NCBI RefSeq assembly: GCF_000179595.2 | Contig: NZ_JH556653.1 | Location: forward strand, 1,922,059-1,986,058 | Length of the DNA: 64,000 nt | Direction of reading: 5' to 3' | DNA from: Acetivibrio cellulolyticus CD2 | GTDB taxonomy: Bacteria > Bacillota > Clostridia > Acetivibrionales > Acetivibrionaceae | Shown: positions 1 through 64,000 of the stretch, piece by piece | Layout: every line of letters starts with the position of its first letter | Position numbering within the stretch: position 1 is the stretch's first letter | Made by a program: the position numbers and the translations under genes | Notes under the pieces: model-generated | The model's database searches: none | Seen by the model: the letters and a program-made list of their open reading frames with translations, nothing else | Told to the model about the DNA's origin: nothing

Positions 1-36
1 CATAGCTATTTACATACAACATTATACGAACATTAA

Positions 37-81
37 AAAGAGGCTGAAACCCGCACAACTAAAGGGGTTTATTGCCTCTTT
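37..81 (-). terminator. Terminator at the left end of the glycosylation island
   Basis: An 8-bp outer stem (37-44 with 74-81) encloses a second 6-bp stem (47-52 with 65-70). Read leftward, the outer stem is followed by a short T run, as expected of an intrinsic terminator. It lies about 135 bases past the stop of the last leftward gene and probably ends the island transcript. A T-rich tract also follows on the plus strand, so it may work in both directions. Confidence 0.7.
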
Positions 82-215
82 ATTTCTTTTCAACTGTCGA
101 AAATGAGATATTATTTTAGATAAAAAAAAGCCCCTTTTTAATGGAAGCTTAAAATAATTTACTATCAAAATAATTGATATAGCTCTGTGCTTAACCTATA
201 CTATGCTTAAACACG

Positions 216-2327
216 CTACATCTGCTTCTCAATCTTGTCGGCAACTTCGCTAATTACCCTACTTAATAAAGCCTCATAAGTTAGATTTTGAAATATTTTT
301 TTCTTCCCATTATCTATAATTTCCTGCCTCTTTTCTGGATTTGCAAGATAATAGTCAACTTTTTCATATAAATCTTCTTTATTGTAATACAATATAATTT
401 CATTTCCCTCATCTAAAAGCATACGTATATTAGCCGAATCATATTCCTCTGGTATATAGGGGCCCAAGTAAAAACTATTACTTAGAATTGTCTCAAACAC
501 TCTTGGGTGTGTTGAAATATGCTGATTTGTACCAATCACTATTTTGGATGCATTAATAATTCTAGACAAAACCTCTCCATTTTCTGCAATTCCACATGCA
601 TATTTCTTTAGAACGGGATGGTTTACCCACTCATTTCCCCACAATTTCATATTATAACCTTTTTGATGCAACCACTCCAAAGGCACAGACCTGAGTATTC
701 GCCTTACTACCTCCTCCATAAACATAGTCATAAAATAATCAAAATTTAATTTATCCATGGTTATACCAAAGCTAGCAAGCCAACGCAAAACTATTTCTCT
801 GTTAGGCTCTATCCCTTGCAAAAACTCACCTTCCATAACCCTTGAATACACTTCTTCATAAGCTGATACCACTGCTTTTTTCAGTATTTCAAATCCATCT
901 CCTCCAGAGCACCTATCCAGAAAACTTTGAAGACCTAGCAAAGGGTTGCCAGCATTGGAGAAAACACATATATCAGTACTATATTTTTGTCTCTCATCCT
1001 CTGTTAATTCATAAAACTTATAAATATCTGCATTTACTGCCATAGGTGCTGTTATAAGCTGTTCATTTGGGTATCCTAAACTTAAGAATTCCCTACATGA
1101 GAAAAAAGCATTCATAATAAAATCCATATTTTTGATTTTTTTAGCAGACTCAGACGACATGATATGTGGCATTGGATCTTGTACCCAACTTATATATGCT
1201 ATATTATCATGAAAAATAGCTCCATATTCCCATCTGAAATGATCAATAGAAAACATTAAATCTGGCTTAAACTCATTAAGTAACTCCAGGTAATCCGAGC
1301 GTGTTATTTTATGTATATCCGATTTTTCTATTAAAACCTTGTTCTCAATACCTAGCTTGTCACAAGCCTTGGCACAATCTCTTATATAATACTTTAAAGC
1401 TGTTGTAAACCTTGAGGTAACAAATACAATTTTTAGTTTATGCTGTCTAAACCTTTCAACTAAAATTCCTTTTTCCAACTTGTTATAATATTCGTATACC
1501 AACTCATGCAGATCATTAATTTTGTTTATATTCCTCTTTAATTTTCCTTCTATATATTTGTAAAATTCATCTTGACCAGTAATATTTAATACTAGATCAG
1601 GCAAATGAACCTGTGAGTCAGAAAACCATTCATCTGCTTCGTCCCTTCCCATTAGAAAAACTGACCTTTCATCCTCCAATATCTTTGTAAAATCTACAAC
1701 TTGAAGATAATTAACAAACTCATTAAAGCTATCGTAATAAAAATATATAGGTATTTTAGCTGTAAGAACCGGATAGGGATCTTCCGTCTTTTCCATGCAA
1801 GCAATCATCTGTTTCTCTTTATACTCATTTCTGAAAATAATAACTTTTTTGGGCTGTAACATATTAACATCTTTTATCATATGATTTTGATCAAGATATG
1901 AAACAAATCTATCTTCTTCTTGGTCATATATGAAAAAAACATGATCATCATAAGGCAGAAATCTATAGCTAAGTTCTGAAAAGTCAGGAAATTCCCTTGG
2001 CTTAAAGTATTTATAGTTAGCTAGTGCTGTAACATTCTTTTTATACATTTCTCTAAACTCACTGACATTAGGAGAATAGAACGACTCCAATACTATTTTA
2101 GCCACTTCATCTTTGTTGAAATTTAACTGATGACACTTTTTGAAAGCATATAATGATAATGAATACATATTTTGTGAAAGCAAAAATAGAGCTATTTCAA
2201 ATATTATAGCTCCATTTTCACAGCCACTTGTTAGTAAAATGTCTTTCAATATGTCATATCCTTTAGAATCTCTATTCTCAATTTTGTTAATAGCTTCTAA
2301 AAGCATTTCGTTTATATTAAGTTCCAT
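216..2327 (-). CDS. CgeB-like large glycosyltransferase (paralogue 1)
   Basis: This 703-residue protein looks like a GT-B glycosyltransferase of the CgeB/DUF3880 kind. The N-terminal ~90 residues are helical and TPR-like. A central segment (about 300-440) begins with FVTSRFTTAL and contains the patterns SIDHFRWEYG and SWVQDP. The C-terminal part has IVIGTNQHISTHPRVFE followed by SNSFYLG, which resembles the nucleotide-sugar binding end of Glycos_transf_1_2 proteins. It shares these blocks with the gene at 4344-6539, so the two are paralogues. It is the last gene of the leftward glycosylation island. Its likely role is to transfer a sugar to flagellin or to a growing flagellar glycan; donor and acceptor cannot be told from the sequence. 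The ribosome-binding site is not ideal (AGGAG about 12 bases upstream of ATG). Confidence 0.8.
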   Translation of the reverse strand: MELNINEMLLEAINKIENRDSKGYDILKDILLTSGCENGAIIFEIALFLLSQNMYSLSLYAFKKCHQLNFNKDEVAKIVLESFYSPNVSEFREMYKKNVTALANYKYFKPREFPDFSELSYRFLPYDDHVFFIYDQEEDRFVSYLDQNHMIKDVNMLQPKKVIIFRNEYKEKQMIACMEKTEDPYPVLTAKIPIYFYYDSFNEFVNYLQVVDFTKILEDERSVFLMGRDEADEWFSDSQVHLPDLVLNITGQDEFYKYIEGKLKRNINKINDLHELVYEYYNKLEKGILVERFRQHKLKIVFVTSRFTTALKYYIRDCAKACDKLGIENKVLIEKSDIHKITRSDYLELLNEFKPDLMFSIDHFRWEYGAIFHDNIAYISWVQDPMPHIMSSESAKKIKNMDFIMNAFFSCREFLSLGYPNEQLITAPMAVNADIYKFYELTEDERQKYSTDICVFSNAGNPLLGLQSFLDRCSGGDGFEILKKAVVSAYEEVYSRVMEGEFLQGIEPNREIVLRWLASFGITMDKLNFDYFMTMFMEEVVRRILRSVPLEWLHQKGYNMKLWGNEWVNHPVLKKYACGIAENGEVLSRIINASKIVIGTNQHISTHPRVFETILSNSFYLGPYIPEEYDSANIRMLLDEGNEIILYYNKEDLYEKVDYYLANPEKRQEIIDNGKKKIFQNLTYEALLSRVISEVADKIEKQM

Positions 2328-2385
2328 ACCTCAAGGTTTCTCCTATCCTCATAAGTGAATACTCAATAACATAAGATATATAAAT

Positions 2386-3465
2386 CTAGACAAAATTAAC
2401 GTGTTTAGGTGGATGTGACACTTTCCAGAGAAATTCATTTATCGAATGTGTTTTACAATTTGAGTAGCAACCCTTTACATCAATCTGTTTTATTTTTTCA
2501 ACTACATCCCAATACTTCTCACTTTCAATTATCTCCTTAAATGAGTTTTTCGTAAGATCCCCCATACAGTATTCATTTTCCTTATATTCAAAAAACATAC
2601 CACATGGGTATAACTTACCATCTCCACTGGAATAAAGTAAAAACGGCGTACCAAGACACGTTTCATAGCATCGCTGACCTTCGTTTGTAATATGCTGCCA
2701 TTTAATTATAACATCATATTTTTCACTGCTAATACTTTCAGCTTCTCTCAGAATGCTCTCAAAATTTTTATATGAAGAAAGTTTTTCGTATATACCCAAA
2801 TTTGATTCTTTTGTATCACTACATTGCTTAACAACCAAATAGTCAACTCCTAGCTCTTCTCCAAGTTTAGCCAATGGAACAACCTGGTCAACGTTTGAAG
2901 GTGTCAATACCATTTGCAAGCCTACAGTTGTTTGTAACTGGTATTTTCTCTTAACACCTACACAGAACTTTATTTTTTCGATAACTTTTTCAAAATCACT
3001 ACTTCTGTGTATCCTTTTATATGCCTCGAAAGATGCGGCACTTATATTAAACCTTATCCAAGTCAGGTGCTTTAATGCTTCCACTCCAGCCTCTCCAGTA
3101 TCATATAAAATACCATTCGTTCCCAAAGATATATCTACCCCTGACTTTTTCCCCAGCACAATAGCCTCGTAAACATGAGGATTTAAAAGCGGTTCACCTT
3201 CACCTATAAAAGCCATTGAACGGACACCTATCTCACCTGCATCCTTTACATATCTTAATAGAGCTTCTTTCTGGAAATAGCTATCTTTTCCGCCTTTATA
3301 ATGGTTTCCTTGAAGGCTTCCAAAACAATATTCACAATGTATATTACAGCCCTTGCTTAAACCTACATCAATATGAATCGGTGCAATTCTTTTACCCTGT
3401 ACCCAATCATTCACTCTATCTAGATGCCATAGCATTTTATTGCTGCCCATCAAGTATTTATCCAT
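2386..3465 (-). CDS. Radical SAM enzyme with SPASM-like C-terminus (1)
   Basis: A 359-residue radical SAM protein. The CX3CX2C cluster motif is Cys40, Cys44 and Cys47, and the SAM-binding GEGEP lies at 88-92. Further cysteines at 266, 270, 288, 300, 333 and 337 suggest a SPASM or twitch domain with auxiliary iron-sulfur clusters. It ends in HVNFV, a tail shared with two other radical SAM proteins of this island. GGAGG lies 7 bases before the ATG, and the gene is 11 bases downstream of the RmlD-like gene, so it is in the same operon. The reaction is unknown. The setting suggests modification of a sugar nucleotide, a glycan or flagellin. The N-terminal pattern RV-DW--GK resembles the enzyme at 12442-13515, so they are close paralogues. 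Confidence 0.9.
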   Translation of the reverse strand: MDKYLMGSNKMLWHLDRVNDWVQGKRIAPIHIDVGLSKGCNIHCEYCFGSLQGNHYKGGKDSYFQKEALLRYVKDAGEIGVRSMAFIGEGEPLLNPHVYEAIVLGKKSGVDISLGTNGILYDTGEAGVEALKHLTWIRFNISAASFEAYKRIHRSSDFEKVIEKIKFCVGVKRKYQLQTTVGLQMVLTPSNVDQVVPLAKLGEELGVDYLVVKQCSDTKESNLGIYEKLSSYKNFESILREAESISSEKYDVIIKWQHITNEGQRCYETCLGTPFLLYSSGDGKLYPCGMFFEYKENEYCMGDLTKNSFKEIIESEKYWDVVEKIKQIDVKGCYSNCKTHSINEFLWKVSHPPKHVNFV

Positions 3466-3476
3466 ATCAAGCCCTC

Positions 3477-4328
3477 CTAAAAGTTATCTTTAATATACTT
3501 GCAATAGTCCGCTACCGCTTCCTGCCATGGTCTTAAACTCTTTATTTTGCTTGATTTTAGAGGGGTATTCGTATTCTTTATTCCTATGCTTTGAAAACTC
3601 TTATGTGAAACCTTCTCTAATTCAACTTCCACTTCCAGATTACTAAATATTTCTTTCATTAAGTCATAAATCGAAGCTGCGCCTTGGTTTGACAGGTGGT
3701 ATAACCCATAGGGCATTTCATTTTCTATTATTTCTTTTACTGCTTTTGCTATATCGATACTATAGGAGGGTGAAGTTATTACATCACAGGATACCTTTAG
3801 CTTCTCTCCCTGATTTAGTGCTTTATCCAGCATTCTTTCAACAAATTGGTTATTTTTATTAGAAGGTCCAAATAATATTGGTAGCCTGAAGATGTAATGT
3901 CTATGAGCAATATTGCTTACAAAACAGTCCCCACCATATTTTGTAAGACCATATACATTTAATGGGCAAGGTCTATCAGCTTCTATAAAAAAGTTTCCAG
4001 GTTCATTATCTTTAAATACACACTCTGTACTGAAATTCACCAGCAAAAATTCAAACTTATTTGATAGTTCAGCTAAAAGCTTTGGATATAGAGAATTAAT
4101 CCTAAGACTTCTTTCGGGGTTTCTCTCGCAATCATCTATTCCCTGTGCTGCAACAGTATTGATGACAATATCAGGCTTGTAATTATCTATGAGAGAAGTA
4201 ACTCCTTCAAAGTCAGCTACATTAAAGTTTTCGCTATTCTTGCCTATTATATTATAACTTTTGGCTAGCTCAGAGTTTAAAGCTGTTCCCACCTTTCCTC
4301 TTTCACCCAATAGTAATATTGACTTCAT
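3477..4328 (-). CDS. RmlD-like NAD(P)-dependent sugar nucleotide reductase
   Basis: This 283-residue short-chain dehydrogenase resembles dTDP-4-dehydrorhamnose reductase (RmlD). The N-terminal dinucleotide-binding loop is GERGKVGTAL, and the catalytic YGLTK supplies the Tyr and Lys of the YXXXK pair. The length is normal for RmlD. No RmlA, RmlB or RmlC accompanies it here, so it may reduce another 4-keto-deoxysugar made in the island, perhaps the product of the C-methyltransferase at 6601-7824. GAGGAG lies 7 bases before the ATG. It sits between a radical SAM gene and a glycosyltransferase with 11- and 15-base gaps, which fits one transcript. Confidence 0.85.
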   Translation of the reverse strand: MKSILLLGERGKVGTALNSELAKSYNIIGKNSENFNVADFEGVTSLIDNYKPDIVINTVAAQGIDDCERNPERSLRINSLYPKLLAELSNKFEFLLVNFSTECVFKDNEPGNFFIEADRPCPLNVYGLTKYGGDCFVSNIAHRHYIFRLPILFGPSNKNNQFVERMLDKALNQGEKLKVSCDVITSPSYSIDIAKAVKEIIENEMPYGLYHLSNQGAASIYDLMKEIFSNLEVEVELEKVSHKSFQSIGIKNTNTPLKSSKIKSLRPWQEAVADYCKYIKDNF

Positions 4329-4343
4329 ATTTTATCTCCTCTG

Positions 4344-6539
4344 TTACTGCTCATGTAAATTATAAAAGCTCTTTTGATCGGCACTCTCTTCTATATCAAA
4401 TTTATAAATATTTCTAAGTCTATCCACTAACATTTCTAGTATATTTCTGATAAAACCCTCATAGGTGTATTTTTCTAAAACACTTGCCGTACCTAATTCA
4501 ATAATCTCACTTCTTTTTGGTGAATTATTCAAACAGTAATCTATCTTATTAAACATGTCATCTTTGCCGTCAAATAATAACATCTCCTTGTTTTCTATAA
4601 AAAAGCTTTTTATTTTTGAAGTATCAATATCCCCTGGTATGGATCGGCCTATATACATACAATTGCTCAAAATCACTTCAAAATACCTATAGTGCATTGA
4701 TATATACGGGCTTAATCCCAGTCCTATTTTTGAAGAATTATAAATTTTTGATACCTCTTCTCCATTGCTTGCACTTCCCATAGAGTATTTAGATAATATT
4801 GGATGGTCACTCCAGCTTTTTCCCCAGAGTTTAAATTTATATTTACTTTCATCAAGCCATTCTAAGGGAACAGATATGTGCATATTGTACTCAATTTCGA
4901 ATCTGAATATATATAGCATCCATTCAATTTCTTTATCACTTAATGTACTTAACAATGTCCCACCTAAGCACTTATTTAATATTTCCATATATTTTTGATT
5001 AGAGTAGGCGTATTTTCCCTGCCTGCACACATCATACAGCATAGAGAACGCATCCTTTAGCCTTTTAATTATAATGTCATTTTCTTGCCGATCTCGAGAA
5101 GACACTAAAGTAATTAAACTTTCATAACCGTAATAAGCATTTCCCCCATTAGCTATATAGGTTATATCAGTTGAATACTTATTAATTTCTTCATCATTTA
5201 ATTTATAATATTTGTATATTCTATGATTAACAGGAATTGTATACTTGATTATTTTGCCTTCTGGATAACCTAGTTCATCAAACTCCTTATAACTTGTATA
5301 CGGACTAATTATAAAGTTCAAGTCACCTAGCTTCGAAGGGGAGTTAACATCCATTATTTGAGGCAATGGATCCTGTATCCATGTTATAAAAATTATTTTG
5401 TTATTAACCACTGGATACTCCCATGCAAAATGGTCAATCATAATAATAAGATCCGGTTTGAACTCGTTTATTTTATCTAAAATAGATAGACTACTTAACC
5501 TATAAATATCTGATTCTTCAATTAATAAATCACATGGTATATTTAAATTAGTACATGCTAATACACAATCTCTTATACAATATTGTAAAAAGGTCGTAAA
5601 TCTGCTCGTAATAAATAAAATACGTGGCCTCAAATTCTTTAACCTTTCATATAATTTTAATAAATCAAGGTTACTATAGTAATAATCTATTTCTGTTTGA
5701 AGTTTAACAATATTGTTTAGTTTATTATTGTGTAATTCCCCCATTTTTTCTAAAACCATTTTGTTCATTTCAATATCAAGTTTATTTCCTTGAATTAGCG
5801 AAGGATTTTGTGTTTGGCTGTGTGCAAACCAAGCCTCAACATCATTAATTCCAAATAAAAACACTAATCTTTTCAGGTCAAATATTTCTGCTAGATCAAA
5901 CAATTGCGCGGAGCATAAAAAAAATTCAAAGTCAGAATAAAATAGATATAAAGGTTTTTTCATACCAGGAATTGGTTCTTTTTGATAGGTTTTTCTTTCA
6001 TATTCAAGAATTTGCTTATTATTAAACTCATTAATAATTAATACAATATCCCCAGCATTGAATTGTTCCATATTTTCATTTTTTGAATTATTAAAATTTA
6101 TTACTTTTACAATATTACTATTCTCTTTTTCAAAAACAATGTACCTATTGTCATCCATACACAAGCAATAATATTTTAAATCCTCAAATTCTGGAAATTC
6201 TCTCTGTACTTTATATTCGTAATTTTTAAGCTTTTCTATGTTATTTAAATAAGTATCCTTGTTTTTTTGGCAAGTTAATAAATAAAACTCATTAAGTATT
6301 TTTCTCTTTGTAGCTTCCTTTAGATAGTCAAGTTTATAGCACTTAATAAAAAAACTTAATGCTTCACTCGAATAATTATACTTAAGCATTAATTGAACAA
6401 TTTTATATAGTATATCCCCACATTCATCTCCACTTATTACTAACGCTTTATTAAGCAAATTTAAAGCGTTAGTAAAGTTACCTTTTTTATCTTCTTCCTG
6501 CGCAAGGTTAACATAACTTTCCCATTCTTCTTTTAGCAT
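4344..6539 (-). CDS. CgeB-like large glycosyltransferase (paralogue 2)
   Basis: A protein of about 731 residues and a paralogue of the one at 216-2327. Shared blocks include FITSRFTTFLQYCIRDC, MIDHFAWEYP and TWIQDPLPQIMD, and a C-terminal FEVILSNCMYIG that resembles the donor-binding end of CgeB-type GT-B enzymes. The N-terminal ~100 residues look TPR-like. The ATG at 6539 is preferred to the TTG two codons upstream because TTGAGGG lies 6 bases before it. Having two divergent copies in one island suggests two successive sugar transfers. The coding strand is noticeably AT-rich, more so than the middle of the island, which could reflect separate acquisition; this impression was not measured. 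Confidence 0.8.
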   Translation of the reverse strand: MLKEEWESYVNLAQEEDKKGNFTNALNLLNKALVISGDECGDILYKIVQLMLKYNYSSEALSFFIKCYKLDYLKEATKRKILNEFYLLTCQKNKDTYLNNIEKLKNYEYKVQREFPEFEDLKYYCLCMDDNRYIVFEKENSNIVKVINFNNSKNENMEQFNAGDIVLIINEFNNKQILEYERKTYQKEPIPGMKKPLYLFYSDFEFFLCSAQLFDLAEIFDLKRLVFLFGINDVEAWFAHSQTQNPSLIQGNKLDIEMNKMVLEKMGELHNNKLNNIVKLQTEIDYYYSNLDLLKLYERLKNLRPRILFITSRFTTFLQYCIRDCVLACTNLNIPCDLLIEESDIYRLSSLSILDKINEFKPDLIIMIDHFAWEYPVVNNKIIFITWIQDPLPQIMDVNSPSKLGDLNFIISPYTSYKEFDELGYPEGKIIKYTIPVNHRIYKYYKLNDEEINKYSTDITYIANGGNAYYGYESLITLVSSRDRQENDIIIKRLKDAFSMLYDVCRQGKYAYSNQKYMEILNKCLGGTLLSTLSDKEIEWMLYIFRFEIEYNMHISVPLEWLDESKYKFKLWGKSWSDHPILSKYSMGSASNGEEVSKIYNSSKIGLGLSPYISMHYRYFEVILSNCMYIGRSIPGDIDTSKIKSFFIENKEMLLFDGKDDMFNKIDYCLNNSPKRSEIIELGTASVLEKYTYEGFIRNILEMLVDRLRNIYKFDIEESADQKSFYNLHEQ

Positions 6540-6600
6540 AAGCAACCCTCAAGATATTTAAATTTAGTAGTTTTAACATTAGCCATATCCATAAACGTAT

Positions 6601-7824
6601 CTACGTATTGGAAATCTCTATAAGTTTTTTTGACGAGTTAGGATACATTTCAATAAACTTTCCTCCACATTCTATAAATTTAGAATGTGATTTAATTATT
6701 TTCATTTCAGTATCTTTTGAGTTTAGAGGAGTTATAAAACAATAGTCAGGCATATCTTCATACAGTTTTTCTGGAGTAAATACAGGTAGAAGAGAACCTG
6801 GCATGTATGATCCTGCTTTTAATGGATCGTCATCTATTACGTAATCTAGATATTTAAATATTTCAGTTATATTAATTAGGCATCTTCCTCTAGCCCCACA
6901 ACCATAAGCAACAATTCTATTGCCTGATAGTTTTAAATTTTCGAAAAAACGAGAAATATATTCTATATTTTTTATTGAATTATCTGTAAAGATTTTTGGC
7001 CTGTCGGCTAAAGCTATTATATTGTTATTCTGTTTTATATTATTGTTCTTCCTAATGTATAATATTATCGAGCCTCCGCCATAAGGAACACTTTGCTTTT
7101 TTATTATAGACAAGTTAAACCTTTTTAATATGCATGAAAAAGTATATTCAGTAAAATAATTAACATGTTGCTCCCATATTGAACTAATATCTCCTTTTTC
7201 TGATATTGCTTCAAAATCCGGAAATTCTACAACCAACAAAGTAGAGCTATCCATTAGATAATCAAGGCCTCTTAAAAAATCCTCTAACTCAGATATATGT
7301 TCTAAAACATGCCTACATATTATAAGTTTTGGTATACCATATTTAATCTTTAGCTCATTACTTAAACCAAAACTAAAGTAATTGTTGATGGTAGGTACTT
7401 TATTAGCTAAAGCTTTATTATAACAGTCTACAGCTGGCTCGATTCCTAGAACATTATTAAAGCCCTTATCTTGAAATAATTTCAATATATACCCATCATT
7501 ACTCCCAATATCTAAAATAAAATCTTCAGAATCTGAAAATTCTTTTATTAGTTCTTGGCAAAGGTCACTTACGTGAGAAGCAGGGTAAACTGAAGTTACC
7601 CATTTATACTCATTATATAACATATCTGGACAAACATAGTCTCTTATAAAAACAAACCCACAATCTTTACAATATTTTAAACTCAAATCGTGTGCATAAA
7701 ATTTTGAACTTTTAGCTACAAGCAAATGTGATGAATCAGGTTGTTCACCAAAACTGATAAGTTCAGATATGTTACTACTTAAGCAAACCCTACAAAACTT
7801 ATCACTACAGTTATTTACTAGCAT
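6601..7824 (-). CDS. Sugar C-methyltransferase (zinc-binding / SAM / C-terminal domains)
   Basis: A protein of about 407 residues with the three-part layout of NDP-hexose C-methyltransferases (TylC3/EryBIII family). The N-terminus has two CX2C pairs (CRVC and CKDC) for zinc. The SAM-binding motif is ILDIGSNDGYIL. The C-terminal domain starts around NRIVAYGCGARG and resembles the Methyltransf_14 domain. The start is set at the ATG at 7824: the upstream sequence GGTGGAGG stands 7 bases before it, whereas an in-frame start 12 codons earlier has no such site. It probably adds a branch methyl to a 4-keto-deoxysugar, which a reductase (3477-4328 or 8008-8862) could then reduce. A gap of about 180 bases separates it from the next gene upstream. 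Confidence 0.85.
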   Translation of the reverse strand: MLVNNCSDKFCRVCLSSNISELISFGEQPDSSHLLVAKSSKFYAHDLSLKYCKDCGFVFIRDYVCPDMLYNEYKWVTSVYPASHVSDLCQELIKEFSDSEDFILDIGSNDGYILKLFQDKGFNNVLGIEPAVDCYNKALANKVPTINNYFSFGLSNELKIKYGIPKLIICRHVLEHISELEDFLRGLDYLMDSSTLLVVEFPDFEAISEKGDISSIWEQHVNYFTEYTFSCILKRFNLSIIKKQSVPYGGGSIILYIRKNNNIKQNNNIIALADRPKIFTDNSIKNIEYISRFFENLKLSGNRIVAYGCGARGRCLINITEIFKYLDYVIDDDPLKAGSYMPGSLLPVFTPEKLYEDMPDYCFITPLNSKDTEMKIIKSHSKFIECGGKFIEMYPNSSKKLIEISNT

Positions 7825-8007
7825 AATTTGCCTCCACCTAAGTATTTTTATATAGTACATATTAACTTTTTAATCTTTAATAAATTTTATATGCAATTTA
7901 TATGTTTGTACTACTCATATAATAAGGAACCACTTTACAGGCACTGGTTCTATTAGTTTTTATCCTAGCCAACTTTGTATGTTATTATATACAGTTTTTA
8001 ACAAAAT

Positions 8008-8862
8008 CTATTGACCTACTATATCTCTGCAAAATGTATCCAAAACCTCTTCTGTTGATAAAGGAACATAGCCCATTCTTTTTGCTTTTTCAATCGAGAT
8101 TATAAATGATTTCTTATCACTTATAATACTTTTAACCTCTGAAGTTGAGCCAAAAAATCTTTTTAGCCAATTAATAATGCTTTTTACTTTTAATGGTTCT
8201 CCACTTCCTAATAATACTCTTTCAATTTTTCCACAATTACTATCAACAATATGCCTTATAAACTTTTCTACATCACCAACATATACCATATTATTAAAAA
8301 AAGATTCAGGATTATATATTTCAATAGTTTCATTTTTTATTAGTCTCTGTGCTGTTTTTACCAGCCATGGTACGGTAGCGTCTTTTCCAAGGACTCCCGG
8401 CAACCGGATAATTATTGTAGAAAAGCCTCTGGCACCCTCAAATAGTTTTTCTGCTATATATTTGGTAAGTCCATACCCATCAGGGTTGATAATGGGTGTA
8501 TCCTCATCAACTATGGGAACTTCACAGTTTCCATATACAGATACGCTTGATAAAAATATAACCTTCTTTACACCTTTGTCCTCTGCATACCTAATAAGGT
8601 TTCTTGTTGCAATAACATTGTTTTCAAAATACTCAATAAAGCTACCTCTGGGAGAAGGTGACAATGCTGCTGCATGTACTATAACATCCACAGGCTCATC
8701 ATAGCTAAACCCTTTGGACAAGTCCGAAATGAAAACTGGTATAGTAATGTTATCAGGTTTTCTGCTTCTCACTACTCCAACAATTTCATAATTTGAATTC
8801 TGCCACTTTTTTGCCAGATAATTTCCAATAAAGCCACTAACACCAGTTATTAAAATTCTCAC
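8008..8862 (-). CDS. NAD-dependent epimerase/dehydratase (extended SDR)
   Basis: This 284-residue extended short-chain dehydrogenase has the Rossmann motif GVSGFIG at its N-terminus, the segment VIFLSSVSVYG and the catalytic YGLTK. It belongs to the broad sugar-nucleotide epimerase/reductase group, and the substrate cannot be read from the sequence. It starts with GTG, preceded by AGCAGGTG seven bases upstream. It follows the methyltransferase at 8876-9538 by 13 bases in the same operon. The most likely role is reduction or epimerisation of a keto sugar nucleotide for flagellin glycan synthesis. Confidence 0.85.
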   Translation of the reverse strand: MRILITGVSGFIGNYLAKKWQNSNYEIVGVVRSRKPDNITIPVFISDLSKGFSYDEPVDVIVHAAALSPSPRGSFIEYFENNVIATRNLIRYAEDKGVKKVIFLSSVSVYGNCEVPIVDEDTPIINPDGYGLTKYIAEKLFEGARGFSTIIIRLPGVLGKDATVPWLVKTAQRLIKNETIEIYNPESFFNNMVYVGDVEKFIRHIVDSNCGKIERVLLGSGEPLKVKSIINWLKRFFGSTSEVKSIISDKKSFIISIEKAKRMGYVPLSTEEVLDTFCRDIVGQ

Positions 8863-8875
8863 AATTTTTCACCTG

Positions 8876-9538
8876 CTATTCGAAAAATATATACGAATAA
8901 TCTCCAGTATAACCCCATTCCTTATATAGCCATTGCCACTCCTCAGTGCTGAAAAAGCTCTCACAAGTCAGCTGCCAATACAGTAAATTTGCCTTCTCCT
9001 GCTCATTTCTGTATGATTCCACCATAATATAAGAATTACCCTTTGAAACCCTTTGAATATGCTCAACTGCCCTTTTAAGATCAAAAATATACAAATTGTG
9101 CAAAGCACCTATAGAGTATACCAAATCAAAAGATTTATCCTCATAGAGCAAATCCTGTGCAAGGCCATATCTCAAATATTGCCTGACTTCTTCTTTTGAA
9201 TTGTCTATAGCATATTGTGATATATCAATTCCTTCAACAATTAAACCTGGTACAACTTGAGTAAGTTCATATAGAAGGAATCCTTTCCCACACCCCACAT
9301 CTAATACCTTTTGCCCAGGTTTTAACTTGTAGTACTCAGCCATTTCTTCTGCTACAACACGCCAGCGTCCGTCATAGGCATATCCCCCATAGCCGTATTT
9401 CCTGTCACCATCCCAATAATCCTTACCAAACTGCTTTGCTACAACAGCACAATCGGCTTTACTATCGCTTACGACTCTTTCAATATAATTTCTATGGGTC
9501 TTTTTATGAAGTTTTGATATGAAATCCACATATGTCAT
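8876..9538 (-). CDS. Class I SAM-dependent methyltransferase
   Basis: A 220-residue methyltransferase of the Rossmann type. Motif I is VLDVGCGKGFLLYEL, followed by VEGIDIS (motif II acidic position), then DLVYSIGALHNL and the late motif SYIMVESYRNE. The N-terminal ~60 residues are polar and rich in Tyr and Gly. AAGGTGAT lies just before the ATG. It has no close resemblance to rRNA methyltransferases, and its place between an SDR and a split transketolase suggests an O- or N-methyl group on the flagellar sugar. The methylated product is an inference. Confidence 0.85.
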   Translation of the reverse strand: MTYVDFISKLHKKTHRNYIERVVSDSKADCAVVAKQFGKDYWDGDRKYGYGGYAYDGRWRVVAEEMAEYYKLKPGQKVLDVGCGKGFLLYELTQVVPGLIVEGIDISQYAIDNSKEEVRQYLRYGLAQDLLYEDKSFDLVYSIGALHNLYIFDLKRAVEHIQRVSKGNSYIMVESYRNEQEKANLLYWQLTCESFFSTEEWQWLYKEWGYTGDYSYIFFE

Positions 9539-9563
9539 ATTATCACCTTAATCAGTTATTTTA

Positions 9564-10502
9564 CTAAATTCTGCCTTTCTTTTCCATGCAAGCTTCTCTC
9601 ACTCTTTGCTTTATACATTCTTTAGAAAGTCCGTTCATGCTTTTTAGGTCGCTATGAGAGCCGTAACCCTTGCAAAATGTATTATTTAGTCCCATTCTTT
9701 TAAACATAACATTTCCAAAGCAATTCTCCATCAGTACTTCTGCAACTGCACTTCCCAAACCCCCGATGATGCTATGTTCCTCAATAGTGATTATTGCTCT
9801 GGTCTTCTCTGCTGCTTCTAATATAATCTTATTATCAATTGGCTTAATTGTATGGATATTAACAACCTGAACTGAAATTCCTTCTTCATGAAGCTCCTTC
9901 GCACACTCCAAAACATCGTGCACAATAGAGCCTGTCGCAATTAAAGTTACTTCCTTACCATCAAGTAAGTTAACTCCCTCACCTGCTACAAAATTGTAAT
10001 CCCTTTCATATATCTCAGGCTCCTTATTAGTACCTAACCTTATATAAACAGGTCCCATAATTTTAGCTGCAGCATAAGTAACTTTTTCAACCTCTTTAGG
10101 GCTTGCTGGAGAAAAAATAGTCATGTTTGGAAGAACTCTCATTAAAGCTATATCTTCTGTTGCATGATGTGTTGGGCCTAAGGTACTGTATGCAAATCCT
10201 GCACCTGTACCAACAAGTTTTACATTTTGGTTTTGTAGGCAAACATCATTTCTCACAAATTCAAATGCCCTCATTGTCAGAAAACCGGATATGGTATATG
10301 CAAAGGGTATCTTACCACAGCTTGCAAGTCCAGCTGCTGCTGCTACCATATTGGCTTCAGATATGCCAAAGTTGAAATAATTTTTTGGAAAATCCGCCCT
10401 GTATTTATCATAAACAATTGCACCGTTATCAGAGATAAGAGCAAGGATATCAGGATTTTCACCGGTAAGTTGATAAAGTGCATTAAGATAAGCTGTCCTC
10501 AT
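9564..10502 (-). CDS. Transketolase, C-terminal half (pyrimidine-binding and C domains)
   Basis: This 312-residue protein matches the second half of transketolase. It has the pyrimidine-binding domain with the catalytic glutamate Glu49 in FGISEANMV, then the transketolase C domain (about 180-300). Together with the gene at 10499-11344 it forms a split enzyme. The two overlap by 4 bases at ATGA, so translation is probably coupled and the products should be made in equal amounts. Split transketolases of this form occur in archaea and in sugar-synthesis clusters. Its place inside a glycosylation island suggests transfer of a two-carbon unit to build or branch a special sugar rather than the pentose phosphate pathway. 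Confidence 0.92.
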   Translation of the reverse strand: MRTAYLNALYQLTGENPDILALISDNGAIVYDKYRADFPKNYFNFGISEANMVAAAAGLASCGKIPFAYTISGFLTMRAFEFVRNDVCLQNQNVKLVGTGAGFAYSTLGPTHHATEDIALMRVLPNMTIFSPASPKEVEKVTYAAAKIMGPVYIRLGTNKEPEIYERDYNFVAGEGVNLLDGKEVTLIATGSIVHDVLECAKELHEEGISVQVVNIHTIKPIDNKIILEAAEKTRAIITIEEHSIIGGLGSAVAEVLMENCFGNVMFKRMGLNNTFCKGYGSHSDLKSMNGLSKECIKQRVREACMEKKGRI

Positions 10503-11344
10503 ATCAAATTCAACTCCTCTTCTGAAAAGTCCAATTCCTTGTAAACTATGTTCATTTCGTCTTTATTCGGGAGTCTGTTATGCCATATGGGTACATTCTC
10601 CATAAAAGAAATCCCCTTGCCTTTAACAGTATGCGCAATAACCAGCTTTGGCAACGCATCCCTTTCTCTTTCCTCGCCTAAAACTTCTACAAGTTTATAA
10701 ACATCGTGTCCATCAACTTCAATAATATCCCATCCAAAAGCTTTCCACTTTTCTGCTAAAGGTTGCATACCGATAATATTGTTTAGCTCATCCATCGCCT
10801 GCAATTTATTATGGTCCACTATAGCTGTCAGCTTACCCAATCTATGATGTGATGCAAAAAGTGCTGCCTCCCATATCGAACCTTCCTGACATTCACCATC
10901 TCCTAAAATGGCATAAACTTTATAATCCATTGAATTTATCTTACCGGCAAGTGCTATACCTGTGGAGTATAAAAATCCATGCCCCAAAGCACCTGTTGAC
11001 GCTTCAACTCCTGGTACTTCAAGCATATTAGGATGTCCTCCAAGAATTGAACCCGCTTTGCAATATGTGCTTAAAATATCTTCATGAAAATAACCAGTCT
11101 TAGCTAATACAGCATATAAAGCCGTCCCAGCATGACCTTTACTTAGTATTACCCTATCCCGGTCAGGCATATTGGGATTTAAAGGATCATGTTTCATAAT
11201 TCCCCCAAAATAAAGGGCTGTAAGAATTTCAACTATCGAAAAGGCAGGAGCAATATGCCCTCCGCCAGCACGGTAAATCATTTTAAATATTTTTATCCTG
11301 ATATCTTTCGCAATTTCGTTTAGATTGCTATCCTCCTGCATCAT
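10499..11344 (-). CDS. Transketolase, N-terminal half (thiamine diphosphate-binding domain)
   Basis: This 281-residue protein carries the thiamine diphosphate-binding half of transketolase. Motifs are SKGHAGTALYAVL near 68-80, the GDG--EG motif at 148-155 and DHNK around 177-180, which takes the place of the usual final NN. The stop codon overlaps the ATG of the C-terminal half. AAGGTGG lies 6 bases before the first of two adjacent ATG codons. With its partner it should form a heterotetramer that moves a ketol group between sugars. No full-length transketolase is seen in this window, so a housekeeping role cannot be excluded, but the cluster argues for a biosynthetic one. Confidence 0.92.
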   Translation of the reverse strand: MMQEDSNLNEIAKDIRIKIFKMIYRAGGGHIAPAFSIVEILTALYFGGIMKHDPLNPNMPDRDRVILSKGHAGTALYAVLAKTGYFHEDILSTYCKAGSILGGHPNMLEVPGVEASTGALGHGFLYSTGIALAGKINSMDYKVYAILGDGECQEGSIWEAALFASHHRLGKLTAIVDHNKLQAMDELNNIIGMQPLAEKWKAFGWDIIEVDGHDVYKLVEVLGEERERDALPKLVIAHTVKGKGISFMENVPIWHNRLPNKDEMNIVYKELDFSEEELNLI

Positions 11345-11355
11345 GCTGCACCACC

Positions 11356-12429
11356 TTATATAAAGTTAATATGGTTTTCGTCAAGCGATAAAAACGTATT
11401 TAACAGAATATTTCTGCTGTCATACACGCAATGGTGTTTGCATTCCTTACTTGCATCAAAGTTTTTATACTTTTCCTGTGTTTCAGGTGAAAACCACAAT
11501 TCCTTAAAAGATCTGTTCTTTAAATCCCCGATAATACCATTCTCCAAATATGCTTTATCATGGCAGAAATATACTTTGCTGTCGGCAGCAATAACAGTAA
11601 CAGCTTTTGTTACTATGCACTTTGTATAAGACCTTTGAAACACTGAACTAAAGTGAAAATCGTCTTCGTACAAATTGATTACTTTAAACTTAGGGTTCTC
11701 AAACTCGTCCTTAACTCTATTAATTTGCTCTATTACTTTATCCCTGATTGGTGCATGATATGAATTGACATCTGTTGTAATTCGTGCCGCATATTTTATA
11801 TGATTCACACCTAGATTAAACATAAGCTTTCCAGCCTCATATACCTGATCATAGTTATCTCTGTTTATCACAAAATTGATTCCAAGTTCACAATTATCAG
11901 GTTTAGCTTTGGCAAACATATTTATGTTCTTACAAACCTGTCCAAAAGAATCCAAAGAAATATTCCTAATTTTCGAGTAAGTCTCCGCATTAGCCGAATC
12001 CAGAGATATTCTCACCCATTTGGCATTAGTCAATATCTCTGCTATTTCCCCATTAAGTTTATGTCCATTTGTAATAATAGATAATTCAATATTTCTGTTC
12101 AACATAGCCTTCATTGTTTGTATAATATATGGGTAAACAAGGGGTTCCCCGCCTCCACTGAAAGTAATGGCTTTAACACCCATATCTCCAATATCCTCTA
12201 CTATTTCCTGCATTTTTTCCCATGGAATATGATTTCTTTCGTCCTGCCCATCAAGATTCAGATATTGCCCATTCCCATAATGGCAATAATTGCAGTGATG
12301 GTTGCAAGCATTGGTTGGTTTTATGCGTATATATATTGGTGCAGTCCAGATCCCCTTTTTTATAGCATCCAACTTATCTGAATGTGCAAACAACTTTAAA
12401 TTACTATAGGGTGTTGCCTTAATATCCAT
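11356..12429 (-). CDS. Radical SAM enzyme with SPASM-like C-terminus (2)
   Basis: A 357-residue radical SAM protein with Cys42, Cys46 and Cys49 in CNHHCNYC and the SAM-binding stretch FSGGGEP. The C-terminal part has additional Cys residues (KCIV, YFCHD, ECKHHC) that may bind a second cluster, as in SPASM/twitch proteins. It ends in HINFI, matching the HVNFV tails of two neighbouring enzymes. GGAGG lies 7 bases before the ATG, and gaps of 11-12 bases to its neighbours place it in one operon between the split transketolase and another radical SAM gene. The substrate is unknown. Confidence 0.9.
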   Translation of the reverse strand: MDIKATPYSNLKLFAHSDKLDAIKKGIWTAPIYIRIKPTNACNHHCNYCHYGNGQYLNLDGQDERNHIPWEKMQEIVEDIGDMGVKAITFSGGGEPLVYPYIIQTMKAMLNRNIELSIITNGHKLNGEIAEILTNAKWVRISLDSANAETYSKIRNISLDSFGQVCKNINMFAKAKPDNCELGINFVINRDNYDQVYEAGKLMFNLGVNHIKYAARITTDVNSYHAPIRDKVIEQINRVKDEFENPKFKVINLYEDDFHFSSVFQRSYTKCIVTKAVTVIAADSKVYFCHDKAYLENGIIGDLKNRSFKELWFSPETQEKYKNFDASKECKHHCVYDSRNILLNTFLSLDENHINFI

Positions 12430-12441
12430 GCTACATACCTC

Positions 12442-13515
12442 CTATACAAAGTTAACATGCTCTCCCGGATTCTTCAGTTCATACAAATATCTATTTATTT
12501 CATCTAGCCTGCAAAGCTCCCTGCAGCTTGAAATATCCATTTTCATCATCCTATCCATAACCTTTGCCCTTTGTTCACCTTCCCAAATCTCCACAAAGCT
12601 TTTTTCCTTCATACTGCCATAGCAAAGCTCCATATCACCCAGAAAAGCTATACATGGCCAAACTTGTGCATTTGCATCTACATATGTGAAGAATGGCAGT
12701 CCAAAGCATTTATCATAGCTCTTACAGTGACTTTTCTTCTTCATGGATTTTGCCCTGAAATAAATCTTATATGAATCAGTTACCATTTCATTTAGCTGGC
12801 GTTCCATATCAAGGTATAAATTATAATCAAATCCCGTATCCACAGTACATATACTTTTGGGATGCTGTGAGAAAGGCTTGACCGTATAATAATCAACCCC
12901 TATTTCTTTCAACATTCTCCCTAATTCCAACACCTCTTGGGTATTCTCAGGTATAAGAAGAAGCTGCACCCCTATTGTGGTTCTCAATTTGTCCCTTTTC
13001 TTAATTTTTACTGCCTCACTGATATTGGTTATTGCCCTCTCAAAATCCCCTTGTTTTCCTCTATGGATTTTATCATAAGTACCACTGGTTGCAGCACTAA
13101 CACTAAAACGCACCCAAGTAAGATTGTGCAGGCAATCTTTTGATACTTCACTTGTAAACAATACTCCATTGGTAGACATTGCTATGTCAAGACCAATTTC
13201 CTTACTGCCATTTATAATTTCCGGAGTATCTTTGTTTACCAAAGGTTCTCCCTCACCCGCCAAAACAATACTTTTTAGACCTCTGTCATACATATCCCTT
13301 AAATTCTTCAAAATTAAATCCTTATCAAGAAGCACAGGCTTGTACTCCATATAATCCAGCGCACAAAAAGTACAACGGTGATTACAAGTACCCGAAGGAG
13401 CAATCTCCATACTTAACGGGTATATATTTTTACCGCCAAGCCAATCTGCAACCCTTTGCGGATGGAATAACAGTTTATGCGAATCTATTCTAAAGTCCTC
13501 AGCCAAACCAATCAC
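12442..13515 (-). CDS. Radical SAM enzyme with SPASM-like C-terminus (3)
   Basis: A 357-residue radical SAM protein with Cys44, Cys48 and Cys51 in CNHRCTFC and a SAM-binding AGEGEP. The C-terminal region carries Cys in CKSYDKCFG, WPCIAF, LCYG and SCRELC, consistent with a SPASM domain. The tail is HVNFV. The N-terminal pattern RVADWLGGK resembles the enzyme at 2386-3465, so they are paralogues. The start is uncertain: the GTG at 13515 overlaps a GAGG sequence that would serve a TTG at 13506 better. It lies 4 bases after the stop of the kinase-cytidylyltransferase fusion. Confidence 0.88.
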   Translation of the reverse strand: MIGLAEDFRIDSHKLLFHPQRVADWLGGKNIYPLSMEIAPSGTCNHRCTFCALDYMEYKPVLLDKDLILKNLRDMYDRGLKSIVLAGEGEPLVNKDTPEIINGSKEIGLDIAMSTNGVLFTSEVSKDCLHNLTWVRFSVSAATSGTYDKIHRGKQGDFERAITNISEAVKIKKRDKLRTTIGVQLLLIPENTQEVLELGRMLKEIGVDYYTVKPFSQHPKSICTVDTGFDYNLYLDMERQLNEMVTDSYKIYFRAKSMKKKSHCKSYDKCFGLPFFTYVDANAQVWPCIAFLGDMELCYGSMKEKSFVEIWEGEQRAKVMDRMMKMDISSCRELCRLDEINRYLYELKNPGEHVNFV

Positions 13516-13519
13516 CTCA

Positions 13520-15082
13520 TCAAAACTTTAGTAGTGTAGATGCAAACTTAAGAACATCCACCTTGCTCACAGCCTTTGAATTACCAAGAACATTTGCTGC
13601 CAGTGCTCCCGCTATACTTCCTAGAAACGATCCTACTTCAAACGGTACATCGAAATAAGCACAAAGGCTTGCCAGAGAAAAATACGCATCTCCCGCGCCC
13701 ACAGTATCCTGCACTGTCAGAGTCAATGCCGGAATCTTGGCAGCTTTATGTTTATCATCTGCACCAATAGCACCTAACGAGCCTAATGTAACCCAACCCG
13801 CTTTTGCGTTCATATGCTTTACCAGCCTTGTCAAAAGCTTTTCCGGGTTTTCCGACCTGTTACTGTAGGCAAGCCTTAATTCCCTCTCATCTAAAGTAAA
13901 CGTATCTGCACGTTTATACTTTGTAATAAGGTTTGTTCCATAGTTCGATGAGTTAGTCTGACAATTAACCGCTAAAAACGCAGCTTTGCTCTGAACTATT
14001 TCCATAACTGTCTCATCTATAAGTCCATGTCCAAAATCAGTAACTACAACCATATCAAAATTTGGAACAATATTTTCTAACTTTTCATAAAAGGCTGTTT
14101 TATCTGCCCTGATATTTTCTTCATAATCATTAAGATAGTTAATTGAGAAGAGCTTTTCGTATTCATTTCGAATACCATGGCGCTCAATAAATCTACGTTT
14201 AATTATAGTATGGAAATTGGGATCGAACTGTAAATCAAGCAGCATATCTTTTCCTAAATCATTCAGTATACGACTGTGAATATGTGGCTCGTCCCCAACC
14301 ACTCCACAGACAGTTACATTCTTTGAAAAGTTTGCAAGATGTCTTGCAATAGCGAGAGAGCCTCCAAGGTATCTTTCCTCATTGAAGTACTTGGCTGAAA
14401 AAGCTCTGTCCTTTGACATTAGGCCTTGAACAACGCAGAATATATAGTCATCAATAATTATATCTCCTATTACAAGTACCTTTATATCTTTCATCAGGTC
14501 AACTGTTTCCTTAACTTTTTTAAAGCTGCTCCTTTGTGAAAATTCTCTGGCAAATTCGGCCACATTGGGTGGCATCACAGGAAATGCATTATTCAAGAGT
14601 TTTGTAGAGCTGAATACTTCACCATTTGTATAGAAGACATCTCCGCCAAATAAACGAACCCTTTCGACCTCCTTATCAATATTTCCAGTAACATCATTGT
14701 CTGCATTCTCATATTCCGAACCTTTCACATATAGATCAGGCTTTATACATTCCATAATATCAATTACCGTAACAGCCTTAGAAAGCAATACATAATCAAC
14801 GCAGGAAAGAGCAGCCAATGATTTCATTCTCTGCTCATCTGTGAAATATGGTCTCCCCGGACCTTTATTGACGTATGGAGCTGAAGTTACAGATACAACT
14901 AATGTATCTCCCTGAGCTTTTGCTTCTTCAAGGTGACCTATATGGCCAGGGTGAAGCAAGTCAAAAACACCGTGGCATTGGACAACTTTTTTCCCCTCTG
15001 CCCTCAGCTTTTCCCGAAGTTTACTGAATGTTTCAGTTGAAACAATCTTTTCTTCAATAGCACTTGTACTTCTTCCTCCCAT
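13520..15082 (-). CDS. Cytidylyltransferase-PfkB sugar kinase fusion (HldE-like, reversed order)
   Basis: A fusion of about 520 residues. The first ~150 residues form a nucleotidyltransferase with the HXGH motif (HPGH near 44-47) and the conserved YVKGSEYE. The rest is a PfkB-family kinase whose catalytic GAGD lies near 462-465. E. coli HldE has the same two activities but with the kinase first, so the order here is reversed. It may phosphorylate a ketose or heptose-like sugar and activate it as an NDP derivative. The ATG at 15082 is chosen because AGAGGGG lies 6 bases before it; the earlier in-frame ATG lies inside the upstream gene. Only 2 bases separate it from the aminotransferase stop. 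Confidence 0.88.
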   Translation of the reverse strand: MGGRSTSAIEEKIVSTETFSKLREKLRAEGKKVVQCHGVFDLLHPGHIGHLEEAKAQGDTLVVSVTSAPYVNKGPGRPYFTDEQRMKSLAALSCVDYVLLSKAVTVIDIMECIKPDLYVKGSEYENADNDVTGNIDKEVERVRLFGGDVFYTNGEVFSSTKLLNNAFPVMPPNVAEFAREFSQRSSFKKVKETVDLMKDIKVLVIGDIIIDDYIFCVVQGLMSKDRAFSAKYFNEERYLGGSLAIARHLANFSKNVTVCGVVGDEPHIHSRILNDLGKDMLLDLQFDPNFHTIIKRRFIERHGIRNEYEKLFSINYLNDYEENIRADKTAFYEKLENIVPNFDMVVVTDFGHGLIDETVMEIVQSKAAFLAVNCQTNSSNYGTNLITKYKRADTFTLDERELRLAYSNRSENPEKLLTRLVKHMNAKAGWVTLGSLGAIGADDKHKAAKIPALTLTVQDTVGAGDAYFSLASLCAYFDVPFEVGSFLGSIAGALAANVLGNSKAVSKVDVLKFASTLLKF

Positions 15083-15084
15083 TT

Positions 15085-16182
15085 TTATCCCCTCTTTATG
15101 ACTTGACATATTTTTTTGATCTCTTCTTTTGTCAAACTAACAGAGCTTGGCAGGTTTAACCCTTTTAGCCCTAATTCATTTGTTGTATCAAGCTTACTGC
15201 ATCTAAATTCCTTATATGAAGGCATTGAATGAACCGGCATAAAAAACGGCCTACTTTCTATGTTATTCTCCTTTAGCCTCTTAATAAGCTCATCTCTGCT
15301 TTCACCATAACTATCCTCCACAACAACCGAATAAAGCCAGTTAATATTTCTTATACCCGGTTTCTCTACGGGGATTGAAATCCCTTGTACCTCACTTAAT
15401 AACTCGTTATAAAATAATGCATTTCTGATTTTGGCATCGATGTGAAACTCAATATTTTCAAGCTGAGCTACTCCCATTGCTGCAACTATGTTCGGCATCC
15501 TATAGTTAAATCCGATTTCCTCATGGTAAAAACCACCATTGGGCAATACTGTCTTCGTTTGGTTCGACAGGTATTTTGCATATTCACCCAATCTTTGATC
15601 GTTTGTAACCAGCATCCCGCCTGCACCAGTAGTTATCAGTTTATTTCCGTTAAAGCTAAAGCATCCTATATGTCCGATAGTTCCCGTGTGTTTTCCTTTA
15701 TAGAGGGAACCCAAGGATTCGGTAGCATCTTCTATTACATAAAGCCCATATTTATCTGCAATTTCCATTACCATGTCCATATCAACAGGATGTCCATATA
15801 TGTGAACAGGCAAAATTGCCCTGGTTTTCTCAGTTATTAATTCTTCGATAAGTCTGGTATCCATAACATAAGTATCTCTTAAAGCGTCACAAAAAACAGG
15901 AGTTGCACCAACATATCTTATTGCATTGACAGGAGAGATAAAAGTAAGTGAAGGCACTATGACCTCATCCCCCGGTTTTATTCCCAAACTCATAAGAGCA
16001 AGATGTATGGCAGACGTCCCATTGACTGTTACAATAGAATGTCTGCATTTTATAAAATCTGAAAATTTTTCTTCAAAAAGATTAACATAACTTCCAACAC
16101 TCGAAACCCAATTAGTATCTAGGCAATCCTTTATATACTTCCACTCATTTCCTGAAAGGTAAGGTACTGATAGTGGTATCAT
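15085..16182 (-). CDS. legC: LegC-like PLP-dependent sugar aminotransferase
   Basis: A 365-residue aminotransferase of the DegT/DnrJ/EryC1/StrS family. The catalytic lysine is Lys181 in SFNGNK, and Asp152 in VIEDATE would hold the pyridine nitrogen. The opening residues (IPLSVPYLSGNEWKY) are typical of the LegC subgroup, which converts a 4-keto-6-deoxy sugar nucleotide to its 4-amino form in legionaminic acid synthesis. It lies directly downstream of the LegB-like dehydratase, which would supply that substrate. Assignment to the family is firm; the exact sugar (UDP or GDP linked) is not. Confidence 0.88.
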   Translation of the reverse strand: MIPLSVPYLSGNEWKYIKDCLDTNWVSSVGSYVNLFEEKFSDFIKCRHSIVTVNGTSAIHLALMSLGIKPGDEVIVPSLTFISPVNAIRYVGATPVFCDALRDTYVMDTRLIEELITEKTRAILPVHIYGHPVDMDMVMEIADKYGLYVIEDATESLGSLYKGKHTGTIGHIGCFSFNGNKLITTGAGGMLVTNDQRLGEYAKYLSNQTKTVLPNGGFYHEEIGFNYRMPNIVAAMGVAQLENIEFHIDAKIRNALFYNELLSEVQGISIPVEKPGIRNINWLYSVVVEDSYGESRDELIKRLKENNIESRPFFMPVHSMPSYKEFRCSKLDTTNELGLKGLNLPSSVSLTKEEIKKICQVIKRG

Positions 16183-16218
16183 CCTGTCACCCGCTTAAAA
16201 GTATTTTATTGACAAATT

Positions 16219-17211
16219 TTATACATTGTATATATCGGTTTTATATCTTTCCACGTTTTCACTCAGCCATTTAATAGTTTTCTCCAAGCCTTCATCAAGA
16301 CTTACTTGCGGTTCGTAGCCCAATATTTTTGATGCCTTTTCAATACTGCCTAAAAGTCTGAACACTTCACTTTTTTCCGGTCTCATTCGCTGCTCTTCGC
16401 TTATGATGTCTATTTCCTTTCCCATTATATTAGCTATTTTATTAACAAGATCACCTATTGAAATTTCCCTTCCGGATCCTATATTTATTACCTGCCCTAT
16501 TGAGTCGTCTCTTTCTGCTGTCAGCATAAAGCCCCTTATTGTATCCGAAACATAGTTTAAATCCCGAGTAGGTTTCAAATTCCCAACTTTTATCTCCTTT
16601 TTTCCACTTAGTATCTGGGTTATTACTGTTGGAATAATAGCCCTAGCTGACTGTCTTGGTCCATAAGTATTAAAAGGTCTTATTGTAGCAGCAGGTACGT
16701 TGTATGAATAAAAGTAACTTTCAACTATTTTGTCTGCACCGATTTTACTTGCCGAATACGGGGATTGTCCCTGCACGGGGTGGTTTTCATCTATAGGTAC
16801 ATATTTTGCTGTTCCATAAACCTCACTTGTAGAGGTATGTACTACCTTCAACACATCACATTCCCTGCATGCCTGCATTACATTGAGAGTACCCAGAACA
16901 TTGGTTTTAGCATATGCATCAGGTGCTGAATATGAATAGGGTATGGCAATAAGGGCAGCTAAGTGCATGACAACCTCATTTCCTAACAATGCTGATTTGA
17001 GGCCGAAATAATCTCTAATATCACCAGAAACTACATTGATCTCCTTTTTAACTGTTTCCGGAAAGGTATCAATCCATCCCCAGTTTCCAAAAGAATTATA
17101 CTGAACCAATGCAGTAACATTGCAACCTTTACCTACCAAAGCTTCTGTCAGGTGACTTCCAATAAAACCTTCAGCGCCGGTTACAAAGACTTTTTTGCCC
17201 TTAAGCTCCAT
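16219..17211 (-). CDS. legB: LegB-like sugar-nucleotide 4,6-dehydratase (extended SDR)
   Basis: A protein of about 330 residues of the extended SDR family. The NAD-binding loop is TGAEGFIG at 11-18, and the catalytic residues are Thr/Ser around 127-129 (HTSTSEVYG) and Tyr152 with Lys156 (YSASK). This fits a sugar-nucleotide 4,6-dehydratase of the LegB kind, the first committed step towards a 4-amino-4,6-dideoxy sugar. The ATG at 17211 has GGGAG upstream; the in-frame start 28 codons earlier lies inside the preceding gene and has no support. The true start overlaps the nucleotidyltransferase gene by 11 bases, so translation is probably coupled. Confidence 0.88.
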   Translation of the reverse strand: MELKGKKVFVTGAEGFIGSHLTEALVGKGCNVTALVQYNSFGNWGWIDTFPETVKKEINVVSGDIRDYFGLKSALLGNEVVMHLAALIAIPYSYSAPDAYAKTNVLGTLNVMQACRECDVLKVVHTSTSEVYGTAKYVPIDENHPVQGQSPYSASKIGADKIVESYFYSYNVPAATIRPFNTYGPRQSARAIIPTVITQILSGKKEIKVGNLKPTRDLNYVSDTIRGFMLTAERDDSIGQVINIGSGREISIGDLVNKIANIMGKEIDIISEEQRMRPEKSEVFRLLGSIEKASKILGYEPQVSLDEGLEKTIKWLSENVERYKTDIYNV

Positions 17212-18283
17212 TTTTTTCACTCCCGAAATATTTATTGATTTCTTCATTCGCCTTATAATAATCCTGTGTACGTCCAATATCCATCCAGTATTCACGTATC
17301 GGATAGTTTCCTACATTTTTATCATTTTTTATTGCCATATTAATAAGATCTGTCATTGCAAAATAGGTATTGTCCGGAATATAGTCAACCATATCCGGGT
17401 TTAATATATAAATACCAGCATTTATTGAAAAAGAAAACTCAGGTTTTTCTTCTATTGAACTTATTTTTTCACTTTCACAGTTTAATACTCCAAAAGGTAC
17501 CTGGAACACATAATTGCGTGTCGCTACCGTAATATCGTTAGAACATTCATTATGATAGGTCAGAAAGCTGCAAAAGCTTAAATTGGTAAGGATATCCCCA
17601 TTAATTACAAATAAAGGGCTGTCTACATACTTTTTCATCAAACTGATTGAACCTGCTGTTCCATAATGCTCCTTTTCCTTTATATATTCTATATTGACTC
17701 CAAATTCAGAGCCATCCTGGAAATAATTCTCTATTATGCTAGAATGATAATTTACCGATATATAGATATGTGTAAAACCTTGTTTCCTAAATTGGCCAAT
17801 TATTGTCTCAAGTATCGGCTTTTCCCCAACTTTAAGCATTGGCTTTGGTATATCATCAGTAAGTGGACGCAATCTGGTTCCCAAACCACCCGCCATAATA
17901 AGTACAGGGTTGTTTTTCGTAGGGTGCGAAAACAGGTCTTCCATAAGATAGATACCTGTAGGTTGCTTCTTTTGATTAAGTACTGGCAGCTGTTTTATTT
18001 TTTTTGAATCAAATATACCTAAAATTTGTTGTCTATTTAACTGTTTTTCAGTTACATAAGTAAATCCTGCCTGCATAATGTTGTGTATTTGTAGGTCAAG
18101 GTCTTTCCCTGAAAGAATTGCACGTCTAATATCTCCATCGGTTACGGTACCTCGGAGCATTTTGTTCTCATCAACAACCAAAACAATTCCCATAGCACCT
18201 GCATCCATTACCTGCATTGCATTCTTGATCGTTTCATCCATTCCAACAAGTATATTATTTACCTTCATAATATTCATAGACAT
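17201..18283 (-). CDS. CBS-domain nucleotidyltransferase (PtmE-like)
   Basis: A protein of about 360 residues. The first ~118 residues hold a CBS-domain pair (for example TVTDGDIRRAIL), and the rest is a sugar-1-phosphate nucleotidyltransferase beginning with MAGGLGTRLRPLT. This layout is that of Campylobacter PtmE, which makes GDP-glucosamine for legionaminic acid synthesis. The CBS pair may sense an adenine nucleotide. Several starts are possible (GTG 18289, ATG 18283, ATG 18277); the ATG at 18283 is 5 bases after TTAGG. It precedes the LegB- and LegC-like genes in the same transcript, consistent with supplying their substrate. Confidence 0.87.
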   Translation of the reverse strand: MSMNIMKVNNILVGMDETIKNAMQVMDAGAMGIVLVVDENKMLRGTVTDGDIRRAILSGKDLDLQIHNIMQAGFTYVTEKQLNRQQILGIFDSKKIKQLPVLNQKKQPTGIYLMEDLFSHPTKNNPVLIMAGGLGTRLRPLTDDIPKPMLKVGEKPILETIIGQFRKQGFTHIYISVNYHSSIIENYFQDGSEFGVNIEYIKEKEHYGTAGSISLMKKYVDSPLFVINGDILTNLSFCSFLTYHNECSNDITVATRNYVFQVPFGVLNCESEKISSIEEKPEFSFSINAGIYILNPDMVDYIPDNTYFAMTDLINMAIKNDKNVGNYPIREYWMDIGRTQDYYKANEEINKYFGSEKNGA

Positions 18284-18391
18284 CAACACCTAACTCTATT
18301 TATTAGATATCTAGTGCTTATATACTTAAAACTTTATAATGGTAAATTGCATTTATGCATCTTATGTAATTATATAACTGAAAAATATTCT

Positions 18392-19102
18392 TTATATATT
18401 TCTTCTATTCATTAGGAATTCCGCAAACAGAAAATCAGTTTCATCATCAATATCTATTGAACTTGTTCTATCCATTAAATATGGTACTGAACATGGAGAT
18501 TGAAACCCTTTATTTTCAATGAATCTATTCAAACTTGATATGTAGATACCTCCATTTATTCTATACATTTGGGGAAAATCCTGCCTTTTTTTAAACTTTT
18601 CTTTATCATAATCTAAAAAATCCTTAAGAAAGTTGTTTGAATCTGTCGTTTTTAGCCAAAAAGGAGGATGTTCTTCTTTACATACAGAAATAAGAGAATC
18701 TGCTTTACTTTCATTTTTAAGAAAAATTTCAAATGCCTCATCAATATGCGCAACGCTTCTCAATGGTGATGTGCACTGCAATAATACTATATAATCTGGT
18801 TTGTAACCTGAGTCTTTTTCCAGACTATTTAAAACATGAAATATTACATCTGCTGTTGTAGAATTATCCTGCGCAAGGTCCATAGGTCTTTTTATAAGTT
18901 CAGCTCCAGATTTTAAAGTTATATCCCCAATTTGATCATCCTCAGTCGATACAACAGTCCGTGTAATATACCTGGATTTAAGACTTTCTTCAATTGTCCA
19001 GCTTATAAGGTGCTTTCCGCTAATTATTCTAATGTTTTTACCCGGCAAGCCTTTCGAACCCCCACGTGCTGGTATTATCGATAAAACCTGATTAGCATTC
19101 AA
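18392..19102 (-). CDS. CMP-nonulosonate (acylneuraminate) cytidylyltransferase
   Basis: A 236-residue enzyme of the NeuA/LegF/PseF family. The CTP-binding motif PARGGSKGLPGKN stands at the N-terminus, with VVSTEDDQI and LLQCTSPLR further on. Such enzymes activate a 2-keto-3-deoxy acid sugar with CTP. No NeuB-type synthase that would make such a sugar is found in this window. The start is a TTG with AAGGTGAT just upstream; no in-frame ATG or GTG is better placed. It is the first gene of the downstream part of the island, and a promoter-like sequence is seen about 65-95 bases upstream. Confidence 0.9.
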   Translation of the reverse strand: MNANQVLSIIPARGGSKGLPGKNIRIISGKHLISWTIEESLKSRYITRTVVSTEDDQIGDITLKSGAELIKRPMDLAQDNSTTADVIFHVLNSLEKDSGYKPDYIVLLQCTSPLRSVAHIDEAFEIFLKNESKADSLISVCKEEHPPFWLKTTDSNNFLKDFLDYDKEKFKKRQDFPQMYRINGGIYISSLNRFIENKGFQSPCSVPYLMDRTSSIDIDDETDFLFAEFLMNRRNI

Positions 19103-19165
19103 ATTATCACCTTGATTCTATACTTTTTATAAAAAGTTGTATATCAGAAAATTAAATTTACATAA

Positions 19166-19196
19166 ATTCTATCATGTATAAAGAATTTTTTCACAA
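19166..19196 (-). promoter_or_regulatory. Possible sigma-A promoter for the sugar-synthesis operon
   Basis: On the minus strand TTGTGA (19191-19196) and TAGAAT (19166-19171) are separated by 19 bases, and TGA precedes the -10 box, giving an extended -10. This is the only good promoter match in the 135-base gap before the cytidylyltransferase gene. The spacing is longer than ideal, so the call is tentative. Confidence 0.4.
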
Positions 19197-19237
19197 GTAT
19201 TTATTGCCTTAGAAGTAACAAACTGCCACAAACCAAA

Positions 19238-20179
19238 TCATATTCCGTCATAAGTGTGGTAACAATCCCTGCATAAAGGAAGTTTTTCCATACCCATTTC
19301 ATCAAGCATCTTACGATAGTTGTTCATTTTATCACAATGCCATGCTTCCCTTAGGCTCATACTCTTAACATTACCCAGAATCATATAGTTATCATGATCT
19401 GCACAGCAGGCCGTAATATCACCGTTCCAATTTACCGATATCTTTTGATATACTTCTGTACATGGTGAATATATCTTTTTTACAGTCTCCCTTGGAAGAT
19501 ATTGTGCAATTTTATCATGATAGTCATCCTTATCAACCATAGCAAAATAAGTTTTTCCAACTCCAACAGAATCAACAATTGCTTCCCAAAATTCTACAAA
19601 CTCGTTAACTTTCTCATCTGGCTCATCAGTAACCGTTGAAGAAATATGAACGAAAGGTATTTCTTTTCCATGTAATCTTCTTATTTCCATCAAGTTTTTA
19701 ATATTATTTACCAATAAATCATATTTATTGTTGTTTCTCATATCTTCATACCCTTCTTTATCTGCACCCTGCATGGATATTATCAAGCTGTCAATGCCGA
19801 GGTTTACAAGTTTTTCGGCCCGTTCACTGTTTAAGAGAAGTCCATTCGTTGTCATATGCAGAAGTACACCCTTTTCTTTTGTATATGAAATAAAGTCAAA
19901 TATTTGTGGGTGGAGAAAGTGTTCCCCCCACCTTATCAATCTTATAGCACTCCCATATTTAGCGCACTCATCCACAACATTTTTGTACACTTCGAGACTC
20001 ATATTACCACATTCTCTTTTCATTACATTCCTCGAACACATTTTACACATAAGGTTGCAGTGATTGGTTGGCTCCACATCTACCATAAATGGGAATTCAC
20101 TTAACGGCAGCTTGTTGGCATTAGAATACTTTTCGCTTCTATATATTTTTGCAAATTCGTTAACCAGTTGTTTTTTCAT
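19238..20179 (-). CDS. Radical SAM/SPASM protein (4), next to the Maf glycosyltransferase
   Basis: A protein of about 313 residues with Cys41, Cys45 and Cys48 in CNLMCKMC, followed by a region with SLIISMQGAD and IRWGEHF. Near the C-terminus are Cys residues in YSPCTEVY, DITACCADHD and LPLCRDCYH, as in SPASM proteins. It lacks the HVNFV tail of the other three radical SAM enzymes. The ATG at 20179 is preferred because AAAGGG lies 9 bases before it, while the ATG three codons earlier touches that site. It overlaps the end of the small gene upstream by 20 bases. It may act on flagellin or its glycan, but the substrate is unknown. Confidence 0.88.
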   Translation of the reverse strand: MKKQLVNEFAKIYRSEKYSNANKLPLSEFPFMVDVEPTNHCNLMCKMCSRNVMKRECGNMSLEVYKNVVDECAKYGSAIRLIRWGEHFLHPQIFDFISYTKEKGVLLHMTTNGLLLNSERAEKLVNLGIDSLIISMQGADKEGYEDMRNNNKYDLLVNNIKNLMEIRRLHGKEIPFVHISSTVTDEPDEKVNEFVEFWEAIVDSVGVGKTYFAMVDKDDYHDKIAQYLPRETVKKIYSPCTEVYQKISVNWNGDITACCADHDNYMILGNVKSMSLREAWHCDKMNNYRKMLDEMGMEKLPLCRDCYHTYDGI

Positions 20180-20525
20180 ATCCGGCATCCCTTTCTAAAA
20201 TTGTTTTCCATCCGTCTAGAACCTTTATCATTTCATATTCCAGTGTATCCGCTACAAAAATATAATCTACATTTTCAAAAGCATCCATCATAGAACTGAT
20301 ATAAGGAAAAACATCTGTAATCTGTACATTATGATTCTGCTTTTGGATCTCAAGCTCTTGGATAATATACTGAAGATTATCTAAGTACGCACCTATTGAG
20401 GAATTGACAGAATTATAATTTCTTTCATATATATTATTTACAATTTCATCAGACATAAAAATCAACTTATTAATATGCTCTGCTAAATTTTCAAGTTTCT
20501 CTTTGGAACGAGCTTCATTGTGCAT
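20160..20525 (-). CDS. Small unknown helical protein between Maf and radical SAM genes
   Basis: A 121-residue protein, not recognised. It is rich in charged residues, Asn and Ile and is probably almost all alpha-helical, with no signal peptide or membrane segment. It overlaps the stop of the Maf-type glycosyltransferase by 11 bases and the start of the radical SAM gene by 20 bases, so all three are probably translated together. A short helical protein in this place could be a chaperone or an accessory subunit for flagellin modification, by analogy with FlgN or FliS size and composition; that is a guess. Confidence 0.75.
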   Translation of the reverse strand: MHNEARSKEKLENLAEHINKLIFMSDEIVNNIYERNYNSVNSSIGAYLDNLQYIIQELEIQKQNHNVQITDVFPYISSMMDAFENVDYIFVADTLEYEMIKVLDGWKTILERDAGYEKTTG

Positions 20526-22407
20526 TTTGATTTCCCACCTTTACTTGATCTTCTGCTTTTTGCCTTTCAAGAATACTATAGATATAATTGATATTATCGA
20601 GAATAAACCCATATTGTTTTTGAAGTCCATCCATAAGTATCCACCTCTTTTTCTCTTTGTCCTCCTCTACTTCTGCAAGTCTTTCATTTGCGTTTTTTAG
20701 AGAAATAAGAAACAGTCTGGCTATTGGTGTAAGAAGGTTTATGAAACAATCATATCTTTCCAGTCTTTTTGTAATACTTTCGACCTTTTTCCATTTCTTA
20801 ACGTCAAACATCTTTTTATTTACCATTTCGTTCATAATTTTAAGCCTAAGTATTCCCAATTTTCTCATTGCTTTTATTTCCTCTGAAAGCTTCAGCATAA
20901 AACTGTCAACCTTTGGTGCAAATTCTAAAGCTCTGCCTTTTTCATTTTCATAAACCCCTCCAAGGAGTCCTTCTATGTCATATTCATTCTTACAGTACTT
21001 ATCTATAGCATCTGACAAATTCATATTCGGAACTCCATCAATAGGTATTCCACCTTCAGTGCAATTAATAACCTCCACATTCTCAGTCGTTTTTAAATAG
21101 TCCTCAAAATATATTTTGATAGAGAGCATGGGTTGATCTGTATAGATATCATTACCATTAATATCTTTCATTAATATATTGTCACTTTTCTTAGAATTTG
21201 TAGCCCTGTCGCGTATTGTTTTATCCCATTTATCTTTTAATACTGCCCCATCAGCGTATACCTCCATGCCAGTAAAGCCAAGATCTTGTCCTATCAAAAT
21301 AATTGGACTGCACCCCCATATCCTTGCTATATCAAGTGCAGAATTTGAAACCGATGCTCCCGAACACGTTCCTAGAGAATTAATACCAACCTTTTCTTCA
21401 AACCATTTTACATATGTTGAAGATGCAGTTCTATAATAAAGCTTCGGCCCTTTATAGCTCTTGACTGCCTTATAATACATTGGCACAGTATACAAGAAGT
21501 ATATATCTTTTGACTTTACACTTCCAAATATTTTATATTGATCTTCCCCAGGATCCACCCCTGCCATTATATGGGGCTTAATACCCCTACTTTCAAGAAT
21601 ATTTATCGCAGAACCACAGGAAATAATCAAAGCTTTATCATAGACTCCCTTCAGCAATTCAATATTTTTCTTTAGAGAAGGTCCAGCAGAAACGATAATT
21701 GCCGGTATACCTTTGAAATTGTCCTTATATTTATCATAAAAAACACTCTCAGGAATTTCCCTAATATTTTCACAAAAATTCTCATACCACTCTTTTTTGA
21801 ATACAAAAAGTGTATTGACATTAATATTGAAAATCTTTAAATACTTTATATACTGCTTTTTAAACTCTATCCACCAATCACCATAAAGGCTGTCATAGGA
21901 AACAAGCTCTGCAAACTCAATACAATCTACCTGCCCAGAGGACCTAAGTCCCATAACAAGTTTTACAATATTCTCTATTTCATCTCCTATTACAAATAAA
22001 ATATTTTGGCTCTCTATGATATTTACTATATCCCTGTTGCGAAGCAATAACAAAAATATAGATGGGTCAGGCTCTATAATTATTTTGTTCTTGTGCGGGT
22101 ACTCCTTTACAATTCTATCCAGATGATATCCTACTCCTGCACCAAGAATAATTATAGTGTCTGCAACCTTCACATTCAGGGTCTTTATCCATCTGTCAGC
22201 TTCCTTGAAGGGGTCATAATTGCTATGTAAATAGACTTTTCTTGAGTTACGGCTAACCCTGAAGTTCAGCATCCCATTCCTGGTTTTTTCTAATTCAATA
22301 TGTTCGTATGACATTTTTTCATTTGAGTTGTATTGTTCCAAGTTTCCTGCTAGATCCGGCCATTTTTTTCTTATCGCATCTATATTATTTTGAAATATGG
22401 AGTTCAT
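20515..22407 (-). CDS. Maf-type flagellin glycosyltransferase (DUF115, MptE-like)
   Basis: A 630-residue protein of the motility-associated-factor family, with the DUF115 (6-hydroxymethylpterin pyrophosphokinase MptE-like) core in the middle. Recognisable segments are PAIIVSAGPSLKKNIELL and ILIGQDLGFTG. Maf proteins move CMP-activated nonulosonic acids onto serine or threonine of flagellin in the cytoplasm, before export, in Campylobacter, Aeromonas and clostridia. It lies directly downstream of the flagellins and upstream of a CMP-sugar synthetase, which fits that role. The ribosome site GAAGGGG is well placed. A terminator separates it from the flagellins, so it probably has its own promoter in the gap 22408-22580, where no clear one was seen. 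Confidence 0.9.
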   Translation of the reverse strand: MNSIFQNNIDAIRKKWPDLAGNLEQYNSNEKMSYEHIELEKTRNGMLNFRVSRNSRKVYLHSNYDPFKEADRWIKTLNVKVADTIIILGAGVGYHLDRIVKEYPHKNKIIIEPDPSIFLLLLRNRDIVNIIESQNILFVIGDEIENIVKLVMGLRSSGQVDCIEFAELVSYDSLYGDWWIEFKKQYIKYLKIFNINVNTLFVFKKEWYENFCENIREIPESVFYDKYKDNFKGIPAIIVSAGPSLKKNIELLKGVYDKALIISCGSAINILESRGIKPHIMAGVDPGEDQYKIFGSVKSKDIYFLYTVPMYYKAVKSYKGPKLYYRTASSTYVKWFEEKVGINSLGTCSGASVSNSALDIARIWGCSPIILIGQDLGFTGMEVYADGAVLKDKWDKTIRDRATNSKKSDNILMKDINGNDIYTDQPMLSIKIYFEDYLKTTENVEVINCTEGGIPIDGVPNMNLSDAIDKYCKNEYDIEGLLGGVYENEKGRALEFAPKVDSFMLKLSEEIKAMRKLGILRLKIMNEMVNKKMFDVKKWKKVESITKRLERYDCFINLLTPIARLFLISLKNANERLAEVEEDKEKKRWILMDGLQKQYGFILDNINYIYSILERQKAEDQVKVGNQNAQ

Positions 22408-22580
22408 ATTAATCCCCTTCTTCTTAATAAATTAATGTAATCAATTACTATTTCGGATAAAAATTAAAATACTTAATAGACTTAAATTCTTCATATATGG
22501 AAAACATAGCAATAAAAATTCTCTGGATTATTTAAGCATACTCGATTTTAAGGGGTTTTCTTCACAAAATTCCAAAATAA

Positions 22581-22611
22581 AAAAGCCAGCAGCATCGAGC
22601 CACTGGCTTTT
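22581..22611 (-). terminator. Intrinsic terminator after the flagellin genes
   Basis: A perfect 9-bp stem (22581-22589 with 22603-22611) lies 15 bases past the stop of the last flagellin. Read leftward it is followed by a T-rich run. It should end the flagellin transcript before the Maf glycosyltransferase gene. Confidence 0.88.
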
Positions 22612-22625
22612 CAATGTAATATATT

Positions 22626-23441
22626 TTATTGTAATAGCTGCAATACCCCTTGTGGTGCCTGATTTGCCTGTGCCAACATAGCGGTTGCTGCCTGATTTAA
22701 TATGTTATTCTTTGTATATGACATCATTTCCTGTGCCATATCTACGTCTCTTATTCTGGATTCTGATGCCTGCAAGTTTTCGGCTGCTGTATCCAAGTTG
22801 TTGATTGTATGCTCAAGCCTGTTTTGTTTGGCCCCTAGTTTTGCTCTCTGTGTCGATACTGTATTTATTGCTGTGTTAATAATAGAGACTGAAGATTGTG
22901 CAGCTGCTGTAGTATCAACAGCAATGGCAGCATCTACAACTGACAGTGCATCTGCATCCATTGACCCGATAGAGAAGCTCAAGTTTTCCCCAGCATTGGC
23001 ACCTATCTGGACAACTCCACTAAATGTTCCATCCAAAAGAGTCTGAGTATTAAACTGAGTCTTTTGTGCTATTCTTGTAATTTCTCCTGAAAGATCATCA
23101 AGTTCTGTTTCTATTGCATCTCTATCAGCGGTAACATTTGTATCATTTGAAGCCTGTACTGAAAGTTCTCTCATTCTTTGAAGTATTGAGTGTGTTTCGG
23201 AAAGTGCACCTTCAGCTGTCTGTATCAGAGAAATACCGTCCTGAGCATTTCTTGATGCCTGCTGCAAACCTCTTATCTGTCCTCTCATCTTTTCAGAAAT
23301 TGACAGACCTGCTGCATCGTCTCCAGCTTTGTTTATCCTATAACCTGATGATAACTTTTCAAGTGATTTTTCCTGTGCGGCAGAATTCGTTTTTAACTGT
23401 CTGTGGGCGTTATACGCCATCATATTGTTATTAATTCTCAT
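22626..23441 (-). CDS. fliC: Flagellin 1 (last of three tandem copies)
   Basis: A 271-residue flagellin. The N-terminal D0/D1 domain starts [16 protein letters not shown] and has the conserved [16 protein letters not shown]; the C-terminal D1/D0 ends [11 protein letters not shown]. These ends are practically identical in all three copies, and only the middle (about 95-195) differs. There are no large outer D2/D3 domains, so this is a minimal flagellin like Hag. The variable surface region is rich in Ser and Thr, which could carry the glycan made by the neighbouring island. SD AAGGAGG lies about 8 bases before the ATG, and a GGA-loop sequence lies further upstream. Confidence 0.97.
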
Positions 23442-23465
23442 ATATTTCTCCTCCTTGATTCCAAT

Positions 23466-23481
23466 AACCCATCCATGAAAC
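23466..23481 (-). promoter_or_regulatory. GGA-loop sequence in the flagellin 1 leader (candidate CsrA site)
   Basis: In the RNA sense the hexamer AUGGAU (23471-23476) is flanked by C and G and weakly paired neighbours. It occupies the same place as better hairpins before flagellins 2 and 3, about 25-35 bases from the start codon. CsrA binds ANGGA exposed in a hairpin loop. The stem here is weak (two wobble pairs). Confidence 0.4.
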
Positions 23482-23521
23482 TAAACTCTTGTTGAAATTA
23501 ATTTATTAAGAGTTAAGATTA

Positions 23522-24337
23522 TTATTGTAACAACTGGAGTACCCCTTGTGGCGCCTGGTTTGCCTGAGCTAACATTGCGGTTGCTGCCTGATTTAATATG
23601 TTATTCTTTGTATAGGACATCATTTCCTGCGCCATGTCTACGTCTCTAATTCTGGATTCTGATGCCTGCAAGTTTTCAGCTGCTGTATCCAGGTTGTTGA
23701 TGGTATGCTCAAGCCTGTTCTGTTTGGCTCCCAGTTTTGCTCTCTGTGTCGATACTGTGTTTATAGCCGAGTTTATTACAGATATTGATGATTGTGCATT
23801 TGCAGTTGTATCTACTGCGATATCTGCATCAAGTACACCAAGAGCTGATGCAGTCATTGATGCAATTGAGAAGTTCAAATTTTCTCCGGCATTGGCTCCT
23901 ATCTGGATAACTCCACTAAAAGAACCATCGATCAGCTTCTGTGTGTTAAACTGTGTCTTGTCCGCTATCCTCGTAACTTCTTCCGCAAGATCATCTAATT
24001 CTGTTTCAATTGCAGTTCTGTCATTAGTTACATTGGTATCATTTGATGCCTGTACCGCAAGTTCTCTCATTCTTTGAAGTATTGAATGGGTTTCCGAAAG
24101 AGCACCTTCAGCTGTCTGTATCAGAGAAATACCGTCCTGGGCATTTCTTGATGACTGCTGCAAACCTCTTATCTGTCCTCTCATCTTTTCAGAAATTGAT
24201 AACCCTGCTGCATCGTCTCCAGCTCTGTTTATCCTGTAACCTGATGACAATTTTTCAAGTGATTTTTCCTGTGCAGCTGAATTGGTTTTTAACTGCCTGT
24301 GGGCGTTATACGCCATCATATTGTTATTAATTCTCAT
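23522..24337 (-). CDS. fliC: Flagellin 2 (middle of three tandem copies)
   Basis: A 271-residue flagellin almost identical to flagellin 1 in the first ~95 and last ~75 residues, differing mainly in the middle ([16 protein letters not shown] compared with [16 protein letters not shown]). It has the same D0/D1-only build. AAGGAGG stands before the ATG, and a clear GGA-loop hairpin lies at 24359-24376. No terminator is seen between it and its neighbours, so the three are probably transcribed together from the sigma-D-type promoter at 25395-25422. Confidence 0.97.
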
Positions 24338-24358
24338 ATAATTCTCCTCCTTGATTTG

Positions 24359-24376
24359 TAATCCATCCGTGAATTA
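24359..24376 (-). promoter_or_regulatory. GGA-loop hairpin in the flagellin 2 leader (candidate CsrA site)
   Basis: In the RNA sense a 6-bp stem (24371-24376 with 24359-24364, one G-U pair) closes the hexaloop ACGGAU. ANGGA in a hexaloop is the preferred CsrA target. It lies about 25 bases upstream of the ATG, close to the Shine-Dalgarno sequence, which itself has a GGA. Confidence 0.55.
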
Positions 24377-24415
24377 AACTACCTATTAAAGTTAGTTTAC
24401 TTAACGTTAACCCTA

Positions 24416-25234
24416 TTATTGTAACAACTGCAGTACACCTTGTGGTGCCTGGTTTGCCTGAGCTAACATAGCGGTTGCTGCCTGGTTTAATATGTTATTC
24501 TTTGTATAGCTCATCATTTCCTGTGCCATGTCTACGTCTCTAATTCTGGATTCTGATGCCTGCAAATTTTCAGCTGCTGTATCCAGGTTGTTAATGGTAT
24601 GCTCAAGCCTGTTCTGTTTAGCTCCTAGTTTTGCCCTCTGATCCGACACTACGTTGATAGCTGAGTTTATTAAAGATATTGAGGCTTGTGCATCAGCAGT
24701 AGTACCAACAGAAATGGCTCCTGTGCTTACTGTTAGCGCTGAAGTAGCCATAGCGGCAATAGAAAACGTCAGAACTTCACTGGCATTGGCACCTATCTGT
24801 ATAGTTTTATTCTCAAAGCCACCACTTAAAAGGTTCTGCGTATTGAACTGTGTCTTTGAAGCTATTCTGTCTATTTCACTTATCAAGTCATCAAGCTCTG
24901 TCTTTATTGCAGTTCTGTCGTTTGCAACATTGGTATCATTTGAAGCTTGTACTGATAGTTCTCTCATTCTTTGAAGTATTGAGTGCGTTTCAGCAAGTGC
25001 ACCTTCAGCTGTCTGTATCAGAGAAATACCATCCTGAGCATTTCTTGATGACTGCTGCAAACCTCTAATCTGACCTCTCATCTTTTCAGAAATCGACAGA
25101 CCTGCTGCATCGTCTCCAGCCCTGTTTATCCTGTAGCCTGAAGACAATTTTTCAAGTGATTTTTCCTGTGCCGCTGAATTCGTTTTTAACTGCCTGTGGG
25201 CGTTATACGCCATCATGTTGTTATTAATTCTCAT
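24416..25234 (-). CDS. fliC: Flagellin 3 (first transcribed of the tandem copies)
   Basis: A 272-residue flagellin, the first of the three in transcription order. N- and C-termini match the other two; the middle is the most different (for example ENKTIQIGANASEVLTFSI and STGAISVGTT). The leader is long (about 150 bases) and carries a sigma-D-type promoter, an isolated Shine-Dalgarno-like sequence and a GGA-loop hairpin. AAGGAGGAG lies before the ATG. Tandem flagellins with identical ends can mix in one filament or recombine with each other. Confidence 0.97.
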   Translation of the reverse strand: MRINNNMMAYNAHRQLKTNSAAQEKSLEKLSSGYRINRAGDDAAGLSISEKMRGQIRGLQQSSRNAQDGISLIQTAEGALAETHSILQRMRELSVQASNDTNVANDRTAIKTELDDLISEIDRIASKTQFNTQNLLSGGFENKTIQIGANASEVLTFSIAAMATSALTVSTGAISVGTTADAQASISLINSAINVVSDQRAKLGAKQNRLEHTINNLDTAAENLQASESRIRDVDMAQEMMSYTKNNILNQAATAMLAQANQAPQGVLQLLQ

Positions 25235-25259
25235 ATAGTTCTCCTCCTTGATTTTTTTA

Positions 25260-25273
25260 GGGATTCCATTCCC
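25260..25273 (-). promoter_or_regulatory. GGA-loop hairpin in the flagellin 3 leader (candidate CsrA site)
   Basis: In the RNA sense GGGA pairs with UCCC around the hexaloop AUGGAA, giving ANGGA in the loop. It lies about 25 bases upstream of the ATG and about 10 bases from the Shine-Dalgarno sequence. In Bacillus subtilis CsrA represses hag by binding two such sites in its leader, and FliW relieves this; both genes are next door here. Confidence 0.6.
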
Positions 25274-25313
25274 AGATCGTTTTTACTATGAGGCCGCTTA
25301 TTGAAAGATGACT

Positions 25314-25325
25314 ACACCTCCTTTC
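25314..25325 (-). promoter_or_regulatory. Isolated Shine-Dalgarno-like GGA site in the flagellin leader
   Basis: The RNA-sense sequence GAAAGGAGGUGU lies some 80 bases before the first flagellin, with no usable start codon behind it (the overlapping GUG is followed at once by UAG). Flanking GAAAG and CUUUC can pair. It contains GGA and may be an upstream CsrA site like BS1 of the hag leader, or a ribosome decoy. Confidence 0.4.
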
Positions 25326-25394
25326 TAATAAAGCTCACAATACATTGCCTTTGTATTGTTTAAAAGAATAAGGTAATAATCTCCTTCATTTTAT

Positions 25395-25422
25395 ATATCG
25401 ATAAATAAGGATGAAAACTTTA
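25395..25422 (-). promoter_or_regulatory. Sigma-D (sigma-28) type promoter of the flagellins
   Basis: On the minus strand TAAA (25419-25422) and ATCGATAT (25395-25402) are 16 bases apart, close to the sigma-D consensus TAAA-N15-GCCGATAT (6 of 8 in the -10). It lies about 160 bases upstream of the first flagellin ATG. The anti-sigma factor flgM is encoded in the same block. Confidence 0.65.
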
Positions 25423-25490
25423 GTGTTTTTATAAATGATATGATGATAAAAGAAAGAAAAAAATTATTAAAAAAGTAAATTTCGCATAAC

Positions 25491-25520
25491 AAAAAAAGTG
25501 ATCATAATAACCACTTTTTC
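25491..25520 (-). terminator. Terminator after csrA
   Basis: An 8-bp inverted repeat (25493-25500 with 25512-25519) made of AAAAAGTG and CACTTTTT, followed leftward by further T residues. It lies about 30 bases past the csrA stop and separates the late flagellar operon from the flagellin promoter. Confidence 0.8.
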
Positions 25521-25549
25521 TAAATATACTAAAAATCTGCCTGTTCCAG

Positions 25550-25765
25550 CTATTTAAGCAAGTCCTTCAAATCTATCGACTTTACATCCGCAGCCTTTTT
25601 GTTCTCAGCCTGAATTTCCAAGAATATTTCTTTTCTGTAAATAGAAACACTCTTAGGTGCGTTAATACCAATACGCACTTGATCCCCTTGAACATCAACA
25701 ATGGTAATCTCAATATTGTCATTCAATACTATAGTCTCATTTCTCTTTCTTGTCAGAACCAGCAC
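25550..25765 (-). CDS. csrA: Carbon storage regulator CsrA (translational repressor)
   Basis: A 71-residue CsrA with the canonical start [14 protein letters not shown] and the RNA-binding stretch [18 protein letters not shown]. It forms a dimer that binds GGA in hairpin loops and blocks ribosome access. In Bacillus subtilis it represses flagellin translation and is held in check by FliW. The gene overlaps the end of fliW by 29 bases, so both are probably made together, and the flagellin leaders beside it carry GGA-loop hairpins. Confidence 0.97.
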
Positions 25766-26216
25766 CTATATTTACCTCCTGTCTGCGGAGTTCTTCTATA
25801 ATATAGTGTCTCACACTATACATATCTGTGTCAAGGACAACCTGCATACCATAATTATTTTTTGTATTTATAACTACAGGAGCCTTTAAATTCATAGTCA
25901 TTTTAGATAGTTCTTCCGGTACAACAACAATTGAAAGTACCATTACTTCTTCGGCACTTTCAATATTAAGGTTGCTAATTGCCTCATCAGGAATCTCAAT
26001 ATCATAATCTCTTACAACCTCGAAAGGATTAACGACGGCAAAAGCAAGCTGTCCATTATCAACACTTTGGAGCCATTTGAAAGGTGATGTCTCGTCTCCG
26101 TTGTACAATACTATATAACGCTTAGTATCCTCAAACCCTGGTATTCCTTCTTTAAAGTTTATTATTTTTTTCTCATCAATTTCTATTTCTCCAAAGTGCT
26201 TAGTATTAAGAAGCAT
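25737..26216 (-). CDS. fliW: Flagellar assembly factor FliW (CsrA antagonist)
   Basis: A 159-residue FliW. Typical features are the start [13 protein letters not shown], the motif [17 protein letters not shown] and [15 protein letters not shown]. FliW binds CsrA allosterically and also binds unassembled flagellin, so flagellin synthesis is tied to secretion. The last 29 bases overlap csrA. It lies 26 bases downstream of the DUF6470 gene, in the same order as yviE-yviF-csrA in Bacillus. GGAGG lies 4-9 bases before the ATG. Confidence 0.97.
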
Positions 26217-26242
26217 TTGATCTCCTCCATTATATTTACAAT

Positions 26243-26821
26243 TTATACATAAGTGTTGATTTTATTCTCATTATTATAGTCGAATTTAATTGATGCATAT
26301 TGGGATAAAAATACTTTTACCTGGCTGGGAGAATAGTTAATATTAATTTCTGGGGGTGTATAAGTACCATCTACACCATTATTAACACCTTCTGAATTCT
26401 TTTCAGGATCAAAATTAACATCCCCCTTAACAGTAATTTTCGGTCCAACTTTAGGGATAAAGTCAATATTGTATTCATGAATTGTATAAAAGTCCCTTTT
26501 CGAAAGCTCTGCAATCATATTAGCCCCATTTTCAATAGAAGCAAGAGCATTTCCATCGGACACTAGTTTGCCTATGTATGCAAGAGCCTTCTGGTTGCCT
26601 TTTTGTGCTGCTTCTTTTATAATATCTCTGTCATTCTTCAACCCAGCACTTGCAAAAGACTCATATTGGTCAATTTCAACCTGCGGCATTTCTATATCCA
26701 TATTTACTTTTGCCTGTTTTTGCCTAAGCTCCAACCGTGCATTTCGAGCTTCAATTTGGAGGTTGGACTGGCTTCTGTCCACACCAATTTTAGCATAAGT
26801 TTGAGTTATAATAAGGGCCAT
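26243..26821 (-). CDS. DUF6470 family protein (YviE-like)
   Basis: A protein of about 192 residues like Bacillus YviE, recognised by its start ([16 protein letters not shown]), the helical segment [14 protein letters not shown] and its place between flgL and fliW. The function is unknown. It has no signal peptide and no membrane segment. The ATG at 26821 is preferred to the GTG three codons upstream because GGTAGGTG lies 7 bases before it. A role in late flagellar assembly or regulation is inferred from conserved neighbourhood only. Confidence 0.85.
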
Positions 26822-26852
26822 TTTGGTCACCTACCCAAAACCTATTTTTTAC

Positions 26853-27761
26853 TTACTTTAGGAAGTCAACCAGCGAAGTTTGTATAATTTTGGCGCCTCC
26901 TGACAATGATGCTTTGTATACATTTTCTTCACTTTTTAGAAGCATAATGTTTTCAGCTTGGTCTACATCCTCATTTTCACTCATAAGCTTTGTAAAGTTA
27001 ATCTCATCATTATCCAGCCTGTTACTGGTCAGTTCAAGCCTGTTATATCTAGCACCAACACCCGCTCTAATCCTGAGCAGGTTATTAATATTATTATCAA
27101 GGTCTGTTATTGAATTACCTATCAACTCATGATTTCCTGAGTTAAGCGATGAAATATATTTATCAAAAGTCTGAACCAACTGACCTGTTGAACCTGTAGT
27201 TGCAACTCCTCCGGCATTAAAAAGGTCGCCACCCGTTACATTTATATTTATATTGTCACTGACACCAATCTCATAGATTATGGACTCAGTATTGTCAACA
27301 TCAATCGCAAAAGTTCCATCATCATTTATTAGTTTGGTATCTGTTTTAAAGCCTGAAAACACATACCTTCCTGCATAAGTTGAGTTTCCTACCTGGATTA
27401 GCTGATTTCTAAGCTGTGCTACTTCCTGCTCTATTTTCTGGGTATCATCTTTAGTTGCAGAACTACTGCTACCCTGTACAGCCAATTCTCTCGCCCTTTG
27501 AAGTATATCACCTACATTTGTAAGCGCCGATTCAGTTATTTCCAACCAGGACATAGCATCATTCACGTTCGTTTTGTGTTGTTTTATCTGTGATACATCA
27601 GTACGAAGCTTTAACGCTCTTGCTGCTACAACTGGATCATCAGATGGTACTGTTATCTTCTTACCCGTTGCCAGCTTCTCCTGATACTTGTCCATTCTAG
27701 TCAGATTGCTTCCTATATTGTTAATCATGTTATTTACTAGCATATTGTTGGTGATCCTCAT
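26853..27761 (-). CDS. flgL: Flagellar hook-filament junction protein FlgL (HAP3)
   Basis: A 302-residue FlgL. The N-terminus RITNNMLVNNMINNI and KYQEKLATGKKITVPSDDP are the flagellin-like D0/D1 helices with the FlgL-specific PSDDP motif, and the C-terminal helix ends SLVDFLK. It joins hook and filament, placed on top of FlgK. It is one of the late genes and lies 141 bases downstream of flgK; this gap holds a long nested hairpin. Length is normal for a clostridial FlgL. Confidence 0.95.
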   Translation of the reverse strand: MRITNNMLVNNMINNIGSNLTRMDKYQEKLATGKKITVPSDDPVVAARALKLRTDVSQIKQHKTNVNDAMSWLEITESALTNVGDILQRARELAVQGSSSSATKDDTQKIEQEVAQLRNQLIQVGNSTYAGRYVFSGFKTDTKLINDDGTFAIDVDNTESIIYEIGVSDNININVTGGDLFNAGGVATTGSTGQLVQTFDKYISSLNSGNHELIGNSITDLDNNINNLLRIRAGVGARYNRLELTSNRLDNDEINFTKLMSENEDVDQAENIMLLKSEENVYKASLSGGAKIIQTSLVDFLK

Positions 27762-27817
27762 ATTACCCCTCCATACATTGTACAGTAAGCCTATTCCTTA
27801 GGAATGCTGACAATATA

Positions 27818-27882
27818 ACTTCGGCTATAATTTCACTTCAGGCCTTATTTGACCCAAATAGGCCACGTGAAAAATCCGAAGT
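27818..27882 (-). other. Three-tier nested hairpin between flgK and flgL
   Basis: The 141-base gap holds three nested inverted repeats: an outer 7-bp arm (27818-27824 with 27876-27882), a middle 6-bp arm (27831-27836 with 27867-27872) and an inner ~9-bp arm with one bulge (27841-27850 with 27856-27864). No T run follows, so it is not a usual terminator. It may protect or process the mRNA and tune flgL relative to flgK. Confidence 0.6.
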
Positions 27883-27902
27883 AATATTTCAGCTATTCCT
27901 TA

Positions 27903-29510
27903 CTACATTCCTACCCTGTTAATAAGTATATCGTATATTTCTGCCATTGTATTAACCATTTGTGCAGCTGCGCTATATGCTTGCTGTTGTTTAACGAGAT
28001 TGGACATTTCTTCATCAATAGATACTCCGGAGTCAGACGATCTACGGTTTTCAATCTGTTCAACAATAGCTTCCTGATTTGAGGCAATTCTTATAGCCTG
28101 CTGTGAGTCTATTCCCAATGTAGTTACTATAGATTTCATGAAATCCTCAGGAGCTCCTTCTGAAAACATATGCGAATTAGTTCTCATTTCTATAAGTTTA
28201 TTTATGTTTACTATATTGCCTTCTTCGTCAAGATTATCAGAAGTAGCTATTTTATTGGAATCCTCTAATATATCCCTGCTAACCGCAAAGTTTTTAGCGG
28301 TTATATTTTTGTACCTGTCTACTACACCTGAAATTGTTGTCTTTCCATTAATAAAATCGGTACTGCTTAGAGCATTTTTACCTTCTCCAAGCATGGTAAA
28401 GAACCTTGTACCCAGGGATGATGCAGAGCCAAGACCATATCCGTCTGCATGTCCTAACCCATCTTCTCCCGCTTCTATTGTTCCACTAGTGTCGTTGTCA
28501 ATATATCCTTCATTAAATGCCATTGCAAAGGTTTGTACAAATTCATTCAACTTTTTTATATAAGTAGGTATTCCACTATACATCGGGCTTCCGTTATCTC
28601 CGTCATTTCCATCTCTTATGTCTATATACCCTTTTAGTTCTCCGCCCCTTATTGCGAGGTTGTTTCCATCTTCCCAGCCAACATCGTAAAGGTTCGGAAC
28701 ATCCTCTTCAGGGTTTAATTTTGTACCTCTTTGCTTAACAGCCAATTTACTGAGGTCAAAGTGGTCAATAAACGCTTTTCCGCTTATCGTTATTACAAGT
28801 CTTTTATCGTCCTTGCCGCTCGGAAGTTTTCCTGCTACCACTTCATTTGCTTCGATATTTACTAGTTTTGAAAGCTTATCTACAAGTACAGTCCTTTGAT
28901 CCCTTAGATCATTAGCAGTATTTCCATCCAGCTCGGCACTGTATATCTGCCTGTTCAACTGCTGAATCTGGGTACCAATGGAGTTAATTTCAGTTACTGC
29001 TGTTTCAATTCTATCGTTTACATCTATTTGCAATTCTTCAAAATGTGTTGCCAAACTATTAAAATACTTGGCTACAGTAACCCCACGTTCACTTACAAGG
29101 GTTCTAACTGCCTCACTAGATGGATCCTTGGCAAGTTCCTGAAGTGAACTAAAAAATTCATCCAATATCGTATTAAACCCGCTGTCTGAAGGCTCATTAA
29201 ACGTAACCTCCATATCGGCTAACATAGCCTCTTTTGCATTCCACTCTCCGTAGGATACATTTTCACTCCAGTACTTAAAGTCAAGGTATTCATCTCTAAC
29301 CCTCTCAATAGCTTTAACATCAGAACCTGTTCCAACCATACCTGTTCCGTCATATATCGCCATAGGTTTTGCCGCAGTCTGCACTGCTTGCTGCCTGGAA
29401 TACCCTGGAGTATTTACGTTATTAATATTGTTATTTATAACGTCAAGATTTCTCTGGGCTGTATAAAGTCCTCTAACTGCAACATTAAATCCAAAAAAGC
29501 TCTCTCTCAC
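27903..29510 (-). CDS. flgK: Flagellar hook-associated protein FlgK (HAP1), normal form
   Basis: A 535-residue FlgK. The start FFGFNVAVRGLYTAQRNLD and the motif INNVNTPGYSRQQ mark the family; the C-terminus has SNLVKQQQAYSAAAQMVN and EIYDILINRVGM. It is the first junction protein on the hook. Translation begins at a GTG with AGGTGAT about 6 bases upstream. The gene follows a second, longer flgK paralogue by 6 bases. Unlike that one it has no inserted domain. Confidence 0.95.
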   Translation of the reverse strand: MRESFFGFNVAVRGLYTAQRNLDVINNNINNVNTPGYSRQQAVQTAAKPMAIYDGTGMVGTGSDVKAIERVRDEYLDFKYWSENVSYGEWNAKEAMLADMEVTFNEPSDSGFNTILDEFFSSLQELAKDPSSEAVRTLVSERGVTVAKYFNSLATHFEELQIDVNDRIETAVTEINSIGTQIQQLNRQIYSAELDGNTANDLRDQRTVLVDKLSKLVNIEANEVVAGKLPSGKDDKRLVITISGKAFIDHFDLSKLAVKQRGTKLNPEEDVPNLYDVGWEDGNNLAIRGGELKGYIDIRDGNDGDNGSPMYSGIPTYIKKLNEFVQTFAMAFNEGYIDNDTSGTIEAGEDGLGHADGYGLGSASSLGTRFFTMLGEGKNALSSTDFINGKTTISGVVDRYKNITAKNFAVSRDILEDSNKIATSDNLDEEGNIVNINKLIEMRTNSHMFSEGAPEDFMKSIVTTLGIDSQQAIRIASNQEAIVEQIENRRSSDSGVSIDEEMSNLVKQQQAYSAAAQMVNTMAEIYDILINRVGM

Positions 29511-29516
29511 AGTTTA

Positions 29517-31586
29517 TCACCTACCCGCTAATCCCATTCTCGAAATTATTGTATCCAGCATTTCATCCACTATACTAATAGCCCTTGATGAGGCACTATA
29601 TGCAAACTTATACTTCATCATATTTGACATTTCTTCATCCATAGATACACCCATTATAGACTGCCTTTGGGAGTTAGCTGAATCCACCAGTTTCTGCTGA
29701 CTCTCAGTTATGCCCTCTGCCTCAGATCCGCCGTTTCCAACACTAAGAATTATAGACTGGTAATAGTCATCAGTACTCAATATACCTTTTAAATCCTGCA
29801 AGCAGTCAGTCCCTCTTATATTTGCAATTGCAAGCGCAATAGTATTATCTCCGCTTGCTCCACTTTCAGAAGCAACTATATTGTTTAAGCTCGAAAGATT
29901 ATCATTTAGCTTAATATTTCCCATACCTATAGGATAAGCCGAATTAATTGCTACAAAGAAGTCCTCCCCATTGGTTGGTGGATTCCCAAGAGTTTTACCA
30001 CTTGAATGCAGATAATTTACTTCCCTTGCCAAAATGTTAATAAGTGCATTCATTCTTTTTCTTAAATCCGGCATGATATTCAATGAATCCTTTACAACAC
30101 TTATACCCTCATTAACGTCACTATTTATATTATCGTTTATATTTGTCATCAGTTCTTCATAGTCTGCCGAATTTATATCATACAGTTTTCCCAAAGTACC
30201 ATCAGAAATTACGTTCCAGCCTATTGTCTCCCCTGCTGCACCAGTTGAATAATAACTTGTGTCTGTAACGACAGATGTTGTTATGCCCTTATTCTTCAAT
30301 GTAGTTGCATAGGCATCGGCACTTGATGTTGTTATAACTGACCCTGCTCCGGAATCTCCATCAATGCTTTCCCCCGAGAAAACAACAGCATATTTGTTAG
30401 CTCCTGATCTGAAATCAGTTATCCCATCCAACTCTGCTACAACATCTCCAAAATTATTTCCAGTATCAGCTGTAGATGTTAATGATGCCACAGCTGCTTG
30501 GAATGCTGTGGTATTACCGCCATAGTTTACATTGGAATTTACATTGCTTCCATAGGTTATTAGGCGAAGATTATAGTCTATACCTCTTCTCTTTAAATCC
30601 TCTATGTATTGAGCGATTGAACTCTGAACATTCGTAAGGTTTGTTGCACTTGAATCCGATACATCCACTACAAAGCTTATATCCGCCTTAGTATTGGGAC
30701 AACCGTTTTCTTCACTTCCAACAGCACCAAAAACTTGGCCTCTTGACTCCATTAAGCCCTTTAATATTCCGCTTCTTATAGGCACCTCAATATCCTTTCC
30801 AGCGAGCTTTGGTACAAAAAATAAGCCCGAGTTCTCATTTTCTTCCGCAACCAGATTTGTCTGAACTCCTTTTGAGACCAGAAAGTATCCTCCAAGTGTT
30901 ATATCAAGCTGTCCGTCCTGCATCTCAGTAACATCAACATTTGCGAGCTCAGATAACCTGTCTACAAGGGAATTTCTCTGATCCCGGTAATCATTTGCTG
31001 TATCCTCAGATATTTCAACTTTTAATATCTCAAGGTTTAATTTTGCTATTTGGCCGGTAATACTATTTACTTCATCTATCCTGACACTAAATTCAGAGTT
31101 AAGATCCTCCTGCAGCTTATCCAGCTGAGACCCTACATGGTTTACCTGTTCTACAAGAGCCTCTCCTCTTTGGGCTACCAGTGCTCTTACAGTCAAGCTA
31201 TCAGGCTCTTTTGACAGTTCCTGCCACGAATCCCAAAATTGGTTCATAACTTCTTGAAGTCCTGAATCCATGGGATCACCAAGAATGGATTGTATATCCT
31301 GAAAGGTCTTATCCCTTGTTTTCCAATAACCTAAAGTTGTACTTTCCCTCCTGTAAATACTGTCCAGAAATTGGTGCCTTATTTGCCTTATTTGTTCAAT
31401 GTCAGCACCCAGACCAAGCTGGTATGTATTTTCATTCTGCATAGGTCCTGAAGATATAATTGCCTGCTGTCTCACATAACCCGCTGTATTGACATTGGCA
31501 ATATTGTGCCCTGTTACACTCAGAGCACGTTCGTTTACAGTCATCCCCGATCTTGCTATTTCAAAACTGGCAAAGCCTACTGACAT
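29517..31586 (-). CDS. flgK: FlgK paralogue with an inserted von Willebrand factor A domain
   Basis: A 689-residue FlgK-like protein. The N-terminal ~290 residues (HNIANVNTAGYVRQQ, LNLEILKVEI) and C-terminal ~190 residues (MSNMMKYKFAYSASSRAIS) are those of FlgK. Between them, about 301-488 (bases 30123-30686), lies an extra domain starting ADISFVVDVSDSS. Asp308, Ser310 and Ser312 form the DXSXS part of a MIDAS metal site, and predicted alternating strands and helices (YNLRLITYGS, KYAVVFSGES) complete a von Willebrand A fold. The usual TDG loop is replaced by SGE, so metal binding may be altered. It should sit at the hook-filament junction and present an adhesive surface. SD GGAGG is well placed before the ATG. 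Confidence 0.88.
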   Translation of the reverse strand: MSVGFASFEIARSGMTVNERALSVTGHNIANVNTAGYVRQQAIISSGPMQNENTYQLGLGADIEQIRQIRHQFLDSIYRRESTTLGYWKTRDKTFQDIQSILGDPMDSGLQEVMNQFWDSWQELSKEPDSLTVRALVAQRGEALVEQVNHVGSQLDKLQEDLNSEFSVRIDEVNSITGQIAKLNLEILKVEISEDTANDYRDQRNSLVDRLSELANVDVTEMQDGQLDITLGGYFLVSKGVQTNLVAEENENSGLFFVPKLAGKDIEVPIRSGILKGLMESRGQVFGAVGSEENGCPNTKADISFVVDVSDSSATNLTNVQSSIAQYIEDLKRRGIDYNLRLITYGSNVNSNVNYGGNTTAFQAAVASLTSTADTGNNFGDVVAELDGITDFRSGANKYAVVFSGESIDGDSGAGSVITTSSADAYATTLKNKGITTSVVTDTSYYSTGAAGETIGWNVISDGTLGKLYDINSADYEELMTNINDNINSDVNEGISVVKDSLNIMPDLRKRMNALINILAREVNYLHSSGKTLGNPPTNGEDFFVAINSAYPIGMGNIKLNDNLSSLNNIVASESGASGDNTIALAIANIRGTDCLQDLKGILSTDDYYQSIILSVGNGGSEAEGITESQQKLVDSANSQRQSIMGVSMDEEMSNMMKYKFAYSASSRAISIVDEMLDTIISRMGLAGR

Positions 31587-31635
31587 ATTACCGCCTCCAG
31601 ATAAGGAAAACTAGAATACTGCGCACGTGTCAAAT

Positions 31636-32136
31636 TTATAGTTTTACGTCAAAATAACTTCTTTTCTTAGCTTCATTAGACATCCCTGTATTGCCATAAT
31701 TGTTATCTGCTGCTGGTGCACTTGATATAATATTTATTGAAAAATTTATATATTCGATTGAATTTTTAATAAGCTTTGAGTTTAACTCATTGTTCTCCTT
31801 AATTTCCTTTATCGTGTTTAGCAGGTTGGTTTTATAGGATTCAAGCCTGCGAGCCTGATTAGCATCTAGATGTTTAAGCAGTTCTGTAATTGTTATTTTC
31901 GAGGGATTTACGTTTACCTCAGCAGATAGATCATTTACAAGTTTTTCCCTCGAAGCCTCGAGTTTACCCATATTTAGAATAAGTGATTGCTCAAGTTTCG
32001 TAATATTGTCAAGTTCATTTACCTTGCCCTTTATAATAACATCAGTTTTATTTTGGGATATCTTCAAAAGATCCTCATAAATTCCAGCTTCATAGTCAAG
32101 TATATCCATCAACTCATTTATTTTCTGGCTGTTCAT
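31636..32136 (-). CDS. flgN: Flagellar export chaperone FlgN
   Basis: A 166-residue helical protein of the FlgN family (Bacillus YvyG). It begins with INELMDILDYEAGIYEDLL and continues with heptad-like helices (GKLEASREKLVNDL). FlgN binds the C-termini of FlgK and FlgL and hands them to the export gate. It lies between flgM and the flgK genes as expected. Identification rests on size, helical composition and position, and is good. The gap before it holds a two-tier hairpin. Confidence 0.87.
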   Translation of the reverse strand: MNSQKINELMDILDYEAGIYEDLLKISQNKTDVIIKGKVNELDNITKLEQSLILNMGKLEASREKLVNDLSAEVNVNPSKITITELLKHLDANQARRLESYKTNLLNTIKEIKENNELNSKLIKNSIEYINFSINIISSAPAADNNYGNTGMSNEAKKRSYFDVKL

Positions 32137-32165
32137 AAAATTTCCACCCCGGCTCTAATAAATTT

Positions 32166-32206
32166 TTTGCGGGAAAACATGGGATAAAACCATGTCAACC
32201 CGCAAA
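32166..32206 (-). other. Two-tier nested hairpin between flgM and flgN
   Basis: An 8-bp perfect outer arm (32166-32173 with 32199-32206, TTTGCGGG and its complement) encloses a 6-bp perfect inner arm (32177-32182 with 32190-32195). A T run does not follow in the leftward direction, so it is not a standard terminator. It resembles the nested hairpin between flgK and flgL in position and style. Confidence 0.6.
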
Positions 32207-32216
32207 TAATCAACGC

Positions 32217-32504
32217 CTAAACCTTCTTTTCCGTAACAGACTTCAGAATCTTATCAGCTATGTCTGTTTCTTTAACCTCGTACTGGCCTGCTTCGTATTT
32301 GTCTTTCAAGCTGTCTACTTTATCATTTCTTATGTCTGGTGTGTCCTTTAGTGCTTTCATTACCGTTTGGTAATCTTTAGCTACATTTGATATTGAGACA
32401 ATATCTTTTTTCGAGGCTACATTACTTGTTTTGTCAACTTTTCCTGCGCTCTTTTGTTTGTTGTAAACCCCAGAGACTTTTGGGATTTCCCCCCAAATCT
32501 TCAT
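32217..32504 (-). CDS. flgM: Anti-sigma-28 factor FlgM
   Basis: A protein of about 95 residues with the typical start MKIWGEIPKVSGVYNKQ, a middle segment KDIVSISNVAKDYQ and a helical C-terminus that would bind sigma-D. FlgM holds the flagellar sigma factor inactive until the hook is complete. The ATG at 32504 is preferred to the GTG three codons upstream, since GAGTGG lies about 5 bases before it and family members begin with MKI. A sigma-D-like promoter is seen upstream, so FlgM may be made under the factor it inhibits. Confidence 0.92.
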   Translation of the reverse strand: MKIWGEIPKVSGVYNKQKSAGKVDKTSNVASKKDIVSISNVAKDYQTVMKALKDTPDIRNDKVDSLKDKYEAGQYEVKETDIADKILKSVTEKKV

Positions 32505-32595
32505 ACCTACCACTCACTTTCAAAAAATTTTTATATATTAACACTTGCAGTATTAACTTTATCATTAGTTTTTCCAATTCTTACTCTCATTAATA

Positions 32596-32622
32596 ATATC
32601 GTCATCCCTAAAAATTAATTAA
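32596..32622 (-). promoter_or_regulatory. Possible sigma-D promoter before flgM
   Basis: On the minus strand TTAA (32619-32622) and GACGATAT (32596-32603) are 15 bases apart; the -10 matches 7 of 8 positions of GCCGATAT. It lies about 90 bases upstream of the flgM ATG, downstream of the terminator-like hairpin at 32701-32727. FlgM and the following late genes are sigma-D dependent in relatives. Confidence 0.5.
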
Positions 32623-32695
32623 CATTTTTTTAAATAAAATCTTAGATATATTTACCATATTTGAAAATAGGATATTTTTTTCTCAAATTCCCCAA

Positions 32696-32727
32696 TAAAA
32701 ATATCTATGACGTTGCGTCATAGATAT
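32696..32727 (-). terminator. Terminator after yvyF (perfect 12-bp palindrome)
   Basis: A perfect 12-bp inverted repeat (32701-32712 with 32716-32727) has a 3-base loop; leftward it runs straight into TTTTTATT. It would end the transcript from the comF-yvyF genes and insulate flgM. The GC content of the stem is low, so termination may be incomplete. Confidence 0.7.
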
Positions 32728-32799
32728 CTTATAACGTTGTTTAGACTTTATGCAACACAATTAAATATATTTCCCAAAATGTAATACAGCAGCCCACTA

Positions 32800-33225
32800 C
32801 TAGTCATTTTTGTTAAGGTATCTCATCCCATTTGTCCTTTTTGATGCCACTTCTTCAGTCTTGGGCATAGATTTATTCATTTGATCTGCTGTTGATTTTA
32901 TATCATTGGTAACCTCTTTTGAGCACTCATTACAAAACCGTCCTGTAGTTATGGACTTACCACATCTCTCGCACTCTAAAATCATATTACCTTCACTACC
33001 AACTATCTCCAAACGTCCTTCCTTAAGATACACTTTTATTTGCTGGACGCTAATCTCCAGCTCTTTTGACACATCAAACAGTGACGATCTCGGATGATCG
33101 TACAGGTACTCCTTTACCTTTTTAAAGTTTACCTCATCCAGCTGCTTGCAATCCTGACATATTGGAGCGCCACCAATATAATTGAATATTTTATTGCACC
33201 TTTTACAATTTCTTACATCCGGCAT
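32800..33225 (-). CDS. yvyF: YvyF-like flagellar operon protein with zinc ribbons
   Basis: A 141-residue protein of the YvyF/TIGR03826 family. Two Cys clusters, CKRCNKIF...CQDCKQ at the N-terminus and CERCGKSI...CNECSK near 85-105, probably bind zinc. Between them is a helix-turn-helix-like segment (SLFDVSKELEISVQQIKVYL). It lies between comF and flgM as in Bacillus. The function is unknown; a regulatory role for flagellar genes is likely from the HTH-like part. The ATG lies about 7 bases after AGGAGG. Confidence 0.88.
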   Translation of the reverse strand: MPDVRNCKRCNKIFNYIGGAPICQDCKQLDEVNFKKVKEYLYDHPRSSLFDVSKELEISVQQIKVYLKEGRLEIVGSEGNMILECERCGKSITTGRFCNECSKEVTNDIKSTADQMNKSMPKTEEVASKRTNGMRYLNKND

Positions 33226-33248
33226 AAAAATACCTCCTGGCCTTAATA

Positions 33249-33914
33249 TTAAAACTTTCTTCCTGTAGCTACAACAGCTGCTGTAATTTTACTGGCTCCG
33301 GCATTTTTCAAAACCTTACAGCACTCATTCAACGTTGTTCCAGTTGTCAGAATATCATCTAATATAAGTATAGATTTGCCATCTACTGCGTTCACATTAG
33401 TTACTCGAAAAGCATCTTTTACATTTTGCAATCTTTCGGATCGGTTTAGAAGACTCTGGCTGTCAGTATTTTTTGTCCTGACAAGTAAGCTTTTGCTTAC
33501 TTCAATCCCGAGTAATTTACCTAACTGTTTTGATATTAGATGTGACTGATTATATCCCCTTTTATGCTCCTTCTTACAGTGAAGTGGTACACTTATTATT
33601 ATATCAACTTTTTCCCATTCTGCCATTTCGCTTATTTTGTTATACAACATCTGCGCAAAAGTCCTGTGGTAAGAAGGCTTATTAAAGAACTTATACCTTA
33701 TCAGAGCTTCTTTTATAACGCCTGAATATTCACATATACATATAATATCGTCAAAATAGTTACTTGAATTAACAATCTTTAAATTGCCATTTTTCATGTA
33801 AGGAATCTTGGGACAACAATTCTCACAGATGTACATTTTAGCGCCACTACTCAATATCCTATTGCAAAATATGCATTTAGGAGGAAATATCAGATTAAGA
33901 ATCCGCTCAAACAC
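33249..33914 (-). CDS. comF: ComF family phosphoribosyltransferase-like protein
   Basis: A 221-residue ComF (ComFC-like) protein. The N-terminus has a zinc ribbon (CIFCNRIL...CENCC), and the C-terminal half is a phosphoribosyltransferase fold with the PRPP loop ILILDDILTTGTT. ComFC helps single-stranded DNA uptake and recombination in naturally transformable bacteria. The usual helicase partner comFA is missing; the gene upstream is recD2 instead, and the two are 236 bases apart. The start is GTG, with AGGGGTGA 8 bases before it. The gap 33915-34150 holds only a 9-bp inverted repeat with a long loop. Confidence 0.9.
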   Translation of the reverse strand: MFERILNLIFPPKCIFCNRILSSGAKMYICENCCPKIPYMKNGNLKIVNSSNYFDDIICICEYSGVIKEALIRYKFFNKPSYHRTFAQMLYNKISEMAEWEKVDIIISVPLHCKKEHKRGYNQSHLISKQLGKLLGIEVSKSLLVRTKNTDSQSLLNRSERLQNVKDAFRVTNVNAVDGKSILILDDILTTGTTLNECCKVLKNAGASKITAAVVATGRKF

Positions 33915-34150
33915 TAAACTTCACCCCTGGAGAGTACAATAAAAAATTTTGTATAAAACCTTTTTGAAAAATTAGACCTTGAAGCCTATCTTAAATGAAT
34001 TATGTTGTGTATGCCTCAACATAACTAAAGGAAATGTAAAATAACCAAATTAATGCATCTTTAATTATACATCTTTGGATAAATAATGTCAAATTTAAAA
34101 CAGGTCAAAAGTCCACTATTTCTAACAATCCAAAGACAAATTATATTTAA

Positions 34151-36361
34151 TTACAACATAAAGCACTTTCTTAGCTTGTCTGCCAATCCCGAATTTCTAT
34201 TTGTTTCTCTTTCGTTATTTATCATTACATCCAGGTAATCTTTGTTGCCTACTAGTATTACAAGATTCCTTGCCCTGGTAACTGCTGTATATAGGAGGTT
34301 TCTTGTCATAAGCACCTGAGGTCCAGGAAAAATTGGAACTATTACAACAGGAAATTCTGAACCTTGGCTTTTGTGTATAGTCACTGCAAAAGCAGGTTCC
34401 AACTCATCTAATATACTGAAATCATAATCTGCTGTCTTATCATCATCGAATGATACTACTATTTTTTGTTCCTCATCATCTATTTCCAGAATTATTCCGG
34501 TATCCCCATTGAAAACACCAGTACCTTCTGAGCCTTCAGCATCCTGCTTCTTCCACCGCAAGTTGTAATTATTCTTTATTTGCATTACTCTGTCACCTTC
34601 ACGGAATAGAAAATCCCTAAAAAGCTTTTCCTTCTTGTTCTTGTCCTTCGGATTGAGTACTGCCTGCAGCTCAGTATTTAGATTTCCCACCCCTACCACC
34701 CCTTTCCTTACAGGGGTCAGCACCTGTATCTCTCTCATAGGTTCAAAGCCATAAGTGATCGGTATTCTCCTGACACAAAGGTCAACAATAGTTTTTACAA
34801 TATCCTCTGCAGAATTTCTTGTCACAAAGAAAAAATCCTTTTCTTTATAGTTTAGAACAGGCTTTTCACCATTATTTATTTTATGCGCATTGACAATTAT
34901 AAGGCTTTGTTCAGCCTGCCTAAATATTTCCTTGAGTTTCACAGTTTTAATCATTTCACTTTTTATTAAGTCCTGCAGGACCTTCCCTGGCCCAACTGAA
35001 GGAAGTTGATCCACATCACCCACCAGTATTAGTCTAGTACCAGGCTCAATAGCCTTAAGAAGGTGATTCATCAGCAGTATGTCTACCATTGACATCTCGT
35101 CAATAATGACAACGTCTCCATCTATTGGATTAGCCTCGTTCTTAGCAAATACAAGGTCATCTTCCTTACTGGTATAACCAATCTCCAAAAGCCTGTGAAT
35201 AGTCTTTGCTTCAAAACCTGTAGCCTCAGTCATTCTCTTTGCTGCTCTTCCGGTAGGTGCTGCCAGCAAAACTTCATACCCCTCACTCGTCAACAGGTTT
35301 ATGATACTTTTAATTATAGTTGTCTTTCCTGTTCCCGGCCCTCCCGTAATAATCAGCACACCACTAACCAATGCCTCTTTTACAGCGTCTTTCTGGTTTT
35401 GTGCAAGCACAATCCCCTCTCTCTTTTGTACTTCCAATATCTTCTCGTCAAAATCTCTTATATCACCTTTAAACTTCATACTTGAAAGCTCTGCAAGTTT
35501 TCTTGCAGCACCTACTTCTGAATTATACAGAGAGTTTAAATAAACTCTGCTGGAGGCATTATCTCTTTCTATATATATGGATTTATCCATCAATAAGCTG
35601 ATTAAAGCATCATTAATGTTGTCTATTTCAACGTCCAATAGCTGCGATGTGTGCTCCTTCAATCTGGCATCTTCAACAAATGTATGTCCATCCATTGCAA
35701 TATGGGATAAAACGTATTTAATTCCACTGCAAATTCGGAACTTTGATTTAGGGTCTATTCCCAGTCCCCTGGCAATCCTATCGGAAGTTTTAAAATTAAT
35801 ACCAATCTTTTCATCTGTAAGCTTGTAAGGGTTATTTCTTATCTCATTAATTGTACCCTCACCAAAAAGCTGGTATATTTTTGCACAATAGGTCGGGCTA
35901 ATCCCATATTCCTGAAAAAACATAACTACATTACGAAGTTCTTTCTGTTCATAAAAAGCTTGTCCAATTCTCAAAGCCTTCTCGTGATTTATGCCCTTTA
36001 TTTCCGATAATTTTTCAGGATGGAACTCTATGATGTTAATAGTATCTTCCCCAAACTTTTTAACAATCTTTTTTGCACTTGCCGGACCTACACCTTTTAT
36101 AAGCCCTGAGGCAAGATATCTTTCCATTGCTTCAACCGTTTTAGGAAGCACCTTCTTGTAGAGCTCAACCTTAAGTTGTTCGCCGTAGTCAGGATGTGTT
36201 ACCCAATTACCCGACACCTTAAGCATCTCTCCTACATTTACAAAGGGCATAAACCCGACTGCAGTTATGCTTTCATCATCACCTTTAAGCTCACATACAG
36301 TATAGCCGTTTATTTCATTTGTAAATATTATATCTTCAATAATTCCTTCAAAAGTGATCAC
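34151..36361 (-). CDS. recD2: ATP-dependent DNA helicase RecD2
   Basis: A helicase of about 736 residues of the RecD2/YrrC family. Near 90-190 are helix-hairpin-helix segments (SGLIKGVGPASAKKIVKKFG), the Walker A is GGPGTGKTT around 340, Walker B is VVIIDEMSM, and the C-terminus has FAVTIHKSQGSEFPVV and TRARN. RecD2 unwinds DNA 5' to 3' and works in repair and replication without RecBC. The GTG at 36361 is preferred to a GTG three codons earlier: AAGG lies 8 bases before it, and the resulting start MITFEGIIEDI is typical of the family. Confidence 0.95.
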   Translation of the reverse strand: MITFEGIIEDIIFTNEINGYTVCELKGDDESITAVGFMPFVNVGEMLKVSGNWVTHPDYGEQLKVELYKKVLPKTVEAMERYLASGLIKGVGPASAKKIVKKFGEDTINIIEFHPEKLSEIKGINHEKALRIGQAFYEQKELRNVVMFFQEYGISPTYCAKIYQLFGEGTINEIRNNPYKLTDEKIGINFKTSDRIARGLGIDPKSKFRICSGIKYVLSHIAMDGHTFVEDARLKEHTSQLLDVEIDNINDALISLLMDKSIYIERDNASSRVYLNSLYNSEVGAARKLAELSSMKFKGDIRDFDEKILEVQKREGIVLAQNQKDAVKEALVSGVLIITGGPGTGKTTIIKSIINLLTSEGYEVLLAAPTGRAAKRMTEATGFEAKTIHRLLEIGYTSKEDDLVFAKNEANPIDGDVVIIDEMSMVDILLMNHLLKAIEPGTRLILVGDVDQLPSVGPGKVLQDLIKSEMIKTVKLKEIFRQAEQSLIIVNAHKINNGEKPVLNYKEKDFFFVTRNSAEDIVKTIVDLCVRRIPITYGFEPMREIQVLTPVRKGVVGVGNLNTELQAVLNPKDKNKKEKLFRDFLFREGDRVMQIKNNYNLRWKKQDAEGSEGTGVFNGDTGIILEIDDEEQKIVVSFDDDKTADYDFSILDELEPAFAVTIHKSQGSEFPVVIVPIFPGPQVLMTRNLLYTAVTRARNLVILVGNKDYLDVMINNERETNRNSGLADKLRKCFML

Positions 36362-36470
36362 AATACACACCTTATTCTTTGTAGATTGATTAAGTATTTT
36401 ATTACATAAGTATATCTTATATATTTAATTTAGAAAAGAATAAGGAATTATATATTATGTATGCCAAATT

Positions 36471-36869
36471 TTACACCTTTCTTCCCAGGTGATCGACTCC
36501 TGTTTCCCGCTCTTCAGTCTCCTCAAAATATTTAAAAAGAGTTTCTTTCTCAGATTTCTTAAGAACCTGAAGACATTCATAATCTTTTTCTAATTTCCTT
36601 AAGATATCCATAGTATCATCCTTTGATCCCATGTCAAGTACAATAAGTCTACCTCCTGGCATTAGTTTTCGTATAAAGTCACGCGGAAGGATATTCCTCA
36701 ATACCCCTTCAATTACATCCCCCTGATTTTTTACTATCAAAACCAGTTTTACCATAGAATTTTTATATTTCATTTTGTGTTTTATCGACATCATTAACCC
36801 ATGCACCAACATAACGAAGCCATAAGCTGCAAATATACACATAACAATCTCAAAAATTGCTCTTGGCAT
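36471..36869 (-). CDS. Small membrane protein with GT2-like cytoplasmic part
   Basis: A protein of about 132 residues. One membrane segment (IVMCIFAAYGFVMLVHGLMM) is followed by a soluble part with VKLVLIVKNQGDVIEGVLRNIL and LIVLDMGSKDDTMDILRKL, which resembles the first half of a family 2 glycosyltransferase, where S-DDT is the donor-binding loop. It is too short to be a full glycosyltransferase. It may be a small membrane family with an unknown role or a remnant. The ATG at 36869 follows AGGGG by 8 bases and is better than the GTG three codons upstream. It stands alone between recD2 and metK. Confidence 0.7.
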   Translation of the reverse strand: MPRAIFEIVMCIFAAYGFVMLVHGLMMSIKHKMKYKNSMVKLVLIVKNQGDVIEGVLRNILPRDFIRKLMPGGRLIVLDMGSKDDTMDILRKLEKDYECLQVLKKSEKETLFKYFEETEERETGVDHLGRKV

Positions 36870-37082
36870 ATCAATCACCCCTAATTTCAGTCTATGAAAT
36901 GCTCTACTATACTGTTACTGTTATTACTAATTTGAGGCAATTCACTCTATTAATATATATGAGTAGATTGATAATTTGATAGCCAAAAAATGTTTTATTG
37001 TACCTAGCAACTTTTTATTTAAGACATAAACTACTTGAAAGCCTTATTACATTTTATATCAGAAATATTATCATTTAACACC

Positions 37083-37109
37083 AAAAAAGGAAGCAGCTAA
37101 GCTGCTTCC
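37083..37109 (-). terminator. Terminator after metK
   Basis: A perfect inverted repeat (37089-37097 with 37101-37109; GGAAGCAGC and its complement around a 3-base loop), followed leftward by TTTTTT. It lies 18 bases past the metK stop. Confidence 0.92.
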
Positions 37110-37126
37110 CTGTTTCTTAAATTAAA

Positions 37127-38320
37127 TTATATTTCTTTTGCTTCTCTTTTCAAAATTTCTGCCTTATCAGTCTTTTCCCATGGCAGATCAAGATCTGTTC
37201 TTCCAAAATGTCCATAAGCTGCTGTCTGCTTGTATATTGGCCTTCTTAAATTAAGGCTCTTGATAATTCCTGCAGGTCTTAGATCAAAATGCTTTTCTAC
37301 AAGCTTCTCGATCTTTTCTTCAGATATTGCACCTGTTCCAAAAGTATCAACTCTCACTGATACCGGCCTTGCAACACCTATTGCATAGGCAAGCTGTACC
37401 TCACATTTATTTGCAAGTCCTGCTGCAACAACATTCTTAGCTACATATCTTGCTGCATAAGCTGCTGAACGGTCAACCTTTGTTGGATCCTTACCGGAGA
37501 AGGCTCCACCGCCGTGTCTTGCGTATCCTCCATAAGTATCAACAATTATTTTCCTACCTGTAAGCCCTGAATCTCCCTGAGGCCCTCCAACAACAAATCT
37601 GCCTGTAGGGTTGATAAAATATTTGGTCTTACTGTCAAGTAGGTTTGCAGGAATAACAGGCTTGATAACATGTTCAATTATATCTTTTTCTATAGTTTCA
37701 TGATCAACCTCAGGTCCGTGCTGGGTAGAAATAACTACTGTTTCAATTCTAACAGGCTTGTCCCCATCGTATTCTACAGTAACCTGTGATTTTCCGTCAG
37801 GTCTTAAGTATTCCAAAGTTCCGTTTTTCCTAACTTCAGTCAGCTTCTTTGTAAGTCTGTGTGCAAGTGAAATAGGCATAGGCATTAATTCCTCAGTCTC
37901 ATCACACGCATACCCAAACATCATACCCTGATCTCCTGCTCCAATTGCCTCTATCTGGGCATCTGTCATTTCACCCTGTTTAGCTTCAAGTGCTTTGTCA
38001 ACACCCATAGCTATATCAGGAGACTGTTCATCAATTGAAGTTAAAACTGCACAAGTTTCTGAGTCAAAGCCATATTTTGCTCTATTATATCCAATCTCTC
38101 TGATAGTACTTCTAACAATTTTAGGTATGTCAATATAACATTGAGTAGTTATCTCACCTGCTACCAGAACAAGTCCGGTAGTAACTGATGTTTCACATGC
38201 AACTCTTGCCATAGGATCTTCTGAGTATATCGCATCTAAAACAGCATCAGAAATCTGATCACAAATTTTATCTGGATGTCCTTCAGTAACTGATTCTGAA
38301 GTAAATAATTTTTTTGCCAT
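37127..38320 (-). CDS. metK: S-adenosylmethionine synthetase
   Basis: A 397-residue MetK. Motifs include [19 protein letters not shown] at the N-terminus, the loop [12 protein letters not shown] and the phosphate-binding [16 protein letters not shown]. It makes SAM from methionine and ATP, used here by many enzymes, including the radical SAM and methyltransferase genes of the glycosylation island. It is a single-gene transcript: a SAM-I riboswitch and promoter lie upstream and a terminator downstream. The length is normal and all catalytic stretches are intact. Confidence 0.99.
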
Positions 38321-38395
38321 TTAAAAGTCCTCCTTAATAAATATTATTATATACAAAGTCCGTTTTTTTATTTTATTGAAAGTGAACATTTCTCC

Positions 38396-38545
38396 AAAAT
38401 AAAAAAACCTCGTTCGATAAGAAGAGGGTATTTTTTACTCTCCTCATCTGTCAGGACATAAAAATCCTGTAGGAATTGGCACCGATACATTTAAGCCGGT
38501 TGCCGGGTTTCATAGGGCCCTTCCCTCCACCTCTCTTGATAAGGC
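38396..38545 (-). ncRNA. SAM-I (S-box) riboswitch controlling metK
   Basis: Read leftward, the region carries the S-box core: CTTATC (38543-38538), AGAGGTGGAGGGA, GGCCCTATGAAACCCGGCAA, GGTGCCAATTCC and a closing GATGAG (38448-38443) that pairs with CTTATC as helix P1. After the aptamer, CCTCTTC and GAACGAGG form a terminator stem followed by TTTTTTT (38407-38401). High SAM should stabilise the aptamer and the terminator and stop metK transcription. Confidence 0.97.
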
Positions 38546-38571
38546 AATTACTAATTATTTTGTTATTGTAT

Positions 38572-38600
38572 AATTTATCATATACATTCTGTTTTGTCAA
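38572..38600 (-). promoter_or_regulatory. Sigma-A promoter of the metK riboswitch transcript
   Basis: On the minus strand TTGACA (38595-38600) and TAAATT (38572-38577) are separated by 17 bases. The start of transcription would lie just before the 5' end of the S-box, which fits well. Confidence 0.7.
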
Positions 38601-38622
38601 TAAAATACAAAATTTTTTCAAA

Positions 38623-38811
38623 TTATTTTATAATTCGCAAACCCCCGGATATTTCTTCTAAAGGTTCCGGCTTAAAACCATTTGTTACCGCAAAGAAACG
38701 TCCTTCAATTTCTTTAATAACAACTGTGCTAAAGCTTACAGTATCTTCACACAGCATACCTGTATAAATTTCTCTATCATTAACATCTTTATATCCTGAA
38801 TACTTCCCCAT
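38623..38811 (-). CDS. Small unknown protein upstream of metK
   Basis: A protein of about 62 residues, not recognised with certainty. The segment KYSGYKDVNDREIYTGMLCE resembles the start of YopX-like proteins (GxKD--G--IY-GD), and the rest looks like short beta strands. It has no signal peptide or membrane helix. AAGGAG lies 13 bases before the ATG at 38811 and 10 before an adjacent TTG, so the start is uncertain by one codon. It lies just upstream of the metK promoter. It could be a real small gene of unknown role. Confidence 0.6.
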   Translation of the reverse strand: MGKYSGYKDVNDREIYTGMLCEDTVSFSTVVIKEIEGRFFAVTNGFKPEPLEEISGGLRIIK

Positions 38812-38921
38812 CAAACTTAATACTCTCCTTTTTATTTCACAAATACAGCTTTATATTTATATCTTAAGAAAACTTAGGAATGACTAAAATAAGCAATTTG
38901 TAGTAATATTTCTTTGCACTT

Positions 38922-39323
38922 CTATGAATTCAATTTACTATAAACCTTGCCTCTAAATTTACTTGATTCAACAATATACCTTTCATGCTGACCTTCTCCA
39001 ATTTTTTCAACAGCATCAAAAGCCTCTATCTTAAATGTTAGTTTTCTTCCTTCTACACCCACAAGTTCTGCTACTGCCCTGACTTTCATTCCAATAGGGG
39101 TTGCAGCCATGTGCTTTATATTAACAGCTGTGCCAACAGTAGTATAACCCTTCGGCAAGTGCAGAGATACCGCAGATAGCGCAGAACGCTCCATAAGGCT
39201 TATCATAGCAGGTGTTGCATACACGTCAAGGTCTCCGCTGCCCATTTCCACGGCAGAGCTCTTATTAAAAACTTCCATCTCAATTGACGCCGAAAGACCT
39301 ACTTGCAAATTTATATTTTCCAT
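38922..39323 (-). CDS. Hotdog-fold thioesterase (FlK-like)
   Basis: A protein of about 133 residues of the FlK-like thioesterase family (hotdog fold). Recognised by VYATPAMISLMERSA, GYTTVGTAVNIKHMAATPIG and RKLTFKIEAFD. FlK hydrolyses fluoroacetyl-CoA, but most family members in clostridia have unknown acyl-CoA substrates. The start is chosen at the ATG at 39323, which begins the conserved domain; an in-frame ATG 12 codons upstream lacks a good ribosome site. It is a single gene between the small unknown protein and ftsH. Confidence 0.87.
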   Translation of the reverse strand: MENINLQVGLSASIEMEVFNKSSAVEMGSGDLDVYATPAMISLMERSALSAVSLHLPKGYTTVGTAVNIKHMAATPIGMKVRAVAELVGVEGRKLTFKIEAFDAVEKIGEGQHERYIVESSKFRGKVYSKLNS

Positions 39324-39462
39324 ACCTTTTTTATACCTCATATAATTATTCACATACAACTTTATAATTATAACAAAAAAGAATTCTGCAATAAAGAGTT
39401 ATTTTAAGAATAATAATCTCAAAGCGCATTAACCTTACCCCGTTTTAGAGTATTTCCCATTT

Positions 39463-39494
39463 AAAAAGAGATAGTATAGTTATTATACTATCTC
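39463..39494 (-). terminator. Terminator after ftsH
   Basis: A perfect 11-bp stem (39468-39478 with 39484-39494) with a 5-base loop, followed leftward by TTTTT. It lies about 30 bases past the ftsH stop and should end the leftward transcript that includes ftsH. Confidence 0.9.
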
Positions 39495-39523
39495 CTAATA
39501 GTTTTATGTTTTTTTATATCGAC

Positions 39524-41338
39524 TTATGCACCTGCAAAAAGTTCTTCAAATTCCTGACCTTCAAGTTTTTCCTTCTCGATCAAGGCATTTGCTACTGCAT
39601 GAAGCTTACTGATATTGTCTTTTAGCATATTCAATGTCTTTTCATAGCAACTATCAATTATGCTCTTAACTTCCCTATCAATTTCAGCTGCTATTTCCTC
39701 GCTGTAATTTCTTGCCTGAGCAAAATCTCTGCCTATAAACACTTCTTCATTCTCATTCCCAAATATAAGGTTACCCAGTTTTTCACTCATACCGTATTTT
39801 GTAATCATACCTCTTGCAACACCGTTTGCTGTTTTGAGGTCTCCATATGCACCAGTACTGATTTCTCCAAGAACAATTTCTTCTGCAGCCCTTCCGCCTA
39901 ATGCTATTACAATTCTTTCAAGCAAATTAGCCTTTGTACTGTATGACTTATCCTCTTCAGGCTTATATGCGGTGTATCCACCTGCCATTCCAGCTGGTAT
40001 AATAGATATCCTATCTACCTTGTCTGTAGTTGACACTAACTTGACCGCCACAGCATGACCGGCTTCATGGTACGCAGTGAGTTTTTTCTCAGTTTCACTC
40101 ATTACCCTGCTTTTCTTTTCAGGTCCCATAACAACTTTAAATACTGCCTCTTTTATCTCTGCCATAGTTATATTTGTCCTGTTATTTCTTGCTGCAAGCA
40201 AAGCTGCTTCATTCAAGAGGTTTTCAAGATCCGCGCCAGTAAAACCTGGTGTACTTTTAGCAAGATCATCAAGCTTTACATCTTCTGCTAAAGGCTTACC
40301 TCTGGCATGTACCTTCAATATCTCTTCTCTACCCTTTATATCAGGCAAACCAACAACAACTCTTCTATCAAATCTTCCGGGCCTTAAAAGCGCCGGATCC
40401 AATATATCAGGTCTATTTGTAGCTGCAAGGATTATTACACCTTCATTTACACCAAATCCATCCATTTCAACAAGAAGCTGATTTAAAGTCTGTTCACGCT
40501 CATCATGCCCGCCTCCAAGACCTGCTCCTCTATGTCTTCCAACAGCATCGATTTCATCTATGAATACGATACATGGTGAATTCTTTTTAGCCTGATCAAA
40601 AAGGTCTCTTACCCTTGAAGCACCAACTCCAACAAACATTTCAACGAAGTCTGATCCGCTAATTGTAAAGAAAGGTACGCCTGCTTCCCCTGATACTGCC
40701 TTTGCAAGTAAAGTTTTACCTGTACCCGGAGGTCCCACAAGCAGAACCCCTTTAGGAATTCTTGCTCCCAATTCAACAAATTTCTTAGGCTGTTTTAAGA
40801 ACTCAACAATTTCCTTAAGTTCTTCCTTTTCTTCATCCGCTCCAGCTACATCATTAAAGGTTATTTTCTTTTTGTCATCAATTGTCATCTTAGCTCTACT
40901 TTTACCAAAGGACATTACCCTGTTTCCACCGCCGCCACCCTGTGACTGCTGAAGGAAAAATACCCAAAAGAGGACAAATATAATTATTATCCCTAAAGTC
41001 GGAATTATTGCAACCCACCATGGAGCAGTTGGTGGTATTATAACCTCAAAATCCTTAATTGCTTTTGCTTTAATTGGTTCCCTAACTTCGTCCATAAATG
41101 ACGATACATCAGGTATATATACAATATACTTATCCTTACCTTGTTCGCCTTTACTAAGCGTCACATTGGCCGTGCTTCCTTCTAGTTTTATTTCCTTAAC
41201 ATTACCTATTTGAATTTGATCTAAGAGAAAAGAATACTTTTCTACCGTCGGGCCTCCGTTATTTGTAGCAACAGCAACAAATATCAGAATTATTACAAAC
41301 AATACTATATATATGCTTATATTTTTGAAATACTTCAA
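39524..41338 (-). CDS. ftsH: ATP-dependent zinc metalloprotease FtsH
   Basis: A 604-residue FtsH. Two membrane segments ([17 protein letters not shown] at the N-terminus and ATPTLG-type [19 protein letters not shown] around 107-130) flank a small outer domain. The AAA module has GPPGTGKT, and the protease domain has HEAGH for zinc. It degrades membrane and regulatory proteins. GGAGGGAG precedes the ATG. It lies downstream of tilS and hpt, an arrangement common in Bacillota, and is followed by a strong terminator. Confidence 0.99.
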
Positions 41339-41482
41339 ATAGCTCCCTCCTTATTTCGCCAAACTATACAAGCTAATATCTATAAATAGCAGTGTATATC
41401 TGCCATTATATATATTTACATTATATTAACATAACAAAAGTTAAAACACAATAAACCTTTAAAATTAACAATAAAATTTTAC

Positions 41483-42034
41483 TTATTTATCATCGTCACT
41501 AGCATAGACACTGGGTTTTAGTACACACACATCCGGCAAATTTCTGTATTTCCCGTCAAAATCGAGACCATATCCTACTACAAACTTATCAGGAATAGTT
41601 ATGCCGTTATATGCTAGCGGCACTTCTACTTTACGCCTTGATGGCTTATCTAAAGCGGTGCATACCTTTACATCCTCAGGTCCCCTGTCTTCAAATAAAT
41701 CTTTCAGGTATCTCAGCGTAAGACCTGTGTCCACAAGATCCTCTACTATAAGTACATGTTTATGGCTTATATCTATATCTATATCCTTAATTATTCTTAC
41801 AACACCTGAAGATTTTGTTGAACTGCCATAACTTGATACCGATATAAAATCCATTTCAATTGGAATGGTTATATACCTTATGAGGTCAGCAAAAAAAACA
41901 ACTCCTCCCTTTAGCACCCCAATTAATACAAGTTCTTTCCCCTCATAATCACCAGATATCCTTTTGCCAAGTTCTTTTACTTTTTCCTGCAATGATTCTT
42001 TGGTGACCAAAATTTCTTGAATATCCCCATACAT
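41483..42034 (-). CDS. hpt: Hypoxanthine phosphoribosyltransferase
   Basis: A 183-residue Hpt. The PRPP-binding motif is VLIVEDLVDTGLTL, and other motifs are LIGVLKGGVVFFADLIRY and FVVGYGLDFDGKYRNLP. It converts hypoxanthine and guanine to IMP and GMP. It lies between tilS and ftsH, the usual tilS-hpt-ftsH order in Bacillota. GGAGG lies 6 bases before the ATG. Confidence 0.97.
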   Translation of the reverse strand: MYGDIQEILVTKESLQEKVKELGKRISGDYEGKELVLIGVLKGGVVFFADLIRYITIPIEMDFISVSSYGSSTKSSGVVRIIKDIDIDISHKHVLIVEDLVDTGLTLRYLKDLFEDRGPEDVKVCTALDKPSRRKVEVPLAYNGITIPDKFVVGYGLDFDGKYRNLPDVCVLKPSVYASDDDK

Positions 42035-42072
42035 AAGGTTCCTCCCAATAGTAAAATTTTATTTCCTGCACT

Positions 42073-43470
42073 TTAAAAGTTGGCTTTATAAATTAACTTT
42101 AATACTCTTTTAGTATTTTCAGTTACTTTAAATTTATCACTTATTTTGTAACCAATGACCCAGATAATTTCACTTTCCATGGCAATTAAAGGAATAGTAT
42201 CTCTCATTTCTCTTGGTATTTTATTATCAATAAAATATTCCTTTAATTTTTTTGTACCATTGGAATTTATAGGTTTAAAGCAATCTCCCTCTTTTCTCTT
42301 TCTTACACTTATTTCCTCACTTAGTTTATCGTAATCAAAATATTGTATTAGAGAACTGCCTTTTATTCCTTTATTGTCAACGGTATTGTAATCATTTATA
42401 ACGGAAGCCTCTATCAAATGCCTATTATCTCTGCTTTTAGTAATCCCAGGTATGCATAAACTGGCAACAAAATCAAATTTATCGGCGGGTTTCTCATCCT
42501 TGTAAAACTTTATGCTCTCATATGATTTTCCTACCTTTATTCCTGGAAGATCCAGCCTCGAGCCAACCCTTCCATTATCTATCATATTTAAAACTCTTTC
42601 TATATGTAAGCTTTCAATTCCCTTAACATTGCCTTTTACTTCATTAATTGCCTTTCTAATAATTCTTCTTTTTACCGCAATATGCATCTTTTTTATTTTA
42701 CCCAATAGAAGTTCAACTTCTTCATTTTCTTTTCTTAGAACTGCAGCGTAATACGATTTTTTTATTTTACCGTCAATAAAGTCGATATCATCCTTTACAA
42801 GCCTGTTCAACCTGTCAACGCTCTTTACAAAGTTACAGCCAAAAAGCGTGTCAATATATGGGATAACATTTAATCTAATCTTGTTTCTTGAATAGATATC
42901 CTCCAAATTTGAACTGTCAGTTATTGGGTTTAAACTGTTTTCTCTGCAATAAGCCTCTATTTCATTTCTTTCAATGTCTAGAAGCGGCCTTATAATCCTT
43001 CCTCTGATATAATCCATTCCTTTTAGCCCATCAAGCCCTGATCCTCTGATTATATTCATTAAAACAGTTTCAGCCTGGTCATTTTTGTTATGAGCAACAG
43101 CGATTCTGCTTGCCCCTACACTGTCTGCAACTATTTCGAAATGCCTGTATCTTTCTTCTCTTCCGGCCTCCTCTAAAGACATGTTCTTTTCTTTGGAAAC
43201 CTTCTTTATATCAACACATATAGACTGCAATTCAATTTCCAATTCACTGCAAAGGCTTTTTACATAATTCTCATCTCTGCAAGATTCGCTGCCCCTTAAC
43301 ATATGGTTTATATGAACTGCCACAATATATAAATCAAAATCTTTTCTGAGCCTCCAAAGGACATGGAGCAAGCAAACCGAGTCAGGGCCTCCGGATACTC
43401 CAACTACTACCCTGTCTCCTTTTTTAATTATGCCATTCTTTTTAATTGTATCTAAAATCCTCGTTATCAT
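42073..43470 (-). CDS. tilS: tRNA(Ile) lysidine synthetase TilS
   Basis: A 465-residue TilS. The PP-loop is VGVSGGPDSVCLLHVL, and downstream AVHINHMLRG and AVAHNKNDQAETVLMN are typical. The C-terminal domains end with KGSSLIQYFD and an S4-like region. It makes lysidine at the wobble base of the AUA-reading tRNA(Ile) and is essential. The Shine-Dalgarno is weak (TAGGT). The length is normal. Confidence 0.97.
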   Translation of the reverse strand: MITRILDTIKKNGIIKKGDRVVVGVSGGPDSVCLLHVLWRLRKDFDLYIVAVHINHMLRGSESCRDENYVKSLCSELEIELQSICVDIKKVSKEKNMSLEEAGREERYRHFEIVADSVGASRIAVAHNKNDQAETVLMNIIRGSGLDGLKGMDYIRGRIIRPLLDIERNEIEAYCRENSLNPITDSSNLEDIYSRNKIRLNVIPYIDTLFGCNFVKSVDRLNRLVKDDIDFIDGKIKKSYYAAVLRKENEEVELLLGKIKKMHIAVKRRIIRKAINEVKGNVKGIESLHIERVLNMIDNGRVGSRLDLPGIKVGKSYESIKFYKDEKPADKFDFVASLCIPGITKSRDNRHLIEASVINDYNTVDNKGIKGSSLIQYFDYDKLSEEISVRKRKEGDCFKPINSNGTKKLKEYFIDNKIPREMRDTIPLIAMESEIIWVIGYKISDKFKVTENTKRVLKLIYKANF

Positions 43471-43523
43471 AATTATATACCTATATATGAAACAATATTA
43501 TAAGTAGTAACACTTATATAATA

Positions 43524-44867
43524 TTATTCCCTGAATTTCTCCAAATTAGCAAACTTGGTATATTGCCCGAGCCATGCAAGCTCAACAGTACCTGTAGAAC
43601 CGGCTCTATGTTTAGCAATAATAGCTTCTGCTACATTCTTTTTATCTGTATCAGGATTATAATAATCATCCCTGTAAAGAAACATAACTATATCGGCATC
43701 TTGCTCAATTGCTCCAGACTCTCTAAGGTCACTCAGTATCGGTCTGTGATCCTGCCTCTGTTCAGGAGCACGGCTAAGCTGTGATAATGTAATTACAGGT
43801 ACATTTATTTCCTTTGCCAGAATTTTAAGAGATCTGGAAATCTCTGATATCTCCTGTTGACGATTATCGGATTTGCCTCCACTCTTACCCTGCATAAGCT
43901 GAAGATAATCTATAACCACAAGCCCAAGGTCCTTTTCAATTTTAAGCCTTCTGCACTTGGCTCTGATCTCCATTATACTTGTCCCAGGCGTATCATCTAT
44001 ATAGATTGGCGCCTCAGACAACGGTCCTAAAGCTCTTGCAACCTTTTGCCAGTCACTGTCTTCAAGTTTACCGGTCCTCATCCTCTGGCTGTCAACCATG
44101 GCCTCTGAGGCCAACATTCTATTAACCAGCTGTTCCCTTGACATTTCCAGACTGAATATGGCTACAGGAACTCTTGAATGTATTGCTGCATACTGGGCAA
44201 TATTCAGCACAAAGGCTGTCTTACCCATAGCAGGTCTTGCCGCAATCAGAATCAGGTCTGAATTATGAAGGCCCGCTGTTTTATAGTCCAGATCTGCAAA
44301 TCCAGTAGGAATACCGGTAATATTACCCTTACTGTTATACAATTCTTCAAGTCTGTTAAAGGTATCTACTAAAACATCCTTTATAGGAACAAATCCTTGA
44401 GTATTCCTGTTTTGCAGAAGATCAAAAATGCCTTTTTCAGCCTTATCCAATACATAAGAGACCTCTTCCGAAGCCTCATAGCCCATGTTAACTATACTGG
44501 ATGACACCTTGATCAGGTTCCTCAAAATCGCCTTTTCCTCAACTATCTTAGCATAGTGTTTGGCGTTTGCAGTAGTGGGGACAACATTTGCAAGGTTGGT
44601 AAGATATTCAAGTCCCCCAACACTATCCAAAGTACCCCTTATTTTGAGTCTTTCCGCTACAGTAATTAGGTCTATAGGTTCTGCTTTTTCGTAAAGATCT
44701 ATGATCGCTTCGAATATTTCCTTATGGTCTTCCCTGTAGAAATCCTGGCTTTTAATTATTTCAGTTACATTTGTAAGTACTTCCTTATCAAGAAGTATTG
44801 AACCAAGGACAGACTGCTCTGCCTCTAGATTTTGAGGTGGTATTCTACCTAATGAACCTATATCCAT
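43524..44867 (-). CDS. dnaB: Replicative DNA helicase DnaB
   Basis: A 447-residue replicative helicase (called DnaC in Bacillus). The N-terminal domain starts PPQNLEAEQSVLGSILLD, and the RecA-like core has Walker A ARPAMGKTA, VVIDYLQLM and the DnaB-like LSQLSRAPEQR. No intein is seen. It unwinds DNA at the replication fork. It lies 15 bases downstream of rplI, the common rplI-dnaB pairing. GAAGAGG lies 6 bases before the ATG. Confidence 0.99.
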   Translation of the reverse strand: MDIGSLGRIPPQNLEAEQSVLGSILLDKEVLTNVTEIIKSQDFYREDHKEIFEAIIDLYEKAEPIDLITVAERLKIRGTLDSVGGLEYLTNLANVVPTTANAKHYAKIVEEKAILRNLIKVSSSIVNMGYEASEEVSYVLDKAEKGIFDLLQNRNTQGFVPIKDVLVDTFNRLEELYNSKGNITGIPTGFADLDYKTAGLHNSDLILIAARPAMGKTAFVLNIAQYAAIHSRVPVAIFSLEMSREQLVNRMLASEAMVDSQRMRTGKLEDSDWQKVARALGPLSEAPIYIDDTPGTSIMEIRAKCRRLKIEKDLGLVVIDYLQLMQGKSGGKSDNRQQEISEISRSLKILAKEINVPVITLSQLSRAPEQRQDHRPILSDLRESGAIEQDADIVMFLYRDDYYNPDTDKKNVAEAIIAKHRAGSTGTVELAWLGQYTKFANLEKFRE

Positions 44868-44881
44868 ATCTTTACCTCTTC

Positions 44882-45328
44882 TTACTCCTGTTCAACCTTT
44901 ATTGACAGCTTTCCTGACACCCCAGGATAAAGCTTTACTTCCGCTTCATATGTACCTAACGCCTTTAACGCATCACTCATGTTGATTTTCTTCTTGTCTA
45001 TGTCAAGTTTGTGGTCCTTTAAGAGCTTGTCCGCAACATCTTTTGTTGTAATAGATCCAAACAGCTTTCCGCTTTCTCCTGCCTTTGTTTTAAATACAAC
45101 AGTTATAGATTTTAATTTCTCCGCCAAATCCTTTGCCTGCTGCAACTCTTTGGCCTTTTTATTCTTTTCGGCTTCTTTTTTAGTATTCATAACATTTATA
45201 TTTGCTGAACTTGCCTCTACCGCAAGCCCCTTTGGAAGCAGAAAATTTCTTGCATAACCATCACTTACCTCTACCATGCTTTCCTTTTTGCCCAATCCCT
45301 TAACATCAGCTTTTAATATTAGTTTCAT
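44882..45328 (-). CDS. rplI: Ribosomal protein L9
   Basis: A 148-residue L9. The start MKLILKADVKGLGKK and GYARNFLLPKGLAV mark the N-terminal 23S-binding domain, followed by the long connecting helix and the C-terminal domain ending with VEQE. The ATG at 45328 has AAGGAGAG 7 bases upstream; an in-frame start seven codons earlier lies within that site. It lies 50 bases downstream of gdpP and just upstream of dnaB, as is common in Bacillota. Confidence 0.98.
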   Translation of the reverse strand: MKLILKADVKGLGKKESMVEVSDGYARNFLLPKGLAVEASSANINVMNTKKEAEKNKKAKELQQAKDLAEKLKSITVVFKTKAGESGKLFGSITTKDVADKLLKDHKLDIDKKKINMSDALKALGTYEAEVKLYPGVSGKLSIKVEQE

Positions 45329-45378
45329 TTTATATCTCTCCTTAAACAATTGATTAATCTATAATACTCTAACAAACC

Positions 45379-47388
45379 TTAAGTTTCCTCTTTTTTAATA
45401 TTCTCCATATACTCCAAAATGGCATTCTTCAACTTTTCCTTTGCTTCCTCAATTGACACTCCTTGAAGCTGCGCTCCTGCTACTGTCATATGTCCCCCTC
45501 CGCCCAGCTTTTCCAATATCATCTGAACATTTACATCTCCTAGGGATCTACCGCTTATAGAAATGCTGCCATTTATTGAGCTCATAACAAAAGCTGCATT
45601 CACACCTGCCAGGCTCACAAGTTGGTCTGCCGCCTGTGCAGCAATCAAAGCGGAATTCCTTATAATTGGAGAACAAACAGAAACTGCAATATTATCCATT
45701 AAGATCTCTGCATCCTTAACAGTGTTGGAAATATTGATATACGTATCGATATCATTCTGAAACAACTGCTTAACCGCTACAGTATCAACTCCTTGCCTTC
45801 TTAAAAACGCTGCAGCCTCAAAAGTTCTCACTCCGGTCTTAAAGGTAAAGTTTTTGGTATCAACCACAATTCCTGCATACAAGGCTTCAGACTCTATCGG
45901 TTTCAATTTTACCTTTTCCTCTACATATTGCAAAATCTCGGTAACAAGCTCACAAGTCGAGGATGCATATGTTTCGTGGTAGGTAAGAACTGCCTCCTGC
46001 AAATAATCAGCGCCTCTTCTGTGATGATCGATTACGACAATCTGGTCCGTATATCTGATCAATTCAGGAGCCTCTGTATATTTAGGTCTGTGGGTATCCA
46101 CAATAATCAATAAAGTCTTTTTTCCTATCTTATCTAAGGCATCATTGGTCGCAATAAATATATTCTCATATTCGTTGCTTTTCTCCACTTTGGAAACAAA
46201 CTTATCAATTGTTGGGTTCGAGCTGTTGAGTACAATATAAACTTCCTTATTACGATTCTTAGCCACCCTGTAAATTCCTACTGCAGCACCCAAACAGTCA
46301 ATATCACAATTGTAGTGTCCCATTATCATTACATTTGAAGCCTGATCAATGAGCTCTCTTAACGCATATGCAATAACCCTTGCTTTTACTCTTGTCCTCT
46401 TTTCAAGCTCCCTGGACTTGCCGCCATAAAAGATGAAATCCTTACTATCCTTTATAACTACCTGATCGCCGCCTCTTCCCAATGCAATATCTATCGAAGC
46501 GCTAGCATACTTGAAATTCTCCCAAAAAGACTCTCCATTCAATCCAATCCCCATACTAAGGGTTACCGGAATTTTATTTCCAAGATTTATTTCTTTCACA
46601 TTGTCTAAAATCTCAAATCTCTTTTCTTCAAATTCCTTCATATACCTATATTCAAAAACAAACAGGTATCTGTCTCTTTCAAATTTCTTAATAATACTGC
46701 CGGTATTGCTGACCCACTGATTTATCTTTGCATCAATCTCTGCCAGCATTTGAGGACGCTTTGAGTCTTCCGTGCTCTGCATCAGGTCGTCGTAGTTGTC
46801 TACAACAATAAGTCCTATAGTTACCTTTTCATCATAATACTGTTTTTTCATTTTCACAAGCTCAGTATTATCAATAAAATATAGAAGTAGTATAAAACCA
46901 TCCTCATCAATTTTGCTATCAACTTTTACAAAGTTACCCAAAACATTGTAATTCCTATCGTTCACAACAATTTCTTTTGAGAAATTCATCTGCTCGTTCC
47001 CAATATTATCAGCGTCCAATTCCTTAACAAAAGAGTGTATTGTTTTCTCAAGCAGATCCACTCCACCAAAAATCTCTTTAGAAGATGAATTGTACCATAT
47101 TATAGTTCCATCTACCTCTATTACTACAAGGGGCATTGGAAAATTCAGCAAGGTATCCTTTGTAGCTGTATCAATATTTAATGTTAAGTTTTCAATGTAT
47201 TTGGTAATCTCTTTGTGCCTTATATAATTGGATCTGTAATTATAATACACTAAAAAAATGAATATTACAAAGCCAGGCAGCGCAATTTTGTAATCCAAAT
47301 AAGCAATTACTGCCAATAGAATAAATATTGACCAAAGATAAAAGCCCGCCTTTGGAATAAAAATCCCTGTATGCTTTTTACTGTCCAT
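45379..47388 (-). CDS. gdpP: Cyclic-di-AMP phosphodiesterase GdpP
   Basis: A membrane protein of about 669 residues with the GdpP layout. Two N-terminal membrane segments (FYLWSIFILLAVIAYLD, LPGFVIFIFLVYYNY) are followed by a PAS domain, a degenerate GGDEF domain and a DHH/DHHA1 phosphodiesterase with MGHYNCDIDCLG, VDTHRP, VIDHHRRG and GGGGHMTVAG. It breaks down c-di-AMP. The ATG at 47388 has AGGAGAT 6 bases upstream; an in-frame start 9 codons earlier has none. It forms an operon with rplI and dnaB. Confidence 0.95.
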   Translation of the reverse strand: MDSKKHTGIFIPKAGFYLWSIFILLAVIAYLDYKIALPGFVIFIFLVYYNYRSNYIRHKEITKYIENLTLNIDTATKDTLLNFPMPLVVIEVDGTIIWYNSSSKEIFGGVDLLEKTIHSFVKELDADNIGNEQMNFSKEIVVNDRNYNVLGNFVKVDSKIDEDGFILLLYFIDNTELVKMKKQYYDEKVTIGLIVVDNYDDLMQSTEDSKRPQMLAEIDAKINQWVSNTGSIIKKFERDRYLFVFEYRYMKEFEEKRFEILDNVKEINLGNKIPVTLSMGIGLNGESFWENFKYASASIDIALGRGGDQVVIKDSKDFIFYGGKSRELEKRTRVKARVIAYALRELIDQASNVMIMGHYNCDIDCLGAAVGIYRVAKNRNKEVYIVLNSSNPTIDKFVSKVEKSNEYENIFIATNDALDKIGKKTLLIIVDTHRPKYTEAPELIRYTDQIVVIDHHRRGADYLQEAVLTYHETYASSTCELVTEILQYVEEKVKLKPIESEALYAGIVVDTKNFTFKTGVRTFEAAAFLRRQGVDTVAVKQLFQNDIDTYINISNTVKDAEILMDNIAVSVCSPIIRNSALIAAQAADQLVSLAGVNAAFVMSSINGSISISGRSLGDVNVQMILEKLGGGGHMTVAGAQLQGVSIEEAKEKLKNAILEYMENIKKEET

Positions 47389-47485
47389 AAATATATCTCC
47401 TGTTAAAGGTATCACTATTTAAAAATACAAAATAAATGATCCTTGCATCAATAAACATTTAAAACAGATTTTGATACGCTTTTCT

Positions 47486-47824
47486 CTATTGTTTCTTTAT
47501 CCTTGAACTATTTAAATGTCTTGACAGTTCAGACAAATCTCCATAATGTTTTTCTACATCATGGTTTTCAATCAGGCCAAGTTTAACTTTATTCTCAATT
47601 TTTAATTCAATTGAGTTATAGCTTATACCTAAACGCCTGCCTAACAAATAGCATATCAATATTATATTTGACAAAGTATCGGAAACAGATTCATGCACTT
47701 CTTCCTTAACCCCGTTTACCAAAACCTTGAACAAATTTGCAATATCCGTTAGAAGTTCACTTTTAAGCCATTCAATTATTTTGATATTCCTGGTTATGTC
47801 AATTTCCTTGTCGAACAAAGCCAT
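47486..47824 (-). CDS. MazG-like family protein
   Basis: A 112-residue helical protein of the MazG-like family. The core ESVSDTLSNIILICYLLGRRLG is the conserved helix with the acidic residues seen in such proteins, and a pattern like KLGLIE follows. MazG proteins hydrolyse nucleoside triphosphates; this single-domain kind is common in clostridia, with no known task. TGGAGTGG lies just upstream of the ATG. It stands between gdpP and pheA with gaps of 97 and 131 bases, which show nothing notable. Confidence 0.82.
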   Translation of the reverse strand: MALFDKEIDITRNIKIIEWLKSELLTDIANLFKVLVNGVKEEVHESVSDTLSNIILICYLLGRRLGISYNSIELKIENKVKLGLIENHDVEKHYGDLSELSRHLNSSRIKKQ

Positions 47825-47955
47825 AAAACCACTCCACTAGAATTTAATAATTACAAACAACATGTGCCATATATTATAACATTAATAATTTTTCAAGTGT
47901 GTAATTTCCCAAAAAAACATTAAGTTAAATTTATGATACATGAGTAATTTTTCAT

Positions 47956-48789
47956 CTATTCCCTATCAAATTCAGGATAAGAACCCAGGAACTTATAAAA
48001 TGAAGCTTTTCTTTGAACCATGGTCAAAGCATCTCTTATATCATCATCCTCAATATGGCCTTTCAAATCTATAAAAAATATATATTTTCCAAGTTTATTC
48101 TTTGCAGGTCTTGACTCAATCCTGGTCATATTTATATCCCACAGACTGAAAATATCCAATACTCTATAGAGGCTTCCCGGCCTGTCTTCTGTGGAAAACA
48201 CTATCGAAGTCTTGTTCTTTGCAGCTTTTTGAGCAGCTTCTTTTGATACTACCACAAACCTGGTAAAGTTATTCTTACTGTCTTGAATGCCTTCAGCTAT
48301 GATATCTAGACCATATACTTTTGCTGCGGTACTCGAGCCTATAGCTGCCATATTAAAATTAGCCTCAGCAACTTCCCTTGCAGCCTCTGCAGTACTATAT
48401 ATAAATCTTATTTCAGCATTAGGAAAATTAGATTCCAGGTAATTTCTACACTGGCCGATTGGCTGCGGGTGCGAAAGAATGTGTTTAATTCCATCGAGCT
48501 CTGTACCTTTCCTGATCAAAAGATTTTGCTTCACTTCGATGGCAATCTCAGCTTTTATTTTAAGATCAACATCGGTTGCAAGAGTATCTAATGTTGCACT
48601 TACTGCACCTTCCAATGAATTCTCAATTGGCACTATTCCCTCATCAATTTCATCTCTATTTACTGCATAAATTATTTCAGCAAAAGTATTATAGGCACAC
48701 TCAATAAAATCATTATTTCCTTTTTTATATTCAAGCAAAGCTTCCTGTGAAAAAGTACCTTTAGGTCCTAAAAATCCGATTTTCAACAT
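47956..48789 (-). CDS. pheA: Prephenate dehydratase PheA
   Basis: A 277-residue prephenate dehydratase. The start FLGPKGTFSQEALL, VPIENSLEGAVSATLDTL and NNFTRFVVVS (the TRF motif) lie in the catalytic part, and the C-terminal ACT domain (from SIVFSTEDRPGSLYRVL) has ESRP, which binds phenylalanine for feedback inhibition. It makes phenylpyruvate for phenylalanine synthesis. AAGGGGA lies before the ATG. It is a single gene whose start faces the permease gene at 49026 across a 236-base divergent region. Confidence 0.97.
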   Translation of the reverse strand: MLKIGFLGPKGTFSQEALLEYKKGNNDFIECAYNTFAEIIYAVNRDEIDEGIVPIENSLEGAVSATLDTLATDVDLKIKAEIAIEVKQNLLIRKGTELDGIKHILSHPQPIGQCRNYLESNFPNAEIRFIYSTAEAAREVAEANFNMAAIGSSTAAKVYGLDIIAEGIQDSKNNFTRFVVVSKEAAQKAAKNKTSIVFSTEDRPGSLYRVLDIFSLWDINMTRIESRPAKNKLGKYIFFIDLKGHIEDDDIRDALTMVQRKASFYKFLGSYPEFDRE

Positions 48790-48950
48790 ATAAATCCCCT
48801 TTTTTCAGTATCGCAAACATTATTTATATAATAACACTATTTAGTAAAGTTTTAAATATGTCATCTCAACATTGATTATAAGGAACAATTGAAAATTACT
48901 TCAGATTTTCTCATGGCCGAATTTATATTTTCAGCATTCATATATACATA

Positions 48951-48978
48951 TTGTGATTTGGTCAAAATATGTTATTAT
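48951..48978 (+). promoter_or_regulatory. Extended -10 promoter for the AI-2E family gene
   Basis: TTGTGA (48951-48956) and TATTAT (48973-48978) are 16 bases apart, with TGT just before the -10 box. It lies about 50 bases upstream of the ATG at 49026. Confidence 0.55.
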
Positions 48979-49025
48979 TTATCTTGATGCTTTTAATATT
49001 TTATCGTAATCGGAGGTAATGAAAA

Positions 49026-50123
49026 ATGTGGTTCAATCATAAATTTTTCAAATATGGAGTAGGTACTTTACTTACTTTACTAATAATATTTATGTTTGGG
49101 AAAATAGACTTTTTTCTTTTACCGTTCAGGAAACTGGTAGCAGCAATATTTGCACCAATCCTTGCCTCACTTATACTTTATTATATTCTAAGACCTCTAG
49201 TAAGATTATTTCAAAAATTCCGAATTCCAAAAACCGCTTCAATAGTAATTACTTTTATAGTTGCAATTATTCTCATTATAGCAATAGGTACAAATATTGG
49301 CGTAATTGTGGTTGAACAGTTTGATGATCTTATGTCCGAACTATATACCAATTTTGACATTTCATACTTTTCAAGAGATGCTTTTATGAATAATAAAATC
49401 TTTGAGTATTTACCCATAGATAAACTCGAACAAAAAGGCATGGAAATACTTGACAGCCTTATGAACAATTCAAAAAACTTCTTTATGGGCATTCTGTCAA
49501 CAGTTACAAATATAAGCACCATAATTCTAATGATTCCATTCATACTCTTTTACTTTCTAAAAGACGATGAAGAATTTAGTAAAAACCTTATTGAGCATCT
49601 TCCAAAAAAGCATGTTGCAAATGTGGAAAAAATATTGTATGACATCGACAAAGCTCTTTCTTCCTACCTTGTAGGGCAGATGACTGTTGCTATGGCCGAT
49701 GGAATACTTATGTTCATTGGTTATTTAATAATCGGCATAAAATACCCTTTGATTTTATCGATTTTTGTAGTAATTACAGCTATTATTCCCTTCTTTGGGC
49801 CATACATTGGTATTATCCCTGCTATATTCGTTGGTCTGACTATGAATCCACTAATGGCCGTTAAAGTTTTCCTTCTCGAGACAATAGTACAACAAATTGA
49901 CGGAAATTTTATAGCGCCACAGATCATGAGACAAAAGCTTAACGTACATCCTGTCACTGTAATCCTTCTTCTTATGATAGGATCTGCTTTATATGGTTTT
50001 GTCGGGCTACTGATAGTAGTACCTGTATATGCAGCTTTATCAGTTACCATTAAAAATGTCTACAGAATATATAAGGTAGAAAAATTAAATCATAGTAAAT
50101 TAAAACCTACTGATTTGACCTAA
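49026..50123 (+). CDS. AI-2E family transporter (PerM/YdiK-like membrane permease)
   Basis: A 365-residue membrane protein of the AI-2E/UPF0118 family. It has about seven membrane segments in two groups and the family-typical C-terminal stretch ITAIIPFFGPYIGIIPAIFVG and MRQKLNVHPVTVILLLMIG. Some members export autoinducer-2 or act as sodium/proton antiporters; its substrate is unknown. It is the first rightward gene after a long leftward stretch. GGAGG lies 10 bases before the ATG. Confidence 0.93.
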   Translation: MWFNHKFFKYGVGTLLTLLIIFMFGKIDFFLLPFRKLVAAIFAPILASLILYYILRPLVRLFQKFRIPKTASIVITFIVAIILIIAIGTNIGVIVVEQFDDLMSELYTNFDISYFSRDAFMNNKIFEYLPIDKLEQKGMEILDSLMNNSKNFFMGILSTVTNISTIILMIPFILFYFLKDDEEFSKNLIEHLPKKHVANVEKILYDIDKALSSYLVGQMTVAMADGILMFIGYLIIGIKYPLILSIFVVITAIIPFFGPYIGIIPAIFVGLTMNPLMAVKVFLLETIVQQIDGNFIAPQIMRQKLNVHPVTVILLLMIGSALYGFVGLLIVVPVYAALSVTIKNVYRIYKVEKLNHSKLKPTDLT

Positions 50124-50145
50124 CCACTTTTTATTATTTATACAC

Positions 50146-50178
50146 ATTTGCCAATTCACTTTAATTTCTCTGGCAAAT
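50146..50178 (+). terminator. Weak terminator after the AI-2E family gene
   Basis: An 8-bp perfect stem (50146-50153 with 50171-50178, ATTTGCCA and its complement) with a 17-base loop is followed by TATTTAAT on the plus strand. The loop is large and the T run interrupted, so the call is modest. Confidence 0.4.
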
Positions 50179-50189
50179 TATTTAATGAC

Positions 50190-50234
50190 AAAAAAACGGC
50201 AGGCAACATTGAAATTCGTCTTCATGCTGCCTGC
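50190..50234 (-). terminator. Terminator after the stalk-domain protein gene
   Basis: GCAGGCA (50199-50205) pairs with TGCCTGC (50228-50234) around a 22-base loop that can pair in part. Read leftward the stem is followed by TTTTTTT. It lies about 35 bases past the stop of the leftward gene at 50267-51430. Confidence 0.75.
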
Positions 50235-50266
50235 GATTATTATTTCTCAGATAATAACTAATTTGC

Positions 50267-51430
50267 TCACTTCAGCTTTTCTCCAATTACAACGATTTGA
50301 CCTTCCGATACCCAATCCACGCTTGTATTAAGAGATTCACCGATAAATCTGAGTGGTACTACCGTCCTTCCATTTACTATCTTTGCAGGTACATCGAGTT
50401 TTAAAGGACTTCCGTTAACATACGCTGTTGTGTTTCCGATTGTCAATTCTATAACTATACCATCTTTTTTGACAGTAACCTTTTTAGTATCCTCATCCCA
50501 TGACACTTCTGCTCCTAAGCCTTCTGCAATAGCTCTGAATGCCACAAGAGTTCTTCCGCTTTCAATAAAGGGATGTTCACCCTGCTCAAACCCTGTCTTA
50601 ATACCATTGATATATAAGCTAATAACTTGTTCTTCACTACTGCCAAGCACTTTACCGAGTTTTTCATACTTAGCAATGTCTACACTCTTGCCATCCACCC
50701 TTACAAGCTCTTCTAAAATTCCCACAGCATTATCCTTAAGGGCTCTTATATCTTCCATATATTGATTTACTTTAGTTGAACCTTCACCATACTGCTTAAT
50801 ATAGTCCGGCATATTAGCTTTAACATTTTCCAGTTGGTTTATAGTCTCTTCAAGCTCTGTTTCAATTTCTGTATAGTACTTATCCTCGTCACTCAGTTTT
50901 ATACTGCTTACCTTTATGGCTTTGGTCATATAAGCACTCGGACTGGTATCCTCTACTCCGGATATAATTACAACTTTACCTGCATACTCGCTGAAATTAT
51001 ATTCTCCTGTAAGCCTGAATCCTTTCAATTCGTAAAAACCACCTTCTAAGGTGTTTAACAAAATTGTGCCCTCTAAGACCAATTGTTCCTCCCCTGCCGG
51101 CAAACCATCAGCATTCACCTCGGTTATTGAAGAAACTTTAATTGCCTTATTCATAAAAATGCTCATGGAATTGCTGAGTTCTCCGTTTACAACTACCCTC
51201 TTGCCTTCATATTTACTGAAATCATACCCTCCCTCAAGCCTATAGCCATTCACCTCATAATAACCTGTTTCAAGTCTTTTATAGGTTACAACACCCGTAA
51301 TGTTTAGCTGGTTGGATTCCTTTGCCGCAGGTGTTGATGTGCTGTTTTCTCCTACTGCAAAAGCACATAACGGGCATGCCGCAATAGCTGCAATTAAGGT
51401 AAAAATCATAATCTTCTTACGCTCTTTCAT
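50267..51430 (-). CDS. Secreted protein with two repeats and a copper-amine-oxidase-like stalk domain
   Basis: A protein of about 387 residues. A signal peptide (IMIFTLIAAIAACPLCAFA) precedes two repeats of ~65 residues (near 45-110 and 115-180), each with a G-V-Y/F-E-G-RL---Y-FS-Y-GK-V-V-G pattern that looks like a small beta barrel. A charged helical linker follows, then a C-terminal copper amine oxidase N-terminal-like stalk domain (GRTLVAFRAIAEGLGAEVSW and GRTVVPLRFIGESLNTSVDW). It is not an oxidase. It probably sits on the cell surface. The ATG at 51430 has AAAGGAG 7 bases upstream; the ATG two codons earlier is too close to it. Confidence 0.88.
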   Translation of the reverse strand: MKERKKIMIFTLIAAIAACPLCAFAVGENSTSTPAAKESNQLNITGVVTYKRLETGYYEVNGYRLEGGYDFSKYEGKRVVVNGELSNSMSIFMNKAIKVSSITEVNADGLPAGEEQLVLEGTILLNTLEGGFYELKGFRLTGEYNFSEYAGKVVIISGVEDTSPSAYMTKAIKVSSIKLSDEDKYYTEIETELEETINQLENVKANMPDYIKQYGEGSTKVNQYMEDIRALKDNAVGILEELVRVDGKSVDIAKYEKLGKVLGSSEEQVISLYINGIKTGFEQGEHPFIESGRTLVAFRAIAEGLGAEVSWDEDTKKVTVKKDGIVIELTIGNTTAYVNGSPLKLDVPAKIVNGRTVVPLRFIGESLNTSVDWVSEGQIVVIGEKLK

Positions 51431-51493
51431 AGACATTCTCCTTTCACTTCAAAGCTTTTATTTTTTTAGACGTAAATCTTTTTAAAAAAGTTC

Positions 51494-51547
51494 ATGCATT
51501 ATAATATCGGTTGAATGCATTATAATATAAAATGGTCTAATTTCCAA
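51494..51547 (-). promoter_or_regulatory. Promoter with a 14-base direct repeat before the stalk-domain gene
   Basis: On the minus strand TTGGAA (51542-51547) and TATAAT (51519-51524) are 17 bases apart, a good sigma-A promoter. The 14-base sequence ATGCATTATAATAT (plus strand) occurs at 51515-51528 and again at 51494-51507, 21 bases apart, two helix turns. The second copy overlaps the likely start of transcription and could bind a regulator or act as a second -10. Confidence 0.55.
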
Positions 51548-51724
51548 TATCTGAGTACATTTATTTAGCATCAACTTGATATAAGAAATGAAAATTTCCT
51601 TATGCAAGAGTTTTCATATTTTTTCTTCTTGACTAACACTGGATAAATGTTACAATTAGCAAAGAAGCTATATAAAGAAAGTACTTTGACAATCAAAGAA
51701 ATTACGGAGGAATGGTAAATTATT

Positions 51725-52405
51725 ATGAATAAAAGAATATGGATCATTAGTTCGATTGCATTAGCTTCGCTTGTTGCCTTCTCTGAAACATATATAGTTT
51801 CACATGCTGATGAAAAATCTATAAACCCAGAATTGGATGAGTTAATAGCAGTAAGGCAAGAATACATAAGTAAAGGCAAAGAAGTACCTGATAATATAGA
51901 GAAAAAAGTTGAATTAGAAACTGAATTTAGTAAAAAGTTGAAAGAACAACATGAAAAGTGTGAAAAGCAAGTAGCTGATTTAGAAAAAAACAGAAATTCT
52001 GCGCCAAATTATAACAAGGCCAATATAAAACAAGGGAATGATGCTCGACCAGCTGACAGTATAAAAATTACTACAAACCCTGAAGAAAGCAAAATGGCAA
52101 CAGTGTTCGGCGAAGACCTTATACGCGATATGGATTTTACCACTGTTGCAGGTACTGAATATAATATATTGCTAGCCGGTTGTGAATTAGATAGTACAAC
52201 AGGCATAATAATTAACAAAGTATATTGCAAAGATTCATTTAGTGTTAAGTATGATAAATTGAGGTATGCTGGTAGAGGTAAAGTAACATTTGAATCTATT
52301 TGTAGTAAGTATAATATAGTGACATTTAGTTATGGTGACAATAAAAAAGGTTATTTTGACCTAAATGACAATAAAGCAATTTTTGAGGAATATAAAGCAA
52401 AATAA
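51725..52405 (+). CDS. Secreted unknown protein with a coiled-coil segment
   Basis: A 226-residue protein, not recognised. A signal peptide (IWIISSIALASLVAFSETYIVSHA) is followed by a charged helix, probably coiled coil (about 35-95), and a C-terminal domain of beta character (ATVFGEDLIRDMDFT, AGTEYNILLAG). GGAGG lies 14 bases before this ATG; a nearer ATG at 51712 opens only a 6-codon frame that ends at 51732 overlapping the true start, so translation may be weak or coupled. No other frame with a signal peptide exists here. It stands alone between a leftward gene and a convergent gene. Confidence 0.7.
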   Translation: MNKRIWIISSIALASLVAFSETYIVSHADEKSINPELDELIAVRQEYISKGKEVPDNIEKKVELETEFSKKLKEQHEKCEKQVADLEKNRNSAPNYNKANIKQGNDARPADSIKITTNPEESKMATVFGEDLIRDMDFTTVAGTEYNILLAGCELDSTTGIIINKVYCKDSFSVKYDKLRYAGRGKVTFESICSKYNIVTFSYGDNKKGYFDLNDNKAIFEEYKAK

Positions 52406-52430
52406 TCAGACGACTATCACTAGACGGTCA

Positions 52431-53954
52431 TTACCAATTCTCAACGTCATTGTTATAATATTCAATTAATGCCGGTTTAAACATATCATTTATCTTTATA
52501 GTATCTAAATCAACCTTTTCATCTTTTCCAAAAACAAACAGGCTCTTTATGTTTTCATCTGTAAGATATTTCGTTTGTATTTCCAAATTTCCAGTGCTAA
52601 CCTCTCCATCATATACAAGGTTAAATCCCCATTCTCCAAATGCCGGCACCTGTATATGATATGGAATTACGTTTTTAAATTGAGTTGACAAGGTTTTATT
52701 AATACACCAAAAAGACTTTTTTGCATAATACGGACTTGTAGATTGTACAACAGCAACTCCATCTTTATTCAAATTGGCCTTAACATAATTATAAAAAACG
52801 TTGGTATATAATTTATTTAAAACTTCAGTATTCGGGTCCGGCAAATCAATAACTATAACATCAAACTTGTTTTCATTCTTAGACACATATAAATAAGCAT
52901 CTTCATTTAAAATTGTAACTTTCTTGTCAGATAAAGATGCTTCATTTAGTCCTGCTATTTGTTTATTGTTTTTGCACAATTCGGTCATTTCTGCATCAAT
53001 ATCTACTAAAACAATTTCTTTGACATCTTTATACTTTAACATCTCCCTTGCCGCTAGCCCATCGCCTCCACCTAATATCAAAATTCTTTGGTGGTTTTTT
53101 GCAAACATAAAGGGGATATGGACTAGGGCCTCATGATACCTATATTCATCAACTGAACTAAATTGTATATTTCCATCTAAAAACAATCTCAAATCATCTT
53201 TGTGTTTAGTCATAACAATTTTTTGATACATAGTTTGCTTTGAGTAGATTATATCATCCCTGTATAGCCCATCTTCAATCTTAGTTGCAATAATGCCTCC
53301 ATTCAATAAAAACCCCGTTATTATCAAAAAAGCCACTATTATAATAATCCGTATCTTTTTATAAGATTTTATAAACATCCTATATTTGTATAAAATTAAG
53401 AAAGATACAAATATATTTATGCAGCCAACAAGAAAGGATGTTGTGATAAAACCTAATTGAGGAAACAAAATCAATGGAAAAGCAAGAGAGCCTAGCAATC
53501 CACCAATATAGTCAAAGGTAAAAATATTGGCAAGATTTATTCTTATGTTACTGTTATTTTCTTCAATTATACGCGTAAGTAAAGGTATCTCAAGTCCAAC
53601 CAAAATTCCTATTGCTATTATTATTAAGTACATAACCAAATAGTAAATTTTAGTATAGATATTCGACATAAAAAGGATAAAGGTGGAGAATCCACCTAAT
53701 AACCCTGTTGACAACTCTATAAAAATAAATTTGTTAAACAAGTTTTCTTTTACAAATTTCGAAATATATGAGCCTATTCCCATAGCACTCATATACAAGC
53801 CAATTGTAACAGAAAATTGCTTTATGCTGTCTCCATTTAGATAAGTACTTATGCTGCTTATCATAAGTTCATATATGATTGAGCAGATAGATATCAATAG
53901 GGTCGCAACTAATAATAGTCTGCCATCAAATTTTTTTTCATTTGTATCTTGCAT
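52431..53954 (-). CDS. Membrane-fused aminopropyltransferase (spermidine synthase-like)
   Basis: A 507-residue protein. The first ~230 residues hold about seven membrane helices, and the rest is a spermidine-synthase-like Rossmann domain. Motifs are DEYRYHEALVHIPFMF, ILILGGGDGLAAREML for decarboxylated-SAM binding, VLVDIDAEMTEL and FDVIVIDLPDPN with the active-site aspartate. Normal spermidine synthases lack the membrane part. It is followed upstream by two DUF350 and one DUF4178 gene, a set known in other bacteria, often with SAM decarboxylase, which is absent here. It may aminopropylate a lipid or peptide at the membrane. GGAG lies 9 bases before the ATG. Confidence 0.9.
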   Translation of the reverse strand: MQDTNEKKFDGRLLLVATLLISICSIIYELMISSISTYLNGDSIKQFSVTIGLYMSAMGIGSYISKFVKENLFNKFIFIELSTGLLGGFSTFILFMSNIYTKIYYLVMYLIIIAIGILVGLEIPLLTRIIEENNSNIRINLANIFTFDYIGGLLGSLAFPLILFPQLGFITTSFLVGCINIFVSFLILYKYRMFIKSYKKIRIIIIVAFLIITGFLLNGGIIATKIEDGLYRDDIIYSKQTMYQKIVMTKHKDDLRLFLDGNIQFSSVDEYRYHEALVHIPFMFAKNHQRILILGGGDGLAAREMLKYKDVKEIVLVDIDAEMTELCKNNKQIAGLNEASLSDKKVTILNEDAYLYVSKNENKFDVIVIDLPDPNTEVLNKLYTNVFYNYVKANLNKDGVAVVQSTSPYYAKKSFWCINKTLSTQFKNVIPYHIQVPAFGEWGFNLVYDGEVSTGNLEIQTKYLTDENIKSLFVFGKDEKVDLDTIKINDMFKPALIEYYNNDVENW

Positions 53955-53955
53955 T

Positions 53956-54159
53956 TTATAATACTCCGCTCATTATAATTGCTATTGCAATAAAATATCC
54001 GGCTACCATAATTCCTGCTGCCTTGTTATGGTTGTCAATTTCTTCATTCAAATTATAATGTTTATTCTTGGCTAAAATAAAGTATCCTCCTATACAGAAT
54101 AATACCCCTATAGCCACATATACCAATATTTCAAATATCTTAATCATAATATCCTGCAT
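53956..54159 (-). CDS. DUF350 small membrane protein (1)
   Basis: A 67-residue protein with two membrane helices (ILVYVAIGVLFCIGGYFIL and AAGIMVAGYFIAIAIIMSG). This is the YjfL-like DUF350 unit, found in many bacteria beside polyamine-type and PspA-type genes. The function is unknown. It lies 1 base upstream of the membrane-fused aminopropyltransferase and 13 bases downstream of its paralogue, so all are in one operon. AAGGAG precedes the ATG. Confidence 0.87.
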   Translation of the reverse strand: MQDIMIKIFEILVYVAIGVLFCIGGYFILAKNKHYNLNEEIDNHNKAAGIMVAGYFIAIAIIMSGVL

Positions 54160-54172
54160 ATTGTTTTCTCCT

Positions 54173-54370
54173 TTACATTATTACTGTTCTTATAATTATT
54201 GCAACCGAAATGTATATACCTGCCAGCATAAATCCTGCTGCCGGGTTTTTTTCTTTAATTTCCTTTGGGAAATCATACGGAACTACTAAATCAATTAAAA
54301 ATGTAGCCGCAAACATGCAAATGATCCCAAACAATCCATAAATAAGTGTTTCTAAAATTTCATATCCCAT
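54173..54370 (-). CDS. DUF350 small membrane protein (2)
   Basis: A 65-residue paralogue of the neighbour at 53956-54159, with the same two-helix plan (IYGLFGIICMFAATFLIDLV and AAGFMLAGIYISVAIIIRTV) and the shared pattern N-AAG-M-AG. DUF350 proteins often have two or four such repeats; here they are split over two genes and could form a mixed complex. AAGGAGG lies 8 bases before the ATG. Confidence 0.87.
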   Translation of the reverse strand: MGYEILETLIYGLFGIICMFAATFLIDLVVPYDFPKEIKEKNPAAGFMLAGIYISVAIIIRTVIM

Positions 54371-54387
54371 CTTGCTGCCTCCTTTTT

Positions 54388-55458
54388 TTATTTTCCTGAA
54401 CTGGTTCCTCCACCTGAAGATGATCTAGACCTGACACTAGATTGCCTTGCAGATGATAAATAGTTCGAATATGTGGTACTTGTAGAGTTTGAAGTATATG
54501 TTCTATAATAATGTGATAAGTGTGAATGCCTTGAATGATAAGCTCTCGAAGAAGAATTCACATAATCTTTATTCGAAACCTGAACATACGTCACATTTTC
54601 TTCTGCGGTATACACAAAAGCATATTCTTTTTTTGAAAACAATCCTATTCCAGCGTCGTTTTTATCATCATCGGTAGTATCAGCTACATCTGCAACCTTG
54701 GTTATACCGTTCGGCACTCCATCTATTATTGCTTTGACAGCTTCATCAACAGTTAATGTAGTTTTATATACACGTGCTATTTTTTTATCACTGTTGGTTG
54801 TAGAGGTAACATATTCAAATTTGGAACTGTTCTTCAAAAACTTATCTATTGGAGCACCTCCAATGGATCCCGTGGATACAATTGTTCCAAATAGAATAAC
54901 TATAATTACCGATACCATAATAGTCACTATTTTCTTCATTGGTAAGCCTGAAGAAGGTGATGATGACGAAAATAGCGAAGAATTCAAATTAAGGCCAGCA
55001 GCTTTATTAAAGTTATCTGTTATCAAGATATCTTTTTCTTGCAATAAAACACCTAAACTTTTTTCTATTTCGCCATTCCAATCTTCAATAGCAACTATTT
55101 TTGTGTTAGCTCTATTTATAAATTCTCTATAATTGCACCTTTCATTTCTGTCAACATCAACTTTACCCCAATAATCACATACATAAGCTATTCCTTGATC
55201 GTACGAAGTATATTCTTCACCATATACATTAACATGGCTTGCACTCAAGTTACTTATTGCGTAATTCTCTTCGTAGATAGAGTAAATCAATCGTCCTCCA
55301 TCTTCTTCAATATTAAGCCATTTAACATTATTTTGGTTATCAACAATTTTATATTCCTGCCATTCCCACATATCCTCTTTAAATTTAATCATCCCATAAA
55401 CACTGTACTCAATTCCTTTGACAACAACTACTTGCCCCATTTTTAAATAATCTTTCAT
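54388..55458 (-). CDS. DUF4178 protein with a C-terminal membrane segment and Ser-rich tail
   Basis: A protein of about 356 residues. The N-terminal DUF4178 domain (about 1-150) has GQVVVVKGIEYSVYGMIKF and DMWEWQEYKIVD. After it lie one membrane helix (IVTIMVSVIIVILFGTIVS, about 180-200) and an outer domain with a long Ser/Thr/Tyr-rich tail that ends SSSGGGTSSGK. DUF4178 genes are found with DUF350 and aminopropyltransferase genes, as here. The start is doubtful: no ATG is near the first in-frame TTG at 55503, and the ATG at 55458 has AAGGAAGGA 13 bases upstream. Confidence 0.8.
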   Translation of the reverse strand: MKDYLKMGQVVVVKGIEYSVYGMIKFKEDMWEWQEYKIVDNQNNVKWLNIEEDGGRLIYSIYEENYAISNLSASHVNVYGEEYTSYDQGIAYVCDYWGKVDVDRNERCNYREFINRANTKIVAIEDWNGEIEKSLGVLLQEKDILITDNFNKAAGLNLNSSLFSSSSPSSGLPMKKIVTIMVSVIIVILFGTIVSTGSIGGAPIDKFLKNSSKFEYVTSTTNSDKKIARVYKTTLTVDEAVKAIIDGVPNGITKVADVADTTDDDKNDAGIGLFSKKEYAFVYTAEENVTYVQVSNKDYVNSSSRAYHSRHSHLSHYYRTYTSNSTSTTYSNYLSSARQSSVRSRSSSGGGTSSGK

Positions 55459-55806
55459 TTTCTTCAACCATTCCTTCCTTGAAGACACAAAATCAAACTG
55501 CAAACCATAATTTTAGATTTCATTAATATTTCAAAATATTGATTTTGCTTAACAGAAAATAATCTGAACACCTTTATATTAAGCCTTTATAAAATAATAA
55601 GGATATGCTTTTATAATTGTACTATATTTTCATCATTAATACAATAACAAGCCATTACCAGCCTTTGCCAGCCATATATGTGTAATCCGGTCAACGCATA
55701 AAGAAAGGCAGTTTGTTTACCTATTTTCACCTTTAGTATAAATAACCTTTAAAGAAAGCTATTCCCCAAATACTTTATCTAAAAATTGGTCTTTAACTTG
55801 CTGTTC
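55459..55806 (-). other. Gap without a recognised gene
   Basis: About 300-350 bases between the 825-residue protein gene and the DUF4178 gene. The sequence is AT-rich with no clear terminator or promoter on either strand, no repeat longer than chance, and no open frame with a ribosome site. It may contain the DUF4178 operon promoter, but no candidate stood out. Confidence 0.5.
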
Positions 55807-58284
55807 TTAATCAAATTCATACACACCTTTTGCAAAACTATTATTATCAAAAGCTGTATTCTTAAAATAAATGTCATCTTCATAAACCCGCATATAATCT
55901 GCTTCATTATTTTGTATAACCGTATCTCTGACAAGAAGTATGGGTTCAACAAAGTACCCATTGAATAATTGGTACTTAGAATCCTCCCCACTATGAACAA
56001 CCACGTTATTACTTATCTCACAGGACGTAAATAACACATTCTTACTACTCATAATATTAATAAGGTCAGAAGAAACTACAGTATTTTTGAATTTGGAATT
56101 GTTAAATATTATATTGCTTGAATCCAGTATATTCATAATTCCGCCTTTACAATCTCGAATTACTGAATTATCAAAGACAAAACCATTAACTTTTGAAAGT
56201 GCTGCTCCATTACTACCCCCAGATAAAATCGAGTTATTTACACAGACCTTTTGGCAATTTGAAAATGATAATACATCAGATGAAAGACTACCACTTTTAA
56301 GTTCATGTACTGCATATATTCCATCAATTATTATATTCATTGAATCTTCGAAATTTAATATGTTTGCAAAACCCTTATTCTCCAACTTTACCGGATCAGC
56401 TGATTCTGATCTTATTATTAGATTCTCAATACCTTTTATAATTAACTCAGAGCCATCAACATGTACATATTTACTATTTGCAACTTCATTTACAGCCTCT
56501 GCTAAATTGTAGACTTCTCCGGTCTTTAAAATTATCTCACAATTTGGTTGAATTGAATTAATGAATTCCTTCGCATTATCAACAATAACAACTTCCATCT
56601 TGTCACGCTGGACAAACTTTTCATAATGGTCGTATCCATATTCAGACATGATCTTTTCAGCCAGACCATCTAATACTTCTTCTGTTTGACTATCAAACTC
56701 ATATGCTAACTTGTTTTCTGCAGAAACATCCAACACTTCTGTTTTTAAAGGATTTCTATTAAATAAAGTTATTGCGGGCTTTTTTCTAGTGATAAAAGAA
56801 CCATCACCGATCTGACCATTTCCATTACCCCCAAATGCCCAAAGTGAACCATCATTTTTGAGTGCCAGCAAATGTCCATTTCCAGAGGCTATCTCCCTGA
56901 CACCGCTCAACTCAGAAATCATAACAGGTGTCAGATAATTTGATTCATCTTTATACCAATTGGATCCCCATATATAGACACTACCATCATCTTTTAAAGC
57001 TATTGAGTGACCTCCTCCACGGGCTGAAATTGCAACAATCCCACTCAGCTCTTTAACCTGAATAGGCACGGATAAGTCTGCTCCTTCTTGCTGCCCACTA
57101 TAAACCAGAGCCTGATCATCATATTTCCATACCCAAACAGTCCCATCATTTTTTAAAGCAAGGACATGACTTTGACCTGCAGAAACATCTATAACACCAC
57201 TAATACCTTTTACTTTTTCCGGCAATTCACTTTTATTTTCTCCCCAGGTCCAAACTGCTCCGTCCTTATCAAGGGCGAAAGAATAATAGCTTTCTGCAGC
57301 AATATCCACTATATTGGATAAACCATCCACAAGAACTGGTTCCGGCCCTATTTCCAAAGATAAATCAATTCCCCATGTCCATACCGTTCCATCACTCTTC
57401 ATTGCCAGGCAATGCCCATCATAAGCAGCTGAAATCTTCTTAACACCAGTTAACTTTTCCATTTTAACTGGTGTATTGATATACCTTTTATCGCCCGACC
57501 CGGAGTTGATTTCACCCCAGCACCATACTATTCCATCACTTTTTAATGCCAACGTATATTTGCTTCCTGCAGATACATCAATAACGTCATCCAAATTTGG
57601 CACTCTTTCAGGGATAGGGATATTTCTGTCCCCATAATCACCCCATGCCCAGACAGTTCCATCTTCCTTTATTGCTACCGTATGGTCATTTCCTCCGGAA
57701 ATATGCGTAGTTGCATTATCTTTTCCATAAATATATATCAAGTCATCAATCAAGCTTTTATCTGCATCTTTATCAAAAGAATTATCCTTTTCACTTATAA
57801 TTATTAGACCTCTGTTATAAAAAATGTTCTTCTCCAAAACGTCCTCTACCAGCCTTCTAAGCGGCAAATATGTTCTGCCTTCTATGATTTCGGCAGGTAC
57901 ATCAAGTCCTTTTTCTTCATTGTTTAAAAGCATAGTATGCTTTCCGGGCTTTAATACTGCTGTATTTCCATTCAGTGAGATCATAACGGTTGATGTATCC
58001 CTATCCCAATTAACACTGGCACTCAGGCTTTCTGATATAAACCTTACAGGAACTAGTGTCCTCCCATTCTTGATGATAGGAACAACTTTTCCATTGTCAC
58101 TATCTATCTTTGTTTTTATGGTATTAACATATGAATTCGGGCTTCCTATGTAAAGGATTACACATTTGCCAAGCTTTGATTGATCAGCCTCTGTAATTGC
58201 GCTGACTCTGAAGGGAAATACAAACAAATTGACAGCTATAAAGAAGACTATAACCCACAAAAATGACCATTTTAATTTCCCCAC
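55807..58284 (-). CDS. Secreted stalk / seven-repeat RCC1 / beta-helix protein
   Basis: An 825-residue exported protein. A signal peptide (FLWVIVFFIAVNLFVFPFRVSA) precedes a stalk-like copper-amine-oxidase N-terminal domain (about 44-165, GRTLVPVRFISESLSASVNW). Next come seven RCC1-type repeats (195-505), each with the pattern H--AL--DG-VW-WG, enough for one closed seven-bladed propeller. The C-terminal third (600-825) has repeated N-hydrophobic stretches (NIIFNNSKF, DVLSFSNCQK, FVFDNSVIRD) typical of a right-handed parallel beta-helix, as in pectate-lyase-like proteins. It probably sits on the cell surface and binds or cuts a polysaccharide or protein. Start GTG with GGAGG 9 bases upstream. 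Confidence 0.87.
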   Translation of the reverse strand: MGKLKWSFLWVIVFFIAVNLFVFPFRVSAITEADQSKLGKCVILYIGSPNSYVNTIKTKIDSDNGKVVPIIKNGRTLVPVRFISESLSASVNWDRDTSTVMISLNGNTAVLKPGKHTMLLNNEEKGLDVPAEIIEGRTYLPLRRLVEDVLEKNIFYNRGLIIISEKDNSFDKDADKSLIDDLIYIYGKDNATTHISGGNDHTVAIKEDGTVWAWGDYGDRNIPIPERVPNLDDVIDVSAGSKYTLALKSDGIVWCWGEINSGSGDKRYINTPVKMEKLTGVKKISAAYDGHCLAMKSDGTVWTWGIDLSLEIGPEPVLVDGLSNIVDIAAESYYSFALDKDGAVWTWGENKSELPEKVKGISGVIDVSAGQSHVLALKNDGTVWVWKYDDQALVYSGQQEGADLSVPIQVKELSGIVAISARGGGHSIALKDDGSVYIWGSNWYKDESNYLTPVMISELSGVREIASGNGHLLALKNDGSLWAFGGNGNGQIGDGSFITRKKPAITLFNRNPLKTEVLDVSAENKLAYEFDSQTEEVLDGLAEKIMSEYGYDHYEKFVQRDKMEVVIVDNAKEFINSIQPNCEIILKTGEVYNLAEAVNEVANSKYVHVDGSELIIKGIENLIIRSESADPVKLENKGFANILNFEDSMNIIIDGIYAVHELKSGSLSSDVLSFSNCQKVCVNNSILSGGSNGAALSKVNGFVFDNSVIRDCKGGIMNILDSSNIIFNNSKFKNTVVSSDLINIMSSKNVLFTSCEISNNVVVHSGEDSKYQLFNGYFVEPILLVRDTVIQNNEADYMRVYEDDIYFKNTAFDNNSFAKGVYEFD

Positions 58285-58643
58285 CTATAAATTCCTCCCT
58301 GTGTTAATTACAATTATCATCCCACTATATATTTTAACTTATCTTAGCTAATTTGTCTTTTATCTGGGATTTATTTAATGATATTTTAATATTGCAATTT
58401 GCTAATAACCTGGGGGAATAGCTGAAAGAATATAAAAATATATATGAAAAGGCCAACCTCATATAACAAGGTTGGCCTTTTCGTATTAAAAAAATCTAAC
58501 TGGTATTAGAAATTGATTAATAATATATTTATATTGAACCATCCCCAATAACAATATTCGGCATTTATTGTAAGTGAGGACTTACTTCAATCAATATTAA
58601 ATATTTTTGCGATTTCTTCGAAAATAATGTAAATATAGTCCCT
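58285..58643 (-). other. Gap with leader of the RCC1 protein and one terminator
   Basis: About 360 bases. It holds the strong terminator at 58447-58481 and the AT-rich leader of the RCC1 protein gene, with GGAGG before its GTG at 58284. No good sigma-A promoter was recognised (TAAAAT near 58334-58339 is the best -10). No open frame with a ribosome site was seen. Confidence 0.55.
58447..58481 (-). terminator. Terminator after the C39-like protease gene
   Basis: A perfect 13-bp inverted repeat (58447-58459 with 58469-58481; AAAAGGCCAACCT and its complement) with a 9-base loop. T residues follow on both strands, so it can work in both directions; the gene it ends is the leftward one stopping at 58644. 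Confidence 0.9.
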
Positions 58644-59354
58644 TCACCTCATAGGTTTAAGGCAAGCAACATCCAAATCTGGTACATTTGTGTAGTAGGT
58701 ACTAAAAACTATTTCATCACGGCTTCCTGATTCTGTTCCAATAGGATTAAGACCAGTACAGATATTTAGTTTTCTTTGTGTACCATCTTCAGTATACCCA
58801 TAGATAGTAACCCAATGGAAGTTGTAATTTGAGTTTAAACCAGATGGAACAGGTGTTGGATATTTTCCAATATATAAAGCACATGGTCTTCCCTCGTTTA
58901 TTTCTGTTTTTATATCTCCCCACATTTGATCTTCTGTAAGGTTTATTGAACCATCACTGTTTCTTTTTTCATATAGATAGGATCCAAAACTGTAACCGCA
59001 GTCATAAGTATGAAATATTATTTTTGAAAAGTTTGCTGGTAAAGTCCCCTCTCCTGATTTAGATTCCATATGAACTGCAAGATCTTTTATAAGGCTAACT
59101 CCAGTTTTTGAATCCTTTCGGCTAGTTGGAGTCCAGAGCCTTATATATCCCATTGAATCCCAATAGCTTAAGATGTTTGCACCAGCTGTTGGGCCACATG
59201 TATAATAGTAATATGGATAACCAGTGTTGTTCTGATTGTAAGACGGCACACCACTCAGTACTACACTTGTAGCTGCAAAAGCTGTTGGTACCTGGATTAA
59301 TAATAAATTTACCATTATAAATATACACAATGCTTTAAATACTTTTTTTAACAT
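58644..59354 (-). CDS. Secreted C39-like cysteine protease
   Basis: A 236-residue exported protein. A signal peptide (ALCIFIMVNLLLIQVPTAFA) is followed by a papain-like C39-type domain: Cys53 in YTCGPTAGANI is the nucleophile and His180 in YNFHWVTIYGY the general base. It resembles stand-alone C39-like proteins (peptidase_C39_2) and not the C39 domain of bacteriocin exporters, and no bacteriocin gene is near. Its substrate is unknown. It faces the HTH/NPCBM gene across a 211-base region that has four 11-base repeats. The ATG follows AGGAGG by 7 bases. Confidence 0.88.
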   Translation of the reverse strand: MLKKVFKALCIFIMVNLLLIQVPTAFAATSVVLSGVPSYNQNNTGYPYYYYTCGPTAGANILSYWDSMGYIRLWTPTSRKDSKTGVSLIKDLAVHMESKSGEGTLPANFSKIIFHTYDCGYSFGSYLYEKRNSDGSINLTEDQMWGDIKTEINEGRPCALYIGKYPTPVPSGLNSNYNFHWVTIYGYTEDGTQRKLNICTGLNPIGTESGSRDEIVFSTYYTNVPDLDVACLKPMR

Positions 59355-59447
59355 TACAATACCTCCTTTTAGCTCCCCTAAAAATTTTTATGTGCACACA
59401 TTATAAGCAAAGTATAAGACAGTTTAAACTATTTTAATAGCATAAAT

Positions 59448-59491
59448 GATGAATTTTTGTTGAATCTTTGTTGAATTTTTGATGAATTTTT
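59448..59491. repeat. Four phased 11-base repeats in a divergent promoter region
   Basis: Four copies of an 11-base unit with consensus G(A/T)TGAATTTTT run without gaps (59448-59458, 59459-59469, 59470-59480, 59481-59491); copies 1 and 4 are identical, copies 2 and 3 differ at one or two positions. An 11-base period is close to one turn of DNA, so all units face the same side. They end some 4 bases before the -35 region of the rightward gene. Confidence 0.75.
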
Positions 59492-59495
59492 TCTT

Positions 59496-59523
59496 TTTAA
59501 AATGGCTTTATGTGTTGTATAAT
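59496..59523 (+). promoter_or_regulatory. Possible sigma-A promoter before the HTH/NPCBM-like gene
   Basis: TTTAAA (59496-59501) and TATAAT (59518-59523) are 16 bases apart. The -10 is perfect, the -35 only partial. It lies about 45 bases upstream of the TTG start at 59566 and just beyond the 11-base repeats. Confidence 0.5.
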
Positions 59524-59565
59524 ATCTATTGTGCTTTTTAGTACAAATATAAGGAGGCAATAGAA

Positions 59566-60768
59566 TTGCAATTAACTGATGATTATAGCCTTAAGGTTAT
59601 ATTTGAAGTCATTTTTAAAGTAACCCGTAAAAATGCTAATGTTTTAGCAGATATGTATTTATTGAAAGATAAATCGATAATTTCTAAATGGAAAAATAGA
59701 AAAAATACTCCTAAAGCTGAAGATATAAAAAAAATTGTAGAGTTTGTGATTTCCGAATCAACAACCTCCCAAAAGAAGATTATCAGGGATAGCATAGAAA
59801 ACCAGCTTAAGGATTCTTCTATAAAAAAAGAAGTTAAGGATATTATTTTAAATATAGAGGATTTTAGCGAGTTTTTAGTTGAAGCGATAAGTCTTGCTGC
59901 CTCAGATGATCAACCTTTAGACAAAGAGATTAATTCAGAGGATCAATCTGCAGATAATAAGCTTGATAATGAGGATTATACTGGTTATTCTCAAAATGAA
60001 TACATATCTATAGATAATAAAGACTGTAACCTGAGAGCGCACAATACCATACTCGAAAGTTCAAGTGGCATGAATCCAATAGAAATAAGTAATGATGAGC
60101 AAATTAAAAATCAGGTGATACCTGGAGATAAAAGTATTTCTGAAGAAGTGCAAATAAATAAGGGCGTGCCAGCTGCTGAAAGGATTGGGATTACAAGAAA
60201 ACTTGGAAAGATAAAATACATAGCCATACCGCTTGCAATACTTATTGTGGCAGGTGTAATTGCAGTGAATAAAATTCCTTTATCAACAGGTACAATACAA
60301 AGTGAATATTTGACAGATCAGCCCCCATCTTCGGTAAAAAATATACATTGTTATAGGATTAATAACAGCGCTGAAGAGGATATGATTAAAATTTATACAT
60401 ATGGCTGGTATTTTGAGGATGATTTTAACATGATTTCCGGCGGTAAAAAGTATACAAAAGGTGTTTTGTTTTCCGTAAATGCAGCTAAGGTTGCTGAGGT
60501 TTGTTACAAACTAAACGGAAAACACAAGCACTTAAACGGTTTAGTCGGCTTTGACGAGTGTTATATGAGAGTCGACAAGCACTACATTGCCAAATTCTAC
60601 CTGGACAATGTTTTAAAAAAAGAGCTGGATTTAAAAAAAGGAGAACAACCAACAAGTATAGATTTTGATATTAAGAACGCAAAAGAACTGAAGATAGAGT
60701 TTGTAAAGCCCAAAGATGACGCTTCAGCAGATCCTAATATCGATTTATTGGATATGGTTTTGGAGTAG
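59566..60768 (+). CDS. Membrane-anchored putative regulator with NPCBM-like outer domain
   Basis: A 400-residue protein. The N-terminal ~65 residues resemble a helix-turn-helix (LADMYLLKDKSIISKWKNRK). A long acidic linker (110-205) leads to one membrane helix (IAIPLAILIVAGVIAV, about 219-234). The outer part (about 260-400) has HCYRIN, GGKKYTKGVLFS, LNGLVGFDECY and IDFDIKNAKELKIEF, similar to an NPCBM/NEW2 carbohydrate-binding domain. The layout suggests one protein that senses a glycan outside and binds DNA inside. It starts with TTG; AAGGAGG lies 8 bases before it. It faces a secreted protease gene across a region with four phased repeats. HTH and NPCBM calls are by eye only. Confidence 0.7.
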   Translation: MQLTDDYSLKVIFEVIFKVTRKNANVLADMYLLKDKSIISKWKNRKNTPKAEDIKKIVEFVISESTTSQKKIIRDSIENQLKDSSIKKEVKDIILNIEDFSEFLVEAISLAASDDQPLDKEINSEDQSADNKLDNEDYTGYSQNEYISIDNKDCNLRAHNTILESSSGMNPIEISNDEQIKNQVIPGDKSISEEVQINKGVPAAERIGITRKLGKIKYIAIPLAILIVAGVIAVNKIPLSTGTIQSEYLTDQPPSSVKNIHCYRINNSAEEDMIKIYTYGWYFEDDFNMISGGKKYTKGVLFSVNAAKVAEVCYKLNGKHKHLNGLVGFDECYMRVDKHYIAKFYLDNVLKKELDLKKGEQPTSIDFDIKNAKELKIEFVKPKDDASADPNIDLLDMVLE

Positions 60769-60927
60769 TGTATCTACTATATAAACTGCATAAAATTAAG
60801 AAACCATTGGCAAAAACTTGATATGAATTATCCTTAGTGTTATTATATTAGATATATTTGGTTGTACTTTAATAATGTGAAAGGTATTCTGGAATTTAGA
60901 AGTTTATTTCTATTTGCTTTTTGATTC

Positions 60928-60956
60928 TTTAAATGCTTTTTTCTATTTTGTATAAT
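60928..60956 (+). promoter_or_regulatory. Possible promoter of the V-type ATPase operon
   Basis: TTTAAA (60928-60933) and TATAAT (60951-60956) are 17 bases apart, about 60 bases upstream of the first ATPase gene. The -35 is a partial match. The rest of the 245-base gap (60769-61013) shows nothing else notable. Confidence 0.45.
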
Positions 60957-61013
60957 TATAATTTAAAAGACATAATAATATAAATTACGTTAAATTTGCA
61001 GGGTGGTGATTAA

Positions 61014-61340
61014 ATGTCAATCGAAGTACTAAAATCCATAAAGCAAACCGAATTGGAAGCTGAGCAAATCAAAAAACAATCCTTGGATGATTCCAAGCAA
61101 ATAGTTAATGAAGCAAATATCCAAGCCTACAAGCTTCAGGAGCAATCCGTAGAAAATGCTGAAAAGGAAGCCAAGAATATCCTTATAAATGCTGAAAAGC
61201 TTGCAAGTGATGAAATCAGAAAATTACAGACGGAAGTTGACAATCAGTATGATGATATAAAAAAAAGTGCACGTCAAAATCTCGACAAAGCAATAGATAT
61301 AATTATGGGAAAGGTTGTGACTATCCATGCCAATAGTTAA
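61014..61340 (+). CDS. V-type ATPase peripheral stalk subunit (G/H-like coiled coil)
   Basis: A 108-residue, highly charged, fully helical protein (LEAEQIKKQSLDDSKQIVNEA and similar heptads), like the NtpF/AhaH stalk subunits of bacterial and archaeal V/A-ATPases, which pair with subunit E to form the peripheral stalk. It is the first gene of the operon, and its end overlaps the start of ntpI by 14 bases. GGTGGTG lies before the ATG. Confidence 0.88.
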   Translation: MSIEVLKSIKQTELEAEQIKKQSLDDSKQIVNEANIQAYKLQEQSVENAEKEAKNILINAEKLASDEIRKLQTEVDNQYDDIKKSARQNLDKAIDIIMGKVVTIHANS

Positions 61341-63291
61341 AATGAACAAACTTTCTCTAATAGGTCTTGAAACAGATAAGGAAAAAATTCTTGATATCTT
61401 TATGAATATGGGAGTTGTAGAAATATCAGAAAGCTTTGATAAGCTGTCTTCTGACGAATGGAAAGACATAGCCGTACAGGACGGCAACAGTGAAGAGGTT
61501 GCCATATTTGATGACGTAATCAATAGAGTTAAATGGGCAATAGATTACCTGTCAAAATATGCTTCTAAAAAGAAGGGCTTGTTCTCTTTTAAAAGAGCTG
61601 TAAACACAAATGAATACAACATTGTAATTCAAAATACCGATAAGCTGAAATCTATTCTAGAAGACGTTTCCGGTTATGACGATCAGTTAACAAAACTAAA
61701 ATCGGAAAAAAACAAAAATACCAATCTCATTCTAAGTCTTGAACCATGGAAACAATTGACCATACCTCTTGAGGAAACTTCAACATTAACTGCTACAATA
61801 TTAATAGGGGTCTTACCTGAAACTGCCAAAGCCAATAATTTGAAGGTAGACCTTGTAAGTGAAGCCCCTGAAAGTTATCTTGAAGTCTTAAATGAAGATG
61901 GTCAGCAGAAATATATTCTTATTATCTATCATAACTCTTCCGAGGAAAGTATTATTAAGGTGCTGAAGCAATATGGGTTCTCTAAAGTAACCTTTAAGGA
62001 GCTCAGCGGTACTGTCAAAAGTAATATCGATCTGGCGGAAAAAAATATTATTTGTATAGATAAAGAATATGCAGAGGTTATAAATAAAATTGCCGATTAT
62101 GCTCGCTACAAGGAGGACTTTGAGATTCTTCATGACCACCTTCTTGTACAAAGAGACAAAAAAAAGATTCTAAACAATCTTGTCAAAACCAACAGTGCAT
62201 TTTATCTTGAGGGATGGGTTCCCGCTGAATTGGGTGAAAAGCTAAAAGATCATATCACCAGTAAGTTTGACTGTCTATTGGAAATCACCGAACCTGATAA
62301 GGGCGAAGAATTTCCTGTTCTGCTAAGAAACCCTAAAATAGTTCAACCTTTTGAAGCTATTACCGAAATGTATAGTCTTCCAAGTTCAAGAGACGTAGAT
62401 CCAAACCCACTTATGGCACCTTTCTTTTGTTTTTTCTTTGGTATGATGCTAAGTGATGCTGCATATGGTCTAATAATGTCTCTAGTAACCGGAATAATGC
62501 TTAAGAAGTACAAACTTGAAGGAACTATGTCAAAAATGATAAAGCTCTTATTCTTCTGTGGTATTTCAACCTTTGTATGGGGTGCTTTGTTTGGAGGCTG
62601 GTTCGGAGACATTTTCACAGTTCTTTCGGGCGGCAAATTATCTATAAAGCCATTATGGTTCAATCCCCTGAATAATCCTATGAGACTTCTCATATGGTCC
62701 ATGATATTTGGAGGAGTACATCTATTTACAGGTATGGGTATAAAGGCATACATGATGATTAAGGACGGTAAGCCGTGGGATGCACTATTTGATATAGGTT
62801 CATGGTATATAACTCTTATAGGTTTGGCACTTCTGTTTGTAGGGGGAGTACCTTCACAAGCAGGCAAATATATGGCAATAATAGGTGCAGTAATGCTTGT
62901 ACTGACTCAGGGTAGGAGTGAAAAAAACATTATAAAGAGACTTTTATCGGGTATACTGAGTCTATATTCCGTTACCAGTTACTTAAGTGATGTTTTATCC
63001 TATTCAAGGCTTTTAGCCTTAGGTTTGGGGACAGGCGTTATTGCCTCAGTTATAAACACCTTAGGTACACTATTTGGCTTTAATGTTTTTGGAATAATTG
63101 TTCTGGTAATTGTTTTTATTGGAGGTCACACCTTCAATATAGCTATTAACGCTCTAGGGGCTTATGTACATTCAAGCCGCCTTCAGTATGTAGAATTCTT
63201 TGGTAAATTTTATGAGGGTGGGGGCAAACGCTTTGATCCCTTTAAAAAGAATACAAAATATATCTGTATAAACGACAAGGAGGCAATTTAA
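61327..63291 (+). CDS. ntpI: V-type ATPase subunit I (membrane stator, a-subunit)
   Basis: A 654-residue protein. The N-terminal half is cytoplasmic (about 1-340), ending with PFEAITEMYSLPS. The C-terminal half has about seven membrane helices starting near PFFCFFFGMMLSDAAYG, including the conserved SYSRLLALGLGTGVIA that faces the c-ring and carries the essential arginine. It provides the ion half-channels. It overlaps the stalk subunit gene by 14 bases and is followed by ntpK after 1 base. Confidence 0.96.
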   Translation: MPIVKMNKLSLIGLETDKEKILDIFMNMGVVEISESFDKLSSDEWKDIAVQDGNSEEVAIFDDVINRVKWAIDYLSKYASKKKGLFSFKRAVNTNEYNIVIQNTDKLKSILEDVSGYDDQLTKLKSEKNKNTNLILSLEPWKQLTIPLEETSTLTATILIGVLPETAKANNLKVDLVSEAPESYLEVLNEDGQQKYILIIYHNSSEESIIKVLKQYGFSKVTFKELSGTVKSNIDLAEKNIICIDKEYAEVINKIADYARYKEDFEILHDHLLVQRDKKKILNNLVKTNSAFYLEGWVPAELGEKLKDHITSKFDCLLEITEPDKGEEFPVLLRNPKIVQPFEAITEMYSLPSSRDVDPNPLMAPFFCFFFGMMLSDAAYGLIMSLVTGIMLKKYKLEGTMSKMIKLLFFCGISTFVWGALFGGWFGDIFTVLSGGKLSIKPLWFNPLNNPMRLLIWSMIFGGVHLFTGMGIKAYMMIKDGKPWDALFDIGSWYITLIGLALLFVGGVPSQAGKYMAIIGAVMLVLTQGRSEKNIIKRLLSGILSLYSVTSYLSDVLSYSRLLALGLGTGVIASVINTLGTLFGFNVFGIIVLVIVFIGGHTFNIAINALGAYVHSSRLQYVEFFGKFYEGGGKRFDPFKKNTKYICINDKEAI

Positions 63292-63292
63292 T

Positions 63293-63787
63293 ATGGATTG
63301 GATAACTTATTTATTTAACGGTAATTTTCTGGCATTGGCTGGTGCAGCATTAGCTGTAATTTTATCAGGAATTGGTTCGGCAAAAGGTGTAGGACTTGTT
63401 GGTGAAGCTGCTGCCGGTCTCGTAACTGAAGAGCCAAAGAGGTTTGGCCAAGCCCTGCTTTTACAGGCCCTTCCGGGAACACAAGGCATATATGGGTTGC
63501 TTACAGCTTTCGTTATTTTAAACAAAATAGGTATAGTTGGCGGTAACTATGTTGAACTGTCAACACAACAAGGTTTCCTTTTCCTTGCTGCTGCACTTCC
63601 AATAGCCTTTGTAGGCTTGTTTTCAGGTATGGCTCAAGGTAGAGCTGCTGCTGCAGGTGTTGGCATTATTGCAAAGAGACCTGAAGAACTTGCAAAAGGC
63701 ATTATGTTTGCAGCTATGGTTGAAACATATGCAGTTTTGGCATTGCTTGCATCAATATTGATGGTATCAGGAATTAAATTACAATAA
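63293..63787 (+). CDS. ntpK: V-type ATPase subunit K (sodium-type c-ring proteolipid)
   Basis: A 164-residue, four-helix proteolipid made of two fused hairpins. Ring residues match the sodium site of Enterococcus hirae NtpK: Leu60, Thr63, Gln64 and Tyr67 (ALPGTQGIYG), Gln115 (GMAQG) and Glu144 (MVETYA); only the second hairpin has the ion-binding glutamate. This predicts sodium rather than proton transport. AAGGAGG lies before the ATG, and the gene begins 1 base after ntpI stops. Confidence 0.95.
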   Translation: MDWITYLFNGNFLALAGAALAVILSGIGSAKGVGLVGEAAAGLVTEEPKRFGQALLLQALPGTQGIYGLLTAFVILNKIGIVGGNYVELSTQQGFLFLAAALPIAFVGLFSGMAQGRAAAAGVGIIAKRPEELAKGIMFAAMVETYAVLALLASILMVSGIKLQ

Positions 63788-63802
63788 GGGAGTGTCCCAA
63801 AA

Positions 63803-64000
63803 ATGTCAGGAGCTGAAAAGATAAAAGACAAAATCCTTGAGGACGCCCGCCTTCAGGCTGAAGCAAACATAAAAATTGCTGAGGAAGAAGCAGAAAATAT
63901 TATTAGAGCTGCCTCAACGGACGCTGAAACTAAAAGAAAGCAAATAATAGAAAAAGCAGAACTCGAAGCTGTTGAAGTCAGGAAAAGACTTATTGCAGTT
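63803..64000 (+). CDS. ntpE: V-type ATPase subunit E (partial, cut by the window edge)
   Basis: An open frame from the ATG at 63803 runs 66 codons to the window edge without a stop. It starts SGAEKIKDKILEDARLQAE and is charged and helical, typical of subunit E, the second peripheral-stalk protein. It starts 15 bases after the ntpK stop, with AAGGGAGTG before it. The remainder, probably followed by the C, F, A, B and D subunit genes, is outside the window. Confidence 0.88.
   Translation, partial: MSGAEKIKDKILEDARLQAEANIKIAEEEAENIIRAASTDAETKRKQIIEKAELEAVEVRKRLIAV

Follow-up and report, generated by a model that had tools for sequence, protein, structure and literature searches.

A hypervariable flagellin glycosylation island of Acetivibrio cellulolyticus carries a mobile radical SAM cassette with a possible role in branched-heptose synthesis

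What glycan is assembled by a flagellin glycosylation island that holds four radical SAM genes? The question is raised by a stretch of 64,000 nucleotides from Acetivibrio cellulolyticus CD2 (contig NZ_JH556653.1, positions 1,922,059 to 1,986,058; this whole stretch is referred to as the window), where a leftward block (216-22407) with a Maf gene and four radical SAM/SPASM genes lies 3' of three flagellin genes. Flagellin glycosylation islands are already known, and a search of the open-access literature for radical SAM enzymes within them returned nothing relevant. The original prediction for this block, an unusual glycan, possibly C-branched or radical-modified, was followed up here by computational analysis.

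The gene content described for the block was recovered in full. Every gene named is an intact ORF at its coordinates, including a PseF-like CMP-sugar synthetase, a split transketolase (TK), a cytidylyltransferase and PfkB fusion, two methyltransferases, two SDRs and two CgeB-like glycosyltransferases (GTs). The call of a flagellin glycosylation island was likewise upheld, since Maf and the flagellins adjoin and FlaG-FliD-FliS stands at the other side, so that glycan biosynthesis genes lie within flagellar flanks and Maf is next to flagellin, as in islands of the Maf type. The frame within the window consists of:

20160..20525, minus strand: 121-aa protein in the Maf/rSAM_D interval; weakly homologous proteins occupy this position in relatives
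20515..22407, minus strand: Maf flagellin glycosyltransferase (MptE-like 167 bits; Maf_flag10_N 36.6)
22626..25234, minus strand: three flagellin genes (22626-23441, 23522-24337, 24416-25234), the presumed acceptors
25737..26216, minus strand: FliW, start of the flagellar flank (then FlgL-like at 26853, FlgK at 27903 and 29517)

The island is incomplete within the window and runs on for ∼12 kb leftward (locus L001) up to FlaG-FliD-FliS; a 100-N scaffold gap lies immediately left of the window, and the linkage of the left part crosses it. This part contains the rest of the legionaminic acid (Leg) pathway, genes for amidation, a heptose set comprising GmhA, GmhB and an SDR, and also a radical SAM gene of the B12 type. 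Base composition gave no decisive indication of a foreign origin: G+C is 28 to 39% in the island genes and 35% in the window. In Clostridium, the flagellar hypervariable region or flagellin glycosylation island with Pse/Leg genes (PMC13317340) similarly has variable glycan genes amid flagellar structural genes, fliD at the end and a NulO pathway, but a term search of the main text of that paper found no radical SAM, heptose or transketolase.

Comparison with relatives went against the expectation that the radical SAM genes are kept with the flagellar locus. Within the family, rSAM_C was found in one of 14 genomes, and rSAM_D in one of 291 genomes of the class (E 1e-40). An ancestral place for the radical SAM genes was rejected, as four family members (G001, G008, G012 and G013) share the same flagellin-Maf-...-FlaG-FliD frame and hold different NulO cargo. 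Because the locus is hypervariable, this lack of conservation indicates cargo exchange and is no evidence for an ordinary glycan.

One arm of the island is recognizable as Leg biosynthesis, with these genes in the window:

15085..16182, minus strand: LegC-family aminotransferase (TIGR04181 417.1 bits, just under the cut-off of 420)
16219..17211, minus strand: LegB NAD-dependent 4,6-dehydratase (TIGR04180 487 bits, cut-off 475)
17201..18289, minus strand: CBS and nucleotidyltransferase protein, PtmE-type sugar-1-P nucleotidyltransferase
18392..19102, minus strand: CMP-sugar synthetase, LegF/PseF-like (PseF 131.7 bits, below the cut-off of 205.7; CTP_transf_3 92.6)

Left of the window are a NeuB/LegI synthase (479 bits, cut-off 400), a NeuC/LegG hydrolase-epimerase (453, cut-off 236) and a NeuD-type acetyltransferase (212, cut-off 161), and WbuX and HisH/HisF are on that side as well. 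The Leg (GDP-sugar) pathway of Campylobacter jejuni comprises PtmE and LegB, C, H, G, I and F together with amidation genes, and the island holds a candidate for every step; judging by this gene set, the island probably produces Leg, or its amidated form, too. The island differs from the C. jejuni pathway in that its Leg genes are joined by another sugar cassette, one that carries radical SAM genes. The original prediction had seen neither the Leg genes left of the window nor this second cassette as a unit that recurs in many phyla.

The four radical SAM genes are:

2386..3465, minus strand: rSAM_A, radical SAM/SPASM, putative tailoring enzyme of the cassette (Radical_SAM 65 bits; nearest known folds DesII and BlsE)
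11356..12429, minus strand: rSAM_B, radical SAM/SPASM (Radical_SAM 77.6 bits)
12442..13515, minus strand: rSAM_C, radical SAM/SPASM, cassette marker (Radical_SAM 69.5 bits; DesII-like fold; one auxiliary four-Cys site)
19238..20188, minus strand: rSAM_D, radical SAM/SPASM, separate lineage (Radical_SAM 67.8 bits)

All four exceed the Pfam Radical_SAM cut-off of 29.5, have a SPASM match above its own cut-off and carry CX3CX2C. In the rSAM_C alignment this motif and C270, C288, C331 and C335 are invariant (34/34 rows). The top solved relatives of rSAM_C are DesII and BlsE, by sequence and by fold, and the same two lead by fold for rSAM_A; the DesII match spans nearly the whole length. DesII is an NDP-sugar enzyme (dTDP-4-amino-4,6-dideoxyglucose ammonia-lyase) with a single [4Fe-4S] cluster, whereas rSAM_C has the four extra invariant Cys for an auxiliary cluster, a site that is presumably more like that of BtrN. 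Residues 272-345 of rSAM_A align to BtrN 169-242 in a weak profile match (E 9e-5), in agreement with what we take to be the cluster-ligand positions of BtrN.

Close behind DesII and BlsE as structural neighbours come SuiB, SkfB and viperin, the DesII-type fold being common to many radical SAM enzymes. The appearance of SuiB and SkfB, the frequent role of SPASM proteins as peptide maturases and the flagellin lysine methylation known in other bacteria would all fit enzymes that act on protein (flagellin or a precursor peptide, by methylation, crosslinking or epimerisation) and are merely housed in the island. We consider this very improbable, given that the closest solved relatives are sugar or nucleoside enzymes and that in many phyla, for the most part away from flagellin, rSAM_A, rSAM_B and rSAM_C travel with genes for GmhA, an HldE-like protein, an SDR and NDP-sugars; rSAM_D, beside Maf, is the least constrained by these arguments.

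The genes for rSAM_A, rSAM_B and rSAM_C form, with the fusion kinase and the split TK, a second, heptose-type cassette. The latter genes are:

9564..10502, minus strand: TKc, transketolase C-terminal half, without the SH...GED segment of housekeeping transketolases
10499..11344, minus strand: TKn, transketolase N-terminal half, ThDP motif GDG...N kept
13520..15109, minus strand: NTk, cytidylyltransferase-like and PfkB kinase fusion, HldE-like with reversed domain order

As a mobile unit the cassette consists of rSAM_C, an HldE-like kinase/nucleotidyltransferase, GmhA, an SDR and a thiamine diphosphate (ThDP) enzyme pair, with rSAM_A or rSAM_B as an optional addition. It seems undescribed so far; literature searches on O-antigen with transketolase and heptose, and on virenose, returned nothing relevant. 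rSAM_C was found in 32 loci from about ten phyla. A ThDP pair accompanies it in 26 of these, as a PDH-type E1 in 18 and a split TK in eight, never both together, and was present in none of 36 control loci built around other radical SAM genes. The type of pair has switched at least eight times on the rSAM_C tree. Some of the six loci lacking the pair end at contig ends; in another (L033) an aminotransferase and a formyltransferase stand in its place. Branching is therefore not obligatory after rSAM_C.

ADP-heptose is made by the GmhA-HldE-GmhB(-HldD) pathway, and the island draws on the same families for isomerase, kinase/nucleotidyltransferase and phosphatase, but its fusion has the domains reversed and scores below cut-off (HldE model 151.6 bits, cut-off 521), and its SDR is GalE-like, not HldD. 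GmhB reaches 154.9 bits (cut-off 178), and GmhA has no NCBIfam match at 1e-30, its best PDB matches being phosphoheptose isomerases. With these scores under the NCBIfam cut-offs, a sugar other than a heptose is possible.

The ThDP enzymes are encoded as separate subunit genes inside sugar clusters, as expected of C2-branching enzymes. The E1a of the cassettes is nearest to PDH E1 alpha, and a simple motif search near the cassettes found one lipoyl-domain-like motif only, so that no E2 partner is in sight. Three ThDP families are known, or have been proposed, to carbon-branch keto-sugars, and PDH-type E1 and split TK are among them: E1-type enzymes do so and split TKs are proposed to (PMC12247030, PMC4425429), the use of ketone acceptors being still unproven for split TKs (PMC12247030). 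The same two families, as E1 alpha/beta or split TK genes, occur in sugar clusters as alphaKADH2 (AviB1/B2, Pau11/12) and as the proposed miharamycin/amipurimycin split TKs (PMC12247030, PMC4425429). Those known cases concern antibiotic sugars, whereas the cassettes here belong to surface or flagellar glycans and bring heptose genes and radical SAM enzymes with them.

A split TK is not odd in itself; a second one, with a stronger Pfam match, lies elsewhere in the genome, and this housekeeping enzyme is also split. The SH...GED segment is absent from the TKc of the window and from nine other cassette TKc (10/10) and is retained in the alignment references (the organism's own housekeeping TK, 6yaj and human TK), while the ThDP motif, the Glu and one His are kept in the cassette enzymes. 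This bears on an alternative explanation, in which the island makes NDP-heptose and Leg, the radical SAM enzymes perform ordinary sugar editing (epimerisation, deoxygenation or dehydration), the TK only supplies sedoheptulose-7-phosphate and no carbon branch is formed. GmhA needs sedoheptulose-7-phosphate, of which TK is a natural source, and sugar dehydratases of the radical SAM type are known, among them AprD4, which PMC11434129 discusses. Such a supply role is opposed by the PDH-type E1 pair, which replaces TK in 18 of 26 loci and cannot make sedoheptulose-7-phosphate, by the housekeeping split TK and by the loss of the conserved segment from every cassette TK, and we regard this explanation as unlikely.

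Most cassette loci have no flagellin nearby and lie in clusters of surface-glycan type. This, and an ABC transporter near L033, would suit a heptose cassette whose product goes into a different surface polymer, a capsule or an S-layer glycan, and which merely resides at the flagellar locus. We find this improbable: the cassette is inside the Maf-FlaG interval, which holds flagellin glycan genes in relatives, and among the island genes we recognised neither a polymerase nor a flippase. Furthermore, the proposed search for the gene set near flagellins elsewhere was productive, as other lineages too have the cassette in islands with flagellin or Maf genes: Arcobacteraceae G802 and G424 have it below the flagellins, in a run of genes mostly on one strand, and in G696 its neighbours are a Maf-family gene, GT1 and Leg genes, as in the island here. 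Across 20 genomes, three cassettes lie within 31 kb of a flagellin against ∼1.5 expected by chance (P 0.18), and only the post-hoc criterion "downstream, same strand" makes this proximity unusual (expected 0.36, P 0.006); in G790, the genes between cassette and flagellin run in the opposite direction. It is thus the order of genes within individual islands, and not this count, that links the cassette to flagellin.

The remaining genes of the block are:

216..2327, minus strand: GT1, CgeB-like glycosyltransferase (Glyco_trans_1_2 61 bits; ortholog, 656 bits, beside the cassette in G696)
3477..4328, minus strand: RmlD-like SDR reductase (RmlD_sub_bind 188 bits; partner of rSAM_A also in L025)
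4344..6545, minus strand: GT2, CgeB-like glycosyltransferase (Glyco_trans_1_2 67 bits)
6601..7860, minus strand: sugar C-methyltransferase-like protein (Methyltransf_13/23/14)
8008..8862, minus strand: SDR, Epimerase family
8876..9538, minus strand: MT, SAM-dependent methyltransferase, accompanying rSAM_B in relatives

The reading that we favour, with belief and doubt in equal parts, is that a hypervariable flagellin island has acquired the mobile sugar cassette and feeds two arms. The first would yield CMP-legionaminic acid, probably amidated, for transfer to flagellin by Maf. In the second, GmhA would convert sedoheptulose-7-phosphate to heptose-7-phosphate, which the HldE-like fusion and GmhB would activate to an NDP-heptose for epimerisation by the SDR. 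rSAM_C (DesII/BtrN-like, one auxiliary cluster) may then turn a hydroxyl of the NDP-heptose into a ketone; DesII is able to dehydrogenate an NDP-sugar to its 3-keto form (PMC11434129). Onto this ketone the ThDP pair would add a two-carbon unit, here hydroxyacetyl by the transketolase type and, in most relatives, acetyl from pyruvate by the PDH-E1 type. rSAM_A with the RmlD-like reductase, and rSAM_B with the methyltransferase, could provide tailoring, and the CgeB-like GTs would move the product onto the flagellar glycan. Computation shows the gene content, the conservation of the cassette, the exchange of its ThDP pair, the segment lost from the cassette TKs and the DesII-like fold; from these we infer the substrate, the keto step, the branching and the attachment to flagellin. 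The best reading thus still includes an unusual sugar that is radical-modified and possibly C-branched, but it would not be the sole sugar, given the Leg gene set.

More tentatively, and with doubt the stronger side, the cassettes may represent a widespread, unrecognised anaerobic route to C2-branched heptoses in surface and flagellar glycans, in which a radical SAM dehydrogenase would prepare a keto-NDP-heptose without oxygen for a split TK (hydroxyacetyl) or an E1-type enzyme (acetyl), the flagellin here bearing such a sugar together with Leg. The ∼30 loci in diverse phyla offer a test set for radical SAM keto-sugar preparation before ThDP carboligation in cell-surface glycans. All 13 split TKs listed in the work on such enzymes (PMC12247030, PMC4425429) are from Streptomycetes, and the cassettes add split transketolases from outside Streptomyces that may use ketone acceptors. 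If the route is correct, its products would form a new branched-sugar family and would matter both for flagellar antigenicity and for the biocatalysis of tertiary alcohols.

The locus is a real flagellin glycosylation island carrying a widespread cassette. As originally noted, a sugar-gene block lies downstream of three flagellins; it follows a 121-aa protein on the minus strand, reaches position 216 at the window's left end and continues into L001, the 20 kb read directly left of the window. The four radical SAM genes claimed for it were all intact, scored above Pfam cut-offs and each encoded a SPASM-type C-terminal domain. Genome-wide there were 54 Radical_SAM matches, the nearest further left being just beyond the window edge. 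The island spans ~32 kb with flagellar genes on both sides:

22626-25234, minus: three flagellins (window ORFs)
20515-22407, minus: Maf flagellin glycosyltransferase, directly after the flagellins
20160-20525, minus: 121-aa protein whose gene overlaps that of Maf on one side and of rSAM_D on the other
19238-20188, minus: rSAM_D
13520-15109: HldE-like fusion of a cytidylyltransferase-like domain and a PfkB kinase
12442-13515, minus: rSAM_C
11356-12429, minus: rSAM_B
10499-11344 and 9564-10502: N- and C-terminal split transketolase halves (TKn, TKc)
8876-9538: methyltransferase (MT)
2386-3465, minus: rSAM_A
216-2327: GT1, CgeB-like glycosyltransferase
L001, island left part: SDR (GalE/LegB-like)
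L001, island left part: GmhA-like SIS isomerase
L001: NeuC (453 bits, cut-off 236)
L001: NeuD (212 bits, cut-off 161)
L001 14519-15907: B12-binding radical SAM protein (HpnJ/PhpK/BchE-like models)
L001: NeuB (479 bits, cut-off 400)
L001: WbuX amidotransferase (387 bits, cut-off 203)
L001, after WbuX: GT2+TPR protein
L001, after the GT2+TPR protein: HisF, then HisH
L001: GmhB-like phosphatase, last sugar gene before FlaG
L001, left flagellar flank: FlaG, FliD, FliS
Opposite flank: FliW, FlgL/FlgK genes

A scaffold gap of 100 N (L001 19900-19999) falls exactly at the window's left edge, so the linkage of window and L001 is a scaffold join, supported by a second genome, G696, which carries the same gene set together. 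The end of GT1 (415 bp; window 122-536) is repeated across the gap with 3 mismatches (99.3% identity), suggesting either overlapping contig ends or two near-identical GT1 copies. A second Maf-family gene in this genome (L100, G000:C1:86000-105000) is 33% identical to the island Maf, with no cassette genes nearby.

By gene content, the island appears to encode two sugar pathways. For legionaminic acid synthesis there is a candidate gene for each step, with LegB, LegC, a PtmE-type nucleotidyltransferase and CMP-sugar synthetase in the window and NeuB, NeuC and NeuD-type genes to its left; WbuX and HisH/HisF suggest an amidated derivative as product. The GmhA-like, GmhB-like and HldE-like fusion proteins point to a separate pathway to an NDP-heptose, a sugar identity resting on family resemblance with scores below curated cut-offs; the fusion's kinase part best matched heptose-7-phosphate kinase.

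The flagellins-Maf-small protein-second Maf-...-FlaG-FliD frame was shared by G001 (same genus) and by G008, G012 and G013 (same family), their cargo being a different nonulosonic acid (NulO) set. None of the four islands had a match to rSAM_A-D, GmhA, the fusion kinase, transketolase or E1, and the expected conservation of the radical SAM genes with the flagellar locus did not hold in the family frames examined. rSAM_C was found in none of 13 other family genomes, almost none of 391 class genomes had a close relative of it, and rSAM_D was absent from 290 other class genomes. The island position is conserved and the radical SAM cargo acquired. This is the same sort of variable locus as the hypervariable flagellar region already known in Clostridium (PMC13317340). 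The 121-aa protein may work with Maf or act as a flagellin chaperone; weak homologs occupy the same position in G001, G012 and G013. The B12-binding radical SAM protein, possibly a glycan C-methyltransferase, has an ortholog in G696 (802 bits) and weaker homologs in the G008 and G012 islands.

When 84,980 species were searched with an rSAM_A/C alignment, 69 loci were recovered, of which 32 with full-length rSAM_C (31-51% identity to the query) were analysed. They came from Myxococcota/Deltaproteobacteria, Nitrospirota, Campylobacterota, Pseudomonadota, Omnitrophota, Planctomycetota, Elusimicrobiota, Nitrospinota, Actinomycetota and Bacillota. Within 10 kb of rSAM_C lay an SDR (19 loci), the HldE-like fusion (17), GmhA (15), rSAM_A (13) or rSAM_B (4). 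rSAM_A and rSAM_B formed clean orthologous groups (99* and 100*, respectively) and never occurred together in the 32 loci, whereas the window has both; rSAM_B is homologous to rSAM_C over its full length (hhalign E 4e-45). A ThDP enzyme pair accompanied rSAM_C, again within 10 kb, in 26 loci, as PDH-type E1 alpha/beta (18) or split transketolase (8) and never as both, assignments backed by Pfam (E1_dh; Transket_pyr and Transketolase_C); no pair was recognised in the other six. Neither type occurred in 36 control loci fetched via unrelated radical SAM hits (Fisher P 2e-13), and pair type switched at least 8 times among labelled loci on the rSAM_C tree. We found no description of this cassette in the open-access literature. 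Three transketolase-type cassettes (L030 5937-7010, L038 11661-12767, L025 ~2000) have an APH-family kinase directly before TKn that was not found in the window.

A transketolase merely supplying sedoheptulose-7-phosphate is disfavoured, because an E1 pair cannot do so, yet the two types alternate at the same step. The island pair is also not the housekeeping transketolase, since a separate split pair elsewhere in the genome has the stronger Pfam match. In alignments with that housekeeping pair, 6yaj and human transketolase, all 10 cassette TKc kept the catalytic Glu and following His and lacked the segment 'SHAGLTVGEDG' (window version, 'TGAGFAYSTLG'), whose His and Asp in E. coli TktA touch the sugar phosphate and acceptor hydroxyl. 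TKc of four Campylobacterota cassettes and two others stop short of the Transketolase_C domain; both features fit a changed acceptor. Carbon-branching of keto-sugars has been established or proposed for three ThDP families: YerE-like decarboxylases, alphaKADH2 and split-gene transketolases (PMC12247030, PMC4425429, PMC4753412). The alphaKADH2 enzymes (AviB1/B2, Pau11/12) are of E1 alpha/beta type, with pyruvate as donor and C2 units only (PMC12247030, PMC4425429, PMC4753412); for the split transketolases of miharamycin and amipurimycin branching is unproven, and 13/13 listed are from Streptomycetes (PMC12247030). The cassette types are exactly alphaKADH2-type E1 and split transketolase; taken together, these points lead us to think that the pair branches a sugar.

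The best solved relatives of the rSAM_C profile were DesII (E 1.4e-12), anSME, BlsE and MoaA. Its AlphaFold2 model (pLDDT 90.5) matched DesII best (Z 26.1 and rmsd 3.9 over 338 residues), followed by BlsE (Z 24.9), with SuiB and SkfB close after; the rSAM_A model (pLDDT 84.7) gave the same order (DesII Z 24.4, BlsE Z 23.9). A shared DesII-like fold is alone no proof of function. DesII deaminates a TDP-amino-sugar and dehydrogenates TDP-quinovose (PMC11434129), and from profile and models we think rSAM_C may likewise act on an NDP-sugar. Unlike DesII, it has four additional invariant Cys (270, 288, 331, 335) forming one auxiliary site. Such a site would fit an oxidation that requires an acceptor for the radical's electron. 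Such an oxidase would be an oxygen-free counterpart of the nonheme iron enzyme AviO2, described with the branching E1 pair of avilamycin (PMC4425429). In L033 (11055-13038; Lachnospiraceae UBA7202), the genes after rSAM_C encode an aminotransferase and a formyltransferase, without a ThDP pair; this order suggests an amino, formylated fate there, and the keto-sugar may have several.

The gene set was also sought beside flagellins elsewhere, and the cassette lay near flagellin or Maf most notably in three genomes, so radical SAM-rich flagellin islands occur beyond the window; cassette-flagellin proximity, tested genome-wide, was not significant. In G424 (another family, same phylum), the gene run SDR-GmhA-fusion-rSAM_C-rSAM_B-TKn-TKc-MT begins 30 kb downstream from a flagellin accompanied by FliS-FliD-FlaG-FliW-FlgL-FlgK. 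G696 (rSAM_C 62% identity) has GmhA, GmhB, the fusion and SDR, an E1 pair where the window has transketolase, and also GT1 (656 bits), PtmE, CMP-sugar synthetase, NeuB, NeuC, LegB, LegC and a Maf-family gene. In G802 (Arcobacteraceae), six flagellins and Maf precede mostly same-strand genes that include, within ~30 kb, several more radical SAM genes and a transketolase-type cassette. Proteins of pyruvate kinase-barrel, ATP-sulfurylase and PPDK_N-like type are also encoded in this island (L122-L123, G802:C25:95000-129680) and may make up a sugar arm of sulfo- or enolpyruvyl-type.

The most economical, though unproven, cassette product is a C2-branched heptose. The kind of island is already known, and its cassette content sets this one apart as a variant.
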